A stretch of 64,000 nt of DNA from contig NZ_LROY01000001.1 in NCBI RefSeq assembly GCF_001639145.1, forward strand, positions 436,501-500,500, in the 5' to 3' direction. Below the pieces are notes generated by a model, which ran no database searches, was not told where the DNA came from, and saw nothing but the letters and a program-made list of their open reading frames with translations. This DNA comes from Microbulbifer sp. Q7 (GTDB taxonomy: Bacteria > Pseudomonadota > Gammaproteobacteria > Pseudomonadales > Cellvibrionaceae). Position 1 is the stretch's first letter; the number at the start of each line of letters is the position of its first letter. Shown piece after piece: positions 1 to 64,000 of this stretch. The position numbers were made by a program, and so were the translations under genes.

Positions 1-16
1 GGCGGGAACCCGAGCC

Positions 17-1468
17 ATGCGATTTGCAGTCATAGCGCGTGTATTTGGCATTTTGCTGACGGTATTCAGCCTCACGTTGCTGCCGCCGATCGGCGTCTCC
101 CTGTGGTACGAAGATGGCACCCACATCGCATTCACCATTGCCTTCGCCATCACCCTGCTCACCGGCCTGTTTATGTGGCTGCCGGTACACGACCTGAAAC
201 AGGATCTGCGCACCCGCGACGGCTTTGTGGTGACCTCCCTGTTCTGGCTGATTCTGGGCAGCTTCGGCTCGCTGCCGCTGATTATCAGCCCACAGCCGGA
301 TCTCAGTGTGGTCGACTCCATTTTCGAGTCCATCTCGGGCCTGACCACCACCGGCGCCACCACCATCACCGGTCTCGACACCCTGCCCCCGGCCATTTTG
401 TACTATCGGCAGCAACTGCAATGGGTCGGTGGTATCGGGGTAATTGTTATCGCTCTGGCGATCCTGCCAATGCTCGGCATTGGTGGTATGCAGCTGTACA
501 AGGCGGAAATGCCGGGGCCGGTGAAAGACACCAAGTTAACGCCGCGTATCGCGGAAACCGCACGCGCGCTGTTCGTGATTTATATTGTGCTGACCATCCT
601 GTGCGGTATCGGCTACTGGTGGGCCGGGATGACGGTGTTTGATGCGGTGGGCCACGCCTTTTCCACGGTGGCCAACGGTGGCTTCTCCACCCACGATGCG
701 AGCATGGGGTTTTACGCCCACAACCACGCCATTATGGCGATCGCAATTATTTTTATGCTCACCGCGGCCATTAACTTCGGCCTGCATTTTGTTGCGCTGA
801 GCAACAGGACCCTGAGCCACTACTGGAAAGATTCCGAGTTCCGTTTTTATGTAATGGTCACCATCGGCGCATGCGGCATTATCGTCGGCTACCTGTATGC
901 ATCCGGCACCTTTGATATGCAGAGCAGTATGCTGCACGGGGTGTTTCAGGTGGTCTCCATCGGCACCACCGCGGGGTTTGCTTCCGAGAGTTTTGCCCTG
1001 TGGCCGGCGTTCCTTCCGTATATTCTGTTACTGCTCGGCATTATGGGTGCCTGCGCCGGTTCCACATCGGGCGGCATCAAGTCCGTACGCGTGATGCTGA
1101 TTGTGAAGTCCGGATTGCGGGAACTGAACCGGCTGGTGCATCCGAACGCGGTGGTGCCGATCAAGGTAAACCGCAAAATCGTCCCGTCGCGAGTTACCGA
1201 TGCGGTGTGGGGATTTTTTGCCATTTATATTCTGTCGTTCTTCGTGCTCACCATTATCGTGATGGCAACCGGGGAAAATTTCGTTACCTCCTTTTCCACC
1301 GTCGCCTCGTGCCTGAGTAATATCGGCCCGGCCCTGGGCGATGCGGCAGCGCATTACGGTGAAGTGAATGAAATTGCGAAATGCTTTTTGATTCTGGCGA
1401 TGCTGATGGGACGCCTGGAAATCTTTACCCTGCTGGTGCTGCTGACGCCGGCGTTCTGGCGGCATTGA
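17..1468 (+). CDS. trkH: Trk potassium uptake system membrane subunit TrkH
   Basis: Potassium-translocating subunit of the Trk system in the inner membrane, which normally works with the cytoplasmic NAD-binding regulator TrkA. The 483-residue length equals that of typical TrkH. The protein is hydrophobic throughout and shows the four pore-loop signatures of the TrkH/KtrB fold in order: TTTGAT near residue 110, NGGFST near 220, GTTAGF near 318 and SNIGPAL near 435. Their central glycines form the selectivity filter in the family. The ATG at 17 is close to the window edge, so any upstream partner (often trkA in relatives) is not visible. The downstream gene is convergent with only nine bases between the two stops. 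Confidence 0.95.
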   Translation: MRFAVIARVFGILLTVFSLTLLPPIGVSLWYEDGTHIAFTIAFAITLLTGLFMWLPVHDLKQDLRTRDGFVVTSLFWLILGSFGSLPLIISPQPDLSVVDSIFESISGLTTTGATTITGLDTLPPAILYYRQQLQWVGGIGVIVIALAILPMLGIGGMQLYKAEMPGPVKDTKLTPRIAETARALFVIYIVLTILCGIGYWWAGMTVFDAVGHAFSTVANGGFSTHDASMGFYAHNHAIMAIAIIFMLTAAINFGLHFVALSNRTLSHYWKDSEFRFYVMVTIGACGIIVGYLYASGTFDMQSSMLHGVFQVVSIGTTAGFASESFALWPAFLPYILLLLGIMGACAGSTSGGIKSVRVMLIVKSGLRELNRLVHPNAVVPIKVNRKIVPSRVTDAVWGFFAIYILSFFVLTIIVMATGENFVTSFSTVASCLSNIGPALGDAAAHYGEVNEIAKCFLILAMLMGRLEIFTLLVLLTPAFWRH

Positions 1469-1477
1469 ATACCGGCA

Positions 1478-2119
1478 TCAATGGAAGCGATCGTATTCCC
1501 GCCGAATCACTTTCCAGTAGCGCGGTAAGAATTTATATAGCACCCACAATTCCGACAGGCAGCCGATAAACGTCAATGCCCCCAGCGTGCGCTCAAAAAT
1601 TTCATCGGCGCCTGTGCTCTCATCCAACAGCTCGATTACCCACAGGTCGACGAAGCCCATTCCCAGCACCAGAAATACGATCAGCGCGGCAAATTTTGTC
1701 GCGCCATCCGGCACCACATTAATTGGCCTTTTCAGCCACAACAAAAACACCGGCAGAACACTCAGCTGCACCAGGTAGCGAAATACAATCAGCACGGTGT
1801 ACAGCGGACCTATGGCATCGAAGTACCACAGCAGCGGAATCAGGCACAGCACGAAAACCCGGTCGGCAACCGGGTCGAGGATTGAGCCAAGGTAAGTCTT
1901 CCAGCCAAACCGACTGGCCAGGTAACCATCGAGAAAATCGGTGGCAGCAGCAACACCGAACAATACCAGCGCCCAGAGGTGTTCCTGATTCAGCGAGAGC
2001 CATACGATAAGCGGCACCAGCAGGATGCGGCTCACCGATAGCAGGTTGGGCAGGTGGCGCCAGCGAGAGCCCGACAGGGGTTCTTCCTTGCTCTCCTCGG
2101 GGGTTGGGTTGATGTTCAT
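1478..2119 (-). CDS. CDP-alcohol phosphatidyltransferase family membrane protein
   Basis: Likely transfers a phosphatidyl group from CDP-diacylglycerol to an alcohol in phospholipid synthesis (PgsA or CMP-forming cardiolipin synthase type). The signature DG-x2-A-...-G-x3-D-x3-D is seen as DGYLASRFG followed by GSILDPVAD around residues 67-90. The usual arginine after the alanine is serine here. Several hydrophobic segments follow, and the protein is 213 residues. I chose the ATG at 2119 (MNINPTPEES) because the open frame upstream to 2344 reads as unstructured sequence and overlaps the 3' end of the acyltransferase gene. The exact alcohol substrate cannot be told from sequence. It probably follows the acyltransferase in one lipid-related transcript. 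Confidence 0.85.
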   Translation of the reverse strand: MNINPTPEESKEEPLSGSRWRHLPNLLSVSRILLVPLIVWLSLNQEHLWALVLFGVAAATDFLDGYLASRFGWKTYLGSILDPVADRVFVLCLIPLLWYFDAIGPLYTVLIVFRYLVQLSVLPVFLLWLKRPINVVPDGATKFAALIVFLVLGMGFVDLWVIELLDESTGADEIFERTLGALTFIGCLSELWVLYKFLPRYWKVIRREYDRFH

Positions 2120-2280
2120 GGTGCGGGCGCGCTGAAAGTTGCTGGCTGTGCGGGTCAAAAAGATAACCGCGCTACAAACATAGTCTATCCACAGCCACTG
2201 GCCAGCACGGACAATTTTCTGTGGTATTGCGCGCCGTATGACGACGCCCGTTCGCCGATCCGGTGCCGGCGCCCGGGGTT

Positions 2281-3168
2281 TCAACGCTTGCGGTAAATCC
2301 CGCTCTTGCCACCGGGAATACGGCGGAAGCGCTTGTATTCCCACTGGTATTGCTCCGGCGCCTCGGCAATACAGGCTTCAACGCCGCGGTTGAGGGCGGC
2401 CAGGGAGACCGTGACCTCTTCGCTGTAAATGGCCTGTTCCGCCGGCAGTAGGACCAGCTCGAAGCCGTCGGCCACGCGCTTGGCAAAGCCGAACACCACC
2501 TTGCAGCCGGTGCGCTGGATCAGGTTGTAGGCCAGTGTCATGGTAAGGGTCGGGTGGCCATAAAATGGCGCAAACTCGCCCCCGGACAGATCCGGCTCCT
2601 GGTCGGGCAATACGCCAACGATGCCGCCATCCTTCAGCGCTTTCAGCAGTGCACGCACACCGCGCATGTTGGTGGGCACCAGCTGGGCGCCGGTCTTCTC
2701 GCGCCCTTCACGAATCAGGGGGTCCAGCGCGGCAATTTTGGGGGGGGCGTACAGGCTGGTGGTGGGGCCGACGGTGGCCAGGTACTGGCCAAAAATCTCC
2801 CAGTTGCCGATGTGCGGCGCCAGCACCAGCACACCGCGCCCCGCATCCACGCCACCGGTGAGCAGCTGCTGGTTGCGGACACGGATAATCCGGTCTTCCG
2901 CCAGATTCCAGGGCTGGCGCCAGAGGGTGGCCATTTCGAACCCGGTGGTTACCGTATTGACCACACTGCGGCGCGCCAGCCGGTTGCGCTCCTTTTCCGC
3001 CATCTCAGGAAAGCAGCGCGCCAGATTGATCTTGCTGATACGCAGACCGTCGCCGTGTGCCGTTGCCGCGGCGTGTCCCACCCATTTCCCCAGGCGCCGC
3101 GACCAATTAAGCGGCAGACTGCCAATCAGCTTCAGTGCACCCGCTGACAAATGCCCTTTGATATCCAA
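2281..3168 (-). CDS. LpxL/HtrB-family lysophospholipid/lipid A acyltransferase
   Basis: Acyl-ACP dependent acyltransferase of the LpxL/LpxM (HtrB/MsbB) family, which adds secondary acyl chains to lipid A on the inner face of the cytoplasmic membrane. The catalytic H-x4-[ND] motif appears as APHIGNWEIFG near residue 115. A second conserved block, GVLPDQEPDLSGG, lies near residue 190. At 295 residues it is of family length. The start codon is TTG at 3168 (MDIKGHLSAG), preceded by GGATG about eight bases upstream; no better ATG lies nearby. In Pseudomonas-type origin regions an LpxL-like gene also sits next to glyQ, which fits. Whether the acceptor is lipid A or another lipid is inferred only. 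Confidence 0.85.
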   Translation of the reverse strand: MDIKGHLSAGALKLIGSLPLNWSRRLGKWVGHAAATAHGDGLRISKINLARCFPEMAEKERNRLARRSVVNTVTTGFEMATLWRQPWNLAEDRIIRVRNQQLLTGGVDAGRGVLVLAPHIGNWEIFGQYLATVGPTTSLYAPPKIAALDPLIREGREKTGAQLVPTNMRGVRALLKALKDGGIVGVLPDQEPDLSGGEFAPFYGHPTLTMTLAYNLIQRTGCKVVFGFAKRVADGFELVLLPAEQAIYSEEVTVSLAALNRGVEACIAEAPEQYQWEYKRFRRIPGGKSGIYRKR

Positions 3169-3304
3169 CCCGTTACATCCTTATTCGCGGAGCCATGGCT
3201 CCGATCTTACCTGTTCAAAACGCCAATGGAGCCCGCCGGGGCGCCCCGCAGGTCCAAATTGTTAGAGTATGGCCCTTTTGTGGGCATCAATTCTCTGCCC
3301 GCTG

Positions 3305-3333
3305 TTTAGCGCACCACCGCAGGCCGCTATAAT
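3305..3333 (+). promoter_or_regulatory. Probable sigma70 promoter for glyQS
   Basis: A perfect -10 hexamer TATAAT at 3328-3333 stands 17 bases after a weak -35 (TTTAGC, 3305-3310). It would start transcription near 3340 and give a short leader before the GTG start of glyQ at 3377. Confidence 0.5.
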
Positions 3334-3376
3334 TGCGCCCCTTGTCTATTCGACCCAGCTGAAACCGGAGATTGTG

Positions 3377-4378
3377 GTGTCCGAGCAACAAACCAGCGGT
3401 TCTGCCCCCGCGCAGGACCTGAGCACCTTCCAGGGACTGATTTTTACCCTGCAGGAATACTGGGCGCGCCAAGGGTGCGTCATTCTACAGCCTCTGGATA
3501 TGGAAGTGGGCGCCGGCACCTTCCACCCCGCCACCTTCCTGCGCGCCATCGGCCCGGAAACCTGGAACGCGGCCTATGTTCAGCCCTGCCGCCGCCCTAC
3601 GGATGGCCGCTACGGGGAAAACCCCAATCGCCTGCAGCACTACTATCAGTATCAGGTGGTGATGAAGCCATCACCGAGCAATATCCAGGAACTCTACCTG
3701 GATAGCCTGCGCGCCCTCGGCATTGATCCGGCGGTGCACGATATCCGCTTTGTGGAAGACAACTGGGAATCCCCCACCCTGGGTGCCTGGGGCTTGGGCT
3801 GGGAAGTGTGGCTGAACGGCATGGAGGTCACCCAGTTCACCTACTTCCAGCAAGTTGGCGGTATCGAATGCTACCCGGTCACCGGCGAGATCACCTACGG
3901 TATCGAGCGTATCGCCATGTACCTGCAGGGGGTCGAATCCATTTATGACCTGGTGTGGACTCGCAATGCGGACGGCACACCGGTCACCTACGGCGATGTA
4001 TTCCACCAGAACGAGGTGGAGATGTCGCACTACAACTTCGAACACGCGGATGTGGAATTCCTGTTCGCCACCTTCGATCACTGCGAGCGCGACAGCCAGC
4101 GCCTGATCGATCTCGGCCTGCCACTGCCAGCTTACGAGCAAGTGATGAAGGCCTCGCACGCGTTCAATCTGCTGGACGCCCGCCACGCGATCTCCGTCAC
4201 CGAGCGACAGCGCTTTATTCTGCGCGTGCGCACTCTGGCGCGCGCCGTGGCCCAGGCCTATTTCGACGCACGCAAAGCGCTCGGCTTCCCGATGGCCGAC
4301 GAGCAAGTCCGCAACGAAGTCCTGGCACAGGCAGAGAAGGCCGATAACAAGGCCAAAGCGAAGAAGGAGAAGAAGTAA
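3377..4378 (+). CDS. glyQ: Glycyl-tRNA synthetase alpha subunit
   Basis: Catalytic subunit of the bacterial alpha2beta2 glycyl-tRNA synthetase, which activates glycine with ATP and charges tRNA-Gly together with GlyS. The family hallmark stretches are present: [34 protein letters not shown] and [21 protein letters not shown] chose the GTG at 3377 (MSEQQTSGS), which has GGAG six bases upstream; the open frame extends farther up but through promoter sequence. The protein is 333 residues with a lysine-rich tail. Its TAA stop overlaps the ATG of glyS (TAATG), a sign of translational coupling in a two-gene operon. Confidence 0.96.
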
Positions 4379-6459
4379 TGGCTCAGGATTTTCTGGTTGA
4401 GCTGGGCACCGAAGAGCTGCCCCCCAAAGCACTGCATACGTTGATGCAGGCCTTCGCGGACGGTATTGAACAGGGCCTCAAGGATGCGGAACTGGCCTAC
4501 GGCTCGGTAAAAGCCTATGCCAGCCCGCGGCGCCTCGCGGTTGCGGTGAGCGATTTGGCCGAGCAACAACAGGACAAACAGGTCGAAAAGCACGGCCCGG
4601 CGGTTGCCGCTGCGTATGATAAAGACGGCAACCCCACCAAGGCAGCACAGGGCTTCGCCCGCGGTGCCGGGGTCAGCGTCGACGAGCTGGCGCGGGTACA
4701 GACCGACAAGGGCGAGCGTCTGGCATTTATCAGCGAGCAGAAAGGGGAAGCGACCCGCAATCTGCTGGGCGATATCGTCGCGCGCGCACTGGCGCAGCTG
4801 CCCATTCCCAAGCGTATGCGCTGGGGCGCACGCAAGGAAGAATTCGTGCGCCCGGTACACTGGCTGGTCATGCTGTTTGGCAACGCTGTGGTCGATGCAC
4901 AAGTGCTCGGACTAACAGCCGGCAATGCCACACGCGGACACCGCTTTCACTGCAATCGCACACTGACCGTAGCCTCGCCCAACGACTATGTGCAGCAACT
5001 GCGTGACCCGGGTTATGTGGTTGTGGACTTTGCCGAGCGCCGCGAAATGATTCGCGAGCAGGTGCAGGCGGAAGCCAACAACGTCAATGGCGAAGCCGTT
5101 ATTGATGACGACCTGCTGAATGAAGTCACCGCGCTGGTGGAGTGGCCGGTGGCACTCACTGGCCGCTTTGAAAAGCGGTTTCTGGAAGTGCCGGCCGAGG
5201 CCCTCATCTCTTCGATGAAGGAGCACCAGAAGTATTTCCACGTGGTAGACGCCGACGGCAAGCTGATGCCGTTTTTCATTACCGTTTCCAATATCGAAAG
5301 CAAAGACGCCAAGCAGGTGATCGAGGGCAACGAGCGAGTGATTCGCCCGCGCCTTTCCGATGCCGCCTTCTTCTTCGAGACCGACAAAAAAACCAGTCTC
5401 GAAGCACGCCGGGAAAAACTCAAGTCCATCGTATTCCAGCAAAAGCTGGGCACTGTGTACGACAAGACCGAGCGTCTCGCCAAGCTGGCGGCCGCCATCG
5501 CCGAGAAGATCAACGGCGACGCGGCGCTGGCGCAGCGCGCGGCACAGCTGTGCAAATCCGACCTGGTCACCGAAATGGTGTTCGAGTTTGCGGACATGCA
5601 GGGCATTGCCGGTTACTACTACGCAGAAAATGATGGCGAACCATTGGACGTGGCCAAGGCCATGTACGAACAGTACATGCCAAAGTTTGCCGGCGATGCG
5701 CTGCCGGTGAGTGAAACCGGCACCATCATCGCGCTCGCCGATCGCATCGATACTTTGGTGGGTATTTTCGGTATCGGCCAACCGCCCAGCGGCTCCCGCG
5801 ATCCCTTCGCACTGCGTCGCGCCAGTCTCGGTGTGCTGCGCATCCTGGTGGAAAAGAATATCGACCTGGACCTGCGTGAGCTGCTGACTCTGGCGCGCGA
5901 TGGCTACCCGCGCACCGCACTGGCCGAGCACGACACCGTGGTCGACCAGACATTGGCGTATATGATCGAGCGTTTCCGCGCGCGCTACGAAGACGCCGGT
6001 ATCAAGGCCGAAGTGTTCCTGGCCGTGTCCGCGCGCAAGCTGTCGCGCCCGCTGGATATCGATAATCGGGTAAAAGCCGTGCACAGCTTCAGCCAGCTGC
6101 CGGAAGCGGAAGCGCTGGCGGCGGCCAATAAACGGGTATCCAATATCCTCGCCAAACTGGAAGGCCCGGCACCGAGCGAAGTCAACCAGTCGCTGCTGCA
6201 GGAAGACGCCGAAAAAGCGCTGTATCTGGCCATTCGCGATGCGGAAGAGCACGTGGCACCGCTGTATGCTGCGGCGCGATTCGAAGAAGGTCTGGCGGGC
6301 CTGTCTGGCCTGCGCGAAACCGTGGACAATTTCTTCGACGGTGTGATGGTAATGGCCGATGACGAGCAGCTGCGCAACAACCGCCTGGCCCTGCTGGGCC
6401 AGTTGCGCGCACTGTTTCTCGAAGCGGCAGATATTTCCCTGCTGGCGCCCGCCAAGTAA
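4378..6459 (+). CDS. glyS: Glycyl-tRNA synthetase beta subunit
   Basis: Beta subunit of tetrameric glycyl-tRNA synthetase; it provides tRNA recognition and pairs with GlyQ. At 693 residues it is of normal length (E. coli about 689). The N-terminus has the typical FLVELGTEELPPKAL. The core holds KRMRWG and FVRPVHWLVMLFG near residues 142-165 and SMKEHQKYFHV near 280. An HD-like central part and a C-terminal DALR-type anticodon-binding region (DNFFDGVMVMADDEQLRNNRLALL) follow. It starts on the overlapping TAATG of glyQ and ends 12 bases before gmhB, so the three genes probably form one transcript. Confidence 0.97.
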   Translation: MAQDFLVELGTEELPPKALHTLMQAFADGIEQGLKDAELAYGSVKAYASPRRLAVAVSDLAEQQQDKQVEKHGPAVAAAYDKDGNPTKAAQGFARGAGVSVDELARVQTDKGERLAFISEQKGEATRNLLGDIVARALAQLPIPKRMRWGARKEEFVRPVHWLVMLFGNAVVDAQVLGLTAGNATRGHRFHCNRTLTVASPNDYVQQLRDPGYVVVDFAERREMIREQVQAEANNVNGEAVIDDDLLNEVTALVEWPVALTGRFEKRFLEVPAEALISSMKEHQKYFHVVDADGKLMPFFITVSNIESKDAKQVIEGNERVIRPRLSDAAFFFETDKKTSLEARREKLKSIVFQQKLGTVYDKTERLAKLAAAIAEKINGDAALAQRAAQLCKSDLVTEMVFEFADMQGIAGYYYAENDGEPLDVAKAMYEQYMPKFAGDALPVSETGTIIALADRIDTLVGIFGIGQPPSGSRDPFALRRASLGVLRILVEKNIDLDLRELLTLARDGYPRTALAEHDTVVDQTLAYMIERFRARYEDAGIKAEVFLAVSARKLSRPLDIDNRVKAVHSFSQLPEAEALAAANKRVSNILAKLEGPAPSEVNQSLLQEDAEKALYLAIRDAEEHVAPLYAAARFEEGLAGLSGLRETVDNFFDGVMVMADDEQLRNNRLALLGQLRALFLEAADISLLAPAK

Positions 6460-6471
6460 CGAGCAAGCGCC

Positions 6472-7020
6472 ATGGCCATCATTGTTCTCGACCGCGACGG
6501 GGTCATCAATCATCAGCCCGATGATCCTGTGACCAGCGTTGACCAGTGGATCCCCCTGCCAGGGACGATCGAGGCCATGGCGCGCCTCAGTCAGGCGGGC
6601 CACCAATTGGTGATCGCCACCAACCAGAGCGGCCTTGCCCGCGGCCTGTTTGATCTGGATGACCTCGAAGCCATGCACGCAAAATTGCGCGCACTGGTGG
6701 AAGATGCCGGCGGCGAAGTGGCCGGCATTTTCTACTGCCCCCACCGCGATGAGGACAACTGCCGCTGCCGCAAACCGAAGACCGGCCTGCTGGATGCCAT
6801 TGAGGCCGAATTTGATACCAGCCTGCACGACTGTTATTTCGTCGGCGACCAGCGCAAAGATCTCGAATGTGCCATCGCCAAGGGCTGCAAGCCGATTCTG
6901 GTACAAACCGGGAGAGGCCAGCACACCCTTGCCTCACTGCTCTCAAACCCCGAGCCGCAACTGGCCGCGACCGCGGTGTTTGCGGACCTCGCTCAATTTG
7001 CGGACTTTGTGCTGCAATAA
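6472..7020 (+). CDS. gmhB: D-glycero-beta-D-manno-heptose-1,7-bisphosphate 7-phosphatase
   Basis: HAD-superfamily phosphatase that removes the 7-phosphate in ADP-heptose synthesis for the lipopolysaccharide inner core. The HAD nucleophile motif is VLDRDGVIN at residues 4-12, and FVGDQRKDLE near 124-133 supplies the metal-binding acidic residues. The zinc-binding cysteine/histidine loop that distinguishes GmhB is visible as CPHRDEDNCRCRKP near residue 90. The 182-residue length is standard. It lies 12 bases after glyS, as in Pseudomonas, where gmhB also follows glyS. Confidence 0.93.
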   Translation: MAIIVLDRDGVINHQPDDPVTSVDQWIPLPGTIEAMARLSQAGHQLVIATNQSGLARGLFDLDDLEAMHAKLRALVEDAGGEVAGIFYCPHRDEDNCRCRKPKTGLLDAIEAEFDTSLHDCYFVGDQRKDLECAIAKGCKPILVQTGRGQHTLASLLSNPEPQLAATAVFADLAQFADFVLQ

Positions 7021-7110
7021 CTGTATCGCTTTCCTTTGGTTGCTATTCCCTGGCGCCGCACGCTGTATGCGGCTGTGCAGGGCGCACCCACTCATTCCCG
7101 GAGCCCAACC

Positions 7111-8298
7111 GTGCAACAACTGATTTTGAACCCCCGTGCCGAACGGCGCCTGAAACTCGGCCACCTGTGGATTTACAGCAATGAAGTGGATACCGGCCGC
7201 AGCCCCCTGAAAGGAATGGCGCCCGGCAGCCAGTGTGAAATTCTGGATAGCAAAGGCAAAAGCCTGGGCTATGCCCTGGTCAACCCGAACCAGTTGATTT
7301 GCGGACGACTGGTTTCGCGCAAGGGTCCCCTCACTGCCAAGCTTCTCAAGCGACGGCTGGAATCCGCACTCGCCCTGCGCGAGCGCTATTTTCCGCACCC
7401 GAGCTACCGCATGGTGTATGGCGATTCCGACGGGCTGCCCGGCCTGGTGGTGGATCGTTTTGGGGATTACCTGGTAGTCCAGGTCAGCAGCTGGGGAATG
7501 GAGAACCTGCTACAGGACATCGTCGACGGCCTGATCTCGTTGCTCAAGCCAGCGGGGATTCTGTTGCGCAACGATCATCAGGGCCGCAAGGTAGAAGAGC
7601 TGCCGGCTGTGAGCGAGGTGGTGCACGGTGAGGTGCCCGAGATGGCACCATTCGAGGAGAACGGTGTACCGCTGCTGGCGCCGGTTTATGCCGGACAGAA
7701 AACCGGGTGGTTCTACGATCACCGGGACAATCGCGCGCGCCTGAACCAGTGGGTGAAGGGGCGCAAGGTTCTGGACCTGTTTTCCTACGCCGGCGGCTGG
7801 GGTGTGCAAGCGCTCGCTCACGGTGCCAGTGAGGTCACCTGCGTGGATGCATCGGGTCAGGCGCTGGACTGGTGTGAGGAAAATGCGGCCCTGAATCGTC
7901 GACAGGACGACCTGATCACCATCCAGGGTAAAGCGGTGGACGCCATGAAAGAGTTGATCGCGGAGGGTCATCGCTACGATGCCGTCGTTCTGGATCCACC
8001 GGCGTTTATCAAACGGCGCAAGGATCAGAAGGCGGGGGAATCGGCGTATCGACACATCAACGAGCTGGCGCTGCGCCTGCTGGAAAAAAACGGCTTACTG
8101 GTGAGTGCTTCCTGCTCCATGCACCTGGAGTCGGACACGCTGCTGGAGATCCTGCGCGGTGCCGGCCGTCACCTGGACAAGTCCATCAGTATTATCAGCA
8201 GCGGCGGTCAGGGTGCAGACCATCCGGTGCATCCCGCTATTCCGGAAACCCGCTACCTGAAAGCACACTTTGTGCACCTGTCCGGAACCCAACAGTAG
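7111..8298 (+). CDS. rlmI: 23S rRNA (cytosine-C5)-methyltransferase RlmI-like
   Basis: SAM-dependent methyltransferase of the RlmI/YccW family, which methylates C1962 of 23S rRNA in E. coli. An N-terminal PUA-like domain (LILNPRAERRLKLGHLWIY) is followed by a Rossmann methyltransferase domain: VLDLFSYAGGWGVQAL is the SAM motif, VVLDPPAFIKRR motif IV and SASCSMHL carries the catalytic-type cysteine. I chose the GTG at 7111 with GGAG eight bases upstream. This gives 395 residues, matching E. coli RlmI. The gene ends just before a bidirectional terminator shared with the TonB receptor gene. Confidence 0.9.
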   Translation: MQQLILNPRAERRLKLGHLWIYSNEVDTGRSPLKGMAPGSQCEILDSKGKSLGYALVNPNQLICGRLVSRKGPLTAKLLKRRLESALALRERYFPHPSYRMVYGDSDGLPGLVVDRFGDYLVVQVSSWGMENLLQDIVDGLISLLKPAGILLRNDHQGRKVEELPAVSEVVHGEVPEMAPFEENGVPLLAPVYAGQKTGWFYDHRDNRARLNQWVKGRKVLDLFSYAGGWGVQALAHGASEVTCVDASGQALDWCEENAALNRRQDDLITIQGKAVDAMKELIAEGHRYDAVVLDPPAFIKRRKDQKAGESAYRHINELALRLLEKNGLLVSASCSMHLESDTLLEILRGAGRHLDKSISIISSGGQGADHPVHPAIPETRYLKAHFVHLSGTQQ

Positions 8299-8337
8299 CG
8301 CCCCTCTTTTGTCGCTGCAGCAACAATCGTCATGCAT

Positions 8338-8369
8338 AAAAAAACCCGGCAATTAAAGCCGGGTTTTTT
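8338..8369. terminator. Bidirectional rho-independent terminator (rlmI / TonB receptor)
   Basis: Stem AACCCGGC / GCCGGGTT with loop AATTAAA, flanked by an A run on the left and a T run on the right. It can terminate both the rightward rlmI transcript and the leftward receptor transcript. Confidence 0.85.
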
Positions 8370-8389
8370 GCTAGGCAGTTTCCGCGAAA

Positions 8390-10552
8390 TCAGAACTGAT
8401 AGGTAATGCCCACAGAAGCGGTGCGCGGGCGGTTGGCGCGGGCACCATCCGGAGCGCGGTTGATGATCGCCTGGTCATCCAGCAGGTTATCCACCTTCAG
8501 ATAGCCGGCCAGATCGTCACTGAACTCGTAATGCGCGGCAGCATCCATCACCCACTGAGACTCGGTAACATCGTACTTGTCGCTGGTACCGCGATTACAC
8601 AGGTTGTTCACACACATCTCATCCTGGTAGGCGGCGGTCAGGTTGATACGCCACGCGGCGCCGCTGTCGATACCGGTGGTGATGGCGAAGACGTTTTCCG
8701 GCAGGTAGGCAAAGTTGTCGCCCTTCTGCAGAGAGCCGTCGAGGTTGCTGCGAGAGATTTCGGCTTCGGTCCAGGTGTAGCTGGCACTCAGTGGAATCAG
8801 CCAGCCATTGGCCATGGACCACTCGGTGGCAACAAGCGCTTCCACACCGCGAATGTCGGATTCGCCCAGGGCGTAGTTACCGCTGTCGTCGCCATTGGCA
8901 CAGGGTACGGCAACAGAGCAGTTCTGCACCGCATTTTCGTAATCGCTGTAGAACGCAATAAGCTCCGCACGCAGGTCGCCGTTGTCAAAACGTGCGCCCC
9001 ACTCATAGTTGGTGGACAGATCCCCGGCCTCACCCTCAGCGGAGCCGCCCCCGGGGGGTGCAAAACCGCGGTGCACACCGGCTAACAGGGTCACCGCATT
9101 GCTCACCGCGTAGGTGGCACCCAGGCCGGGCAACCATTCGTTTACGCTGTTGCTGCGGCTGCTGCCCTTTTCGAGGCGATCCACGTCGTTATAGCGCTGC
9201 TGTGCGGTTTCCACATCCTCGTAACGGAGGCTGGCGGTGAGTGCCAATTTTTCCCCCAGCTGGACCTGGTCGTAAACGAACAGGGAGTTAGCCGTGGCAT
9301 CCTCTACGCGGTTGTTGCTGGAGCTGGGATCTGTCGTGTCCTGGTACACCAGCTCGCCGTTAATCTGACGGTAGTTTTCCGTCGGCTGGAAGCGATCCAC
9401 TTCGTCCCAGTGGCGACGCACACCAATCTCCAGATCATGTTGCACGGTACCGGTTTGCAGCTGCCAGTTAGCACTCACTTGCACGCCCCGCGACACATAG
9501 CTGCGGTTATTGTGCTTGATGCCGAATTCCGTATCCAGTTCACCATCGAGAATGGCCTGCGCATCGGCATCCCCCATGTTGGCATCGGCAATCAGTCCGC
9601 CAAGGCTGACCTTGAACCAGTCGCGCTTGAACTTGTTGTAGTAGGCCTGGGTGTTGAGGCTGAAGTCGTCACTCAGAGCGATGCTGTGGTTGAGCTGCAG
9701 GGTGCTGTGACGATTGCGCATTTCATCCAGTGCGCTGATGCCGTAACGGCGATTGGGGTCCGCGGCAAAATCAGCATCGGTGAGCCCGAGGTAGCTCATA
9801 CCGGACTCTTCTTCCGAGTACTGCAGCTTCACATCCAGCTGTTGTGCGAAGGCCGCACCCTCGGCAGAGTTCAAACGACCTTTCAGCAGGTAGTCTTCTT
9901 TCGCGATATCGGCGCTATCGGCGCGATCGATTTCACGGAAGCCATCCGCCTGCTGCTGGTGGGTTTCCACCAGCCAACCACTGGTATCGGTGCTGCCACC
10001 GAAATAGGTGTGCAGACGGTTCTCGCCATACTGGCCGGCTTCAAGCTGCACCTTGCCGGTGGTCTCGTCCGGTATGGGTGTACTGATCATATTCACCGCA
10101 CCGCCTACGGTAAACGGGCCGTATTTCAGGGTGCCGGGACCTTTGAGCACTTCAATGCTGTGCAGCCTGCCCGCGGTCGGGAAGTAGTAGGCTTCCGGTG
10201 CGGAATACGGTGCAGGTGCAACCAGTACGCCGTCTTCCATCAGGGAAATCTTGCCCGAGCGCCCGCCATCGGCACCGCGAATGCCGATGTTCGGGCGCAG
10301 GCCGTAACCGTCTTCTTCGCGCAGATAGACGCCCGGCACCGCGCGCATCATGCGGTTGATATCCACGAACTCGAACTGCTCCAGTTCTTCGGCACTCACC
10401 AGGTGCGCAGAGCCGGGCAGTTTATGCAGTGCTTCACTGTTCCCCAGTACAGAAATTGTCTCCAGCGGCTCCTGATTTTCCGCGGCAACGGCGTAGACAC
10501 CGAATCCAGCGAGCATGGCAACGGAAAGCGGGGTGAGAAGAAAGCGGGTCAT
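8390..10552 (-). CDS. TonB-dependent outer membrane receptor, FecA-like
   Basis: Outer-membrane beta-barrel importer energised by TonB, probably for a ferric siderophore or ferric citrate-type ligand. A signal peptide (MTRFLLTPLSVAMLAGFGVYAVAA) is followed directly by a plug domain: ETISVLG as a TonB-box region, then GVYLREEDGYGLRPNIGIRG, IEVLKGPGTLKYGP and GGAVNMIS. A roughly 550-residue barrel follows, ending in a terminal aromatic (VGITYQF). The 720-residue length suits the family. GLRPNIGIRG resembles FecA. There is no N-terminal FecR-interacting signalling domain, and no FecI/FecR genes lie nearby, so Fur control (site just upstream) is the likely regulation. The ATG at 10552 has GGAG six bases upstream. 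Confidence 0.9.
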   Translation of the reverse strand: MTRFLLTPLSVAMLAGFGVYAVAAENQEPLETISVLGNSEALHKLPGSAHLVSAEELEQFEFVDINRMMRAVPGVYLREEDGYGLRPNIGIRGADGGRSGKISLMEDGVLVAPAPYSAPEAYYFPTAGRLHSIEVLKGPGTLKYGPFTVGGAVNMISTPIPDETTGKVQLEAGQYGENRLHTYFGGSTDTSGWLVETHQQQADGFREIDRADSADIAKEDYLLKGRLNSAEGAAFAQQLDVKLQYSEEESGMSYLGLTDADFAADPNRRYGISALDEMRNRHSTLQLNHSIALSDDFSLNTQAYYNKFKRDWFKVSLGGLIADANMGDADAQAILDGELDTEFGIKHNNRSYVSRGVQVSANWQLQTGTVQHDLEIGVRRHWDEVDRFQPTENYRQINGELVYQDTTDPSSSNNRVEDATANSLFVYDQVQLGEKLALTASLRYEDVETAQQRYNDVDRLEKGSSRSNSVNEWLPGLGATYAVSNAVTLLAGVHRGFAPPGGGSAEGEAGDLSTNYEWGARFDNGDLRAELIAFYSDYENAVQNCSVAVPCANGDDSGNYALGESDIRGVEALVATEWSMANGWLIPLSASYTWTEAEISRSNLDGSLQKGDNFAYLPENVFAITTGIDSGAAWRINLTAAYQDEMCVNNLCNRGTSDKYDVTESQWVMDAAAHYEFSDDLAGYLKVDNLLDDQAIINRAPDGARANRPRTASVGITYQF

Positions 10553-10585
10553 TGGGTCTCCTTGACCATAAGTGACATCGGTATT

Positions 10586-10604
10586 TGTAATGAGAATGAT
10601 TATA
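10586..10604. promoter_or_regulatory. Fur-box-like operator upstream of the TonB receptor
   Basis: The 19-base sequence TGTAATGAGAATGATTATA contains the AATGAGAATGATTAT core typical of Fur boxes (consensus built from GATAAT units). It lies 34-52 bases upstream of the receptor ATG, where it would cover a promoter. Identification is by pattern only. Confidence 0.65.
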
Positions 10605-10756
10605 GTTTGCCTGTTGATCCTTGTCAGCAGGCGCGGCGGTTTTTCCGGTGAAATTTTGTGATTTTTTCTTCGTCCACGGCGGCTCGGTGCTGGTTTTGCA
10701 CAGCAGTCGTCGGAGCCTACTATGGGCTGTTACATCCGTCGGAACTCGGAGTAACT

Positions 10757-11227
10757 ATGTTGAGACCGATACAGGAATCGGATATCGAGCGTTTGCTGCA
10801 GCTATGGCTCCATGTGGCATGCACCAATCACCCGAGCTTGCCGGTGCGCTACTGGTCTGAGCCGGGACGCGCCATGCGGCGGCGACTGAACGCGCAGTGC
10901 AGGCCAGACGGGCAACGGGATCTCGGAGTGAGTACTCACTGGGTTTACACCCGGGCCGGATCCGATACGTCCGAGGGGCTGGTCACCATCACCGAGAACC
11001 GGCGGGTGGACACGATCTTTGTGTCACCGGGGGAACAGGGGCACGGCGTCGGTAGCGAGTTGATGGCACAGGCCAAGTTTGGCCGCATTCAACTGGAAAC
11101 CCTGGTACTGGAAGAGAATCTGCACGGCCGCTACTTTCTGCAGCAACACGGCTTTCAGGAGGCAGAGCGCATATTCAATGCGGTCGCCGGTCAGGAGGAG
11201 ATCACCATGCACTGCCGTGTTGCCTGA
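10757..11227 (+). CDS. GNAT-family N-acetyltransferase
   Basis: Small acetyl-CoA dependent acetyltransferase of 156 residues; the acceptor is unknown. The N-terminus (MLRPIQESDIERLLQLWLHV) and the acetyl-CoA binding segment (VSPGEQGHGVGSELM, the Q/R-x-x-G-x-G/A loop) near residue 95 are typical GNAT features. HGRYFLQQHGFQE is the late GNAT beta-strand region. The overall style resembles YjaB-type proteins. I chose the ATG at 10757, preceded by CGGAG; the longer frame from 10658 would run back toward the divergent receptor promoter. It ends before a terminator shared with gyrB. Confidence 0.8.
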   Translation: MLRPIQESDIERLLQLWLHVACTNHPSLPVRYWSEPGRAMRRRLNAQCRPDGQRDLGVSTHWVYTRAGSDTSEGLVTITENRRVDTIFVSPGEQGHGVGSELMAQAKFGRIQLETLVLEENLHGRYFLQQHGFQEAERIFNAVAGQEEITMHCRVA

Positions 11228-11272
11228 CCACCGCTGCGGCGGTGGGCTGAAATTTCACACACGGGGCCACAC

Positions 11273-11309
11273 AAAAAAAGCCCGCTCGATACAAACCGGG
11301 CGGGCTTTG
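11273..11309. terminator. Terminator between the acetyltransferase gene and gyrB
   Basis: Stem AAGCCCGC / GCGGGCTT with a long loop. On the minus strand it is followed by seven T residues, a strong gyrB terminator. On the plus strand only TTT follows, so it is weaker for the acetyltransferase transcript. Confidence 0.8.
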
Positions 11310-11325
11310 TGGTTGGCGGAATCGC

Positions 11326-13758
<2,433 letters not shown>

Positions 13759-13829
13759 TTAACGCCGGCGCTGACCGCCAGGCCTTCTCTTCTGAGTATC
13801 AATTTTTTGTAGGACCGCGAGCCAAGTTG

Positions 13830-14939
13830 TCAAAGCTCAATCCCAGCTTCGCTCACACTGCCATGTTCCACGTGGAACATCTTTGGTTCGCACCACGGTG
13901 CAGGCAGCTTGAGCCACGGCTGTGCCGTGACCGAGTGATCGATCCCGGTAACAAGCACCTGACTGGCACATTCGCTAATCCAGCGAGCAAAAAGCGCCTG
14001 ATTCCCTGCATCAAGCTCCGACGGAAGATCGTCCACCAGGAACACTGGCCGCTGTGCACCGCCAACGGCCGCCGCCATTGCGGTTCGCAGCGCGCACACC
14101 GCCATCTTTTGTTGCCCCCGGGAAAGAACTGAATGGGCCGGCTGTCCGTGGATAACAAAGCGGATATCTGCACGGTGCGGGCCCGCACGGGTAAAGACCT
14201 GCGATATATCCCCCTCCAGCGCGTGATCCAGCGCTTTGCGCAGCGACAAATCCTTCTTCCAGCCGCTTCGATACTGGATATCCAGATCACCGAATACTGC
14301 AACCGGTAGATCCTCCAGACGCTCCCTGAACAGGCCGTACAGCGTCTCAAAAACCGCTCTACGCATTGCGTCTACTATCTCACCACTTCGGACCAGCTGG
14401 AGCTCCCAGGGGGCCAGCAAGTTGTGGTCGATTTTACCACGACGAAGCAATGCATTGCGCTGCTTTAGGGCGCTTTGATAAGCCTTCCAGTGCCCCGCGA
14501 ACGAATGTTCCACGTGGAACACTGTCCAGTCCAGTAGCTGCCTGCGAACCCCAGGGCCCCCATCCAGAGCGGCGAAGCTCTCACTATCAATTACCTGCAG
14601 CGGCAAGGAAGCCGCCAGCTGGGAGCTGCTCTCCGCAGCGGCCTGATTTACGCGAATGCGCCCCTGACCATCACGACGCTTCTCAACCCCGAGGGTGCTG
14701 CCACCTTCCAACCGGCCGAAAACCGCAAGGGAGTCCGAATGGTATTGGATAACCCCCTGACTTTGCCGCGAGCGAAAAGATCGACCGGTACCCAGCATGT
14801 GTACCGCCTCCAGCAACGACGTTTTACCGCTACCGTTAGCGCCGCAAAACAGCACCACCGCCGCCCCAAGCGCGAGGTCCGCCTCCGTAATATTGCGAAA
14901 GCTCTTGAGCGCCACCCGGGTCAAAGCCAAAACAGCCAC
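13830..14939 (-). CDS. recF: DNA replication and repair protein RecF
   Basis: SMC-like ABC ATPase that loads RecA at gapped DNA with RecO and RecR. Walker A is CGANGSGKTSLLEA near residue 31, the signature region is SRGQQKMAV and Walker B is VFLVDDLPSELD. The start is uncertain: GTG at 14939 gives MAVLALTRVALKSFRN, which matches the usual RecF N-terminus, while an in-frame GTG at 14978 would add 13 residues; neither has a strong ribosome site. The coding sequence contains two perfect parS-type palindromes, each read in the same frame as FHVEH. The last one falls in the 15-residue C-terminal tail. The product is about 369 residues, slightly longer than E. coli RecF. Confidence 0.93.
   Translation of the reverse strand: MAVLALTRVALKSFRNITEADLALGAAVVLFCGANGSGKTSLLEAVHMLGTGRSFRSRQSQGVIQYHSDSLAVFGRLEGGSTLGVEKRRDGQGRIRVNQAAAESSSQLAASLPLQVIDSESFAALDGGPGVRRQLLDWTVFHVEHSFAGHWKAYQSALKQRNALLRRGKIDHNLLAPWELQLVRSGEIVDAMRRAVFETLYGLFRERLEDLPVAVFGDLDIQYRSGWKKDLSLRKALDHALEGDISQVFTRAGPHRADIRFVIHGQPAHSVLSRGQQKMAVCALRTAMAAAVGGAQRPVFLVDDLPSELDAGNQALFARWISECASQVLVTGIDHSVTAQPWLKLPAPWCEPKMFHVEHGSVSEAGIEL
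13864..13879. other. parS centromere site 1 (inside recF)
   Basis: Perfect 16-base palindrome TGTTCCACGTGGAACA, the ParB-binding parS sequence known from Pseudomonas-type chromosomes (variant of TGTTTCACGTGAAACA). It lies in the 3' end of recF, about 17 kb from parAB. Confidence 0.9.
14506..14521. other. parS centromere site 2 (inside recF)
   Basis: Second identical copy of TGTTCCACGTGGAACA, 642 bases from the first and in the same reading frame of recF. An exact 16-base palindrome occurring twice so close together, with parA/parB nearby, strongly supports a partition locus. Confidence 0.9.
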
Positions 14940-15076
14940 CCCGCCACGGGCAAACCGCCCATACGAAAAGACCGCCACCCCAGCGGGATGACGGTCTCAA
15001 CCAATCGCGAAAAGCCAAAGAGAGGTGAATTCAAAGCCTCAGCACCGAACAACCGAGTGATTCTGGGGGCTGCCGA

Positions 15077-16186
15077 TTACAGACGCATCGGCATAATGAC
15101 ATACACGGAATCGCCCTCTTCCGGCTGCTGCAGCAAGGCACTGCTGTTAGCGTCACCAAGACCGATACGAATCTGATCACTGTGAATGGCCGCAGTCACG
15201 TCCAGCAGGTAGCCCACGTTAAACCCGATCTCCAGGGGGTCTCCGTGATAATCCACCACCAACTGCTCTTCCGCTTCTTCCTGCTCTGGGTTGTTCGCCA
15301 CGATCTGCAACAGCCCCTCAGACAGCTGCAACCGTACACCGCGGTACTTCTCATTGGACAGAATCGCCGCGCGCTGGAACGCCTGACGCAGGGCGAGACG
15401 ATCGGCAAACACCTCATTGCCTGCGCCACGCGGCAGCACGCGCTCATAATCCGGGAACTTGCCATCTACGAGCTTGGAGGTGAACGTAAAAGGACCGCTG
15501 TTTACCCGAATATGGTTATTGCCAAGCACCACTTCCGCACTCGCGTCGGTATCTTCCAGCAGGCGACCCAACTCCAGCACACCCTTGCGCGGCACAATCG
15601 CCTGAACCGGGCTCTCAACGTTCAGGCCGGGCGCGTCGCGGTCACACAGTGCCAGGCGGTGGCCATCGGTGGCCACGGCGCGAAGCTGCTGCGGCCGACA
15701 CTCCAGCAGCAGACCGTTCAGATAGTAGCGCACGTCCTGCTGGGCCATGGCAAACCCGGTGGCCTCGATCAGGCGGCGAATTTCACGCTGGGAAATTGTG
15801 AAGCGACTCTGCGCGGTGGTTTCCTCCTGGTTGGGGAAATCACTGGCCGGCAGCGTCGACAGCTGAAAGCGGCTGCGACCACTGCGCAGCACCAGGCGCT
15901 CGCCATCGCGCTCGAACTTCAGCTCGGCGCCGTCTGGCAGGGAACGACAGATATCCAGTAGCTTGCGCGCGGGCACTGTAACCTCGCCTTCGAGCTCGGC
16001 GGGCTGCTCAAGCTGCAGGCGGCCGACAATCTCTACCTCGAGATCGGTACCGGTCAGGGAAAGCTCCTGCCCCTGCAGCTGCATCAGAACATTTGCCAGT
16101 ACGGGCAATGTCTGGCGCTTCTCTACCACGCCCGCCACCAGTTGCAGCGGTTTTACCAGGGCATCGCGACTTACGCTGAATTTCAT
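15077..16186 (-). CDS. dnaN: DNA polymerase III sliding clamp (beta subunit)
   Basis: Ring-forming processivity clamp for DNA polymerase III. The 369-residue length and the N-terminus MKFSVSRDALVKPLQLVAGVVEKRQTLPVL split across three homologous clamp domains are typical. Other conserved parts are the SLTGTDLEVE loop, YLNGLLLE and ATDGHRLA in the middle domain, and the C-terminal VYVIMPMRL that forms part of the protein-binding groove. It lies between dnaA and recF on the same strand, 91 bases downstream of dnaA, consistent with the classical dnaA-dnaN operon. Confidence 0.98.
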   Translation of the reverse strand: MKFSVSRDALVKPLQLVAGVVEKRQTLPVLANVLMQLQGQELSLTGTDLEVEIVGRLQLEQPAELEGEVTVPARKLLDICRSLPDGAELKFERDGERLVLRSGRSRFQLSTLPASDFPNQEETTAQSRFTISQREIRRLIEATGFAMAQQDVRYYLNGLLLECRPQQLRAVATDGHRLALCDRDAPGLNVESPVQAIVPRKGVLELGRLLEDTDASAEVVLGNNHIRVNSGPFTFTSKLVDGKFPDYERVLPRGAGNEVFADRLALRQAFQRAAILSNEKYRGVRLQLSEGLLQIVANNPEQEEAEEQLVVDYHGDPLEIGFNVGYLLDVTAAIHSDQIRIGLGDANSSALLQQPEEGDSVYVIMPMRL

Positions 16187-16277
16187 AATTATTGCCTTGA
16201 TCTCAGTTAGGTCATTCTTGTTCTACGCGGCACAGGGAAACCCAAATGCAGCAAAAATTCTTTTAATATCAACGACT

Positions 16278-17960
16278 TCAGGTGGTCAGCGAGCGGGTCA
16301 GCAGGCGCACATCCTCGCGGATATCCCCGTCCGACTCCTGCAACTCCTTGATCTTCCGACAGGCATGCAACACCGTCGTATGATCACGCCCACCAAACGC
16401 ATCGCCAATTTCGGGCAGGCTGTGATTGGTCAGCTCTTTCGCCAGCGACATGGCCACCTGCCGTGGGCGCGCCACCGAACGGCTGCGACGCTTGGAAAGC
16501 AGGTCCGCCACCTTGATCTTGTAGTACTCCGCTACCACGCGCTGGATATTATCCACGCTCACCAGACGATCCTGCAGCGCCAGCAAATCCTTCAGCGCCT
16601 CGCGCACCAGAATATCGTCAATGGGGCGACCGGTGAACTGTGCGTTCGCGATGACACGGCGCAGCGCGCCTTCCAGCTCGCGTACGTTCGAGCGAATACG
16701 CTGGGCGATAAAGAAGGCCGAATCATGGGGCAGATCGACTCCGACCTGCTCCGCCTTCTTCATCAGAATGGCGACGCGGGTTTCCAGCTCCGGCGGCTCT
16801 ACCGCCACCGTTAGCCCCCAGCCGAAGCGCGACTTGAGCCGCTCTTCCAGACCGTCGATTTCCTTGGGATAGCGGTCACAGGTAAGGATGATCTGCTGAC
16901 CACCTTCCAACAGTGCGTTAAAGGTATGGAAAAACTCTTCCTGGGAGCGCTCTTTACCGGCAAAAAACTGGATATCATCAATCAGCAACGCATCCACCGA
17001 ACGGTAATAGCGCTTGAAATCACTGATCGCATTCAGCTGCAGCGCCTTCACCATATCGGCAACGAAGCGCTCTGAATGCAGATACACAACCTTCGCATTG
17101 GGGTTGCGATCGACCAGCGCGTTACCCACAGCGTGCATCAAGTGCGTTTTACCCAGCCCCACACCGCCATAAATAAACAACGGGTTATAGGCGCCACCGG
17201 GGTTATCTGCAATTTGCTGCGCTGCTGCAAGCCCCAGCTGGTTGGACTTACCCTCCACGAACGACGCAAAGGTAAAGCCCCGGTTGAGGGCACTACCGTG
17301 CTTGATCGCACCCTCTACCTCGACCTTGCGTTGCACCCCTGGACCATTACTCTGCGCGCTGGGAGCGATCATCTCCCGGTTGGAATGCAGATCCGCCGGT
17401 AACCGCTCCGCCGGCGTCAACGCGTCAACGCCCGCCTCCTCAGCAGCGAGATTGTGCGCCTCCGGCGAGGTCCGCGCATTGGCGGCACCGTGGGGACGCG
17501 GCGCAACATTTGCCGTGCCGCCAAATCCGCCGCCATGCGCCGACATCGAAGAATCACCGGGATGCGTGGACGCAACAGGGCCGCCCCCAAAGCCACCACC
17601 AGCACCGGCAGAACCGGCCGTGCGCTGCGCTGCCGCCGCAGAAGGGCGCTGGTACCCCGTGTACTGCGGCGCGGATTCCCCAGCGCCCAGGTTGCGGCGA
17701 AAACGTGAAGTACGGCGATCCAGTGCAACCACCTCAACGGGCACAGAGCGCCCGGCAAACTGTTGCACCAGCTCACGAATACGATCGAGAAACTTGTCGC
17801 TTACCCAATTGAGAATAAAGCGGTTGGGCGCCACCAGACGCAGCTCATTTTCAGAACTGTCGTCACTGACGCGCAGCGGCCTAATCCAGGTGCTGAACTG
17901 CTGCGGTGGCAGCTCATCCTGCAAACAAGCGGCGCACTGCTTCCAAACGGAATCAGACAA
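16278..17960 (-). CDS. dnaA: Chromosomal replication initiator protein DnaA
   Basis: AAA+ initiator that binds DnaA boxes, melts the origin and loads DnaB. Domain I begins [21 protein letters not shown]. Domain II is an unusually long Gly/Ala/Pro-rich linker (roughly residues 85-225). Domain III has Walker [14 protein letters not shown] near 267 and [20 protein letters not shown] as Walker B. Domain IV ends with the DnaA signature [14 protein letters not shown] chose TTG at 17960 as start: it is preceded by TTAGGGGG with proper spacing and aligns with E. coli MSLSLWQQ; the upstream TTG at 17984 lacks such support. The product is 560 residues. A TTG start probably keeps synthesis low. Confidence 0.96.
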
Positions 17961-18079
17961 GGAACCCCCTAAAAGACGGATCAAGGTGCGACTACGCCCA
18001 AAAGTGTGTCAGCAAATTGCTGCCCCCAAAACACCGGGCTGCACCTTAAAAGAAGGGCGACAGTATATCCCCTGCCCCG

Positions 18080-18220
18080 CAGGTTATCCACAAATACACC
18101 TTGATTGGGGACAACTTTTTCCAAGGAAAGCCGTGTAATATCAACCACTTGAGCATAAATTAACCGAACAACGGGTCAGCAAATCTGCAACTTATCCACA
18201 GCAACCTGTGGATACCTTGG
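18080..18220. other. DnaA-box cluster upstream of dnaA; candidate oriC
   Basis: Three strong DnaA boxes lie in 132 bases: TTATCCACA at 18084-18092, TTATCCACA at 18192-18200, and TGTGGATAC (GTATCCACA on the minus strand) at 18207-18215. The 643-base dnaA-rpmH gap is where Pseudomonas-type origins lie, and transcription diverges from here. The segment 18138-18170 is moderately AT-rich. The rest of the gap up to the rpmH promoter shows nothing I can name. The same boxes could also mediate dnaA autoregulation. Confidence 0.65.
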
Positions 18221-18437
18221 GGTAAACCGGTGCACTCTCTCCGATAGCCCTGACAATACAAGGACTTGAAGAAATGGCGTGAATAACCTCGTTAGAGGCG
18301 AACGGTTTCACTAGCACCCGGGAAGGACAACATCACGAGAAACCACCCTATAAAGAGAAGCAAGAGCGCACTCGGGCCGGCATCCCGCCAACCGTCGCCA
18401 CCGACAACAATTAACCGGACGGAATGCACGCGCCCCG

Positions 18438-18466
18438 TTGCGTTGGCTGGTTTCTTTCTATACAAT
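18438..18466 (+). promoter_or_regulatory. Probable promoter for rpmH-rnpA
   Basis: TTGCGT at 18438-18443 and TACAAT at 18461-18466, separated by exactly 17 bases. It would give a leader of about 130 bases before rpmH. Confidence 0.5.
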
Positions 18467-18558
18467 CCGCCGCCTTCGCAGCGCATAGCCTGCTCCGAAG
18501 TATGCCCACAAGGGCACGCCGCAACGGGCTATTGCCGCAAGCGGTAAAGAATTACGCA

Positions 18559-18596
18559 AACTCCAGGACACAACTCCGGGACATAACTCCAGGTAG
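18559..18596 (+). repeat. Three tandem 13-base repeats in the rpmH leader
   Basis: AACTCCAGGACAC (18559), AACTCCGGGACAT (18572) and the partial AACTCCAGGTAG (18585) stand head to tail and end seven bases before the rpmH ATG. Each unit carries CTCC next to AGG/GGG, so ribosome-site-like and anti-ribosome-site-like tracts alternate. Confidence 0.75.
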
Positions 18597-18603
18597 TAAA
18601 ACC

Positions 18604-18738
18604 ATGAAACGTACATTTCAGCCCAGCAACTTGAAGCGCAAGCGCAACCACGGCTTCCGTGCCCGTATGGCCACCAAGAACGGCCGCAAAATTCTGGCTC
18701 GTCGTCGCGCCAAAGGCCGTAAGGTTCTGTGCGCCTAA
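18604..18738 (+). CDS. rpmH: 50S ribosomal protein L34
   Basis: The 44-residue, highly basic protein [20 protein letters not shown]... is ribosomal protein L34, including the conserved [19 protein letters not shown] core. The start is the ATG at 18604; the open frame extends farther upstream but without similarity. It sits divergent from dnaA across the candidate origin and precedes rnpA, the standard bacterial arrangement. Confidence 0.98.
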
Positions 18739-18782
18739 GATTGCCGCTCTGCGAGCAACCTTATACTTGCCACTGAATCGTT

Positions 18783-19253
18783 ATGCAGTGCCCACGCAGC
18801 GACTTCGCATTCGCCAAGCCGCTGCGGCTGCTCAATGCGGCGCAGTATCGCGCCGTTTTTGATTCCGCGCCGGTTCGCGCCGCGCAACCCCAGTTTCTGA
18901 TCCTCGCCCGCCCCAACGACCTAGGCCATCCTCGGCTCGGTCTTGTCATCGCCAAAAAACACGTCCGCAACGCTACCGACCGCAATCGGATCAAACGCAT
19001 TGCCCGCGAGACCTTTCGCCTGCGACAACACACACTGTTTCCTCTGGATGCGGTGGTACTCGCGCGCGCCGGCGCCGGAGAACTCGACAACGCCGCACTG
19101 GCGAAAATTTTTGACAAGCTGTGGCGAAAACTGGATCAGCGTGCGCGCAACCCCCAGCCCGACAACGGCGGGACCCGCCCCCAGCGCGGGAAGAAGAAGC
19201 GCAGCACGGGAAGCCGCCCACAAAAGGCCCCGGGGCCAGGGAAGCAGCAGTGA
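18783..19253 (+). CDS. rnpA: Ribonuclease P protein component
   Basis: Protein subunit of RNase P, which helps the catalytic RNA remove 5' leaders from pre-tRNA. The conserved RNA-binding signature is seen as KKHVRNATDRNRIKRIARETFR near residues 58-79, after RLGLVIAKK. At 156 residues it is longer than E. coli RnpA (119). The extra length is a Lys/Arg/Pro-rich C-terminal tail (residues about 120-156) that looks disordered. Its TGA overlaps the GTG start of yidD, as is common for this gene pair. Confidence 0.93.
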   Translation: MQCPRSDFAFAKPLRLLNAAQYRAVFDSAPVRAAQPQFLILARPNDLGHPRLGLVIAKKHVRNATDRNRIKRIARETFRLRQHTLFPLDAVVLARAGAGELDNAALAKIFDKLWRKLDQRARNPQPDNGGTRPQRGKKKRSTGSRPQKAPGPGKQQ

Positions 19254-19513
19254 ACTGGCTGGCCATCAAGCTGATTCATCTCTACCGGCTGGTCGCCAGC
19301 CCCTGGGTTGGCAACCAGTGCCGGTTCTATCCGACCTGCTCCCGTTATGCGGAAGATGCATTAAAAACACATGGATTCTGCAAGGGGGGTTATTTAACCC
19401 TGCGCCGCCTTATAAAATGCCATCCTTGGCATCCCGGCGGCCTGGACCACGTCCCCCCCGCCCCTGCACAATCGAAAACTCCGGCGGCCGACGAAAACCC
19501 GCCACCGCAATAA
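19250..19513 (+). CDS. yidD: Membrane protein insertion efficiency factor YidD
   Basis: Small membrane-associated protein encoded between rnpA and yidC in most bacteria; it aids YidC-dependent insertion. It has the conserved cysteine/proline pattern CRFYPTCSRYAEDALKTHG and KCHPWHPGGLDHVP. The GTG at 19250 overlaps the rnpA stop by four bases (GTGA) and gives 87 residues starting NWLAIKLIHLYR. The longer open frame upstream lies inside rnpA and is not real. Confidence 0.93.
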   Translation: MNWLAIKLIHLYRLVASPWVGNQCRFYPTCSRYAEDALKTHGFCKGGYLTLRRLIKCHPWHPGGLDHVPPAPAQSKTPAADENPPPQ

Positions 19514-19526
19514 GGCTATCGAAATA

Positions 19527-21185
19527 ATGGATTGGCAACGCTATACGTTGGTCGGCGGCATCGCCGCGGTACTCCTGGCACTGGTCTACCAGTGGAATGC
19601 TTTCAAGGAGCAGCACGCCCCTGCCCTCGATCAAAAAACCGTGGTGCACCAGCAGGCTACCGATTCCGCAACTCTGCCCAGCAGCGAGGTCCAAGCCAGC
19701 GCGACAACCGGCGACCTGCCGGAAGGCGCAGTGCCCGAGGTGGGCGCCCCTGCCCAGCCCAAGCTGATCCGCGTCGATACCGATACCCTGAGCCTGCTGA
19801 TCGACCCGAATGGCGGCGACATCGTCAAGGTAGCCCTGCGCGACTATTACGAAAAAATCGATACGCCGGACCGCCCGCTGATTCTTCTCAACCAGACCCG
19901 CAGCCACACCTATGTTGCCAAAAGTGGTCTGGTAGGCGGGCAAGGTAATTGCTCTGCCGGCCGCCCCGCCTTCTCCAGCGACGCCAGCGAATATGCCCTG
20001 CAGGAAGGGAAAGACTCACTCATCGTCGACCTCAAGCAGACCCAGAACGGGATCGGCTTCACCAAGCGTTTCACTTTCACCCGCAGCGAATACCTGATCG
20101 ATATCGCCTACCTGGTGGATAACGGTCGCAGCAAGCCGCTGCTCGCCGGTATCTGTGGCGAGATTGTGCGCGACAGCCTGGAGCCCCCGGTCGATGTGGG
20201 CATCGGTATGGCCCCGTTCCTCGGTGCCGCGCTGCACACCAGTGATGAAAATTATTACAAGCAGGACTTCGAGGACATCGCCAAGAAACCGACCACCGAA
20301 TCCATCACCGGTGGCTGGGTAGCGATGGTGCAGCACTACTTCCTCAGCGCCTGGGTACCCAACCAGGAAGAGCGCAATACCTTTACCCTGCAGCCGATCG
20401 GTAACGGCCTGTACAGCATGGGCTTCACCAGCCCGCAGCTGCGCATCGAGCCGGGCCAGCAGGGCACGGTTGCCACCTCCTTCTACGCAGGGCCGAAAGA
20501 CGTCTATCGCCTGGAAGAGATCTCTCCCTACCTGGACCTGACCGTCGACTACGGCTGGCTCTGGTGGCTCGCCAAGCCCATGTTCCGCGTACTGAACTGG
20601 ATCCACGAACACATCGTGGATAACTGGGGCTGGTCCATCATTCTGCTCACGGTATTTATCAAGGCACTGCTGTATCCGCTTTCGGCGGCGGGCCTGAAAT
20701 CCATGGCGCGGATGCGCAAGTTTGCCCCGCAGATGAAAAAGCTGCAGGAGCAGTACAAAGACAACCGCCAGAAGCTGGCGGAAGAAACCATGAAGCTGTA
20801 CCGCCGGGAGAAAATCAATCCGGTGGGGGGCTGCCTGCCGATCCTGCTGCAGATGCCGGTCTTTATCGGCCTCTACTGGATGCTGATGGAAACCGTCGAG
20901 CTGCGCCACGCGCCCTGGATCGGCTGGATTCATGACCTGTCGGTAAAAGACCCCTACTTCCTCCTGCCAGTGGTCATGGGCGCCTCCATGTGGCTGATGC
21001 AAAAACTGCAGCCCCAGCCCACGGATCCGACCCAGGCGAAGATCATGCAGCTGATGCCAATCATGATGACTTTCTTCTTCCTGTGGTTCCCGGCCGGCCT
21101 GGTTCTGTACTGGATTGCGAACAACCTGATCTCAATCGCCCAAACCTGGTTTATCAACAAACAGGTCGAGGCGGCGAGTAAATAG
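19527..21185 (+). CDS. yidC: Membrane protein insertase YidC
   Basis: Inner-membrane insertase/chaperone for Sec-dependent and Sec-independent membrane proteins, including ATP synthase subunit c encoded nearby. The 552-residue length is that of gram-negative YidC. An N-terminal membrane anchor (YTLVGGIAAVLLALVYQW) is followed by a large periplasmic domain to about residue 345, then the conserved Oxa1 core: WGWSIILLTVFIKALLYPL with the hydrophilic-groove arginine region, the coiled cytoplasmic loop (MRKFAPQMKKLQEQYKDNRQ), and GGCLPILLQMPVFIGLYWML. It ends with INKQVEAASK. A structured repeat and a terminator follow. Confidence 0.97.
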   Translation: MDWQRYTLVGGIAAVLLALVYQWNAFKEQHAPALDQKTVVHQQATDSATLPSSEVQASATTGDLPEGAVPEVGAPAQPKLIRVDTDTLSLLIDPNGGDIVKVALRDYYEKIDTPDRPLILLNQTRSHTYVAKSGLVGGQGNCSAGRPAFSSDASEYALQEGKDSLIVDLKQTQNGIGFTKRFTFTRSEYLIDIAYLVDNGRSKPLLAGICGEIVRDSLEPPVDVGIGMAPFLGAALHTSDENYYKQDFEDIAKKPTTESITGGWVAMVQHYFLSAWVPNQEERNTFTLQPIGNGLYSMGFTSPQLRIEPGQQGTVATSFYAGPKDVYRLEEISPYLDLTVDYGWLWWLAKPMFRVLNWIHEHIVDNWGWSIILLTVFIKALLYPLSAAGLKSMARMRKFAPQMKKLQEQYKDNRQKLAEETMKLYRREKINPVGGCLPILLQMPVFIGLYWMLMETVELRHAPWIGWIHDLSVKDPYFLLPVVMGASMWLMQKLQPQPTDPTQAKIMQLMPIMMTFFFLWFPAGLVLYWIANNLISIAQTWFINKQVEAASK

Positions 21186-21210
21186 TTAGGCATCAAACCC
21201 GCTAACGGGC

Positions 21211-21322
21211 GGCGAGCCACCGGGTGGAAGGTTTTGAAACCGCTGTAAATACATCCCTGTACGCTGCGTCGGCGACGTCCCTGTCGCCGACGCTTTCAAA
21301 ACCTTCCACCCGGCGCCTCGCC
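21211..21322 (+). repeat. Nested-hairpin repeat, copy A
   Basis: A 112-base element between yidC and mnmE. A base stem GGCGAG/CTCGCC encloses a 22-base outer stem (21218-21239 with 21294-21315, 21 of 22 paired). This encloses the conserved core 21240-21268 with mini-hairpin TACA-TCCC-TGTA, and an 11-base inner stem (21266-21276 with 21283-21293). It shares core and architecture with copies at 50837, 51019 and 55432, while stem sequences differ with compensating changes. The function is unknown to me. Confidence 0.9.
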
Positions 21323-21356
21323 TTCGCACTCACTTCTGTACTTCGATTCGAAACAT

Positions 21357-21382
21357 GGGCCGCAGCAAGCGGCCCTTCTTTT
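21357..21382 (+). terminator. Rho-independent terminator of the rpmH-yidC unit
   Basis: Perfect stem GGGCCGC / GCGGCCC with loop AGCAA, followed by TTCTTTT, 40 bases before mnmE. It lies just after repeat copy A. Confidence 0.8.
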
Positions 21383-21421
21383 ATGTCAACGAAACCCCTG
21401 AAACCCGGATAGACTCAAAAC

Positions 21422-22795
21422 ATGTCCCAGCAAAGCCTCAGCAAAGACACAATTGCCGCCGTCGCCACCCCACCGGGCCGTGGTGGTATCGGCGTGATCC
21501 GTCTATCCGGACCAAGGGCACTTGAGATTGGTGAACAGCTGGCTGGCAAAACCTTCAAACCCCGGTTTGCCCACTACTGCAATTTCACCCACGAGGAACA
21601 GCTGCTCGACCAGGGTCTGGCACTGTTTTTCCCCGGCCCAAACTCCTTCACCGGTGAAGACGTGGTGGAACTACAGGGTCACGGTGGCCCGGTTATCCTC
21701 GACACACTGATGTCCGCACTGCTCGATCTGGGCGCACGCCAGGCGCGGCCGGGCGAGTTTTCCGAGCGCGCCTTTCTCAATGACAAGATGGATTTGGCGC
21801 AAGCGGAGGCCATTGCCGACCTGATCGACGCCGGCAGTGCCCAGGCCGCACAGAATGCCCTGCGATCGCTGCAGGGGGTTTTCTCCGAAAAAATCGAAGA
21901 TTTGGCGACCAAACTGACCCATTTGCGTATCTACGTCGAAGCATCGATCGATTTTCCGGAAGAAGAAATCGATTTTCTTGCCGACGGCAAGGTGGCGGCG
22001 GATGTGGAAGCGCTGCTGGCCCAGCTGGACGTCGTGGAAACCCAGGCACGCCAGGGAACCATCCTGCGCGAGGGTATGCAGGTGGCCATCGCCGGCAAAC
22101 CGAATGCGGGCAAGTCGAGCCTGCTGAATGCACTGGCCGGCAAGGACACCGCGATTGTGACCGACATCGCCGGTACCACCCGGGACGTTCTGCGGGAGCA
22201 CATCCATATCGATGGCATGCCATTGCACGTTGCCGACACCGCCGGCCTGCGGGAATCCCCGGATCAGGTAGAGCAGATCGGCATGCAGCGGGCCTGGGAC
22301 GAAATCCGCCACGCGGACCGGGTGCTGCTGGTGGTCGATGCCGCCGAACTCCAGGATCTGGATCCGGACCGCGCCTGGCCGGACTTCACCCGGCAGCTGC
22401 CCGACCCGGAAAAGCTGACCCTGGTGGTCAACAAGATCGACCTAACCGAATACACCGCCGGGTTGCAGGCACACAGTGATGGGGTTCCGGTGGTCGCCAT
22501 CAGCGCCAAAACAGGCGCCGGCATCAACGATCTGAAGCAGCACCTGAAGCAGTGCATGGGCTACCACGCCGGCAACGAAGGCACCTTCAGCGCCCGACGA
22601 CGCCATCTGGATGCCCTGGCCCGTGCGCGAGCGTTCATCGTGGCGGGGCAGGCGCAGCTGAATGCCAGCGGCGCGGGGGAATTACTGGCGGAAGACCTGC
22701 GTCAGGCGCAGCAGGCGCTGGGGGAAATCACCGGCGCCATGACCGCCGACGAACTGCTGGGCAAAATTTTTGGCAGCTTCTGTATCGGCAAATAA
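21422..22795 (+). CDS. mnmE: tRNA uridine-5-carboxymethylaminomethyl modification GTPase MnmE
   Basis: GTPase that, with MnmG, installs the cmnm5 group at the wobble uridine of certain tRNAs. The 457-residue protein has the folate-binding N-terminal domain ([22 protein letters not shown]), a helical domain, and an inserted G domain: [17 protein letters not shown] (G1) near residue 222, DIAGTTRD (G2), DTAGLRES (G3) and VNKID (G4). It ends with the catalytic C-terminal FGSFCIGK motif, whose cysteine is essential in the family. It is separated from yidC by a terminator, so it probably has its own promoter. Confidence 0.97.
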
Positions 22796-22855
22796 GACTC
22801 CGCTAAAGCGGCATATCGTGCACGGTGGGAAGGGCCACCAACGGTAAAAGCGGTC

Positions 22856-24124
22856 TCAGGCAAAACTGAGGGTCGCGGTTGTGCCCGTGCCCTCCTCACT
22901 GGCCAGCGATATCCGCCAGCCATTTTGTTCACACAGGCGCTTCACAATCGCCAGGCCGACTCCGTACCCGGCGCGCGAATGCTCACCACCGCGCACGTGT
23001 GGCTCGTAGATACTGGCCAGTTTTTCCTCGCTGATGCCACGGCCACTGTCGATCACCTGTACCCGGGTCTCGCCGATCTTCACAGACACTTGGCCGCGAT
23101 CGGTATAGTTCACCGCGTTGCGAATCAAGTTGCCCACCAGGATCGAGACCACGCGCTTGTTCGCGTGTACCGACGGGCAGGTGCCACACTCCAGCTCTAC
23201 AGCAATGCCCTTTTGCTCGGCCAACGACGTAATCCCCTCCAGCTCCCGCGCCGCCAAATCACAGATATCCACCGGTTCTGTCCGCAGGCCGCCATCCTGC
23301 TCGCGGGAGAGCGCCAGGAACGCGTCGATCAACTCCTGCATATCGTGGCAGGCGCGCTGGATGCGATCGACCAGTTTGCTGTCCTGGTCCGAGAGCTCCT
23401 CCTTCGCCGCAAGCAGTTCTGCCGACATGGCAATCACTGTGATCGGTGTGCGCAATTCATGGCTGGCGTCGCGGGTGAAGGCCCGCTCCCGGTCGACAAA
23501 GCGTGCAATCCGGCTGCGGTAATGCTCTATGGCATCCACCAGCATGGCCACCTCGGTATCCAGGCTCGGCGGCAGCAGATCCGTCAGGTCCGACGCGCCC
23601 TTTTCCTCCGGCAGCGTCTTCATGATGCGCGCCAATTCGATGGTCGGGGAGACCGCGCGCCGCGCGCGCAGGTAGCTGAACCACAACACCAGGTACAGCA
23701 GCGACAACACCACCGCCAGCGGAACCAGCCCGTACAGCGAAATCAGGCTCTCAACCCCGGAACGGTTGAAAAACAGAAACATGCGCTGGTCGCCACGGGA
23801 GCTCACATACAGGGAGTTGAAAACATCCGCGTGTACTTCGTGGTAGCCATCCGCAATGCCCGCTTCCATTTGCCAGGGGAACTTCGCCTGGTCGCGGGGA
23901 AACAGGTAGCCGCGGAGATTAAGAGAGTTGGAGAGCTGCACCGAGGGGTCTTCCTCAACCAGCTGCCAGTAATGCGCGGTTTCCCGCTCCAGGGCTTCCT
24001 GCACCAGGAAATGCGACAGCAGCCAGTTGGTCAGCAGGATGCCGAGTATGACGGCAACGCCGATTAACAGCCCCTGCAGCACAAAGGTGCGCAGAATCTT
24101 GTCCTGCAGGCGATTATTGCTCAT
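22856..24124 (-). CDS. Two-component sensor histidine kinase
   Basis: Membrane sensor kinase with transmembrane segments near residues 15-35 and 165-185, a periplasmic domain of about 130 residues between them, and a cytoplasmic kinase core. The H-box is AFTRDASHELRTPITVIAM, with the phosphorylated histidine near residue 238. The N, G1 and G2 boxes are NLIRNAVNYT, VIDSGRGISEE and GYGVGLAIVKRL. The ATG at 24124 (MSNNRLQDK) overlaps the end of the response regulator gene by 11 bases, so the two are co-translated. The stimulus is unknown; the periplasmic domain is not one I recognise. It lies downstream of the regulator, and its stop faces mnmE. Confidence 0.9.
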   Translation of the reverse strand: MSNNRLQDKILRTFVLQGLLIGVAVILGILLTNWLLSHFLVQEALERETAHYWQLVEEDPSVQLSNSLNLRGYLFPRDQAKFPWQMEAGIADGYHEVHADVFNSLYVSSRGDQRMFLFFNRSGVESLISLYGLVPLAVVLSLLYLVLWFSYLRARRAVSPTIELARIMKTLPEEKGASDLTDLLPPSLDTEVAMLVDAIEHYRSRIARFVDRERAFTRDASHELRTPITVIAMSAELLAAKEELSDQDSKLVDRIQRACHDMQELIDAFLALSREQDGGLRTEPVDICDLAARELEGITSLAEQKGIAVELECGTCPSVHANKRVVSILVGNLIRNAVNYTDRGQVSVKIGETRVQVIDSGRGISEEKLASIYEPHVRGGEHSRAGYGVGLAIVKRLCEQNGWRISLASEEGTGTTATLSFA

Positions 24125-24809
24125 CGCACACCACCAGCTGATAACCACTGCCGGGGTGGTTCAGGATCATGCTACGGGAAAAGGGTTTGTCGACCTTCTT
24201 GCGCAGGCTGTACATATGGCTGCGCAGGGTGTCACTGTCTGGCAGGACATCCCCCCAAACCTTGCGCTCCAGCTCCGCGCGGCTCATCACTGCAGGGGAG
24301 CTGCGCATCAGCACTTCGAGCAAGCGCAGCCCGGTGGGAGGCAGCCGGATATCTCGCCCCTCCCGCTGCACCTGCAGGGTGCTCTTGTCGAGCACCAGAT
24401 CTCCCACCACCAGTTTTTCCCGCGTCACTTCAGAGCGGTTGCGACGTAACTGCGCATTCACCCGTGCCGCCAGTTCGCGTATGGCGAACGGTTTGACCAA
24501 ATAATCATCGGCGCCTGCGTTGAGCCCGGCAATTTTCTCATCCAGCGTATCGCGGGCGGTCAACATTATGATGGGTGTGTCGAGTTTGGCCTGCTCGCGG
24601 ATTGCCCGACAAATATCCAGCCCGTCGATACCGGGCAGCGATAGATCCAGCACAATCAGGTCCACCGGCTTGGTGGTTGCCAAGTGCAGACCGGTGACGC
24701 CGTCCGCGGCGTAATCCACCACAAAGCCCCGTCCTTCAAGGTACGACGCGATCATTTCCGCAATATCGCGATGGTCCTCTATGAGCAAAACCGTGCCAGT
24801 TGTGTGCAT
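24114..24809 (-). CDS. OmpR/PhoB-family response regulator
   Basis: DNA-binding response regulator paired with the kinase gene just downstream. The receiver domain shows VLLIEDHRD (acidic pocket), the phosphoacceptor in LIVLDLSLPGIDG near residue 53, the conserved threonine in MLTARDTLDEK and the lysine in YLVKPFAIREL. A winged-helix C-terminal domain (PPTGLRLLEVLMRSSPAVMSRAELERKVWG...SHMYSLRKKVD) follows. The ATG at 24809 gives 231 residues; a GTG one codon earlier is an alternative start. No target promoter can be assigned, although the DUF4397 gene upstream on the same strand is a neighbour separated by a terminator. Confidence 0.93.
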   Translation of the reverse strand: MHTTGTVLLIEDHRDIAEMIASYLEGRGFVVDYAADGVTGLHLATTKPVDLIVLDLSLPGIDGLDICRAIREQAKLDTPIIMLTARDTLDEKIAGLNAGADDYLVKPFAIRELAARVNAQLRRNRSEVTREKLVVGDLVLDKSTLQVQREGRDIRLPPTGLRLLEVLMRSSPAVMSRAELERKVWGDVLPDSDTLRSHMYSLRKKVDKPFSRSMILNHPGSGYQLVVCDEQ

Positions 24810-24840
24810 CACCGCTGCCCCCGCAAGATTGCCAAAAACG

Positions 24841-24866
24841 AAAAAGCGGGCCCATCACAGGCCCGC
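24841..24866 (-). terminator. Rho-independent terminator of the DUF4397 gene
   Basis: Read on the minus strand, stem GCGGGCC / GGCCCGC with a six-base loop is followed by TTTTT. It lies 28 bases beyond the stop of the DUF4397 lipoprotein gene and before the response regulator. Confidence 0.8.
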
Positions 24867-24893
24867 GCGCAATGCTCGAAAATACTACGAAAA

Positions 24894-26378
24894 TTAGTTG
24901 GTGAGTACTACGACACCAAAGTCTGCTACGTCGCCACCCTGCTCGCTGGGGCCGTATGCCAGAACATTGGCAACCACTCCACCGCCGAGCTCGAAGTTCT
25001 CTACGTTGATCGCCGCCATCCCGCCGGCGACCACACGAATATCGTAGGCACCGGGCGCGACGGTCACATACTCCGTGATCTCACCAAACGCGAAGTCATC
25101 CAGCAAAGGTGCACCGGCGAGGCCACCTTCCACATCCATGACGGTAAACTCGCCAGCAGGGGTCACAAACACATCGACCGCACCGGCTGCCGGGGCACCA
25201 TGGATCACTTTGACGGAGGCTTCGGTCGCCACTGAGCGGTTGGCGTCGGCGGTGGCAAGCAGGCCAAAGGCCGGGGAGCCGAGTACACGGCCGGCTGCAA
25301 TTACGGTGTACTCGGTACCCGCTTCGACTGCAATCTCACCCGAGGTAAATACGCTGTCGCCCAACATATCGGTGTCAGGCGCGACATCAAACACGTAGCT
25401 GGCCGCTGGCACACCGGTATAGGCGCTCTCACCGGGGAACTGGTCCAGGTAATTGAAACCGGGGATCAACTCGACGGGATCCATACCCAGTACTTCACTG
25501 GTGGCAAAAACCTCAACATTACCGCTGGCAACACCTGCAGACATGACCGCGGCATTGGCATCCGGCGACAAGTGCAGCACGCGCACGCCCGCATTGGTGT
25601 CGACGTCGATCAATTCAACAGATTCGCCCTGTTCGGTGGTCACCAGTAATTTCACCGGTGATGCTGCGGCCTCTGTACTGTTTTCCGCGGCAATAGCGGT
25701 CACCAGCAGCTTTTGGCCAGCGAAACCGGTGAGATCCACCGTGCCGGAGTCGTACACCACCTCATCTTCAACACCCACCCGAATGCGCACCGGCTCCGCG
25801 GTCACCACGCCGGCATCAATCGACTCGCCGAACTCAAAGGCGAAAGCCGCTGAGAGGCTGGCGAAATCATCTTCCGGCGCACTGAGGTAAACATCCACCC
25901 GCGGCGCATCGGGCGCTGCGTGGGTCACGGTAAGTGCAACCTCGTTATCTGCGGGATCTGTCGCCGATTCAGTGACGACGAGAGGCGCAATCTCTGCAAC
26001 ATTGCCCACAGCGATCACAGTGGGACGAGCGTTCTCTTCTAGACTGAAGCCTGCCACCTCAATCACGCTGAGGTTGCCGCCCGGGGCAATCCCTTCGACG
26101 GCGATGTCGTAACTGCCCGCATCCAGTTCGGCGAAACCGCTGGTCTCGGCGTAGTCCAACCCCTCGATTGCCACGCTGCCGTTGAGCAACACATTTACGG
26201 CAGGCGCATCCGGTGAAGCGTGCACGACCTGGATGAAGCCACTGGCTGCTGGCTCCTCTACTGCCGGCGGGAACTGCAGTACGTTGTCATTGCCGTCATC
26301 CGAGCAACCAGCGATAAATGCCGCCAGTGGAAGTGCCACTGCCAGCTTCGAAACGATCCGTGAATTTGAAGTTTTCAT
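24894..26378 (-). CDS. DUF4397-repeat lipoprotein
   Basis: Predicted cell-envelope lipoprotein of 494 residues. The signal peptide ends with the lipobox LAAFIAGC (cysteine near residue 25). The mature part contains repeated DUF4397-type modules, each opening with a related strand: VVHASPDAPAVNVLLNG, VTHAAPDAPRVDVYLSA, VLHLSPDANAAVM and VIHGAPAAGAVDVFVT. These beta-rich domains occur in secreted and surface proteins of unknown role. The composition is acidic, rich in Ala, Val, Asp and Glu and poor in lysine. The ATG at 26378 has GGAG eight bases upstream. It sits beside the AT-rich region upstream of mnmG. I know no function for it. Confidence 0.85.
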   Translation of the reverse strand: MKTSNSRIVSKLAVALPLAAFIAGCSDDGNDNVLQFPPAVEEPAASGFIQVVHASPDAPAVNVLLNGSVAIEGLDYAETSGFAELDAGSYDIAVEGIAPGGNLSVIEVAGFSLEENARPTVIAVGNVAEIAPLVVTESATDPADNEVALTVTHAAPDAPRVDVYLSAPEDDFASLSAAFAFEFGESIDAGVVTAEPVRIRVGVEDEVVYDSGTVDLTGFAGQKLLVTAIAAENSTEAAASPVKLLVTTEQGESVELIDVDTNAGVRVLHLSPDANAAVMSAGVASGNVEVFATSEVLGMDPVELIPGFNYLDQFPGESAYTGVPAASYVFDVAPDTDMLGDSVFTSGEIAVEAGTEYTVIAAGRVLGSPAFGLLATADANRSVATEASVKVIHGAPAAGAVDVFVTPAGEFTVMDVEGGLAGAPLLDDFAFGEITEYVTVAPGAYDIRVVAGGMAAINVENFELGGGVVANVLAYGPSEQGGDVADFGVVVLTN

Positions 26379-26499
26379 GAGGCTCTCCTGTTGTGTAGTG
26401 CCACGATACTGGCCGGCACCACATCAGAAGCGCGTCAAAAGGGCGTGAAAATTGTGTGAACGCGGGAAGCCCAGGCAACCGCTCCCCAAGCAAAACACA

Positions 26500-26935
26500 G
26501 GAGTTGCTCACAGAAATCCACAAGGTTATCCAGATAGACCCCTCATCCAAGGTCCGCACACAACAAATTATCCCGAAAACACACAGACTTATGCACAGAG
26601 GCCCCGTTCAAGGTGTGGAAATTCCCCAATGTGGACAACGCACGGGGAAAAGGGCCTCAAAAACCGGTACGAAACCGGGGACAAGTGAGGCGTCGGCCGG
26701 AAACAGCCAAAGTTATCCCGTCTGTCCACAGTGCTCTACCGGGGTTGTACCCCCGCAAAAGCAGGGGTTTATAGGGTACTTATCATCAACGTAAGCCATT
26801 GTTTTACAAAAGATTTTTCCAGATATACATAAAAACACCCCCCCTATATAACAACATTAAATACAAACACGTACTTATACGTAAGGTATGTATAACTTTA
26901 TTTATTTAGAAAGAAGAAAGCGGAAAACGAAATTT
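26500..26935. other. DnaA-box-like cluster and AT-rich tract upstream of mnmG; second candidate origin
   Basis: The 690-base gap holds DnaA-box-like 9-mers: TTATCCAGA 26526, TTATCCCGA 26568, TTATGCACA 26589, TGTGGACAA (minus-strand box) 26630, TTATCCCGT 26713 and CTGTCCACA 26722. A strikingly AT-rich tract (about 26800-26935) follows, with runs such as ATACATAAAAACA and TAACTTTATTTATTTA, resembling a DNA-unwinding element. In E. coli oriC lies next to mnmG (gidA), with boxes and an AT-rich region together. Here all boxes deviate from TTATCCACA by at least one base, so they may be low-affinity sites. Confidence 0.6.
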
Positions 26936-26946
26936 CTAAATGCCGC

Positions 26947-26975
26947 TTTTTTGCACAGCTCAAGACCCCTATAAT
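26947..26975 (+). promoter_or_regulatory. Possible mnmG promoter
   Basis: TATAAT at 26970-26975, with TTTTTT at 26947-26952 as a poor -35 at 17-base spacing. It lies about 95 bases before the mnmG start. Confidence 0.35.
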
Positions 26976-27068
26976 GTGCGGCCGAATTTTCCCATGGCCC
27001 GTTGTTTACCTGACTGACTAACCAAGCCAGGCCCGTATCCCGACGAGCTGGCACCAGAGCTGGACCCT

Positions 27069-28958
27069 ATGGATTACCCCACACAGTACGATGTGATCGT
27101 GATTGGCGGCGGACACGCTGGCACCGAGGCGTGCCTGGCGGCGGCGCGCATGGGCAGCCGTACCCTGCTGTTGACCCACAACATCGAAACCCTGGGCCAG
27201 ATGTCCTGTAACCCCGCCATCGGCGGCATCGGCAAGAGCCACCTGGTCAAGGAAGTTGATGCACTGGGGGGCGCGATGGCGACGGCCACGGATCTGGGGG
27301 GCATTCAGTTTCGCGTGCTCAATGCGCGCAAAGGCCCGGCCGTGCGCGCCACCCGCGCCCAGGCGGACCGCGCCCTGTACAAGGCAGCCATCCGCAACAT
27401 CCTGGAAAACCAGCCCAATCTGGATATTTTCCAGCAGGCCGCCGATGACCTGATCGTCGAAAGTGACCGGGTCACTGGCGTTGTCACCAATGCCGGCTTG
27501 CGCTTCCGCGGCAAGACCGTGGTAATTACTGCGGGCACATTCCTTGGTGGTCGCATCCATATCGGCCTCGACAATCACGCCGGCGGCCGCGCCGGGGATC
27601 CGCCTTCGATTGCCCTCGCCGAACGCCTGCGCGCACTCCCGTTTCGCGTGGAGCGCCTGAAAACCGGCACCCCGCCGCGCATCGATGCGCGCTCGGTAGA
27701 CTTTTCCGGGCTGGAAGAGCAGTGGGGCGACCAGCCGCTGCCGGTGATGTCGTATCTGGGGTCCCGCGAGCAGCATCCCCGCCAGGTGTGCTGCTGGATC
27801 ACCCACACCAACGAAAACACCCACGACATCATTCGCGGCGGCCTCGATCGCTCGCCCATGTATTCCGGTGTGATCGAAGGCATTGGCCCGCGTTACTGCC
27901 CGTCTATCGAGGACAAGGTGCACCGCTTCGCGGACAAGAACAGCCACCAGATTTTCGTGGAACCTGAAGGGTTGACCACCAACGAGCTGTACCCCAACGG
28001 CATTTCCACCAGTCTGCCGTTTGACGTGCAGATGAGCCTGGTGCGCTCGATCAAGGGCTTCGAAAACGCGCATATCACTCGCCCCGGCTACGCCATCGAG
28101 TACGACTTCTTCGACCCCCGCGACCTGCTGCCGTCGCTGCAAACTAAATTTATTGCCGGCCTGTTCTTTGCTGGCCAGATCAACGGCACCACGGGCTACG
28201 AAGAGGCCGCCGCGCAGGGATTGCTGGCCGGCGCCAACGCAGCGCTGCAGGCGCAAGACAAAGACGCCTGGGCGCCCCGTCGCGACGAGGCCTACCTGGG
28301 CGTGCTGGTAGACGACCTGATCACCAGCGGCACCAAAGAGCCCTACCGCATGTTCACCAGCCGCGCGGAATACCGCCTGCTGCTGCGGGAAGACAACGCG
28401 GACCTGCGCCTGACCGAGAAAGGCCGGGAGTTGGGGTTGGTGGACGACGTCCGCTGGCAGGCCTTCTGCGAGAAGCGCGAAGCCATCGAGCGCGAACAGC
28501 AGCGCCTGAAAGAAACTTGGGTGCAGCCGGGAAGCGACGCGGCACAACGGGTCGAGCAAAAGCTGCCGCAACCCCTTGCCCGCGAGTACAGCCTGCAGGA
28601 CCTGCTGAAGCGTCCGGAGCTCGCCTACCCGGATGTGGCCGGCCTCGTCGGCGACGCGGTTGCCGATGAGCGGGTGGCGGAACAGGTAGAAATCTCGGCC
28701 AAGTACGCCGGTTATATCGACCGCCAGCGGGACGATATCGAGCGGCTGCTAGCCTACGAGGACACGCCGCTGCCGGTGGACTTTGACTACTCTGCGGTCT
28801 CCGGTCTGTCCAACGAAGTCATCCAGAAATTGAGTGATGCCCGACCAGATACCCTCGCCCGCGCCGGCCGCGTGCCCGGGGTGACCCCCGCCGCGGTATC
28901 CCTGCTGCTGATCCAGCTGAAAAAGCGCGGCCTGTTAAGCCGCAAAAAGGTGGTGTGA
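27069..28958 (+). CDS. mnmG: tRNA uridine-5-carboxymethylaminomethyl modification enzyme MnmG (GidA)
   Basis: FAD-dependent partner of MnmE in wobble-uridine modification. The N-terminus has the Rossmann FAD-binding motif [21 protein letters not shown], followed by the GidA signature [22 protein letters not shown] split over residues 47-68. [13 protein letters not shown] and the second signature region [21 protein letters not shown] near residue 360 are also present, plus the C-terminal helical MnmE-binding region. The 629-residue length is standard. It starts a run of rightward genes (rsmG, parA, parB) conserved in this order around bacterial origins. The ribosome site before ATG 27069 is weak. 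Confidence 0.97.
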
Positions 28959-29608
28959 CGGTGATGGAGCAGTATCGCCCGCGCCTGCAGCAAGCGGCCG
29001 CGCAGATGGGATTGACGCTTGCCGGCGCGCAGCAGGACAAGCTGCTGGCGTACCTGGACCTGTTCGCCCGCTGGAATGCGGCCTACAACCTCTCGGCGGT
29101 ACGCGACCCGTCCGAGATGCTCGAGCGGCATATCATCGACAGCCTGAGCGTGGTGAACCTGTGCGGCACCAGCTCCAGCGACCAGTCGCCCCTGATCGAT
29201 GTGGGCTCCGGTGGTGGCTTGCCGGGGATTCCCCTCGCCATCGTCCACCCCGAGCGCCCGGTGAGCCTGCTCGACAGTAACGGCAAGAAGTCCCGTTTCC
29301 AGTTCCAGGTGGCCAGCCAGCTCAAGCTCGGCAATATCAACGTGGTGAACCAGAGAGTCGAGGCCTATCGACCGGATAGTCTCTACGCCGGTGTGGTATC
29401 CAGAGCGTTTGCCTCGTTGCAGGATATGGTTTCCGGGAGTGAGCATTTACTATCGCCGGGCGGCCGATTTTATGCGATGAAGGGCAAGATTCCGGAAGAT
29501 GAGTTGAGTGCATTGCCAAAAGGGATTAAGGTCGAACAGCTACACACCCTGCAAGTGCCGGGCTGTGATGCCGAGCGCCATCTGATCGTCCTCGCGCGCG
29601 AGGGTTAA
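28955..29608 (+). CDS. rsmG: 16S rRNA (guanine-N7)-methyltransferase RsmG (GidB)
   Basis: SAM-dependent enzyme that methylates N7 of G527 in 16S rRNA. The SAM-binding motif [18 protein letters not shown] lies near residue 68, preceded by the family stretch [29 protein letters not shown] (positions about 30-60). [13 protein letters not shown] is a later conserved block. The start is the GTG at 28955, overlapping the mnmG stop (GTGTGA), or the ATG at 28964 three codons later. I prefer the GTG because AAAGG lies about five bases upstream. It is translationally coupled to mnmG. Confidence 0.95.
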
Positions 29609-29802
29609 GCCCCTCACTGGCAGGGTGGCCTGTCGCGCGCACCATCTGGCGCGACCATTACTGAATTGAAAATTGACACCAGCGCACCGGGCCGATGTTC
29701 GCGAGTGCGCTTTTGCTGCCGCGCCTTCCGGTGAATCCGGCCTAGCGGCGAGCCCGGCAGGCCGCAGGAAAACGTGCCGCCGGGAATAACAGGACCAGAA
29801 CC

Positions 29803-30624
29803 TTGAGCAAAATTTTTGCGGTAGCCAACCAGAAGGGTGGGGTCGGCAAAACCACGACCTGCGTCAACCTGTCCGCGTCTCTCGTTGCCAACAAGCGACG
29901 GGTGCTGCTGATCGACCTGGATCCCCAGGGGAACGCCACCATGGGTAGCGGTGTCGACAAGAGCGAACTACAGCTCTCCAGCTACGACGTGCTCGCCAGT
30001 CTGCTGCCACCACGCAAGGCCATCGTGCCCACAACCAGTGGCTACGACCTGATGCCGGCGAATATTGACCTGTCTGCCGCTGAAGTCGAACTGCTTGAAA
30101 TGGACGGCCGCGAGTCCCGTTTGCGCCAGGCGCTCGAGCAGATCAGTGACGATTACGATTACATCATCATCGACTGCCCGCCCTCCCTCAACATGCTCAC
30201 GGTGAATGCCCTGTGTGCTGCGGGCGGCGTACTGATCCCGATGCAGTGCGAGTACTACGCCCTCGAGGGACTTTCATCCCTCATCGACACCATCAACCAG
30301 GTGCAGCAGGCGGCGAACCCGAATCTCAAGATCGAGGGCATCCTGCGCACCATGTACGACCCGCGCAACAGCCTGACCAGTGACGTGTCGGACCAGCTCA
30401 ACGAGTACTTCGGCGACCGCGTCTACCGCACCTGTATCCCGCGCAACGTGCGCCTGGCGGAAGCGCCCAGTTTCGGCAAGCCCGCGCTGGAGTACGACCG
30501 CAGCTCCAAGGGTGCCATTGCCTACCTCGCGCTGGCCGGTGAAATCACCCGTCGTCATGCCGCCGCCCACCAGAACAGCAGCAATTCAAACAGTGGCCCC
30601 CGCGCCGTCGCGGAAGCGGTTTAA
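29803..30624 (+). CDS. parA: Chromosome partitioning ATPase ParA (Soj)
   Basis: Walker-type ATPase that, with ParB bound to parS, segregates the replicated origin. The deviant Walker A KGGVGKTTTCVNLSA near residue 11 includes the signature lysine. LLIDLDPQGNATMG and IIIDCPPSLNMLT are the A' and B motifs. The 273-residue length is typical of chromosomal ParA. The start codon is TTG (29803), with AGGA eight bases upstream; the alignment of MSKIFAVANQKGG with relatives supports it. It begins 194 bases after rsmG and is followed by parB 18 bases later. The parS sites it would serve are inside recF. Confidence 0.95.
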   Translation: MSKIFAVANQKGGVGKTTTCVNLSASLVANKRRVLLIDLDPQGNATMGSGVDKSELQLSSYDVLASLLPPRKAIVPTTSGYDLMPANIDLSAAEVELLEMDGRESRLRQALEQISDDYDYIIIDCPPSLNMLTVNALCAAGGVLIPMQCEYYALEGLSSLIDTINQVQQAANPNLKIEGILRTMYDPRNSLTSDVSDQLNEYFGDRVYRTCIPRNVRLAEAPSFGKPALEYDRSSKGAIAYLALAGEITRRHAAAHQNSSNSNSGPRAVAEAV

Positions 30625-30642
30625 TACTGAGGTAGTACACGT

Positions 30643-31551
30643 ATGGCCGGGAAACGCAAAGGCCTCGGGAAAGGGCTTTCCCACCTGATTAGCAACAATG
30701 CCAGTGAAGCCATAGCGGTGGCTTCCGGTGAGCGCAATGGCGATATCGTTGCGCGCGTCGACGGCGAACTGAGAGATCTCCCCATTGAATTCCTGCAGCG
30801 CGGCCGATACCAGCCGCGCCGGGATTTCCCGCAGGAATCCCTGCAGGAGCTGGCCGACTCCATCCGTGCCCAGGGCATCATGCAGCCGATCGTGGTGCGT
30901 CCGGTGGGGGAGCGCAAATACGAGATTATTGCCGGTGAACGGCGCTGGCGCGCCGCGCAGTTGGCGGAGCTCGACAAGGTACCGGCACTGATCCGTGAGG
31001 TGCCGGACGAAGCGGCCATTGCCATGGCGCTGATCGAGAACATCCAGCGGGAAGACCTCAATCCGGTGGAAGAGGCCAACGCCCTCAAGCGCCTGCAGGA
31101 CGAGTTTGAGCTGACCCAGCAGCAGGTGGCGGAAGCCGTGGGCAAATCCCGCACCGCCGTGACCAACCTGTTGCGCCTGCTGAGTCTCACCGATGAAGTG
31201 CGCACCTTCCTCGAGCGCGGCGATATCGAAACCGGCCACGCCAAGGCCCTGCTGGGTCTGTCCGGCGACAGCCAGCGCGAAGCCGCCCGCCAGGTCGTTG
31301 ATCGCGGACTGACCGTGCGTCAGGCGGAAGCCCTGGTGCGCTCGATTCAGGAGCAGGCGGGTAAGCCAAAACCGAAAAAGCCGGAAATCGACCCGAACAT
31401 TCGACGCCTGAGTGAGCGTCTGGCAGAAAAAATCGGTGTGCCCGTTACCATCGATCACGGTGACAAAGGAGCCGGCAAGCTGGTGCTCAAGTACACCAGC
31501 CTGGACGAGCTCGACGGCATTCTCGCCCATTTGGGGTACAGCGAAGACTGA
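30643..31551 (+). CDS. parB: Chromosome partitioning protein ParB (Spo0J)
   Basis: CTP-binding DNA clamp that loads at parS and spreads. The N-terminus has the basic KRKGLGKGLSHLI. The CTP-binding region is visible as RYQPRRDFPQESLQELADSI and AGERRWRAAQLAELDKVP, the latter near residue 90. The helix-turn-helix that reads parS is QQQVAEAVGKSRTAVTNLL near 155. The C-terminal dimer domain ends DELDGILAHLGYSED. At 302 residues it is of usual size. It is followed by a strong terminator. Confidence 0.96.
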   Translation: MAGKRKGLGKGLSHLISNNASEAIAVASGERNGDIVARVDGELRDLPIEFLQRGRYQPRRDFPQESLQELADSIRAQGIMQPIVVRPVGERKYEIIAGERRWRAAQLAELDKVPALIREVPDEAAIAMALIENIQREDLNPVEEANALKRLQDEFELTQQQVAEAVGKSRTAVTNLLRLLSLTDEVRTFLERGDIETGHAKALLGLSGDSQREAARQVVDRGLTVRQAEALVRSIQEQAGKPKPKKPEIDPNIRRLSERLAEKIGVPVTIDHGDKGAGKLVLKYTSLDELDGILAHLGYSED

Positions 31552-31592
31552 ACCTCCCCCGCTGAAACCGTTACGGTTGCAACGTTTCCGTG

Positions 31593-31633
31593 AAAAGTGC
31601 GCCAAAACAGTGCGGTGTTTTGGCGCACTTTTT
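31593..31633 (+). terminator. Rho-independent terminator after parB
   Basis: Long perfect stem AAAAGTGCGCCAAAACA paired with TGTTTTGGCGCACTTTT around a short loop, followed by further T residues. It separates mnmG-parB from the atp operon. From here to 31820 I see no gene; the atp promoter should lie there but I cannot place it securely. Confidence 0.85.
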
Positions 31634-31820
31634 GTTTCACAGGGTGTCGTTTCACCGATGATTGTGAGTGTTTACTATCACCCTATCGTGTTGTGAAAGA
31701 ACGCGAACACCACGCCAACAGACTAGATTTGCCAGTTGAACCGGCAGCCTGCTTCATACATAATTCGCACGCCCAATTTTTGGGCGGAAAAGTATATTTT
31801 TGGCCGGCCCGTTCCCGCCT

Positions 31821-32210
31821 ATGCGTAATCCCCCGGTAGTCAAGATTTCGCTGATCCAGCTGGCAGTTTTGGTGCTTGCTGTGCTGGCGCTCGAACTGAC
31901 CCTGGGGCGGGTGATCGCACTTTCCGCCCTGCTCGGTGGCATCCTGAGTGTGCTGCCCAATCTGTATTTCGGCCTGCGCGCCTTCGAGCTACTGGGCCCC
32001 AACCGCGGCAAGATTCGCGGTGCGCGCGCAAGCCAGCGAGCGGTAGGGAGTTTCTACCGCGCCGAAACCGGCAAGTTCGTGATGACCCTGGTGGGGTTCG
32101 CGACGGTGTTCGCCAGCGTGAAAACGCTGAACCCCGCGGTGCTGTTTATCAGCTACGGCTTGTGCGTGATTTTGCAATGGATTCTCGTGGCCCGACTGCA
32201 GCCCAAATAG
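31821..32210 (+). CDS. atpI: ATP synthase subunit I
   Basis: Small membrane protein encoded first in many atp operons; it assists c-ring assembly and is not part of the finished enzyme. The 129 residues contain four hydrophobic segments (LIQLAVLVLAVLALELTL, SALLGGILSVLPNLYFGL, FVMTLVGFATVFASV and VLFISYGLCVILQWILV) with the conserved RAETGKF between the second and third. The ATG at 31821 is favoured over an in-frame TTG at 31800. It is 121 bases from atpB. Confidence 0.88.
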   Translation: MRNPPVVKISLIQLAVLVLAVLALELTLGRVIALSALLGGILSVLPNLYFGLRAFELLGPNRGKIRGARASQRAVGSFYRAETGKFVMTLVGFATVFASVKTLNPAVLFISYGLCVILQWILVARLQPK

Positions 32211-32325
32211 TTGCGGGGGCCGGGATGCCTCAACAGTGACTGCGCCGACAGAGTGATGCCGAAACAAAGACGGCTGCGCAGTGAGGGATTCCACGAAGCA
32301 GATTTTTTATCTTAGAACGTGTTGA

Positions 32326-33273
<948 letters not shown>

Positions 33274-33295
33274 GGTCGTGCCCGTCTCAGGGTAA

Positions 33296-33622
<327 letters not shown>

Positions 33623-33676
33623 TTCCCCGTTCCAATTGCCCTTTAACCCATTTTTGAAAGAGCAAGAGGTGTCGGT

Positions 33677-34147
33677 GTGAATATCAACCTGACTCTGATC
33701 GGCCAGTCGATCACCTTTCTCGCCTTTGTATGGTTCTGCTGGAAGTATGTCTGGCCGGCCCTGCTGGGTGTTATGCAAGAGCGTGAGCAGAAAATTGCTA
33801 CCGGTCTGCAAGAAGCCGAGCGCGCGGGAAAAGATCTCGAACTGGCGCAGCGCAAAGCTGCCGAGCAACTGAAAGAAGCCAAGGCTCAGGCTGCGGAAAT
33901 CATCGATGGTGCCAACAAGCGCGCCAATCAGATCGTTGACGAAGCCAAAGAAGCCGCGCGCAGTGAAGGCGATCGCCTGAAAGCTGCCGCCCAGGCGGAA
34001 ATTGAACAGGAAGTAAACCGTGCGAAAGAACAGCTTCGCTCGCGTATCGCTGCCCTGTCTGTTGCCGGCGCCGAGAAAATTCTCTCGGTCAACATCGATG
34101 CCAAGGCACACGATGACATGATCGAGAAACTGGCAGCCGAGCTGTAA
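33677..34147 (+). CDS. atpF: F0F1 ATP synthase subunit b
   Basis: Peripheral-stalk subunit of 156 residues. It has an N-terminal membrane helix ([19 protein letters not shown]) followed by a long charged coiled coil rich in Ala, Glu, Lys and Arg ([20 protein letters not shown] onward) that dimerises and holds subunit delta. The start is GTG at 33677, with AAGAGG about eight bases upstream. It ends 11 bases before atpH. Confidence 0.96.
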
Positions 34148-34158
34148 GCGAGGAACCC

Positions 34159-34692
34159 ATGGCGGAACTCAGCACTCTGGCTCGGCCCTACGCAAAAGCG
34201 GCCTTTGCCCACGCCCAGCAAGCTTCCGACCTGAATGGTTGGAGTGTGGCGTTGGCAACCGCAGCGGTGGTCAGCCAGAACGAAAAAGTTGGCGAGCTGT
34301 TGGATAACCCCCAGCTGACCAGTGAAGTGCGCGCGGAAAAATTCCTGTCTGTATGTGGCGATTTCAACCCGTCACAACAGAACTTCATCAAGCTGCTGGC
34401 GGAAAACCACCGCCTGCCGCTGCTGCCGGAAATTTCCGAACTGTTCGAAGACCTGAAGGCCCAGGCAGAAGCCACTCTCGAAGTGGAAGTCATTTCTGCC
34501 CGCCCGCTCAGCGACGAACAGTCCCAGCGCCTCACCCAGGCTCTCAGCAAGAAGTTTGCCCGTGAAGTGCATCTGCACAGTGCGGTCGACGAAAATTTGC
34601 TGGGCGGCGCGATCATTCGCGCTGGTGATACGGTGATCGACGGCACCGTGCGCGGTCGACTGGCCAAACTCGCCGAGGCGATGAACTCCTAA
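34159..34692 (+). CDS. atpH: F0F1 ATP synthase subunit delta
   Basis: Stator subunit connecting the b dimer to the top of the alpha3beta3 head; 177 residues, as in E. coli. The N-terminus [17 protein letters not shown] and the C-terminal [22 protein letters not shown] are the family signatures. It lies between atpF and atpA with short gaps. Confidence 0.96.
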
Positions 34693-34740
34693 ATTACCTT
34701 CCCGGTGGGCAGAGCCTGCCGGGAAATCGAGGAACAGAGC

Positions 34741-36285
34741 ATGCAGCAACTGAATCCCTCTGAGATCAGTGAAATTATCAAGAGCCGCATCGACAATCTC
34801 GATGTGAGCACCGAGGCCCAGAACGAGGGCACCATTGTTTCCGTTTCCGACGGTATCATCCGCATCCACGGCCTGGCCGACGTAATGTACGGTGAGATGA
34901 TCGAGTTCGAAGGCGGTGTTACCGGTATGGCACTGAACCTGGAGCGCGACTCCGTTGGTGCCATCGTACTCGGTGACTACAAATCCCTGGCCGAAGGCCA
35001 GAAGTGCCGTTGCACCGGCCGCATCCTGGAAGCGCCGGTTGGTCCGGAACTGCTGGGCCGCGTGGTCGACGCACTGGGCAACCCGATCGACGGAAAAGGT
35101 CCGCTGAACAACAAGCTGACCGATGCGGTTGAGAAAGTAGCCCCCGGCGTAATCGCCCGTCAGTCCGTTGATCAGCCGGTTCAGACCGGTCTGAAAGCGG
35201 TCGACACCATGATCCCGATCGGTCGTGGCCAGCGTGAGCTGATCATCGGCGACCGTCAGATCGGTAAGACCGCGGTTGCGATCGATGCGATCATCAACCA
35301 GAAAGGCACCGGCATTAAGTGTGTCTACGTAGCCGTAGGCCAGAAGCAGTCTTCTATTGCCAACGTGGTACGCAAGCTCGAAGAGCACGGCGCCATGGAC
35401 CACACCATCGTGGTTGCCGCCGGCGCTGCCGACCCGGCTGCGATGCAGTTCCTGGCCCCGTATGTTGGCTGCACCATGGGCGAGTACTTCCGCGACCGCG
35501 GTGAAGACGCCCTGATCATTTATGATGACCTGACCAAGCAGGCCTGGGCCTACCGTCAGATCTCCCTGCTGCTGAAGCGTCCCCCGGGCCGTGAAGCTTA
35601 CCCCGGTGACGTTTTCTACTTGCACTCCCGTCTGCTGGAGCGCGCCGCGCGTGTAAACGCCGAGTACGTAGAGAAATTCACCAACGGTGAAGTGAAAGGC
35701 AAAACCGGCTCCCTGACCGCACTGCCGATCATCGAGACCCAGGCCGGTGACGTTTCCGCGTTCGTACCGACCAACGTGATCTCGATTACCGATGGTCAGA
35801 TCTTCCTGGAAACCGACCTGTTCAACGCCGGTGTTCGTCCGGCGATCAACCCGGGTATCTCCGTATCCCGTGTTGGTGGTTCTGCCCAGACCAAGATCAT
35901 CAAGAAGCTGTCCGGTGGTATCCGTACCGCTCTGGCCCAGTACCGCGAGCTCGCGGCTTTCTCCCAGTTCGCCTCCGACCTGGACGAAGCCACCAAGGCC
36001 CAGCTGGACCATGGTGAGCGCGTAACCGAGCTGATGAAGCAGAAGCAGTACTCTCCGCTGTCTATCGCGGACATGGCTGTTTCCGTTTACGCCGCGGACA
36101 AGGGTTACCTGAACGACGTAGAAGTTAACAAAGTGCTGGACTTCGAATCCGCCCTGCTCGCTTTCATGAACAGCGAACATGCAGAGCTGATGGAGCAAGT
36201 AAACAGCACCGGTAACTACAACGACGAAATCGACAGCGCCTTCAAGGCTGCGATCGAGAAGTTCGTCGCTACCGGTAGCTGGTAA
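34741..36285 (+). CDS. atpA: F0F1 ATP synthase subunit alpha
   Basis: Non-catalytic nucleotide-binding subunit of F1. I chose the ATG at 34741 ([14 protein letters not shown]), giving 514 residues with GAGGA upstream; the frame continues farther upstream without similarity. Walker A is GDRQIGKTA near residue 170. The [37 protein letters not shown] region and the family signature [17 protein letters not shown] (near 365-381) are intact. Confidence 0.97.
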
Positions 36286-36356
36286 GTACCCATGTGCAGG
36301 AGCCTGTGCAAGCACTCGCTCCTGCAGGTTAACTTCCGGCAAAAAGGTAACTGACT

Positions 36357-38652
<2,296 letters not shown>

Positions 38653-38664
38653 GGTACGCACATA

Positions 38665-38802
38665 GATCCCCAAGTATTTGGGGATCATGGCTCGCTCAAA
38701 ATCGTAGCGAGCGGCTGGCTGGCGGTGGCCGCCGGAGCGCAGGCAGCGGAGTGTATTCTCATACATGAGCAGCCGAGCACCGCCGGACGCCGTCAGCCAG
38801 AC
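38665..38802. repeat. Structured intergenic element between atpD and atpC (two hairpins plus ERIC-like palindrome)
   Basis: Three consecutive inverted repeats. A perfect hairpin GATCCCCAA/TTGGGGATC lies at 38665-38686, followed by GCTCGCT/AGCGAGC at 38690-38712. Next is an imperfect palindrome of about 86 bases (38715-38800) centred on TGTAT-TCTC-ATACA, with outer arms CTGGCTG / CAGCCAG. The size and layout recall ERIC-type imperfect palindromes. It is unrelated in sequence to the nested-hairpin family found elsewhere in this window. Confidence 0.75.
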
Positions 38803-38858
38803 GCGCAGTAGATTTTGTGCGATGCCACAAGGCAAACAAATGAGATTGAGGTAGCCTT

Positions 38859-39278
38859 ATGGCTATGACAGTACATTGCGACATTGTTAGCGCAGAGGAA
38901 TCCCTCTTCTCGGGTCTGGTGAAGATGGTGATTGTCAGCGGCGTCGAAGGGGAACTCGGTATCTCCTACGGTCACGCGCAGCTGCTCACTCACCTCAAGC
39001 CGGGCCCGGTACGCATCATCAAAGACAATGGTGATGAAGAGGTGCTGTTCCTGAGCGGTGGCTATGCGGAAATCCAGCCGAATATGGTGACCATCCTCGC
39101 CGATCTCGCCGAGCGCGAAATCGACGAAGATGCCGCCCAAAAGGCGCGCGAGGAGGCGGAACACGCCCTGCGCAGTGCCCCGGCGGATATCGACTACGCC
39201 CGCATCTCCGCGCAACTGGCCGAGGCCGAAGCGCGCCTGCGTACCATGCAGGCCATTCGCAAGGCCGCCGGCAAGTAA
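38859..39278 (+). CDS. atpC: F0F1 ATP synthase subunit epsilon
   Basis: Rotor subunit that regulates ATP hydrolysis, 139 residues. The N-terminal beta-sandwich begins MTVHCDIVSAEESLFSGLVKMV, with GELGISYGHAQLLT and LSGGYAEIQPNMVTILAD. A C-terminal helical hairpin rich in Ala, Glu and Arg follows. It ends the atp operon, just before a terminator. Its separation from atpD by a structured spacer could set its expression apart from the rest. Confidence 0.96.
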   Translation: MAMTVHCDIVSAEESLFSGLVKMVIVSGVEGELGISYGHAQLLTHLKPGPVRIIKDNGDEEVLFLSGGYAEIQPNMVTILADLAEREIDEDAAQKAREEAEHALRSAPADIDYARISAQLAEAEARLRTMQAIRKAAGK

Positions 39279-39311
39279 TGCGGTGAGCCATTGGCTTAGC
39301 GCCGGTCAAAG

Positions 39312-39335
39312 AAAGCAGCTTCGGCTGCTTTTTTT
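39312..39335 (+). terminator. Rho-independent terminator of the atp operon
   Basis: Stem AAAGCAGC / GCTGCTTT with the stable tetraloop TTCG and a run of seven T residues. Confidence 0.9.
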
Positions 39336-39409
39336 GTGCCCGTCATTCCCTTTCAAACGCAGCCGCGCCATCATGGGTTGCTGTAAATCCGGTTTAGGAA
39401 AAGGAAAAG

Positions 39410-40444
39410 GTGGAAACAGTCAAAACGGATGGACCTTGTATCGGTCTAGCCCTCGGCAGTGGTGCCGCCAAGGGGTTCGCCCATATCGGCGTGCTCAAAG
39501 TACTGAATGAAATGGGCATCCAGCCCCATGTCATCGCCGGCACCTCCATGGGCGCCTTTGTCGGTGCGGCGTATGCCGCCGGCCAGCTCGATAAACTGGA
39601 AGAGTGGGTGCGCCAGCTGGACAACTGGAAAGTGTTTTCTCTGCTGGACATTAACTGGACCCTGAGCGGCGGCGTGATCGGCGGAAAAAAACCCTTTCGC
39701 ACGTTTTTCGAGGACTTTGAGTTCAAAGACATTGAAGACCTGGCGTTGCCGTTCACGGCGGTAGCGACGGACCTGCACAGTGGCCAGGAGATCTGGCTGC
39801 AACAGGGCAATCTTCAAGATGCCGTGAGTGCCTCCTGTTCCATTCCTGGCCTTCTGTCGCCAAAGGCGCTGTCGGGCCGCTGGCTGGTTGACGGTGCGGT
39901 AGTCAATCCGGTGCCGGTGGATGTGTGTCGGGCGATGGGCGCCACACGGGTGATTGCGATTGACGTGATGGAGGATGGCGCGCCACTGCTGACCCGTGAT
40001 AATGATGAAGTCACCAGCGTGGTCAGTGCGCAACCCACCGAAGAGGATATCCAGACCTTGCAGCGGGAACGCGCAGAGATCGCGCTACCGGAGACCGCCG
40101 ACGATGAGGAAGCACCGGACTCGGAAAACGGGAGTGCGACGAATGGCCTGGCGCGCCTGCTGGAGCAAGGCAAGGAGCAGTTGACCCAGTTCCGCGAACT
40201 GCGCAAACGGCCCAAAATTACCCCGCCCGGTATGTTCGATACCATGCATCAGGCGATGGCGATTCTCGAGCGCCGCCACAAGCGCACCCGCATGATGGGC
40301 TCACCTCCGGATGTATTGGTCATGCCCAAGGTCGCAGATATCGGCGGTATGGAATTTTCCCGCGCCTCCGAGGCGATCGACGCGGGCGAGGTGGAAGCGC
40401 GCCGGCTGCGCACCTGGATCGAAGATACGGTGGCCGCTGGCTGA
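39410..40444 (+). CDS. Patatin-like phospholipase family protein (RssA-like)
   Basis: Predicted lipid acyl hydrolase with a Ser-Asp dyad. The oxyanion glycine stretch is LALGSGAAKGFAHIGVL near residue 11. The nucleophile serine is in GTSMGAFVGAAYA near residue 45, and the catalytic aspartate is in RWLVDGAVVNPVPVDV near 160. The N-terminal 180 residues resemble the RssA/YchK group. The remaining part carries an acidic low-complexity insert (ETADDEEAPDSENGS) and an LRKRPKITPPGMFDTMHQAM segment typical of this subgroup. The start is GTG at 39410, with AAGGA upstream. It is 344 residues long, and the next gene begins 20 bases on, so the two are probably co-transcribed. Confidence 0.87.
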   Translation: METVKTDGPCIGLALGSGAAKGFAHIGVLKVLNEMGIQPHVIAGTSMGAFVGAAYAAGQLDKLEEWVRQLDNWKVFSLLDINWTLSGGVIGGKKPFRTFFEDFEFKDIEDLALPFTAVATDLHSGQEIWLQQGNLQDAVSASCSIPGLLSPKALSGRWLVDGAVVNPVPVDVCRAMGATRVIAIDVMEDGAPLLTRDNDEVTSVVSAQPTEEDIQTLQRERAEIALPETADDEEAPDSENGSATNGLARLLEQGKEQLTQFRELRKRPKITPPGMFDTMHQAMAILERRHKRTRMMGSPPDVLVMPKVADIGGMEFSRASEAIDAGEVEARRLRTWIEDTVAAG

Positions 40445-40464
40445 TTGGTTGGCCGGGAGGCACT

Positions 40465-41931
40465 ATGTGGCGTCTTTTCTCTCTCAGCGGCCTCTGGTTA
40501 AGCACACTGTTCATTCTCAGCGCCGGTGCGGCCGAGTGGCACGAATATCGTTCGGAAAACTTTACCGTTTATTCCGATGTGCCGGAGCGCCGGGTCAACG
40601 CACTGGTGCGCGACCTGGAGCGATTCCGTCGCACCGCCCTTTCCTTTACCGGTCAGGAAGAAACCCCGGAAAATCGTAATCTGCGGGTCTTCCACTTCCG
40701 CGATTCCATCGAATTTGAACAGTTTACCGGCGACCGCAAGATTGCCGGGCTGTACCGGGAAACCTGGCAAGGACCCATCATTTTTTCTCGCGACGGTGAT
40801 CACGGCATTACTGGCTCCGGGCTCATCTTCCACGAATACGTACATCACCTGATGCGCGAGCGCAGCGGCATGACCTACCCGCGCTGGTACTCCGAGGGCT
40901 TCGCCGAGCTCCTGGCCAGTGCGGAGCTGCGCAAAAAAACCGTGCTAGTGGGCGGGTTACCGGAGTGGCGACTGAGCGCCTGGGCTGAGGATGAGCCGCT
41001 CAGTATCGCGCAGTTGCTGTCCCCGCCCCCACTCGTCTCGCAAAAGGGTGAAGACAACAGTCGTTACTGGAACAATTACTACGCCAGTGCCTGGCTGCTC
41101 ACCCACTATCTGCAGCTGGGCTACAACGCCGGCCATCCGGACTACCGCACAGCCGCCGCGCAATACCTGAAAGCCGTGGCCGCCGGTGACAACCCGCGGG
41201 AAATTTTTCGGGAGCATTTCGGAAAAACCATCGCAGAAATGCAGCGGGAAATGCTCGCCTATATGCGCACCGATATTCACCGCCACAAGCTGGATATCCC
41301 CGAATACACCTACTCCATTCCCCGCCGCGAACTGAGCGAAAACGCGCGCTTATTCCTGCTCGCCAGCACCGCCGTGGACTTTGGCAGGCCCCCACTGGCC
41401 ATGCAGTATTTGCAGCAGAGTGAGCCGCTGGCCCTCGGCTGGCAGGAAAATCGAGCCGCCCTGGCGGTGCTCGAAGCGGAAAACAAGAACTACAAACCCG
41501 GCGAAAAAGTGGTGGAGGAGATCGGTGAGTACGGCCAGATCAGCCACCTCACCGCCGCCAATCTCGCGCAATATTATTTACTGCGTTTGCAGGCGCTGAC
41601 CCTGACCCGCGAGTGGGATGACGATTTGTATGAATCCGCCGTGAAGTACGGCAAGATCGCTGTGCAGATGGGGCCGGACTACCTGCCCGGATACCGGACG
41701 CTGTGGACCACCTATCAACTAAAGGGAAAAAGCGAAGAAGCCCTGCAGATTATGCTCAGCGCCTACCAGCAGGAACCGAACCACCTGAACCTGAATATCG
41801 CGCTGGGGTTTTACCTTGCCCACTTGGGTAAACACGCTTTGGCGCGGGAATACCTGGAGCGGGTGGTGGCGTGGAGCCACTCCGCGGAACAACGCCAGCG
41901 AGCGCAGGCCCTTTTGCGCAGTGGCAGCTGA
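40465..41931 (+). CDS. Secreted HExxH metallopeptidase-like protein with TPR-like C-terminus
   Basis: Predicted exported protein of 488 residues with a signal peptide ending near SAGAA (residue 23). The zinc-binding motif HEYVHHLM lies near residue 127 and a likely third ligand in YSEGFAELLAS, about 17 residues later, the gluzincin spacing. This resembles the peptidase MA-like / DUF1570 type of protein. The C-terminal half (from about residue 290) is helical with repeated units such as HLNLNIALGFYLAHLGKHALAREYLERV, typical of tetratricopeptide repeats. The ATG at 40465 has GGGAGG upstream. Substrate and role are unknown. It follows the patatin gene closely. Confidence 0.75.
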   Translation: MWRLFSLSGLWLSTLFILSAGAAEWHEYRSENFTVYSDVPERRVNALVRDLERFRRTALSFTGQEETPENRNLRVFHFRDSIEFEQFTGDRKIAGLYRETWQGPIIFSRDGDHGITGSGLIFHEYVHHLMRERSGMTYPRWYSEGFAELLASAELRKKTVLVGGLPEWRLSAWAEDEPLSIAQLLSPPPLVSQKGEDNSRYWNNYYASAWLLTHYLQLGYNAGHPDYRTAAAQYLKAVAAGDNPREIFREHFGKTIAEMQREMLAYMRTDIHRHKLDIPEYTYSIPRRELSENARLFLLASTAVDFGRPPLAMQYLQQSEPLALGWQENRAALAVLEAENKNYKPGEKVVEEIGEYGQISHLTAANLAQYYLLRLQALTLTREWDDDLYESAVKYGKIAVQMGPDYLPGYRTLWTTYQLKGKSEEALQIMLSAYQQEPNHLNLNIALGFYLAHLGKHALAREYLERVVAWSHSAEQRQRAQALLRSGS

Positions 41932-42188
41932 TGGACCTTACACGGTCAGCGTTTGCTCACAAGGATGATGCTGCCCAGCTGTGGGGCGTTCCCCGCACGG
42001 GTGAAAAATCGGCGCTTTCGAGTACGCTGGTAAGTCATTGCAGGCCGGCCTGGACACCCAGTGCGAGCCCGCCCTCCTTGGACTTGGCGCAGGATTTACA
42101 CCGGAAAGTGGAGCCTGAATAAATCAACGCGCTTACGTTGTCTTCCAGTCGGTCCTCGGGCCCAAGTGCTTTCCCATGTCGCTAACTA

Positions 42189-43892
42189 TTACATGGTGGG
42201 GGTTTTCATCATGAACAGGAATTGCTGAACAGCGCTCTTTGTCTCCGGCCGAAGATTGGTGATGCCTTCATACGGCATACCTGTGGCGGGTCCCTCGCTA
42301 GGGTACTTTTGCTTGCGCGCCATGTGTCTCTGCAGCATTCGCACAAACTTGGCGCCGCCCCACGCTCCGATCTCGGTTGACACTGGCTTCTCTTCGCGGG
42401 TGTCGCGGAACAGGTCATAGAAATCCGCGAGAATCGCATTCTCAATTTTTCCGCCGGGTATAGCCAGCTTGTACTGTTCCTTTATCACCGCCTCTAGCGC
42501 GTTAATGTTGTACAGGAAGACGTAATCGCGACGCCCATGCGTGTCACCGTTTAGCCAAAGTGCAGTCTGGTCGAGACCATCGATAATACGATCTCGTGGT
42601 ATTTCGTCATGGGCGCCACCGATACGAGCGAGGGTGGTGAACAGGTCTGTAACATGCACGATATCGCCAGTAACCGAGTCCGCCTCGATCATGCCGGGCC
42701 AGCGGACAAACGCATCTACCCGCACACCGCCCTCGGTGGTGGCTCCCTTGCCCCCGCGAAAAATCATCGGCGAGTAGCCTGACTTCGGCGAATATTTTGT
42801 GAAGTGACCGTTGTCCCCCATGATGATTACGATGGTGTTGTCGACAATGCCCAGCGCTTCCACTTCTCTCATCATGTCGCCAATCCACTGGTCCACCAGT
42901 TTCATTTTTTCCACGTAGTTGCCGCCGTTTGGGGTGGTGTATTCATCGTAGGAAGCACGTGGACCTGTCAGTGGGTAAAGTGGCCAGTAGTTAAGGAAGA
43001 ATGGCTTGTCCTCCTTCGCCAGCTTGCGCAGCTGCTCCATAGCTTGAGCCTGGTAGCGGTAGTTCATCTCCTCGTATTTTTTCTCGGTCCAGCGTTCGCC
43101 GGGTTTAATGCCGACTTCCTTTACCGGTTGGCCGCGGGTTCCCTCGACGCCCAGCGCCATTGCCGAGGCATCCGTGCGCAGCCAGCGGTCCATTGTATAG
43201 CGGTCGTCGTAATTGTTGTCGCCGATACCGACAGACACTTCCTCGTTAGCTGCATCGTCGTGAAAGATCGTCAGCTGACCTTGCTGGTGAATTGGGAAGG
43301 CAGCGTAATCAAAGCCCTGAAAATTCGGCCAGGCCTCCTTGATGTCCCCCATGTGCCATTTACCGATGTGGGTAGTGTTGTAACCATTCGCTGAGAGAAT
43401 CTCTGCCAGTGTGACCTCCTTGCCCGCGAGACCAAAGCCAGAGATGTCCACTGCGGTGTTTCCCATTCCATTACGATGAGGCTGGCGTCCAGTCATCATC
43501 GCCACCCGGGTCGGGGTGCAGGAGGGCTCCGTGTACATGCGCACCATGCGCATACCCTCACGGGCCACTTTGTTGATCGAGGGTGTCTCGTAGCCACGGA
43601 TCATGTTCAGGGTACGGCTACCCAGATCGCCGAATCCAATGTCGTCGATCAGGATGTAGATAATATTCGGCGGCTTGCCACCATTGCTGCGCTTGAACTC
43701 AGCCAGCCGTTGGTCCAGCACCTTGTCTTCCTCCGCCCAGCGTTCCCCGTTCTGTTGCTGCAGAACATAGAACTCGGCGTCATGGACGATGGGTTTGCCC
43801 GCGAGCGCGGTGGAGCTGAACAGTATCGCACCTAGCACGACGAGGCTCCTCGCTACTAGCCGGGATAGTGCTTCAGGTTGTCGAGTGGACAT
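42189..43892 (-). CDS. Cysteine-type sulfatase (arylsulfatase family)
   Basis: Periplasmic type I sulfatase that would hydrolyse sulfate esters. The signal peptide (RLVARSLVVLGAILFSSTALA) is followed by the metal-binding pair ILIDDIGFGDLGS. The sulfatase signature PSCTPTRVAMMTGRQPHRNG contains the cysteine that is converted to formylglycine; HIGKWHMGD and IIMGDNGHFTKYS hold further active-site residues. I chose the ATG at 43892 (MSTRQPEAL), with AGGAG six bases upstream, over an in-frame ATG at 43925. The length is 567 residues. It needs a formylglycine-generating enzyme, which is not in this window. It lies 91 bases after the outer-membrane barrel gene on the same strand, probably one operon. 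The 257 bases beyond its stop hold nothing I recognise. Confidence 0.88.
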   Translation of the reverse strand: MSTRQPEALSRLVARSLVVLGAILFSSTALAGKPIVHDAEFYVLQQQNGERWAEEDKVLDQRLAEFKRSNGGKPPNIIYILIDDIGFGDLGSRTLNMIRGYETPSINKVAREGMRMVRMYTEPSCTPTRVAMMTGRQPHRNGMGNTAVDISGFGLAGKEVTLAEILSANGYNTTHIGKWHMGDIKEAWPNFQGFDYAAFPIHQQGQLTIFHDDAANEEVSVGIGDNNYDDRYTMDRWLRTDASAMALGVEGTRGQPVKEVGIKPGERWTEKKYEEMNYRYQAQAMEQLRKLAKEDKPFFLNYWPLYPLTGPRASYDEYTTPNGGNYVEKMKLVDQWIGDMMREVEALGIVDNTIVIIMGDNGHFTKYSPKSGYSPMIFRGGKGATTEGGVRVDAFVRWPGMIEADSVTGDIVHVTDLFTTLARIGGAHDEIPRDRIIDGLDQTALWLNGDTHGRRDYVFLYNINALEAVIKEQYKLAIPGGKIENAILADFYDLFRDTREEKPVSTEIGAWGGAKFVRMLQRHMARKQKYPSEGPATGMPYEGITNLRPETKSAVQQFLFMMKTPTM

Positions 43893-43983
43893 GAAAAGCT
43901 CCTGTTGGTTTGAGTTCTTCTTCACTTAAGGTGGTCCCGGTATCCGAATTTTTATTACCGGTAAAACTAGCTAGCTTTAGGAA

Positions 43984-44769
43984 TTAGAAGTAGAAGTTTA
44001 CGCCCAGCACCGGGCCCTGCTGGTCGCCGTCGAAGCCATATTGGCTCAGGCCGTCTTTACCGTTGGCGAAGTAAGTGCTCAGGTAGCGGTAGCCGGCAAA
44101 GGCCGAGCCCCAGTCGCGGAACTGATAGTCGAACAGGCCGATAGCATGGAATGCTCTGTTATCTGACCCTCCGTAGCCGAAGTCGCCGCGCACCCGAAAA
44201 CGCCAGCACTTGTTGATGACACTGGTATAGCGAACACCCGCGAAAGGGTGTGTCCAGCTGTCGCCTAACTCGAGCCGGTCAAACAGGGAAGAGTCGCCGG
44301 GCAGAGAATTGCTAAACTTTACCGTCATATCCTGCTCGATATAGCGCAAGCCACCCAGCAGTTCCCAGGTGCCACTGTCCGAGCTTACGAGCGTCCAGCC
44401 AAGGCCGCCCTCGATCATTACGTCCCTGAAGTCGATGTCTGAGCGTACCTCCACCGGCCCTACTTCGGTTCGGTTACTTGGCTTCAGCTTGGCGTAGTTA
44501 TACTCAGCGAAGAATGTAATGGTGCCATTGGTAGCCTCAGCGTGGATCGAGAAGGCTGCTTCGAGGTTCTCCAAAATATCGTCCTGAAAGTCCAGATCCA
44601 GTGGCGCTTCGATACCGCCTGCGCTCGATGTGCCCTCCACACTCTTGGCCCAAAGGTACAAAGGGGCGACACTAAACGCCCAGTCATCGGCAAAAGCGGG
44701 GACAGCTGCAAGAGAGATGGCGGAGCCCAACGCGGTTGCTGCCAAAGTCAGTTTGTTGTTATTGCCCAT
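43984..44769 (-). CDS. Predicted outer membrane beta-barrel protein
   Basis: A 261-residue exported protein with signal peptide (ATALGSAISLAAVPAFA) and alternating hydrophobic/polar strands. It ends in a C-terminal phenylalanine (GPVLGVNFYF), which is the outer-membrane assembly signal. Strand-like segments include WAFSVAPLYLWAKSVEG, GTITFFAEYNYAKLKP and CWRFRVRGDFGYGG, suggesting an 8-12-stranded barrel. I do not recognise a named family. The next gene on the strand is the sulfatase, so it may be a porin or partner for sulfated substrates, which is an inference from position only. Ribosome site AGGGGGG precedes the ATG at 44769. Confidence 0.7.
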   Translation of the reverse strand: MGNNNKLTLAATALGSAISLAAVPAFADDWAFSVAPLYLWAKSVEGTSSAGGIEAPLDLDFQDDILENLEAAFSIHAEATNGTITFFAEYNYAKLKPSNRTEVGPVEVRSDIDFRDVMIEGGLGWTLVSSDSGTWELLGGLRYIEQDMTVKFSNSLPGDSSLFDRLELGDSWTHPFAGVRYTSVINKCWRFRVRGDFGYGGSDNRAFHAIGLFDYQFRDWGSAFAGYRYLSTYFANGKDGLSQYGFDGDQQGPVLGVNFYF

Positions 44770-44865
44770 AGTGTCCCCCCTGCTCTTAAATCAATTTTGG
44801 AATTTGCCAATATTGTTATAGCAGTAGAAACCAACAGCATCGCTGGTCATGCGTTGTGAGCAGAA

Positions 44866-44900
44866 ACAAAAAACCCGCGAACAATCGCGGGTCTTTTGTT
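44866..44900. terminator. Terminator of the amidohydrolase gene (bidirectional shape)
   Basis: Stem ACCCGCGA / TCGCGGGT with loop ACAA; A run on the left, CTTTTG on the right. On the minus strand six T residues follow the stem, ending the amidohydrolase transcript 20-55 bases past its stop. Confidence 0.85.
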
Positions 44901-44920
44901 TGTAGCTGGCTGACTTGGAA

Positions 44921-47900
44921 TCAGTGCACCCAGTGGTGGCGCTCCTGCTTCTCTTGAATGGCTTCTGCCGTCGGTGTCGGCATGGCGCTGACCGGCAGGC
45001 GCTCATGGAAGAATGCCAGGCGCTCGTCGCCGTCCACCTCGTTCATGGTGGCCGCATCAAATACCTTGCCGTTGATCACGGTGTATTTGATGTTCTCGGA
45101 CAGGCGCAGGTTTTCCAGCGGGTTGCCGTCCACCACGATGATGTCCGCCAGCTTGCCGGGCTCCAGGCTGCCCAGGTCTTTATCCATTCCCAGATAGCGC
45201 GCACCGTCGATGGTGCCGGCGCGGAAGGCTTCCCACGGGGTGAAGCCGCCCTGCCCCATCATCCACAGTTCCCAGTGTGCGCCGAGACCTTCGCGCTGGC
45301 CGTGGGCACCGATGTGCACGGTGACACCCTTGTCACGCAGGGTTTTTGCATGCTCAGCCACATTGAAGTGGTTGTAGTGGTGATCCGGCGCACGCTCGCG
45401 ACGAATGGAACGCGGGTTGACGATAAAGTCCGGAGTAAAGCGAGTCAGGCGCTCGTTCTTCCACACCTCGGTGTGATCGTACCAGTAGTACTCACCGGTA
45501 AGACCGCCGTAGGCGACCACGAAGGTCGGTGTGTAACCTACCTGGGTCTGGCCCCACAGTTGCTCCACATCGGAGTAGATATTGGCGATGGGCAGGGAGT
45601 GCTCGACGCCGGTATGACCGTCCACAATCATGTTCATGTTGTGCTGGTACTTACCGCCACCTTCCGGCATCACCATGATGCCGTGCTTGCGCGCCGCCTC
45701 CAGCACCTGCTGACGCTGTTCGCGGCGGGGCTGGTTGTAGCTTTTCACGGAAATCGCGCCCATTTCCTTCAGGCGGCCCACATGGAACTCGGCATCTTCC
45801 AGGCTGTTGATCTTGGCTTTGTAGCCGGGGCCCTTGGCGCCGTAAAGAATGGTGCCGGTGGAATAGATGCGCGGACCGTTGATCACACCCGCCTTTTGCA
45901 TCTCTGACGCAGAGAAGATCTCACTGCTGTCGTTGGACGGGTCGTGAATGGTGGTCACACCGAATGCCAGGCTGGAATACAGGTTCCAGTTTTGCTGCGG
46001 GATGATCTCCTCGCGGCCCTGGGCGCCGTGGGCGTGGGCATCGATCAGGCCGGGCAGCACCGTTTTGCCGGTGACATCGATACGCTGTGTGCCCACAGGA
46101 ATTTCCACTTCACTGCTGGTGCCCACCGCGACGATACGGTTGCCGCGGAACAGCACGATGCCGTTTTCGATGATTTCCTGTGCCTGGTCGGCATCGCGCA
46201 TGGTCACCACAGTACCGCCGGTGAGCGCCACCAGCTTGTCGGAGTTGGCGAACTTCTGCTTGAAGCTGAGATCGATGCCCTCGCTCACTGGTTCCGGCAG
46301 TTGCTCCGGGGCACCGGCGACAAAATCAAACGCGTCCTTGAGTTCGCGCTCGTACAGTTTGGGGCCGTGGGCCCAACCCAGGGTCGCGCTGTCGGCGGAC
46401 CAGTGCAGGTTTTCACCGGCGCGCTTGGAGACCTGGGTCACCTTGACCGCGGTCGCCTTGGGGCCAATGGACTCGGATTTGCCAGTGTGCATGAACGGGG
46501 CGGCAAATGCCTTGAAGTCCTGGGTAAAGGCGACCCAGCGGCTATCGGGCGACAGGCGGAAGGAAGTGATTTCCGCACCGTGCAGATGCTCCCGCTCGTC
46601 CTTGCCGTTGGCGTCCACACTCTTGAACACTCGCTTGCCGCCGTTACCGTAGACAAACTCGGAGAAGTAGATGCGGTCGCTGTCGGCACCGAAGTGCGGC
46701 TCGTAACCGGACTTGGCAATACGGCGCTGCCAGTCACCGTCGGCATCTGCCAGGTAAATACCCGGCTCCAGAGAGTACTCCGGGCTCAACAGGTAACCGC
46801 CGGTAAAGCGACGGAAGGTCACCAGTTCGCCATCTGGGGAGAAGCTCGGCTCCACGTACAGGCCGGGCTCCTTGGTGATGTTCTTGCCGCGGCCGTTGCG
46901 GGCGGAAACCACGCGCACCTGGCCGAGTTTTTCGTCGTTCCAGGTGACGTAAGTGATGCTTTTGCCGTCGCGGGACCAGCTCGGATAGAACTCGAAATGC
47001 TCATCCTGACGGGTCAATCGGCGGCGTTCACCACTTTTCACGTCCTGAACGTAGATTTTACCCAGCGCCTGGAAGGCGATCTGCTTGCCGTCCGGGGACT
47101 TCTGTGCCCAGCGGATCATCTTCACATCGAACTGCTCCGGTGCCACATCCACCGGGAAGCGCACCGCGTCGGCGACTTTCTTCTCGGTCTTGATGTGCGC
47201 CACGATTTCCCGCGGGCCGTTATCGATGCTGCTGCCATCGGCGGCGATGCGCAGGAACTTACCCTTGCTCCACACGATCAGGGATTTGCCATCGGGCATC
47301 CAGTCGTAGTGCACGTAGTTGCCGTGGGAACCAAAGGTTTCCTGCAGGTCGCGCTCCAGCTCGGAGTAAATCGGTGTTTCGAGACCAGTGGACAGGTCTT
47401 TGACGAACAGGGACGTGTTGAAGTCCTGGCGGCGAACAAACGCCAGCTTCTTACCGTCCGGTGAGGGCATGGGCGCAATGGAGCCGCCGGGGCCAGAGAC
47501 GAAGGTCTCGTCCTTGCCATCGTTCAGGTCGTAGCGGTTGATGGCAAAAATCTGCTGGGTGGAGTTCTTGTTGTACTCCCACACGGTGCCTGGGGTGGTG
47601 TCGATGGTGTAATAGATGTAGCGGCCATCCGGCGAGAACACTGCATCGGAGATGTTCTTCTGTGCGATATCGCCGCCCAGGCGCGCCTTGATCTGGCGGC
47701 CCTCGCCACCCCCGTGGTGGTACATCCAGATTTCACCGGCGGGAATACTGCGGCCACTCATAAAGCCTTTACGCGCCACCAGGTACTGGCCATCGGGGCT
47801 GAAGCTGGGAGCATGCACCAGGTTCTCTCGCTCGGTGGTCAGCTGGCGCAGGTTGTCGCCGTTGCGATCCATGATCCAGATGTTGTCGGCGCCGTCGCGG

Positions 47901-48247
47901 TCGCTCACAAACACGATGGACTTGCCGTCCGGGCTGAAGCGCGGCTGGATATTCCACGCAATCTCATTGGTGATGGCCTTCGCCTCACCACCGCTGACCG
48001 GCATTTCATAGATGTCACCCAGCATATCGAAGACGATGGTTTTACCGTCTGGGCTGATATCCAGGTTGCTCCAGGTGGTTTCGCGGGTATCCAGCGGGAT
48101 GGACTTGAACTCGTAGGGCGGCTTGTTCACGTCCCACTTGTCCGCCTCTTGTTTGCCCGCTTCTGCGGCGGCGGCCAGCGGCAGGGTCAGGGCTAGGCCG
48201 GCGCCGCCGATCAGGCGTGCCAGCTTGCTGACTTTGGAATGGATCAT
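44921..48247 (-). CDS. TolB-like beta-propeller / amidohydrolase fusion protein
   Basis: Exported two-part protein of 1108 residues. A signal peptide (GGAGLALTLPLAAAAEA) is followed by about 650 residues of WD40-like PD40 repeats, each with the phrase SPDGK or similar: DISPDGKTIVFDM, RFSPDGKSIVFVSDRDG, VFSPDGRYIYYT and PSPDGKKLAFVRR. The last 400 residues form a metal-dependent amidohydrolase: IDAHAHGAQG (HxH metal site) near residue 745, VDGHTGVEHSLPIAN, and a C-terminal GSLEPGKLADIIVVDGNPLENL. This TolB-amidohydrolase arrangement occurs in marine and Xanthomonas-type bacteria, where it may act on peptides or other secreted amides; the substrate is unknown. The ATG at 48247 has AGGAG eight bases upstream. 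Confidence 0.85.
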   Translation of the reverse strand: MIHSKVSKLARLIGGAGLALTLPLAAAAEAGKQEADKWDVNKPPYEFKSIPLDTRETTWSNLDISPDGKTIVFDMLGDIYEMPVSGGEAKAITNEIAWNIQPRFSPDGKSIVFVSDRDGADNIWIMDRNGDNLRQLTTERENLVHAPSFSPDGQYLVARKGFMSGRSIPAGEIWMYHHGGGEGRQIKARLGGDIAQKNISDAVFSPDGRYIYYTIDTTPGTVWEYNKNSTQQIFAINRYDLNDGKDETFVSGPGGSIAPMPSPDGKKLAFVRRQDFNTSLFVKDLSTGLETPIYSELERDLQETFGSHGNYVHYDWMPDGKSLIVWSKGKFLRIAADGSSIDNGPREIVAHIKTEKKVADAVRFPVDVAPEQFDVKMIRWAQKSPDGKQIAFQALGKIYVQDVKSGERRRLTRQDEHFEFYPSWSRDGKSITYVTWNDEKLGQVRVVSARNGRGKNITKEPGLYVEPSFSPDGELVTFRRFTGGYLLSPEYSLEPGIYLADADGDWQRRIAKSGYEPHFGADSDRIYFSEFVYGNGGKRVFKSVDANGKDEREHLHGAEITSFRLSPDSRWVAFTQDFKAFAAPFMHTGKSESIGPKATAVKVTQVSKRAGENLHWSADSATLGWAHGPKLYERELKDAFDFVAGAPEQLPEPVSEGIDLSFKQKFANSDKLVALTGGTVVTMRDADQAQEIIENGIVLFRGNRIVAVGTSSEVEIPVGTQRIDVTGKTVLPGLIDAHAHGAQGREEIIPQQNWNLYSSLAFGVTTIHDPSNDSSEIFSASEMQKAGVINGPRIYSTGTILYGAKGPGYKAKINSLEDAEFHVGRLKEMGAISVKSYNQPRREQRQQVLEAARKHGIMVMPEGGGKYQHNMNMIVDGHTGVEHSLPIANIYSDVEQLWGQTQVGYTPTFVVAYGGLTGEYYWYDHTEVWKNERLTRFTPDFIVNPRSIRRERAPDHHYNHFNVAEHAKTLRDKGVTVHIGAHGQREGLGAHWELWMMGQGGFTPWEAFRAGTIDGARYLGMDKDLGSLEPGKLADIIVVDGNPLENLRLSENIKYTVINGKVFDAATMNEVDGDERLAFFHERLPVSAMPTPTAEAIQEKQERHHWVH

Positions 48248-48517
48248 TCAGGGCTCCTGGGTTACTGGAGTGGTCTTGGAAGTCGCGGCCGCCCCGGTAA
48301 GGCACCGCTATTTGAAAAATGACTATCGTGACAAATTACTGGATTCCCGGCAAAACTCAACGCATCTACGCCGAACGGGGGAAAACTCGGGATATCCCGA
48401 GGTGACCGGATTTTTGCCTGTGAAAAGGTGCCCCAGCTTGCGCCCTTCCGCCAAACAGCGTGACTAGACTGGGGTAAGGGGTGCCGCGGGGCGCATCCCA
48501 TCCAGGACAGACCAGCA

Positions 48518-49315
48518 ATGACTCACCACAAGGATCAGGACAGGCCCAAGAGTGATCGCCAGATTCTTTCGGAGCAGATGGACGAAAGCCTGCGGGAATA
48601 CAATCGCAACAACCGTTCGCTGCTGCTCTCGTCGATGGCGGCGGGCATGGAGATTGGCTTCAGCGTGTTCCTGATCGCGGCGTTTTACAGTCATTTCCAT
48701 GCCAGTATCTCTCACCAACTGATGTACCTGCTGGCTGCACTGAGCTATCCCGTCGGCTTTATGCTGGTGATCATCGGCCGTTCGGACCTGTTTACCGAGC
48801 ACACGACGCTGGCGATCCTGCCGGTGCTGGATGGTCGAAAATCCTTTCCACAGTTATTGCGGGTATGGGGCTTTATCTACTCGGGCAACATGCTGGGGGC
48901 CATTGTATTCAGTGCCCTGTTTGTCCAGTTTGTGGATATGACCGACCGATTCGATGCGTCAGTGTTTACTTACTACGGTGAGAAAATGCTCGCTGACGGC
49001 GTTGGTGGACAATTTCTAGGTGCCATTTTCGCCGGCTGGCTGATGGGGCAATTGGCGTGGATGGTGACCTCATCTGCGGAAACCATCAGCCGTATCACCG
49101 TGGTCGCGATCATCACCTTTGTCATCGGTCTTGGTGGCCTGCCGCACTGTATTGCGGGCGCGGTGGGCATGTTCTGCGCCTGGTTTGCCAAAAACACCAC
49201 CGTCGGGCTATTGGATGTACTCCAGTTCCTCGCCATTGCCACCACGGGCAATATCATCGGCGGCTCGATATTCGTCGGGCGGGTAAAATACAGCTCCATC
49301 CGCCATAGCCATTGA
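48518..49315 (+). CDS. Formate/nitrite transporter (FNT) family membrane protein
   Basis: Pentameric-channel family protein of 265 residues with six hydrophobic segments. Family features are MAAGMEIGFSVFLIAAFY, GRSDLFTEHTTLAILPVL (the TM-loop region equivalent to the FNT filter) and GLPHCIAGAVGMF. It resembles the YfdC-like branch, which carries a charged N-terminal extension (residues 1-35, rich in Asp, Arg and Gln), more than FocA or NirC. The substrate is therefore uncertain. It is divergent from the amidohydrolase gene across 270 bases, which must hold both promoters; I could not identify them. Confidence 0.82.
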   Translation: MTHHKDQDRPKSDRQILSEQMDESLREYNRNNRSLLLSSMAAGMEIGFSVFLIAAFYSHFHASISHQLMYLLAALSYPVGFMLVIIGRSDLFTEHTTLAILPVLDGRKSFPQLLRVWGFIYSGNMLGAIVFSALFVQFVDMTDRFDASVFTYYGEKMLADGVGGQFLGAIFAGWLMGQLAWMVTSSAETISRITVVAIITFVIGLGGLPHCIAGAVGMFCAWFAKNTTVGLLDVLQFLAIATTGNIIGGSIFVGRVKYSSIRHSH

Positions 49316-49435
49316 GGGAATTGGGGGCGGGTCGGGACATCATTCCGGGTTGCGGTTACCGTCTCAACTCGTGACAATCCGCTCCGATCAAAAACTAATA
49401 GCACCTAAACCAATAGCACCTCATCAGGGAACCCC

Positions 49436-50797
49436 ATGACCATCGATGTAGTTATCCTCGCCGCCGGTAAAGGCACCCGCATGCGCTCCGACCTGCCCAA
49501 AGTCCTGCACCCTATCGGTGGGGTACCCATGCTGGGGCGAGTCATTGAGGCGGCGAAAGGTCTTGGCGAAGTGGGTATCACTGTGGTGATCGGCCACGGC
49601 GCGGAGCTGGTGCGCGAGCGCTTTGCCGATAGCGGCGTACAGTTTGTGGAGCAGACCGAGCAGCTGGGCACTGGCCACGCGGTGGCACAGGCGATTCCGA
49701 ACTTCCGCGAAGGCGCCACGGTGCTGGTGCTCTACGGCGATGTACCGCTGGTGAAAACCGCCACCCTGCAGAACCTGCTGAACGCATCTGAAACCGGCCC
49801 GGCCCTGTTGTCGGTGGTGATGGAGGATCCGGCGGGTTACGGTCGCATAGTGCGTGACGAGGAGGGACAGGTACAGGCTATCGTCGAGCAGAAAGACGCC
49901 GACGCTGAGACCCTCAAAATCACCGAAATCAACACCGGCATTCTCGCCGCGCCCGCTAACTTGCTGGCCCAGTGGCTGCCGGAACTCTCCAGCGACAACG
50001 CCCAGGGTGAGTACTACCTGACCGATGTGATCGCGCGTTCAGTGCGTGAAAACATCGCCGTTACCGGCGTGATCGCCGACGATCCCAACGAAGTGGCTGG
50101 GGTAAACAGCCGTGCGCAACAGGCGGAACTGGAGCGGGCGCTGCAGGCGGACAACGCCAGTGCGCTGATGGCGGCCGGCGTCACTCTGCTGGACCCGGCG
50201 CGCATTGATGTCCGCGGCTCCCTTAATTGTGGTTCCGACGTCTCCATCGACATCAACTGCATCTTCGAAGGTGACGTCACCCTCGGCGATAACGTGAAAA
50301 TCGGCCCCAACTGCCTGCTGAAAAACTGCCAGCTGGCTGCAGGCACGGTGGTGGAAGCCAACTCGATTATCGAAGACGCTGTGGTGGGCGAAGCCTGTGC
50401 CATCGGTCCTTTTGCGCGCCTGCGTCCGGGCACCGAACTGGCCAATGGCGCCAAGGTGGGCAACTTCGTCGAAACCAAAAAGACCAAAATCGGCCTCGGC
50501 AGCAAGGTGAATCACCTGTCCTATATTGGCGATGCCGAAGTGGGCGAAGGCGTCAATATTGGCGCGGGTACTATCACCTGCAATTACGATGGCGTGAACA
50601 AATCCAAAACCGTGATCGGCGATGGGGCCTTTATTGGTTCCAACTCTGCGCTGGTGGCTCCGGTAGAAATTGGCGCCGGCGCCACCATTGGCGCGGGCTC
50701 CACCATTACTCGCGAAGTAAGTGCTGACGAACTGGCGGTGGCTCGTGGTAAGCAGCGCAATATCAGTGGCTGGCAGCGGCCTCGCAAAAAGTCTTGA
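49436..50797 (+). CDS. glmU: Bifunctional UDP-N-acetylglucosamine pyrophosphorylase / glucosamine-1-phosphate acetyltransferase
   Basis: Makes UDP-GlcNAc for peptidoglycan and lipopolysaccharide from glucosamine-1-phosphate. The N-terminal uridyltransferase domain opens with VVILAAGKGTRMRSDLPKVL (nucleotide-binding loop) and has QLGTGHAV and LYGDVPL. The C-terminal left-handed beta-helix acetyltransferase domain shows hexapeptide repeats (GPFARLRPGTELANGAKVGN, GVNIGAGTITCNYDG and IGAGATIGAGSTIT). The 453-residue length is standard. In Pseudomonas glmU is followed by a DeoR gene and glmS. Here the dehydrogenase operon and two repeat elements lie between. Confidence 0.98.
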   Translation: MTIDVVILAAGKGTRMRSDLPKVLHPIGGVPMLGRVIEAAKGLGEVGITVVIGHGAELVRERFADSGVQFVEQTEQLGTGHAVAQAIPNFREGATVLVLYGDVPLVKTATLQNLLNASETGPALLSVVMEDPAGYGRIVRDEEGQVQAIVEQKDADAETLKITEINTGILAAPANLLAQWLPELSSDNAQGEYYLTDVIARSVRENIAVTGVIADDPNEVAGVNSRAQQAELERALQADNASALMAAGVTLLDPARIDVRGSLNCGSDVSIDINCIFEGDVTLGDNVKIGPNCLLKNCQLAAGTVVEANSIIEDAVVGEACAIGPFARLRPGTELANGAKVGNFVETKKTKIGLGSKVNHLSYIGDAEVGEGVNIGAGTITCNYDGVNKSKTVIGDGAFIGSNSALVAPVEIGAGATIGAGSTITREVSADELAVARGKQRNISGWQRPRKKS

Positions 50798-50836
50798 GTC
50801 CTGTGGTCCTGGGTACTTTGAATTTGGTTGGGTGGC

Positions 50837-50947
50837 GGTGGAGCACCGGGTAAAGGTTTTCAGGACCGCTGTGAACCCATCCCTGGGCGCTGCGGCGCAA
50901 ACATCCTGTTTGCGACGCTCCTGAAAACCTTTACCCGGCACTCCACC
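50837..50947 (+). repeat. Nested-hairpin repeat, copy B
   Basis: A 111-base element 40 bases after glmU. The base stem is GGTGGAG/CTCCACC. The outer stem is 50844-50865 with 50919-50940, 20 of 22 paired. The mini-hairpin is CCCA-TCCC-TGGG, where copies A and C have TACA-TCCC-TGTA. The inner stem is GCGGCGCAAAC with GTTTGCGACGC. All stems differ from copies A and C, with both arms changed together. Confidence 0.9.
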
Positions 50948-51018
50948 TTCAGTCGAACCTAAACCACTTCGTAAAAACTTTCCTGATCCGCTAACAAAGT
51001 CCCAATCTTTAAAGCGAA

Positions 51019-51130
51019 GGTAAAGCGCCGGGTGTGGGGTTTCGGAAGCGTCAGCGACAGGGACGTCGCTGACGCAGCGTACAGGGATGTATTTACAGCG
51101 GTTCCGAAACCCCACACCCGGTGATTTACC
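51019..51130 (-). repeat. Nested-hairpin repeat, copy C
   Basis: A 112-base element in the opposite orientation to copy B, starting 71 bases after it and ending 93 bases before the E1-alpha gene. The base stem is GGTAAA/TTTACC. The outer stem is 51026-51047 with 51102-51123, 21 of 22 paired. The core is almost identical to copy A when read on the minus strand. The inner stem is GCGTCAGCGAC with GTCGCTGACGC, where A has a compensated G-C in place of A-T. Apart from copies B and C the 426-base glmU-E1-alpha gap shows no gene. Confidence 0.9.
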
Positions 51131-51223
51131 GCCACGGAACCAAGATAAAACGAACCCCACAACCCAAAGACCCCCAAAACCCCCAACTACACTAAAAGCA
51201 TCGGAATCCAAGGAACCCAGCCG

Positions 51224-52330
51224 ATGCACAAACCCCGCCTGCAGCTTCAGGCTTCCTTCGATATCGCCTACCTCCAGTATCTGGACAAACAGGGTCAGGC
51301 CACCCAGCCCCTGCCCGACTTCGCCACCCCAGACTGGCTCAGCCACTGCCATCGTCAGATGCAACTGGCCCGGCTGGTGGACGATCGCGCGGTCAAACTG
51401 CAGCGCACCGGCCGCCTCGGCACCTACCCCTCCACCCTCGGCCAGGAAGCCATCGGCGTCGCCGCCGGCAATGCGCTGATGGCCGAAGACGTCTACTGCC
51501 CCTACTACCGCGAAACCGGCGCCCTGTTGGAGCGCGGTGTCGAGATTGAAGAAATCCTCGCTATCTGGGGCGGCGACGAGCGCGGGCAGAATTTTCAGCA
51601 CGCGCCGAACGATCTGCCTATCTGCGTGCCTATCGCCACCCAGATGCTGCACGGCGCCGGCGTTGCCTTTGCATTGAAATATCGCCACCAGCAGAACAAC
51701 CAGCCCCTGCAGGTGGCGGTCGCCAGTTCCGGTGAGGGGGCCACCTCCAAAGGGGATTTCTACGAAGCGATGAACCTGGCCGGGGTGTGGAAGCTGCCGA
51801 TGGTGTTTGTGGTGAACAACAATCAATGGGCCATTTCCGTACCCAGAAACGCCCAGACTGCCACTCAGACCATCGCCCAGAAAGCGATCGCCGCGGGCAT
51901 TCCTGCATTGCAGGTGGATGGCAACGATGTGGTGGCCGTGGCCTGGGCGGTACGCGATGCGATGGAGCGGGCGCGGCGGGGTGAGGGCGCGGCGCTGGTC
52001 GAGGCGATGAGTTACCGCCTGTGCGACCACACCACCGCCGACGATGCGAGTCGCTATCGCAGCGCATCCGAGCTGGAGCAGGCCTGGCAGTGGGAGCCGA
52101 TAAAGCGGCTGGATAACTATCTGCGTGCACAGGGCCTGTGGAGTGACGCGAAGCAGCAGGACCTGGACCGGGAGCTGGCGCAGGTGATGGCGGCGGCGCT
52201 GAACAACTGGGAGTCCCGCGCTCCGGAGCCGGTCACCGCGATGTTCGACCATCTCTATGCGCGGCTGCCGGAGGGGCTCTATGAACAGTACGACCAGTTG
52301 CGCGACGAACAGCAGGGAGTGGCGGAATAG
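51224..52330 (+). CDS. 2-oxoacid (probably pyruvate) dehydrogenase E1 component alpha subunit
   Basis: Thiamine diphosphate-dependent alpha subunit of a heterotetrameric E1, which decarboxylates a 2-oxoacid and transfers the acyl group to lipoate on E2. The TPP-binding motif is present as GEGATSKGDFYEAMNLAG followed by VFVVNNN near residues 172-205; the usual GDG is GEG. GRLGTYPSTLGQEA and YYRETGALLERG are family features. The length is 368 residues. It is followed immediately by E1 beta (start directly after the stop) and E2. The pyruvate versus branched-chain substrate cannot be fixed by sequence reading alone. No E3 gene is present here. Confidence 0.87.
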   Translation: MHKPRLQLQASFDIAYLQYLDKQGQATQPLPDFATPDWLSHCHRQMQLARLVDDRAVKLQRTGRLGTYPSTLGQEAIGVAAGNALMAEDVYCPYYRETGALLERGVEIEEILAIWGGDERGQNFQHAPNDLPICVPIATQMLHGAGVAFALKYRHQQNNQPLQVAVASSGEGATSKGDFYEAMNLAGVWKLPMVFVVNNNQWAISVPRNAQTATQTIAQKAIAAGIPALQVDGNDVVAVAWAVRDAMERARRGEGAALVEAMSYRLCDHTTADDASRYRSASELEQAWQWEPIKRLDNYLRAQGLWSDAKQQDLDRELAQVMAAALNNWESRAPEPVTAMFDHLYARLPEGLYEQYDQLRDEQQGVAE

Positions 52331-53350
52331 ATGGCGGCGCAGGATAACGGCATCACGCTGGTCGAAGCCGTCACCCAGGCACTGGCGTTTGAACTGAAGA
52401 ACGATCCCCAAGTGGTGGTGTTCGGTCAGGATATTGGTGCGAACGGCGGCGTATTCCGGGCAACCGACGGTTTGCAGAAAATTTACGGTGCCGACCGGGT
52501 GCTGGACACGCCACTGGCGGAAACCATGATCGCCGGTATCGCCGTGGGCATGGCCACCCAGGGCTTGAGGCCGGTGGCGGAGTTCCAGTTTATGGGCTTC
52601 ATCTACCCCGGCCTCGACCATATCCTCAGTCACGCCGCGCGCATGCGCAACCGCACCCGCGGTCGACTCAGTTGCCCCATTGTTTACCGCGCGCCGTACG
52701 GCGGTGGCATCCACGCGCCGGAACACCACAGTGAGAGCACCGAGGCGATGTTTGCGCATATCCCCGGTCTGCGGGTAGTAGTGCCCTCGTCCCCGGCCCG
52801 CGCCTACGGCCTGTTGCTGGCGGCGATCCGCGACCCGGATCCGGTACTGTTTCTGGAACCCAAGCGTATCTATCGCGCCGCCAAACAACCGGTGCCGGAT
52901 GATGGCGAAGCCCTGCCACTCGACCGCGCCTTTGTGTTGCGCGAGGGCAGCGATCTGACCCTGGTTGCCTGGGGTGCCAGCGTCAAGGAAACCCTCGCCG
53001 CCGCCGAGCAGTTGTCCCGTGAAGGTATCGAGGCCGATGTCATCGACCCCGCTACCCTCAAACCGCTGGATATCCACACCATCATCGACTCCCTGGAGAA
53101 AACCCGCCGCTGTGTGATCGTGCACGAAGCCGCGCGCTTTGGTGGCCTCGGCGCGGAGATCGCCGCGCAGATCCAGGAATATGCGTTTGATCTACTGGAT
53201 GCGCCAGTGCAGCGGGTGACCGGCTACGACGCGGTGATGCCCTACTACCAGCTGGAAAATGCCTACCTGCCCGGGGTTGAGCGAATCCTCGCCGGGGCGC
53301 GCGCGGCGCTGGATTATGTGCGGCAAAGCGGGCAGGAGGGCGGCCAATGA
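52331..53350 (+). CDS. 2-oxoacid (probably pyruvate) dehydrogenase E1 component beta subunit
   Basis: Beta subunit of the heterotetrameric E1, 339 residues. It begins GITLVEAVTQALAFELKNDPQVVVFGQDIGANGGVFRAT (residues 7-45), the typical E1-beta opening. Conserved segments are VLDTPLAETMIAGIAVGMATQGLRPVAE, APYGGGIHAPEHHSESTEAMF and EPKRIYRA, and the transketolase C-terminal domain contains DLTLVAWGASVKETL. The ATG follows the E1-alpha TAG without a gap, and the TGA overlaps the E2 ATG, so the three subunits are translationally coupled. Confidence 0.92.
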   Translation: MAAQDNGITLVEAVTQALAFELKNDPQVVVFGQDIGANGGVFRATDGLQKIYGADRVLDTPLAETMIAGIAVGMATQGLRPVAEFQFMGFIYPGLDHILSHAARMRNRTRGRLSCPIVYRAPYGGGIHAPEHHSESTEAMFAHIPGLRVVVPSSPARAYGLLLAAIRDPDPVLFLEPKRIYRAAKQPVPDDGEALPLDRAFVLREGSDLTLVAWGASVKETLAAAEQLSREGIEADVIDPATLKPLDIHTIIDSLEKTRRCVIVHEAARFGGLGAEIAAQIQEYAFDLLDAPVQRVTGYDAVMPYYQLENAYLPGVERILAGARAALDYVRQSGQEGGQ

Positions 53351-54561
53351 AAGTCTTCAAACTGCCGGACCTGGGTGAGGGATTGCCGGACGCGGTCATC
53401 CGCCAGTGGCACGTGCAGGAGGGTGACAGCGTCAAAGCCGACCAGACGCTGGTTACCGTGGAGACCGCCAAGGCACTGGTGGAAGTGCCCGCGCCCTTTG
53501 CCGGCACCGTGCAAACCCTGTTCGCCGCCGAGGGTGAGACCCTGGAAACCGGGCAGCCGCTGATCGGGTTCACGGATGCGCAAGCCGATGAAGCGGTGAA
53601 TGAAGACGCGGATGAGGGACCGAAGCCTGCGCATAAGGCGCTCTCTACAGACGCCGCCGGCGACAGTGGCACCGTGGTCGGCAAGATCGAACAGGGCAGT
53701 GAGGCTCTCGCCGTGGAGCAGCGGCCCGTAAGCAGCCGCCCCCGCAGCGCCACTCCCGCCATCCGCGCACTCGCCCGCCGTCTCGGTGTCGACCTCGACA
53801 GCCTGCACCCGTCCGGTGCCCGCTTCAGCGAAGCCGAAGTCCGCGCCGCCGCCCGCGGCGAGAACCTGCCGAGATGGAGCGAAAAATCGAAAATAGGCGA
53901 CGAAAATCGAGAAAAAAAACACGAATCGTCGATAACTGGCCCAGTAGCAAGCGATATGGCCCCCGCGCGCCGGGCCATGACCATCGCCATGAACCGGGCC
54001 CGCGATCAGGTCTGCCCCATGACCCTGTGCGACGAGGTGGATATCTCGGGCTGGCCCAAAGGCACCAGCGCTACCCTGCGTCTGTTGCGAGCCATTGCCC
54101 GCGCCGCGATCGAAGAACCGAACCTTAACGCCCATTTCGACAACGAAGTGCTGGAACCGAAAACCCCGGTGAACGTGGGTTTGGCAGTGGACACCGCCAA
54201 GGGCCTGTTCGTGCCGGTGCTGCGCGACGTGGGCGCCCAGACCGAGACCGCGCTGCTGGACAGCATTACCCGCTTTAAACAACAGGCCAGCGAAGGTGCC
54301 ATCCCCCAGAAAGATCTCCAGGGCGCCACCATTCACCTGTCCAACTTCGGCAGTCTCGCCGGCCGCTTCGCCACCCCGGTGGTTGTCCCGCCACTGGTGT
54401 GCATCGTCGGTGCCGGCCGGGCCCACAAGGCCGTATTGCCGCACAAGGGCAAGGCCCGGGTGCGCAAACTGCTCCCCCTGTCCATCACCGCCGATCACCG
54501 CGCCGTCACCGGTGGCGAACTGGCGCGATTCCTCAAAGCCCTTAAAGAGGACCTCGCCTGA
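53347..54561 (+). CDS. Dihydrolipoamide acyltransferase (E2) component
   Basis: Core acyltransferase of the complex, 404 residues. One N-terminal lipoyl domain has the lipoylated lysine in TVETAKALVEVPAPF near residue 40. A Glu/Ala-rich linker and a peripheral-subunit binding domain (TPAIRALARRLGVDLDSLH near 138) follow, then the catalytic domain (ARRAMTIAMNRARDQV onward). The active-site segment is SITADHRAVTGGELARFL. The histidine is kept, but the usual DHRxxDG aspartate position reads T, a variant I believe occurs in part of the family. A lysine-rich, GC-poor patch at residues 178-197 breaks the otherwise GC-rich linker. It ends 65 bases before the DeoR gene. Confidence 0.88.
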   Translation: MKVFKLPDLGEGLPDAVIRQWHVQEGDSVKADQTLVTVETAKALVEVPAPFAGTVQTLFAAEGETLETGQPLIGFTDAQADEAVNEDADEGPKPAHKALSTDAAGDSGTVVGKIEQGSEALAVEQRPVSSRPRSATPAIRALARRLGVDLDSLHPSGARFSEAEVRAAARGENLPRWSEKSKIGDENREKKHESSITGPVASDMAPARRAMTIAMNRARDQVCPMTLCDEVDISGWPKGTSATLRLLRAIARAAIEEPNLNAHFDNEVLEPKTPVNVGLAVDTAKGLFVPVLRDVGAQTETALLDSITRFKQQASEGAIPQKDLQGATIHLSNFGSLAGRFATPVVVPPLVCIVGAGRAHKAVLPHKGKARVRKLLPLSITADHRAVTGGELARFLKALKEDLA

Positions 54562-54626
54562 TTCATGGGTGTGATCTCGCGTTTCGTTTTGCTATGCTTA
54601 ACTTTCGAATCGAAACTTAACTCACT

Positions 54627-55388
54627 ATGTCGAAACGTAACACCCAGCAGCGCCGTCACCAGATACTCAGCCAGATCAACGAAGCCGGTGAAGCCAGCGT
54701 CGAAGAACTGGCGCGGCAGTTCGAAACCTCCGAAGTTACGATCCGAAAGGATCTGGCGGCAATGGAAAACAACGGCCTGCTGCTGCGCCGCCACGGTGGC
54801 GCCATCCCCCTGCCCCGGGAACTGGTCGCCGAAGACCCCCTGTCCCAGACCAAGCGCGCCATCGGCCGCGCCGCCGCCGAACTCATTCGCGACCACAACC
54901 GCATCGTCATCGACTACGGCCGCACCACCACCGGCCTCATCCCCGAGCTCAACCGCAAGCGCGGCCTCGTGGTCATGACCAACTCCCTGCACGTCGCCAA
55001 CCAGCTGCGGGAACTGGAAAACGAACCCACCCTGCTCATGACCGGAGGCACTTGGGACCCCCACTTCGAAGCCTTCCAGGGCCAGGTCGCCGAACAGGTG
55101 TTACGCGGCTACGACTTCGACCAGGCGTTTATCGGCGCTGATGGCATCGACCTCGAGCGCGGCACATGCACCTTCAATGAACAGATCGGTTTGTCCCGCG
55201 TGATGGCCGACGTGGCCCGCGAAGTGGTGGTAATGGCGGAATCCAGCAAGGTTGGGCGACGAATTCCGAATCTGGAACTGAGCTGGGAAATGTTCGGCAC
55301 GCTGGTGACCGATAGCGGTATCGACGACAAGGTTTGTGCGCAACTGGAAAGCCGTGGGCTTCGCGTCATCTGCGCAGAAGTGAATTAA
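54627..55388 (+). CDS. DeoR-family transcriptional regulator (GlmR-like position)
   Basis: DNA-binding repressor-type protein of 253 residues. The N-terminal winged helix-turn-helix (SVEELARQFETSEVTIRKDLAAME then GLLLRRHGGA) is the DeoR signature. The C-terminal sugar-phosphate sensor domain shows IDYGRTTTGLIPEL and a late AFIGADGIDLERGTCTFNEQ. In Pseudomonas a DeoR gene sits between glmU and glmS, so this is likely its counterpart and may control glmS in response to an amino-sugar phosphate; this is inferred from position. Repeat copy D lies between it and glmS. Confidence 0.9.
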   Translation: MSKRNTQQRRHQILSQINEAGEASVEELARQFETSEVTIRKDLAAMENNGLLLRRHGGAIPLPRELVAEDPLSQTKRAIGRAAAELIRDHNRIVIDYGRTTTGLIPELNRKRGLVVMTNSLHVANQLRELENEPTLLMTGGTWDPHFEAFQGQVAEQVLRGYDFDQAFIGADGIDLERGTCTFNEQIGLSRVMADVAREVVVMAESSKVGRRIPNLELSWEMFGTLVTDSGIDDKVCAQLESRGLRVICAEVN

Positions 55389-55431
55389 AGCTAAAACGGA
55401 TTGCAACAAACACTCTGAAATTTGACGAGAA

Positions 55432-55598
55432 GGTGGCGATACCGGGTAAACCTTTGTGAGACCGTCTGCGGCCAGGACGGCCGCAGCCGAGCCCCCAGGG
55501 CAGATTTTTGCTCCTGCAAAATCTGCATTTCCGCCATCCATGGCGGTCAGATGGTGGTTTACGGCGTGTCTCACAAAGGTTTATCCGGTAGCGTCACC
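55432..55598 (-). repeat. Nested-hairpin repeat, copy D (expanded) in the glmS leader
   Basis: A 167-base variant ending 50 bases before the glmS ATG. The base stem is GGTGGCG/CGTCACC (one mismatch). The outer stem is 55441-55462 with 55568-55589, 21 of 22 paired. Read on the minus strand the core again begins CGCCGTAAACCACCATC and the inner hairpin is GCTGCGGCC-GTCCT-GGCCGCAG. In place of the short mini-hairpin there are two extra hairpins, GCAGATTTTTGC/GCAAAATCTGC and CCGCCAT/ATGGCGG. Apart from this element the 259-base gap holds only the glmS ribosome site (GAGG). Confidence 0.85.
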
Positions 55599-55647
55599 GC
55601 CACCGGACAAAAAGATCCGGAGGCACTAACAAACGAGGTTAAAGAAA

Positions 55648-57477
55648 ATGTGTGGAATCGTAGGCGCCCTGGCCCAACGCAATGTCACTGGAATCCTGCT
55701 GGAAGGCCTGCGCCGACTGGAATACCGCGGTTATGACTCCGCCGGTGTGTGTCTCGTCAATGGCGATGGCAAACTGCAACTGCGCAAAACCCAGGGTAAA
55801 GTCGCCGATCTGGAATCCGTTCTCGACGACAGCCCCACCGCCGGCCAACTGGGCATCGCCCATACCCGCTGGGCCACCCACGGCGTACCCTCGGACAAAA
55901 ACTCCCACCCGCACGCCTCCGGCAACTTCGCCCTGGTACACAACGGCATCATCGAAAACTACCAGGAACTGCGCGACGACCTGATCGCCAAGGGCTACGA
56001 ATTCCAGTCCGAAACCGACACCGAAGTCGTCGTCCACCTGATCCACGACCTCGCCAAAGACAACCGCGACCTACTGCAGGCCGTCTCCGCCGCCACCCAA
56101 AAACTGCACGGTGCCTACGCCCTCGGCGTCGTCTGCTCCACCGAACCCGAGCGCCTGGTGTGCGCCCGCCTTGGCAGCCCGCTGGTGATCGGCGTCGGCA
56201 TCGAAGAAAACTTCATCGCCTCAGACCCCATGGCCCTGCAACAGGTTACCGACCGCTTTATCTTCCTCGAGGAAGGCGACCTCGCCGAAGTCACCCGCGA
56301 CAGTATTGCTGTATGGGATAAAACCGGCGAAGAAGTGAGCCGGCCGGTACACAAACTGCAGGGCGGCCACGACGCCGCCGACAAAGGCCGCTACCGCCAC
56401 TACATGCAGAAAGAAATTTTCGAGCAGCCCAAAGTGGTCGAAGCCACCATGGCTGGCCGCATCGGAGAACACTCTGTGCTGTCCCAGGCACTGGGTACCG
56501 CTGCCAACGAAATCCTGCCGAAGGTAAAACAGGTGCAGATCGTCGCCTGCGGTACCAGCTATCACGCCGGCCTGGTCGCGCGCTACTGGATTGAAGACTG
56601 GGCCGGTGTCCCCTGCTCCGTCGAAGTCGCCAGCGAAATTCGCTACCGCAAAACCGCCGTGCGTCCGGGCACTTTATTTGTCACCATCTCCCAGTCCGGT
56701 GAAACCGCCGACACCCTGGCGGCACTGCGTCAGGCCAAGGAGCTCGGTTACCTCGCCTCCATGACCATCTGCAACGTGCCCAACAGCTCCCTGGTACGCG
56801 AATCCGAACTGCACCTGATGACCGAAGCCGGCCCGGAAATCGGCGTTGCCTCCACCAAAGCCTTCACCACCCAGCTGGTCGCCCTGCAGATCTTCTCCAT
56901 CGCCCTGGCCAAGGCCAACGGCATGAGCGGCGAGCGCGAGGCGGAGCTCATCACCGCCCTGCACCAGCTGCCTACACTGATGGAAAAATTCACTGGCCTC
57001 GACACCCTGGTAAAAACCACCAGTGAGGCCTTCGCCGAAAAACATCACGCGCTGTTTTTGGGCCGCGGTGTTGAATACCCGATTGCGCTGGAAGGTGCGC
57101 TGAAGCTGAAGGAAATATCCTACATCCACGCCGAAGCCTATCCCGCAGGTGAGCTTAAACACGGCCCGCTGGCACTGGTAGACGCGGATATGCCGGTGAT
57201 CGTCGTTGCGCCGAACGATGAATTGCTGGAAAAGCTGAAGTCGAACCTGCAGGAGGTGCGCGCGCGCGGCGGCGAACTTTTCGTGTTCGCCAGCCCGGAA
57301 GCGGGATTCAAGAGTGAGTCCGGGTTAACGGTGGTTGAAGTGCCGGATGCACCGGAGAGTCTGCAGCCGATTCTCTACACTGTACCTTTGCAATTGCTGA
57401 GTTATCACGTGGCCTTGTTGAAAGGTACCGACGTGGATCAGCCGCGGAATCTGGCCAAATCAGTGACCGTTGAATAA
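55648..57477 (+). CDS. glmS: Glutamine-fructose-6-phosphate aminotransferase (isomerizing)
   Basis: First enzyme of hexosamine synthesis, making glucosamine-6-phosphate from fructose-6-phosphate and glutamine. The N-terminal nucleophile is Cys2 in [12 protein letters not shown], exposed after methionine removal. [18 protein letters not shown] and [11 protein letters not shown] form the glutaminase site. The two SIS domains follow ([33 protein letters not shown] and [15 protein letters not shown]), and the C-terminus LAKSVTVE is the catalytic tail. Length 609 residues, as in E. coli. It is separated from its regulator-like neighbour by repeat copy D. Confidence 0.98.
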
Positions 57478-57520
57478 GTCGTTATGTGTAACGGCGTCTT
57501 TTCCAGTTAGGAGGAAATCG

Positions 57521-58399
57521 GTGTTACGCAGACTGACATTAGTACTGATCGCTAGTATTTCGACGGTGTTGCTGTCAGCCTGCTCCTCTGGTGCGTTTTT
57601 CCTGGCGAACCTACCGGTGAAATTCGCAGGCCCCGAAACGCACCGGGATATCAGCTATGGCACGGAGCCTTGGCACAAACTGGATATCTACCTGCCGGAA
57701 GAAACTAGCGCCCCGGCTCCGGTGCTCGTGTTTTTCTACGGTGGCCGCTGGACCTTTGGTAAAAAAGAACAGTACGCATTTGTCGCAAAAACATTTGCAG
57801 ATGCGGGCTATGTGGTTGTTTTGCCGGATTATTCCAAATATCCGGCGGTAAAATTTCCGGTTTTTGTCGAAGATGCTGCCAAGGCGGTCGCCTGGACCCA
57901 CGATCACATCGGCGAGTATGGCGGTGATACCGCGCGATTCTATATTTCCGGCCACTCTTCTGGTGCGCATATGGGAGCGCTGGTTTCCGCCAATCCCGAC
58001 TATCTGAAAGCCGAGGGCAAGCCGCTTTCCATTATCACTGGCTTTGCCGGTCTTGCCGGGCCCTACGATTTCATACCGCAGGCGGAGGATCTGAAAATCA
58101 TTTTCGGTCCGCCGGACAATTATCCCAATATGCAGGTGCCAACCTATATCCGCGGTAACGAGCCGCCGATGCTTTTACTGCATGGCGCCGACGATACCGA
58201 TGTGATTCAGCGCAACCTGAATCGATTGAGAGACAAAATTGAAAAATCCGGTGGTGTAGTAGAGGCAAAAATCTATGAGGGCGTTGATCATATCGACATG
58301 ATCGGCTCTCTCAGCTGGCTACTGGATTTCAAGGCGCCGGTGGAAAGGGATATGCTGGAGTTTTTCGAGCGTCAATCATCAAACAAGCGGTCAAACTAG
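57521..58399 (+). CDS. Alpha/beta hydrolase lipoprotein (carboxylesterase-like)
   Basis: Predicted lipid-anchored alpha/beta hydrolase of 292 residues. The signal peptide ends in lipobox VLLSAC (cysteine near residue 21). The fold shows the oxyanion region VLVFFYGGRWTFG, where the usual HGGG histidine is tyrosine. The nucleophile elbow is ISGHSSGAHMGAL near residue 147, the aspartate region MLLLHGADDTDV and the histidine GVDHIDMIG. This layout matches the BD-FAE / lipase-like esterase group. I chose the GTG at 57521 because TAGGAGG stands at ideal distance; the open frame from 57470 overlaps the end of glmS. The substrate is unknown. Confidence 0.82.
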   Translation: MLRRLTLVLIASISTVLLSACSSGAFFLANLPVKFAGPETHRDISYGTEPWHKLDIYLPEETSAPAPVLVFFYGGRWTFGKKEQYAFVAKTFADAGYVVVLPDYSKYPAVKFPVFVEDAAKAVAWTHDHIGEYGGDTARFYISGHSSGAHMGALVSANPDYLKAEGKPLSIITGFAGLAGPYDFIPQAEDLKIIFGPPDNYPNMQVPTYIRGNEPPMLLLHGADDTDVIQRNLNRLRDKIEKSGGVVEAKIYEGVDHIDMIGSLSWLLDFKAPVERDMLEFFERQSSNKRSN

Positions 58400-58564
58400 C
58401 TTAAGCCTCCGTTAGCCGGCGCTCGTGGGTAAAATGCAATTTAGCGATAATTTTCCGCGTTTGAGCATTGGTCAAACAAAACATACCTTTCGGTGCTGTA
58501 CAGCGACCCATTGGCGACTACTTTTATCAGGATAGATAAAACCAGTCACCGGGGTACACAGGTT

Positions 58565-59998
58565 TTGTTCGAACATCTCGACGCCGTTTTCCTCGCACGG
58601 GTGCAATTTGCATTCACCGTGTCGTTTCATTTTATATTTCCCGCCTTCTCCATAGGTCTTGCGAGTTACCTGATGGTGCTCGAGGGGCTGTGGCTGAAAA
58701 CCGGGCGTGGCGTCTACGCCAACCTGTATCGCTACTGGCTAAAGATTTTTGCCGTGGGATTCGGCATGGGGGTCGTTTCCGGCATCGTGCTGTCGTACCA
58801 GTTTGGCACCAACTGGTCGGAGTTTTCCCACAAGGCGGGCCCGGTGATCGGGCCGCTGATGGGCTATGAGGTGATCACAGCATTCTTTCTTGAGGCGGGC
58901 TTCCTCGGGGTGATGCTGTTTGGCATCAACAAGGTGGGCAAGCGCCTGCACTTTTTTGCCACCTGTATGGTGGCGCTGGGTACCTTTGTTTCCGCCTTCT
59001 GGATCCTGTCGGTGAACTCGTGGATGCAAACCCCGACGGGCTTTGCCATGAATGACCAGGGGCAGTTTATTGTCGACGGTTCCTGGTGGGATGTGATTTT
59101 CAACCCGAGCTTCCCCTATCGTCTGGTACACACAGTGACCGCGGCCTATCTCACCACCGCGTTTGCGGTGGGCGGTGTTGGCGCCTGGCACTTGTTGAAA
59201 GACCGCAGCAATCTTGGGGCGCGCAAGATGTTCTCCATGGCCATGTGGATGGCGTTGCTGGTAACACCTATCCAGATTTTTGTCGGCGACTTGCATGGCT
59301 TGAATACCCTGGAGCATCAACCAGTCAAGGTGCTGGCGATGGAGGGGGATTTTGATCCGAGCCCAGAGGGAGCACCGCTCATTCTGTTCGGTATTCCGGA
59401 CGAAGAGGCGGCAAAGGTGCACTATAAAGTCGCCATTCCCAAGCTGGGCTCGCTGGTTCTTAAACATGATCTCAATGCACCGCTGCCTGGCCTGAAGGAC
59501 TTTCCGCGGGACGAGTGGCCACCGGTGGCGGTGGTGTTTTGGTCGTTCCGCATCATGGTTGCGATCGGTTTTGCCATGCTGGCACTGGGAATATGCGGCC
59601 TGATTGCGCGTCGCCGCAAGCGACTTTACAAGTCGCGCGCGCTACACCGCGCGGCGGTATTGATGGGGCCGGCAGGTTTCGTAGCCGTTATCGCGGGCTG
59701 GATCACTACCGAGGTGGGCCGACAGCCTTATACCGTATATGGCCTGATGAAAACGGTGGATTCCGCCTCTCCGCTGGATGCGCCCGCGGTAGCGGCCTCG
59801 CTGATCGCGTTTGTCGTGGTTTATTCGGCGATATTCGGCATGGGTATTTACTACCTGCTGCGCATGATGGCGAGTCCACCCCATCCCGGCGAACCGGAAC
59901 CGGCAAACATTCCGACCTATGCCGCGGGTATTACGCCCGCATCCAGCCTGCAAGCAACCTCGCTGAACCCGCAGGGGGGGGATCATGGAAAGTCTTGA
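58565..59998 (+). CDS. cioA: Cytochrome bd-type ubiquinol oxidase subunit I (cyanide-insensitive type)
   Basis: Quinol oxidase subunit carrying hemes b558, b595 and d. The early LARVQFAFTVSFHFIFPAFS supplies one heme histidine. GYEVITAFFLEAGFLGVMLFG carries the conserved glutamate, PYRLVHTVTAAYLTT the next heme histidine, and FWSFRIMVAIG a heme methionine. GWITTEVGRQPYTVYGLMKT matches the family motif, with Tyr where Trp is usual. The Q-loop is short, as in CioA rather than E. coli CydA. The start is uncertain: TTG at 58565 gives MFEHLDAVFLARVQF as in relatives, while an in-frame GTG at 58493 would add 24 residues. cioB overlaps the end by 14 bases. Confidence 0.88.
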   Translation: MFEHLDAVFLARVQFAFTVSFHFIFPAFSIGLASYLMVLEGLWLKTGRGVYANLYRYWLKIFAVGFGMGVVSGIVLSYQFGTNWSEFSHKAGPVIGPLMGYEVITAFFLEAGFLGVMLFGINKVGKRLHFFATCMVALGTFVSAFWILSVNSWMQTPTGFAMNDQGQFIVDGSWWDVIFNPSFPYRLVHTVTAAYLTTAFAVGGVGAWHLLKDRSNLGARKMFSMAMWMALLVTPIQIFVGDLHGLNTLEHQPVKVLAMEGDFDPSPEGAPLILFGIPDEEAAKVHYKVAIPKLGSLVLKHDLNAPLPGLKDFPRDEWPPVAVVFWSFRIMVAIGFAMLALGICGLIARRRKRLYKSRALHRAAVLMGPAGFVAVIAGWITTEVGRQPYTVYGLMKTVDSASPLDAPAVAASLIAFVVVYSAIFGMGIYYLLRMMASPPHPGEPEPANIPTYAAGITPASSLQATSLNPQGGDHGKS

Positions 59999-60989
59999 TT
60001 TACCGCTGATTTGGGCGGGACTCATCTGCTTTGCGATATTCGCCTACGTGGTGCTGGACGGTTTTGACCTGGGCGTGGGTATTCTCTCTCCGGTGCTGGA
60101 ACCGGGCACCGAGCGGGATCAGGCGATCAACTCCATCGCGCCATTCTGGGACGGCAATGAGACCTGGCTGGTGATGGGTGGCGGCGGCTTGCTGGCGGTA
60201 TTTCCCCTCGCCTACGCGATCATCCTGCCGGCGACTTACCCGCTGATGATCGCGATGCTGCTGGGACTGGTATTTCGTGGTGCCGCGTTCGAGTTCCGCT
60301 GGCGGGATCCCGCCCATCAGCCGCTTTGGGATCTGATCATTACCGTGGGATCCACTGTGGCCGCCCTGGCCCAGGGCATCACCATTGGCGCGATACTTCA
60401 GGGCATCAAAGTGGAGAACAACGCCTATGCGGGTGGCTGGCTGGACTGGCTAAGCCCGTTCAGCGTTCTTACGGGTGTCGCGGTGGTGATCGGCTATGCC
60501 TTGCTGGGTGCCACCTGGTTGATTCGTAAAACCGAGGGCGGATGCCACCGTCATGCCCATCGCCTGGCGTATTGGCTGGCCATTGCCACTGTGCTGGCAT
60601 TGGTGGCGGTAAGTGCGGCAACGCCATTTTTGAAAGATGATTATTGGCGACGCTGGTTTGAAATGCCCCAGGTGCTGTGGACTGCCCAGGTACCATTACT
60701 GGTGGCTATCTGCACCGGCGTGCTTTTCTGGAGCCTGAAACAAGGTCGGGAACTGTTGCCATTCTTGATGGCGCTGGCACTGTTCCTGCTGGGCTTTATT
60801 GGTCTGTGCATCAGTATTTTCCCTAACATGATTCCCCCATCCGTCACGCTTTGGGAGGCTGCAGCCCCGCGTGATAGCCAGCTGTTTTTGCTGGTGGGAG
60901 CGGTGTTTATCATCCCGGTTATCCTGGGCTATACCGGCTGGGCTTACTGGGTGTTTCGCGGCAAAGTCGGCACCGAGGGGTACCACTGA
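59985..60989 (+). CDS. cioB: Cytochrome bd-type ubiquinol oxidase subunit II
   Basis: Second membrane subunit of the bd oxidase, 334 residues with about eight hydrophobic segments. It opens DLPLIWAGLICFAIFAYVVLDGFDLGVGIL, the CydB/CioB signature (residues 4-33). WDGNETWLVMGGGGLLAVFP and RGAAFEFRWRD are also strongly conserved. The ATG at 59985, behind CAGGGGGGG, overlaps the 3' end of cioA. Its TGA overlaps the ATG of the 38-residue gene that follows (TGATG), so all three are coupled. Confidence 0.95.
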   Translation: MESLDLPLIWAGLICFAIFAYVVLDGFDLGVGILSPVLEPGTERDQAINSIAPFWDGNETWLVMGGGGLLAVFPLAYAIILPATYPLMIAMLLGLVFRGAAFEFRWRDPAHQPLWDLIITVGSTVAALAQGITIGAILQGIKVENNAYAGGWLDWLSPFSVLTGVAVVIGYALLGATWLIRKTEGGCHRHAHRLAYWLAIATVLALVAVSAATPFLKDDYWRRWFEMPQVLWTAQVPLLVAICTGVLFWSLKQGRELLPFLMALALFLLGFIGLCISIFPNMIPPSVTLWEAAAPRDSQLFLLVGAVFIIPVILGYTGWAYWVFRGKVGTEGYH

Positions 60990-61105
60990 TGAAGGTAGCG
61001 GCGGTGACCTGGAAGCGGTTGGGCTGGATGCTGGCGATCTGGCTGATGAGTGTGACAGTGCTGGGTTGTCTTTCGTTGCTGCTGAAATGGTGGTTGGCCC
61101 CCTGA
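60989..61105 (+). CDS. Small single-pass membrane protein, CydX/DUF2474-like bd oxidase accessory subunit
   Basis: A 38-codon gene beginning at the ATG that overlaps the cioB stop. The product starts MKVAAVTWKRLGWMLAIWLM and continues with one hydrophobic helix ending KWWLAP. Basic and tryptophan residues precede the helix. Small proteins of this kind (CydX, or DUF2474 in cio-type operons) stabilise the bd oxidase. The overlap and codon-like composition support translation; the exact family is by resemblance only. Confidence 0.75.
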   Translation: MKVAAVTWKRLGWMLAIWLMSVTVLGCLSLLLKWWLAP

Positions 61106-61129
61106 GGCACCCGCAGACCCCCAATGAAA

Positions 61130-61157
61130 AGTCGGCGGCCCAAGCGGGCCGCCGACT
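61130..61157 (-). terminator. Terminator of the fasciclin gene
   Basis: Perfect 12-base stem AGTCGGCGGCCC / GGGCCGCCGACT with loop AAGC. On the minus strand TTTT follows the stem. It lies between the convergent bd oxidase and fasciclin genes, so it may also stop the rightward transcript despite lacking a T run there. Confidence 0.75.
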
Positions 61158-61199
61158 CGTATCGACACCTCACATCTACACCATGATGGTGTGCAGCGG

Positions 61200-61751
61200 T
61201 TACTTGCTGGGCATCAGCACACCATCAATCACGTGCACCACGCCGTTGGAGGTCATTACGTCGGCCTTTACTACGGTTGCGGTGTTACCCTTCGCATCAG
61301 TCACCGTTACCTTGTCTCCCGCCAGACGCAGGGTCAGTTCATCACCCTGAACAGTTTTCACCTTGGCGTGGCCGCCGCCCTGTTTGATCAGACCGACAAC
61401 CGCTTCCGCGGTGGCTTTGCTCGGCACCACATGGTAGGTGAGAATGCTCTGCAGTTTGGCTTTGTTTTCAGGTTTCAACAGTGTGTCCACGGTGCCGGCC
61501 GGCAGCGCCGCGAAGGCATCGTTGGTGGGTGCAAATACGGTAAAAGGGCCATCGCCATTGAGCGTGTCGACGAGTTCTGCCGCCTTCACCGCCGCTACCA
61601 GCGTCGACAGGGCTTCAGTACCCACAGCGGTTTCGACAATGGTCTTTTTCCCATGATCACCGGCGTGCACTTGAAGGGGCGTGGCAAGCATGGCTGCAAT
61701 CAGTAGAGGGGCGGAAAGAAAGCGGGCGAAGAAAGATGTCATCGAAGTCAT
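61200..61751 (-). CDS. Fasciclin (FAS1) domain secreted protein
   Basis: Exported 183-residue protein made of one FAS1 domain. The signal peptide (FFARFLSAPLLIAAMLATPLQVHA) is followed by the two conserved FAS1 boxes: GPFTVFAPTNDAFAALPAGTV near residue 70 and the C-terminal TSNGVVHVIDGVLMPSK, with YHVVPSK between them. FAS1 domains mediate adhesion or matrix contacts; the bacterial role is mostly unknown. I chose the ATG at 61751 with GAGGTGA upstream; a second ATG lies three codons later. Confidence 0.9.
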   Translation of the reverse strand: MTSMTSFFARFLSAPLLIAAMLATPLQVHAGDHGKKTIVETAVGTEALSTLVAAVKAAELVDTLNGDGPFTVFAPTNDAFAALPAGTVDTLLKPENKAKLQSILTYHVVPSKATAEAVVGLIKQGGGHAKVKTVQGDELTLRLAGDKVTVTDAKGNTATVVKADVMTSNGVVHVIDGVLMPSK

Positions 61752-61984
61752 GGAGTCACCTCTAGGGTTGCGCTCGATGCACGGTGAAAAAAGAGATAGT
61801 GTGGGCCGTGCCGAGCTTGGGAGGAGTGTAGAGTCGCCGGCCGGTTCTACCCACTTCACTTTTTAGGCGGCAACCGAATAAGGGAGTAAGGCAGTAGCCA
61901 GCGGGTGCTTGTGCCATCACCAACAGCACGACTAACCCGTGAACACTCGAGGCAGAGGCTTACAGCGCCGCCTATATTTGATGA

Positions 61985-62878
61985 ATGGGTAAATACCTGG
62001 TTACCGGTGCTACCGGCAATGTTGGCCGCTCGCTACTGCGGCATCTTTGTGCGCAATCGAGAGATTTTCCCGTAGTCGCCGGGGTGCGCGATCCCGCAGC
62101 GGTCCGTTGGGAGTTCCCGCGATCAACCCGGCTGAAAACGATACCATTTGACTTCGAAAGTGAGCACACTTGGCCGCGGGCCCTTGCAGGCTGTGATCGT
62201 CTGTTTCTGTTGAGACCACCGTCTATTTCGGATGTCGATCGCATATTTCGCCCACTGATCCACTACTGCTGCAGTCTGGAGCCTAAACCTGGTGTGGTAT
62301 TTCTATCGGTTCAGGGAGCAGAAAAAAGCAGCCTGATACCGCATCACAAGATAGAGCGATTGCTAGCGCATAGTGGATTGGCATATGTCGTAATCCGCCC
62401 TGGATACTTCATGCAGAACCTGACAACAACCCTTAAAATCGATGTGCTGGTAAATCGGCATATCCGTTTACCCGCCGGAGATGCCCGCTTTAACTGGGTC
62501 GATGTGGAAGATGTCGGCGCAGTGGCGGCCAGTGCAATGTGCCGGCTCGATGAATATCGCGGCCGTGTACTCGAGGTCACCGGGTCGGAAAGCCTCGGGT
62601 TCGCTGAAGCAACCGCGACCATCAACCGTGCGGTTGGAGCGGATATCCGCTATTCCAACCGCAATCCAGTGACCTTCATTCTGGACCGGTTGCGGCGTGG
62701 CGAACAGCTCCCCTGGGTGATGGTCGTCACACTGCTGCATTTCCTGCCGCGTATACAGGGCACCCCGCCACTGACGGCAACAGTGCAGGAAGTTACCGGC
62801 AGAGCCCCGCGCACCCTGGCCATGTTTGCCCGGGACAACCGACACCTATTCCTTGGGAATCGTGAAGATGCACCATGA
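61985..62878 (+). CDS. NmrA-like NAD(P)-binding protein
   Basis: Atypical short-chain dehydrogenase of 297 residues. The Rossmann motif [18 protein letters not shown] at the N-terminus matches the NmrA/HSCARG G-x-x-G-x-x-G loop. [23 protein letters not shown] near residue 125 is the NmrA-type segment replacing the SDR YxxxK site. [14 protein letters not shown] and [19 protein letters not shown] complete the fold. It may be an NAD(P)H sensor or a reductase. Its 3' end overlaps the next gene by 11 bases. Confidence 0.85.
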
Positions 62879-63107
62879 GCAACCCAACAATCCCCTGCAC
62901 GGCATCAAGCTGGAGGCCATCGTAGTGGAGCTGCAGCAGCACTATGGCTGGGACGGGCTCGCCGAGCGGGTGCCGGTCAACTGCTTCATCAATGACCCGT
63001 CGGTGAAATCCAGCTTGAAATTTCTGCGTAAAACTCCCTGGGCTCGGGACAAGGTCGAGGCCCTGTACGTTGCGACCTTCCATCGCAGCAACCCGTGGAA
63101 AACATGA
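62868..63107 (+). CDS. VF530-family (DUF2132) small DNA-binding-like protein
   Basis: A 79-residue protein, [20 protein letters not shown] then [42 protein letters not shown] (residues 27-67). This pattern (NPLHGxxLExIVxxL, GWxxLxxxxxINCF, [17 protein letters not shown]) is the VF530 family, a small helical fold suggested to bind DNA but without an established role. It starts inside the end of the NmrA-like gene and its stop overlaps the lipocalin ATG (ATGA), so the three genes are coupled. Confidence 0.85.
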
Positions 63108-63661
63108 ATTTGGCGAAGGTGGTCTCCGTGCGCAATCGAATCCAGAACATTCTGCTGCTGTGCTTTCTCACTCTGCTCACGGCCTGCACCGGTATCCCAG
63201 AGGGCGTGGAGCCCATCGATGACTTTGAATTGCAGCGCTACCTCGGTCGCTGGTATGAAATCGCGCGTCTGGACCACTCGTTTGAGCGCGGGCTGAGCCG
63301 GGTGACCGCGGAATACAGTGTGCGTGACGATGGCGGGGTTCGGGTTGTGAACCGGGGCTATGACGAGAAGAAAGGCACCTGGCAAGACGCCGAGGGCAAA
63401 GCCTATCTCGTCGGCGCGCCGAACGTGGGCCACCTCAAGGTCTCCTTCTTTGGGCCCTTCTACGGCTCCTACATCATTTTCGAGCTGGACGACGATTACC
63501 GCTATTCCATGATCTCCGGCCCCGACCGCTCCTACCTTTGGTTACTCTCGCGTACACCCACCGTTCCGGACGCTGTCAAACAGCGCTTTGTGTCCCGGGC
63601 CGCGGCACTCGGGTTCGACACGGGCGAGCTGATTTTCGTGGATCAGATTGAAAGTCGGTAG
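63104..63661 (+). CDS. Bacterial lipocalin (Blc-like) lipoprotein
   Basis: Lipid-binding eight-stranded lipocalin of about 185 residues, anchored by a lipobox (LTLLTAC, cysteine near residue 28). The lipocalin GxW motif is [37 protein letters not shown] and [19 protein letters not shown] follow, then [19 protein letters not shown], the Blc-type signature. The ATG at 63104 overlaps the preceding stop; an in-frame GTG at 63095 or 63128 is possible. Blc proteins bind lysophospholipids and are linked to envelope maintenance under stress. Confidence 0.9.
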
Positions 63662-64000
63662 AGAGCCAGTAAACGGAAGCCAGCGAAATACTCACAGCAA
63701 GTGGTGCAAAAAAATGACCACATGGGTTATTCGCCATGTATCTATCCAGGCGCACCAATCGGTATTCGAGTTGGTGCGGCAAGTCCTGCATTGATTACTC
63801 GGTCTTTCCACAACTCCAATAGTGGGCGGAACCTGCACAACCTGACATTCCGCTACTTCCGGGCAAAAAACTTTAACAAAATATCCCGCCGATATGATTT
63901 GCCTTGTGTCTCCCTGCGCGATTCGGTAGAACCGACGCGTAAACCTGAGAAACTTGGCGTTATGTTGCGATTCCAAAGCGCTGTGGGCGACCCGCTCTGC
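63662..64000. other. No recognisable gene at the right edge
   Basis: These 339 bases are less GC-rich than the rest. They carry only short open frames without ribosome sites or recognisable motifs, and I can assign nothing here. A gene may continue beyond the window. Confidence 0.5.

Follow-up and report, generated by a model that had tools for sequence, protein, structure and literature searches.

A YPAL-like family of nested-hairpin intergenic repeats in Microbulbifer sp. Q7 and other Gammaproteobacteria, folded on one particular strand

Introduction

The stretch of Microbulbifer sp. Q7 DNA analysed here (64,000 nucleotides of contig NZ_LROY01000001.1, hereafter the window) contains four nested hairpins that share one architecture while nearly all of their stem sequence differs from copy to copy. 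This raises the question of what kind of element they are, which nucleic acid strand folds, and how the two arms stay matched as their sequence changes.

The hairpin copies of the window

Hairpins were present at all four positions reported by the first-pass annotation, with the base stem, outer stem, core, mini-hairpin and inner stem that it had described (Table 1). Among the 16 inverted-repeat pairs of the window with arms at most 160 nt apart, copies A to D were the four longest, and their folding energies gave z-scores of -9.81 (A), -9.45 (B), -10.58 (C) and -7.43 (D) relative to dinucleotide shuffles. The two strands are referred to here as the GGA strand, on which mismatches are mostly of the G·U type, and the UCC strand, which is the other; copy A as written is the UCC strand, its GGA strand being the minus strand. 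The mini-hairpin of copy B is CCCATCCCTGGG and its inner loop a pentaloop, and B and C form a convergent doublet of which B is the left half and C the right. Copies A, B and C are strong members of the family. Copy D proved to belong to it too, as had been claimed, but as a diverged member, its mini-hairpin being split by an insert of about 59 nt that is absent from the sister genome G035, which carries copy D uninterrupted (L201, match 1352-1436, 67.5 bits) and in which the start of glmS is 98% identical to that in the window. By eye, the insert holds two hairpins, each with a TCC loop when the plus strand is read, and an insert resembling it lies in the opposite relative orientation at L129:1985-2124. 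The sequences of copies A to D, read by eye, have no terminator-like T run after the hairpin, as previously noted, and the copies were rejected as intrinsic terminators.

Table 1. Hairpin copies, their parts and neighbouring open reading frames in the window
Feature	Position	Strand	Type or assignment	Covariance match	Score (bits)
ORF upstream of copy A	19527..21185	+	presumably yidC (ORF list)		
Copy A	21211..21322	+	type A	21224-21309	102.1
Copy A, outer arms (running on into base stem)	21224-21239 / 21294-21309				
Copy A, core	21240-21293				
Copy A, mini-hairpin	21250-21261				
Copy A, inner hairpin	21266-21293				
ORF downstream of copy A	21422..22795	+	presumably mnmE (ORF list)		
ORF upstream of B/C doublet	49436..50797	+	presumably glmU (ORF list)		
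Copy B	50837..50947	+	type B	50850-50934	86.6
Copy C	51019..51130	-	type A	51032-51117	103.2
Copy D	55432..55598	-	type C, interrupted	none in window	
Insert in mini-hairpin of copy D (~59 nt)	~55498-55556 (approximate, by eye)				
ORF downstream of copy D	55648..57477	+	presumably glmS (ORF list)		

The joint change of the two arms was no accident of four copies, since massive covariation was seen over 52 distinct copies drawn from other genera and aligned over 31 pairs (alignment A9). Paired cells made up 94.3% of this alignment, against 55.5% after shuffling and 33.8-46.3% in slid controls. Both partners of the pair were altered in 574 cells, compared with 151 after shuffling; further pair types (85 versus 89.5 shuffled) were the one measure of five not above shuffles. 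These figures lean towards the model structure because the alignment was fitted to it. The proposal that a folded single-stranded nucleic acid is what matters is supported. Inter-arm correction was rejected as the sole cause of the matched arms: near-identical copies in the Q7 genome (G000) and G035 show one-arm changes by eye, so the arms are not instantly equalised.

A repeat dispersed through genomes of the class

A covariance search recovered many further copies, both in the Q7 genome and in relatives. The Q7 genome yielded at least 110 matches at E<=1, copies A to C included, with 150 of 1809 candidates scored. A first search of relatives found elements in 15 of 19 genomes, Q7 included, with 0-138 copies each, and a survey of the Gammaproteobacteria that scored 12 candidates per genome gave at least 65 positive genomes of 369 at E<=1e-6, in 58 of 272 genera. 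No match to copy A was found in phages or plasmids.

The unit here is about 122 bp (GTGGCGG...CCTTCG), and longer composites occur in other genomes; one such form, likewise a new observation, was seen in another family, in G324, and has long inverted ends placed by eye. Many same-genome homologies span about -20 to +102 relative to the core start, their lengths being mostly 95-149 bp and at longest 159 bp among the 45 of 253 pairs listed, with identities of up to 95.0% over 159 bp. That pair was also the closest among 165 copies from five genomes, so that no very recent jump was caught, and none of 256 distinct elements recurred identically in two flank contexts.

In the Q7 genome, based on our own codon-scored ORF calls, 73 of 91 units lay between co-directional genes, nine between convergent and four between divergent genes, three within ORF calls and two at locus ends; the median distance from the model match to the neighbouring 3' gene end was 57 nt. 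Inverted doublets were arranged '+-' in 37 of 42 cases (18 of 20 in Q7).

Relation to YPAL/RU-2 and other named families

The first-pass annotation recognised no named family, a view that is not supported: the core is shared with the Yersinia YPAL/RU-2 repeat, whose sequence is given in PMC2759123, and is also contained in the consensus of the Rfam model Ysr224 (RF02770). In a six-sequence alignment, YPAL/RU-2 (~168 bp) agrees with the elements in its core and in the succession of parts along the GGA strand, namely the inner CANGGANG hairpin, AGC, the mini-hairpin CANGGATG, TT-AC and GCG, and the invariant columns are common to the elements and to YPAL/RU-2 in the form printed in PMC2759123. 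Like the elements, YPAL/RU-2 is described as intergenic and multi-copy, with empty and filled sites. The elements differ in that no ~168-bp unit was encountered, their unit being ~122 bp with homology up to 159 bp, and in their longer, nearly perfect outer stem and far wider host range. Target-site duplications of 3-26 bp are reported for YPAL; 69 single elements gave none above shuffles (mean longest shared flank word 5.72 versus 5.79), but these copies are old. A catalogued relative therefore exists, but the copies themselves are not catalogued: an Rfam scan of the window gave nothing at gathering score, and no copy tested reached the Ysr224 gathering score of 70, the best of 12 sub-threshold matches in Q7 scoring 34.6 bits and the best overall, in Morganella, 38.3 bits; the strand of that model is, moreover, the UCC strand. 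A literature search on the element core returned no relevant paper, and one on Microbulbifer and palindromes held nothing on the element among the matches listed.

One strand folds

On the UCC strand, A·C mismatches outnumbered G·T mismatches in the outer stem (56 versus 23) and at base-stem positions 7-12 (82 versus 18). The effect of gene orientation was examined over a set of 260 full copies, all unique, of which 38 came from outside the genus; seven poorly paired copies were dropped, and many of the sites in other genomes were drawn from best-scoring lists. The A·C:G·T ratio was 67:7 in UCC-sense, 46:11 in GGA-sense, 41:8 in convergent, 8:1 in divergent and 25:4 in unclear settings, and 53:18 and 56:16 in two sets from outside the genus that share some loci. 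As the mismatches are thus mostly of the G·U type on the GGA strand, irrespective of which way the neighbouring genes run, one particular strand, the GGA strand, folds independently of flanking-gene direction, which is a new observation. In the main set this strand was also predicted to be the more stable in 240 of 258 copies with RNA energies and in 236 with DNA energies; in the distant set the corresponding counts were 92 and 70 of 98. G·T pairing in REP stems has been taken as a sign of transcription in PMC3733652, a view under which RNA would be favoured for the elements too. There was no replication-strand bias on contig C1, where the origin was assigned by eye to DnaA-box-like repeats and the copies around it numbered 22+/26- and 7+/11-.

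Site persistence and replacement

For 38 Q7 copies placed in G035 between flanks 92-98% identical, a script called 11 orthologous, 21 a different version and six empty or remnant; after the sequences were read these became 11, 19 and eight. By eye, L045:1699 was an orthologue carrying a local variant of the core, copy B of the window was a different version, and L095:2637 and L104:2587 had no counterpart in G035. Half of the copies (19/38, partly judged by eye) have thus been swapped for another version at the same site, a further new observation, and both empty and filled sites were seen in close relatives. The yidC site of G002 and G033 keeps outer-stem remnants without a core, and at one site common to G003 and G010 the element orientations are opposite. 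Version replacement could also reflect homologous import from other strains.

Discussion

The loops had been described as TCC(C)T-like; TCC is indeed present, and more precisely the pattern is C-NTCCNT-G on the written strand and C-ANGGAN-G on the other. As another new observation, the GGA strand hence displays two hairpins with C-ANGGAN-G hexaloops, the published CsrA/RsmE motif, and such ANGGAN hairpin loops also characterise CsrA/RsmA decoy RNA. TCC was found in 258 of 260 mini-hairpins and 253 of 260 inner loops by a script that searched for it; the final T of the loop, as read on the UCC strand, is conserved in 257 of 258 mini-hairpins and in all 188 inner hexaloops (49/49 and 41/42 outside the genus), while the first loop base is other than A in 33 mini-hairpins and 92 inner hexaloops. 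This conservation is partly built in because the model was seeded with TCC-loop copies and 31 stretches fixed the mini-hairpin; the independent part of the evidence is the inner-loop positions together with YPAL.

It is possible, at odds clearly below even, that the elements are CsrA/RsmA-binding RNA modules, a GGA-strand transcript presenting two ANGGAN hexaloops 20-21 nt apart to one CsrA dimer, in which case the dozens of copies would be a dispersed decoy array or 3'-UTR CsrA sites. According to PMC7652899, RsmE binds hairpins whose loop reads ANGGAN, with the SELEX consensus RUACARGGAUGU, and sites are bridged at spacings from >=10 to <=63 nt, best >18; the GGA triplets of the elements lie 20 or 21 nt apart in 273 of 294, the two N positions of C-A-N-G-G-A-N-G are the freest, and the mini-hairpin of copy C reads GUACAGGGAUGU on the GGA strand. 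The more even strand preference with RNA than with DNA energies and a sub-threshold PrrB/RsmZ match (E 0.0044) to a Morganella copy, again on its GGA strand, point the same way, but this match is weak, unrelated miRNA models giving better E-values on copy B. A csrA family member is present in 58 of the 62 element-positive genomes given, yet it is not found in the other four and is as common in element-negative genomes (17/18). UCC-direction copies keep the asymmetry equally well (67:7), and single copies by co-directional genes are GGA-sense in 57 and UCC-sense in 44 cases (31 and 28 in Q7); outside the genus the best-hit and pattern loci (49 copies) give four GGA-sense against 19 UCC-sense, but the multi-copy genomes (52 copies) 11 against 14. 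Further points against are a flank profile without a visible conserved promoter by eye, 65 inner loops that are pentaloops, and closing stems that are strong, whereas the SELEX hairpins of PMC7652899 mostly have four or fewer base pairs. CsrB/RsmZ-type decoy RNAs resemble the elements in their ANGGAN hairpin loops on one strand but lack their dispersal over many loci and long closing stem. A CsrA/RsmA-type protein acting on RNA is nevertheless, as far as the sequences suggest, the leading specific candidate for recognising the two loops.

A REP/BIME-like mode of movement, in which a RAYT (Y1 transposase) works on a single folded ssDNA strand, would accommodate the strand-specific fold, the inverted doublets, the missing target-site duplications and the intergenic location, and REP/BIME sequences are likewise intergenic palindromes of high copy number that form inverted pairs. 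The elements, however, have a two-headed core and exceed the 20-40 bp stated for REPs several-fold, and no RAYT link was found. Y1_Tnp (PF01797) is absent from 11 of the 62 element-positive genomes given, the copy-rich G275 among them, and present in 10 of 18 element-negative ones. According to PMC2817692 a RAYT gene always stands between two inverted REPs, whereas the Y1 gene of Q7 adjoins no element or palindrome. The flanks of Y1 genes were read in seven genomes with the element model and in five with a repeat finder; where inspected they held no elements, and RAYT, whose presence tracks neither copy number nor elements, was rejected as partner, leaving this mechanism highly improbable. A resident autonomous parent in G324 was also rejected, since the ORFs at 14 loci of 33 terminal-repeat matches look ordinary by eye, with no transposase recognised. 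The location of most Q7 units between co-directional genes, close to a 3' end, would suit stable post-stop hairpins with a role in transcript protection or termination, which has been proposed for YPAL, but selection on an mRNA fold predicts G·T mismatches in UCC-sense copies, where A·C prevails. The yidC-mnmE site, the one site read in detail, moreover has by eye a separate, terminator-like GGGCCGC/GCGGCCC hairpin downstream in 29 of the 30 genomes compared, whether or not the site holds an element, followed in many by T-rich sequence, and a 3'-end function appears distinctly unlikely.

The reading that we favour, with a probability of about 0.55, is a YPAL-like superfamily of small, dispersed, intergenic and non-autonomous mobile repeats propagated via the folded GGA strand, which on the best reading of the sequences would include the Yersinia YPAL/RU-2 repeat. 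Most copies lie between genes, many of them in inverted doublets, and sites are retained although a close relative often has a different version of the element there. New copies would be made via the folded single-stranded GGA strand, as ssDNA or RNA, by machinery presumably encoded elsewhere; only foldable copies would thereby spread, which would leave the arms matched and allow incoming copies to overwrite residents. Points against this reading are that no transposase or other partner was found in the searches described above, that neither target-site duplications (69 single copies) nor replication-strand bias nor a very recent jump was seen, and that copy A had no match in phages or plasmids. 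That such a class-wide mobile repeat also bears heads that are genuine CsrA/RsmA dimer sites seems rather unlikely; if true, the element would spread as a folded single strand and seed genomes with around a hundred CsrA-binding modules.

A Yersinia curiosity (YPAL/Ysr224) is hereby joined to a repeat superfamily present in at least 58 of the 272 gammaproteobacterial genera that were sampled. A sequence-only test for which strand folds is now available, and the co-changing arms become a testable question about strand-specific copying. Site-preserving version replacement, seen here between genomes whose flanks are 92-98% identical, is genome turnover of an unusual kind, and if the CsrA-like heads are real, the binding sites of a global regulator would be dispersed by a mobile element.

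Architecture, covariation and distribution

The four intergenic elements A to D are the longest of the 16 inverted repeats listed for the window, and all four fold better than shuffled sequences, with z-scores of -9.81, -9.45, -10.58 and -7.43 for A, B, C and D, respectively. A covariance model (R1; 13 sequences, 86 positions, 31 pairs) matched A, B and C in the window at 102.1, 86.6 and 103.2 bits, respectively, and did not match D there because about 59 nt sit in its mini-hairpin. D, to which the first-pass annotation gave the same architecture as the other copies, is interrupted; its counterpart (L201) in G035, a close sister genome, has an uninterrupted mini-hairpin and a model match of 67.5 bits.

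From the outside inwards, the element consists of GTGGCGG/CCTTCG feet, a base stem, an outer stem, CGCTGTRAA, a mini-hairpin, GCT and an inner hairpin, with a CA/CA mismatch between base and outer stems in many copies. Across 52 distinct copies found outside the genus, both sides were altered in 30 of the 31 pairs, and cells changed on both sides numbered 574 compared with 151 in shuffles, in agreement with the matched change of stem arms described previously; further pair types showed no excess (85 versus 89.5 in shuffles). Since 9 cells were changed on one side, one-sided intermediate states are rare. A core variant with an (A/G)CTAGGCG(T/C)CCCCCC-like stretch in place of part of the ACGCCGTGAA side was found repeatedly, at several sites and in several genomes.

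The covariance search proposed in the first-pass annotation found many further copies. The window's own genome, G000, gave 110 matches at E≤1, including A-C (150 of 1809 candidates scored). A first search of relatives gave matches in 15 of 19 genomes, G000 included (0-138 per genome), and a class-wide search, scoring 12 candidates per genome, in 65 of 369 genomes and 58 of 272 genera at E≤1e-6. Exact matches to a 20-nt core were found in 31 stretches from named genomes, including Microbulbifer, Morganella, Zobellella, Marinobacter and Saccharospirillum, and copy A had no match in the phages or plasmids searched. The 91 units of G000 comprise 19 doublets and 72 singles; judged from our own ORF calls, 73 lie between co-directional genes, 9 between convergent and 4 between divergent genes, 3 inside ORF calls and 2 at locus ends. 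Doublets are mostly oriented '+-' (37/42 overall, 18/20 in G000).

Locations of variant cores and of accessory features
Feature	Location	Strand
Variant core	L107:2446-2531	
Variant core	L116:2390-2466	
Variant core	L177	
Variant core	L202	
Variant core	L205	
Variant core	L206	
Morganella copy compared with PrrB/RsmZ	L026:5179-5330	minus
Y1_Tnp-like ORF	L310:2247-3200 (G000:C1:804 kb)	
Inverted repeat upstream of yidC	window 18188-18219	

The folding strand

The working strand of a conserved stem should tolerate G·U (or G·T) and not A·C. On the strand written originally (UCC strand), A·C exceeded G·T in the outer stem (56 versus 23), at base-stem positions 7-12 (82 versus 18) and at positions 5-6 (129 versus 6), the last corresponding to tandem U·G/G·U on the complementary GGA strand. 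The inner stem was roughly level (G·T 6, A·C 8), and the mini-hairpin showed the reverse trend, with 17 G·T and no A·C; we attribute this to a fixed T lying opposite G as the first base of the loop. Outside the genus, two sets with some loci in common gave A·C:G·T ratios of 53:18 and 56:16. The GGA strand was predicted to be the more stable in 240/258 main-set and 92/98 distant copies with RNA energies, and in 236/258 and 70/98, respectively, with DNA energies; random windows showed no mean strand difference in predicted folding.

Maintenance of the fold by the mRNA of neighbouring genes was also considered. Among 260 unique full copies (7 poorly paired copies dropped; 38 of the 260 belong to other genera), A·C:G·T was 67:7 where neighbours are transcribed in the UCC sense, 46:11 in the GGA sense and 41:8 where they converge. 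This asymmetry, present for either neighbour direction, together with the predicted GGA-strand stability, indicates that neighbour mRNA does not maintain the fold. The earlier proposal that folded RNA or single-stranded DNA matters is supported, the mismatches and predicted energies pointing to the fold of the GGA strand.

On this strand, both the mini-hairpin and the inner hairpin read C-ANGGAN-G, the fixed hexaloop positions being conserved and the two N positions the most variable, and the GGA triplets are spaced 20 or 21 nt apart in 273/294. By sequence, these loops resemble sites of the RNA-binding regulators CsrA/RsmE: PMC7652899 reports that RsmE recognises an ANGGAN loop, that SELEX with CsrA yielded the consensus RUACARGGAUGU, and that sites can be bridged at a spacing of at least 10 and at most 63 nt, best above 18. 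The presence of csrA does not discriminate, being found in 58/62 element-positive genomes (62 of the 64 non-own positives from the class search) and 17/18 element-negative ones. Against the PrrB/RsmZ family, the GGA strand of a Morganella copy reached 21.2 bits (E 0.0044), below threshold.

Turnover at conserved sites

Comparison of empty and filled sites, as suggested earlier, revealed full, variant, partial, remnant and empty states between yidC and mnmE, the site of A. Among 30 genus genomes, full copies with arms differing in matched fashion occur in G000, G027 and G001, a variant copy in G022, outer stems without the core in G002 and G033, and partial copies in G031 and G032; no element was seen in the remainder. 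Upstream of yidC, an inverted repeat contains the DnaA-box-like motif TTATCCACA and was taken by eye to mark a likely replication origin.

At the convergent B/C doublet after glmU (30 loci), both halves were matched in G000, G035, G031, G027, G001, G033, G023 and G034, and one half in G026, G022 and G005. By eye, a different long-hairpin family, with a core like GGCAAATATTTAACGATCAGTTTTTTTGCC, lies just after glmU, at the doublet site, in G012 (L184), G028 (L187) and G030 (L186), as an inverted pair in G012 and G028.

For the 38 G000 copies placeable in G035, a script called 11 orthologous, 21 a different version and 6 empty or remnant; reading the sequences gave 11, 19 and 8, respectively. 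At some sites exchange was limited to the core or to the outer stems (L043:1501, L100:4224), and a site shared by G003 and G010 holds copies in opposite orientations. Dispersed relatives within one genome reach 95.0% identity over 159 bp, and none of 256 elements was identical in two contexts.

In one genome, G324, six loci carry two elements of opposite orientation, one GGA and one UCC, which are separated by about 235 nt and enclosed by long inverted ends (ends by eye). The end sequence has 33 matches genome-wide; no transposase was recognised by eye among the ORFs at 14 of these loci. Separately, G000 encodes a 317-aa Y1_Tnp-like ORF, none of the listed inverted repeats lying next to it, and Y1_Tnp-like matches occur in most genus genomes searched.

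Relationship to known repeats

The first-pass annotation recognised no named family; this no longer stands, as the Yersinia palindromic repeat YPAL/RU-2, compared from its 168-nt sequence as printed in PMC2759123, shares both hairpin heads as well as the linkers, and on the GGA strand it is likewise predicted to fold better (-68.1 versus -59.4 kcal/mol). Several copies of Ysr224 (Rfam RF02770) are reported in Y. ruckeri. Sub-threshold Rfam scores alone would be weak evidence, because unrelated miRNA models reach E values down to 0.0007 on copy B. The elements form a superfamily that is both genuine and large and that has a known repeat as a relative; what is new is their strand-specific folding and the replacement of element versions with the site kept.
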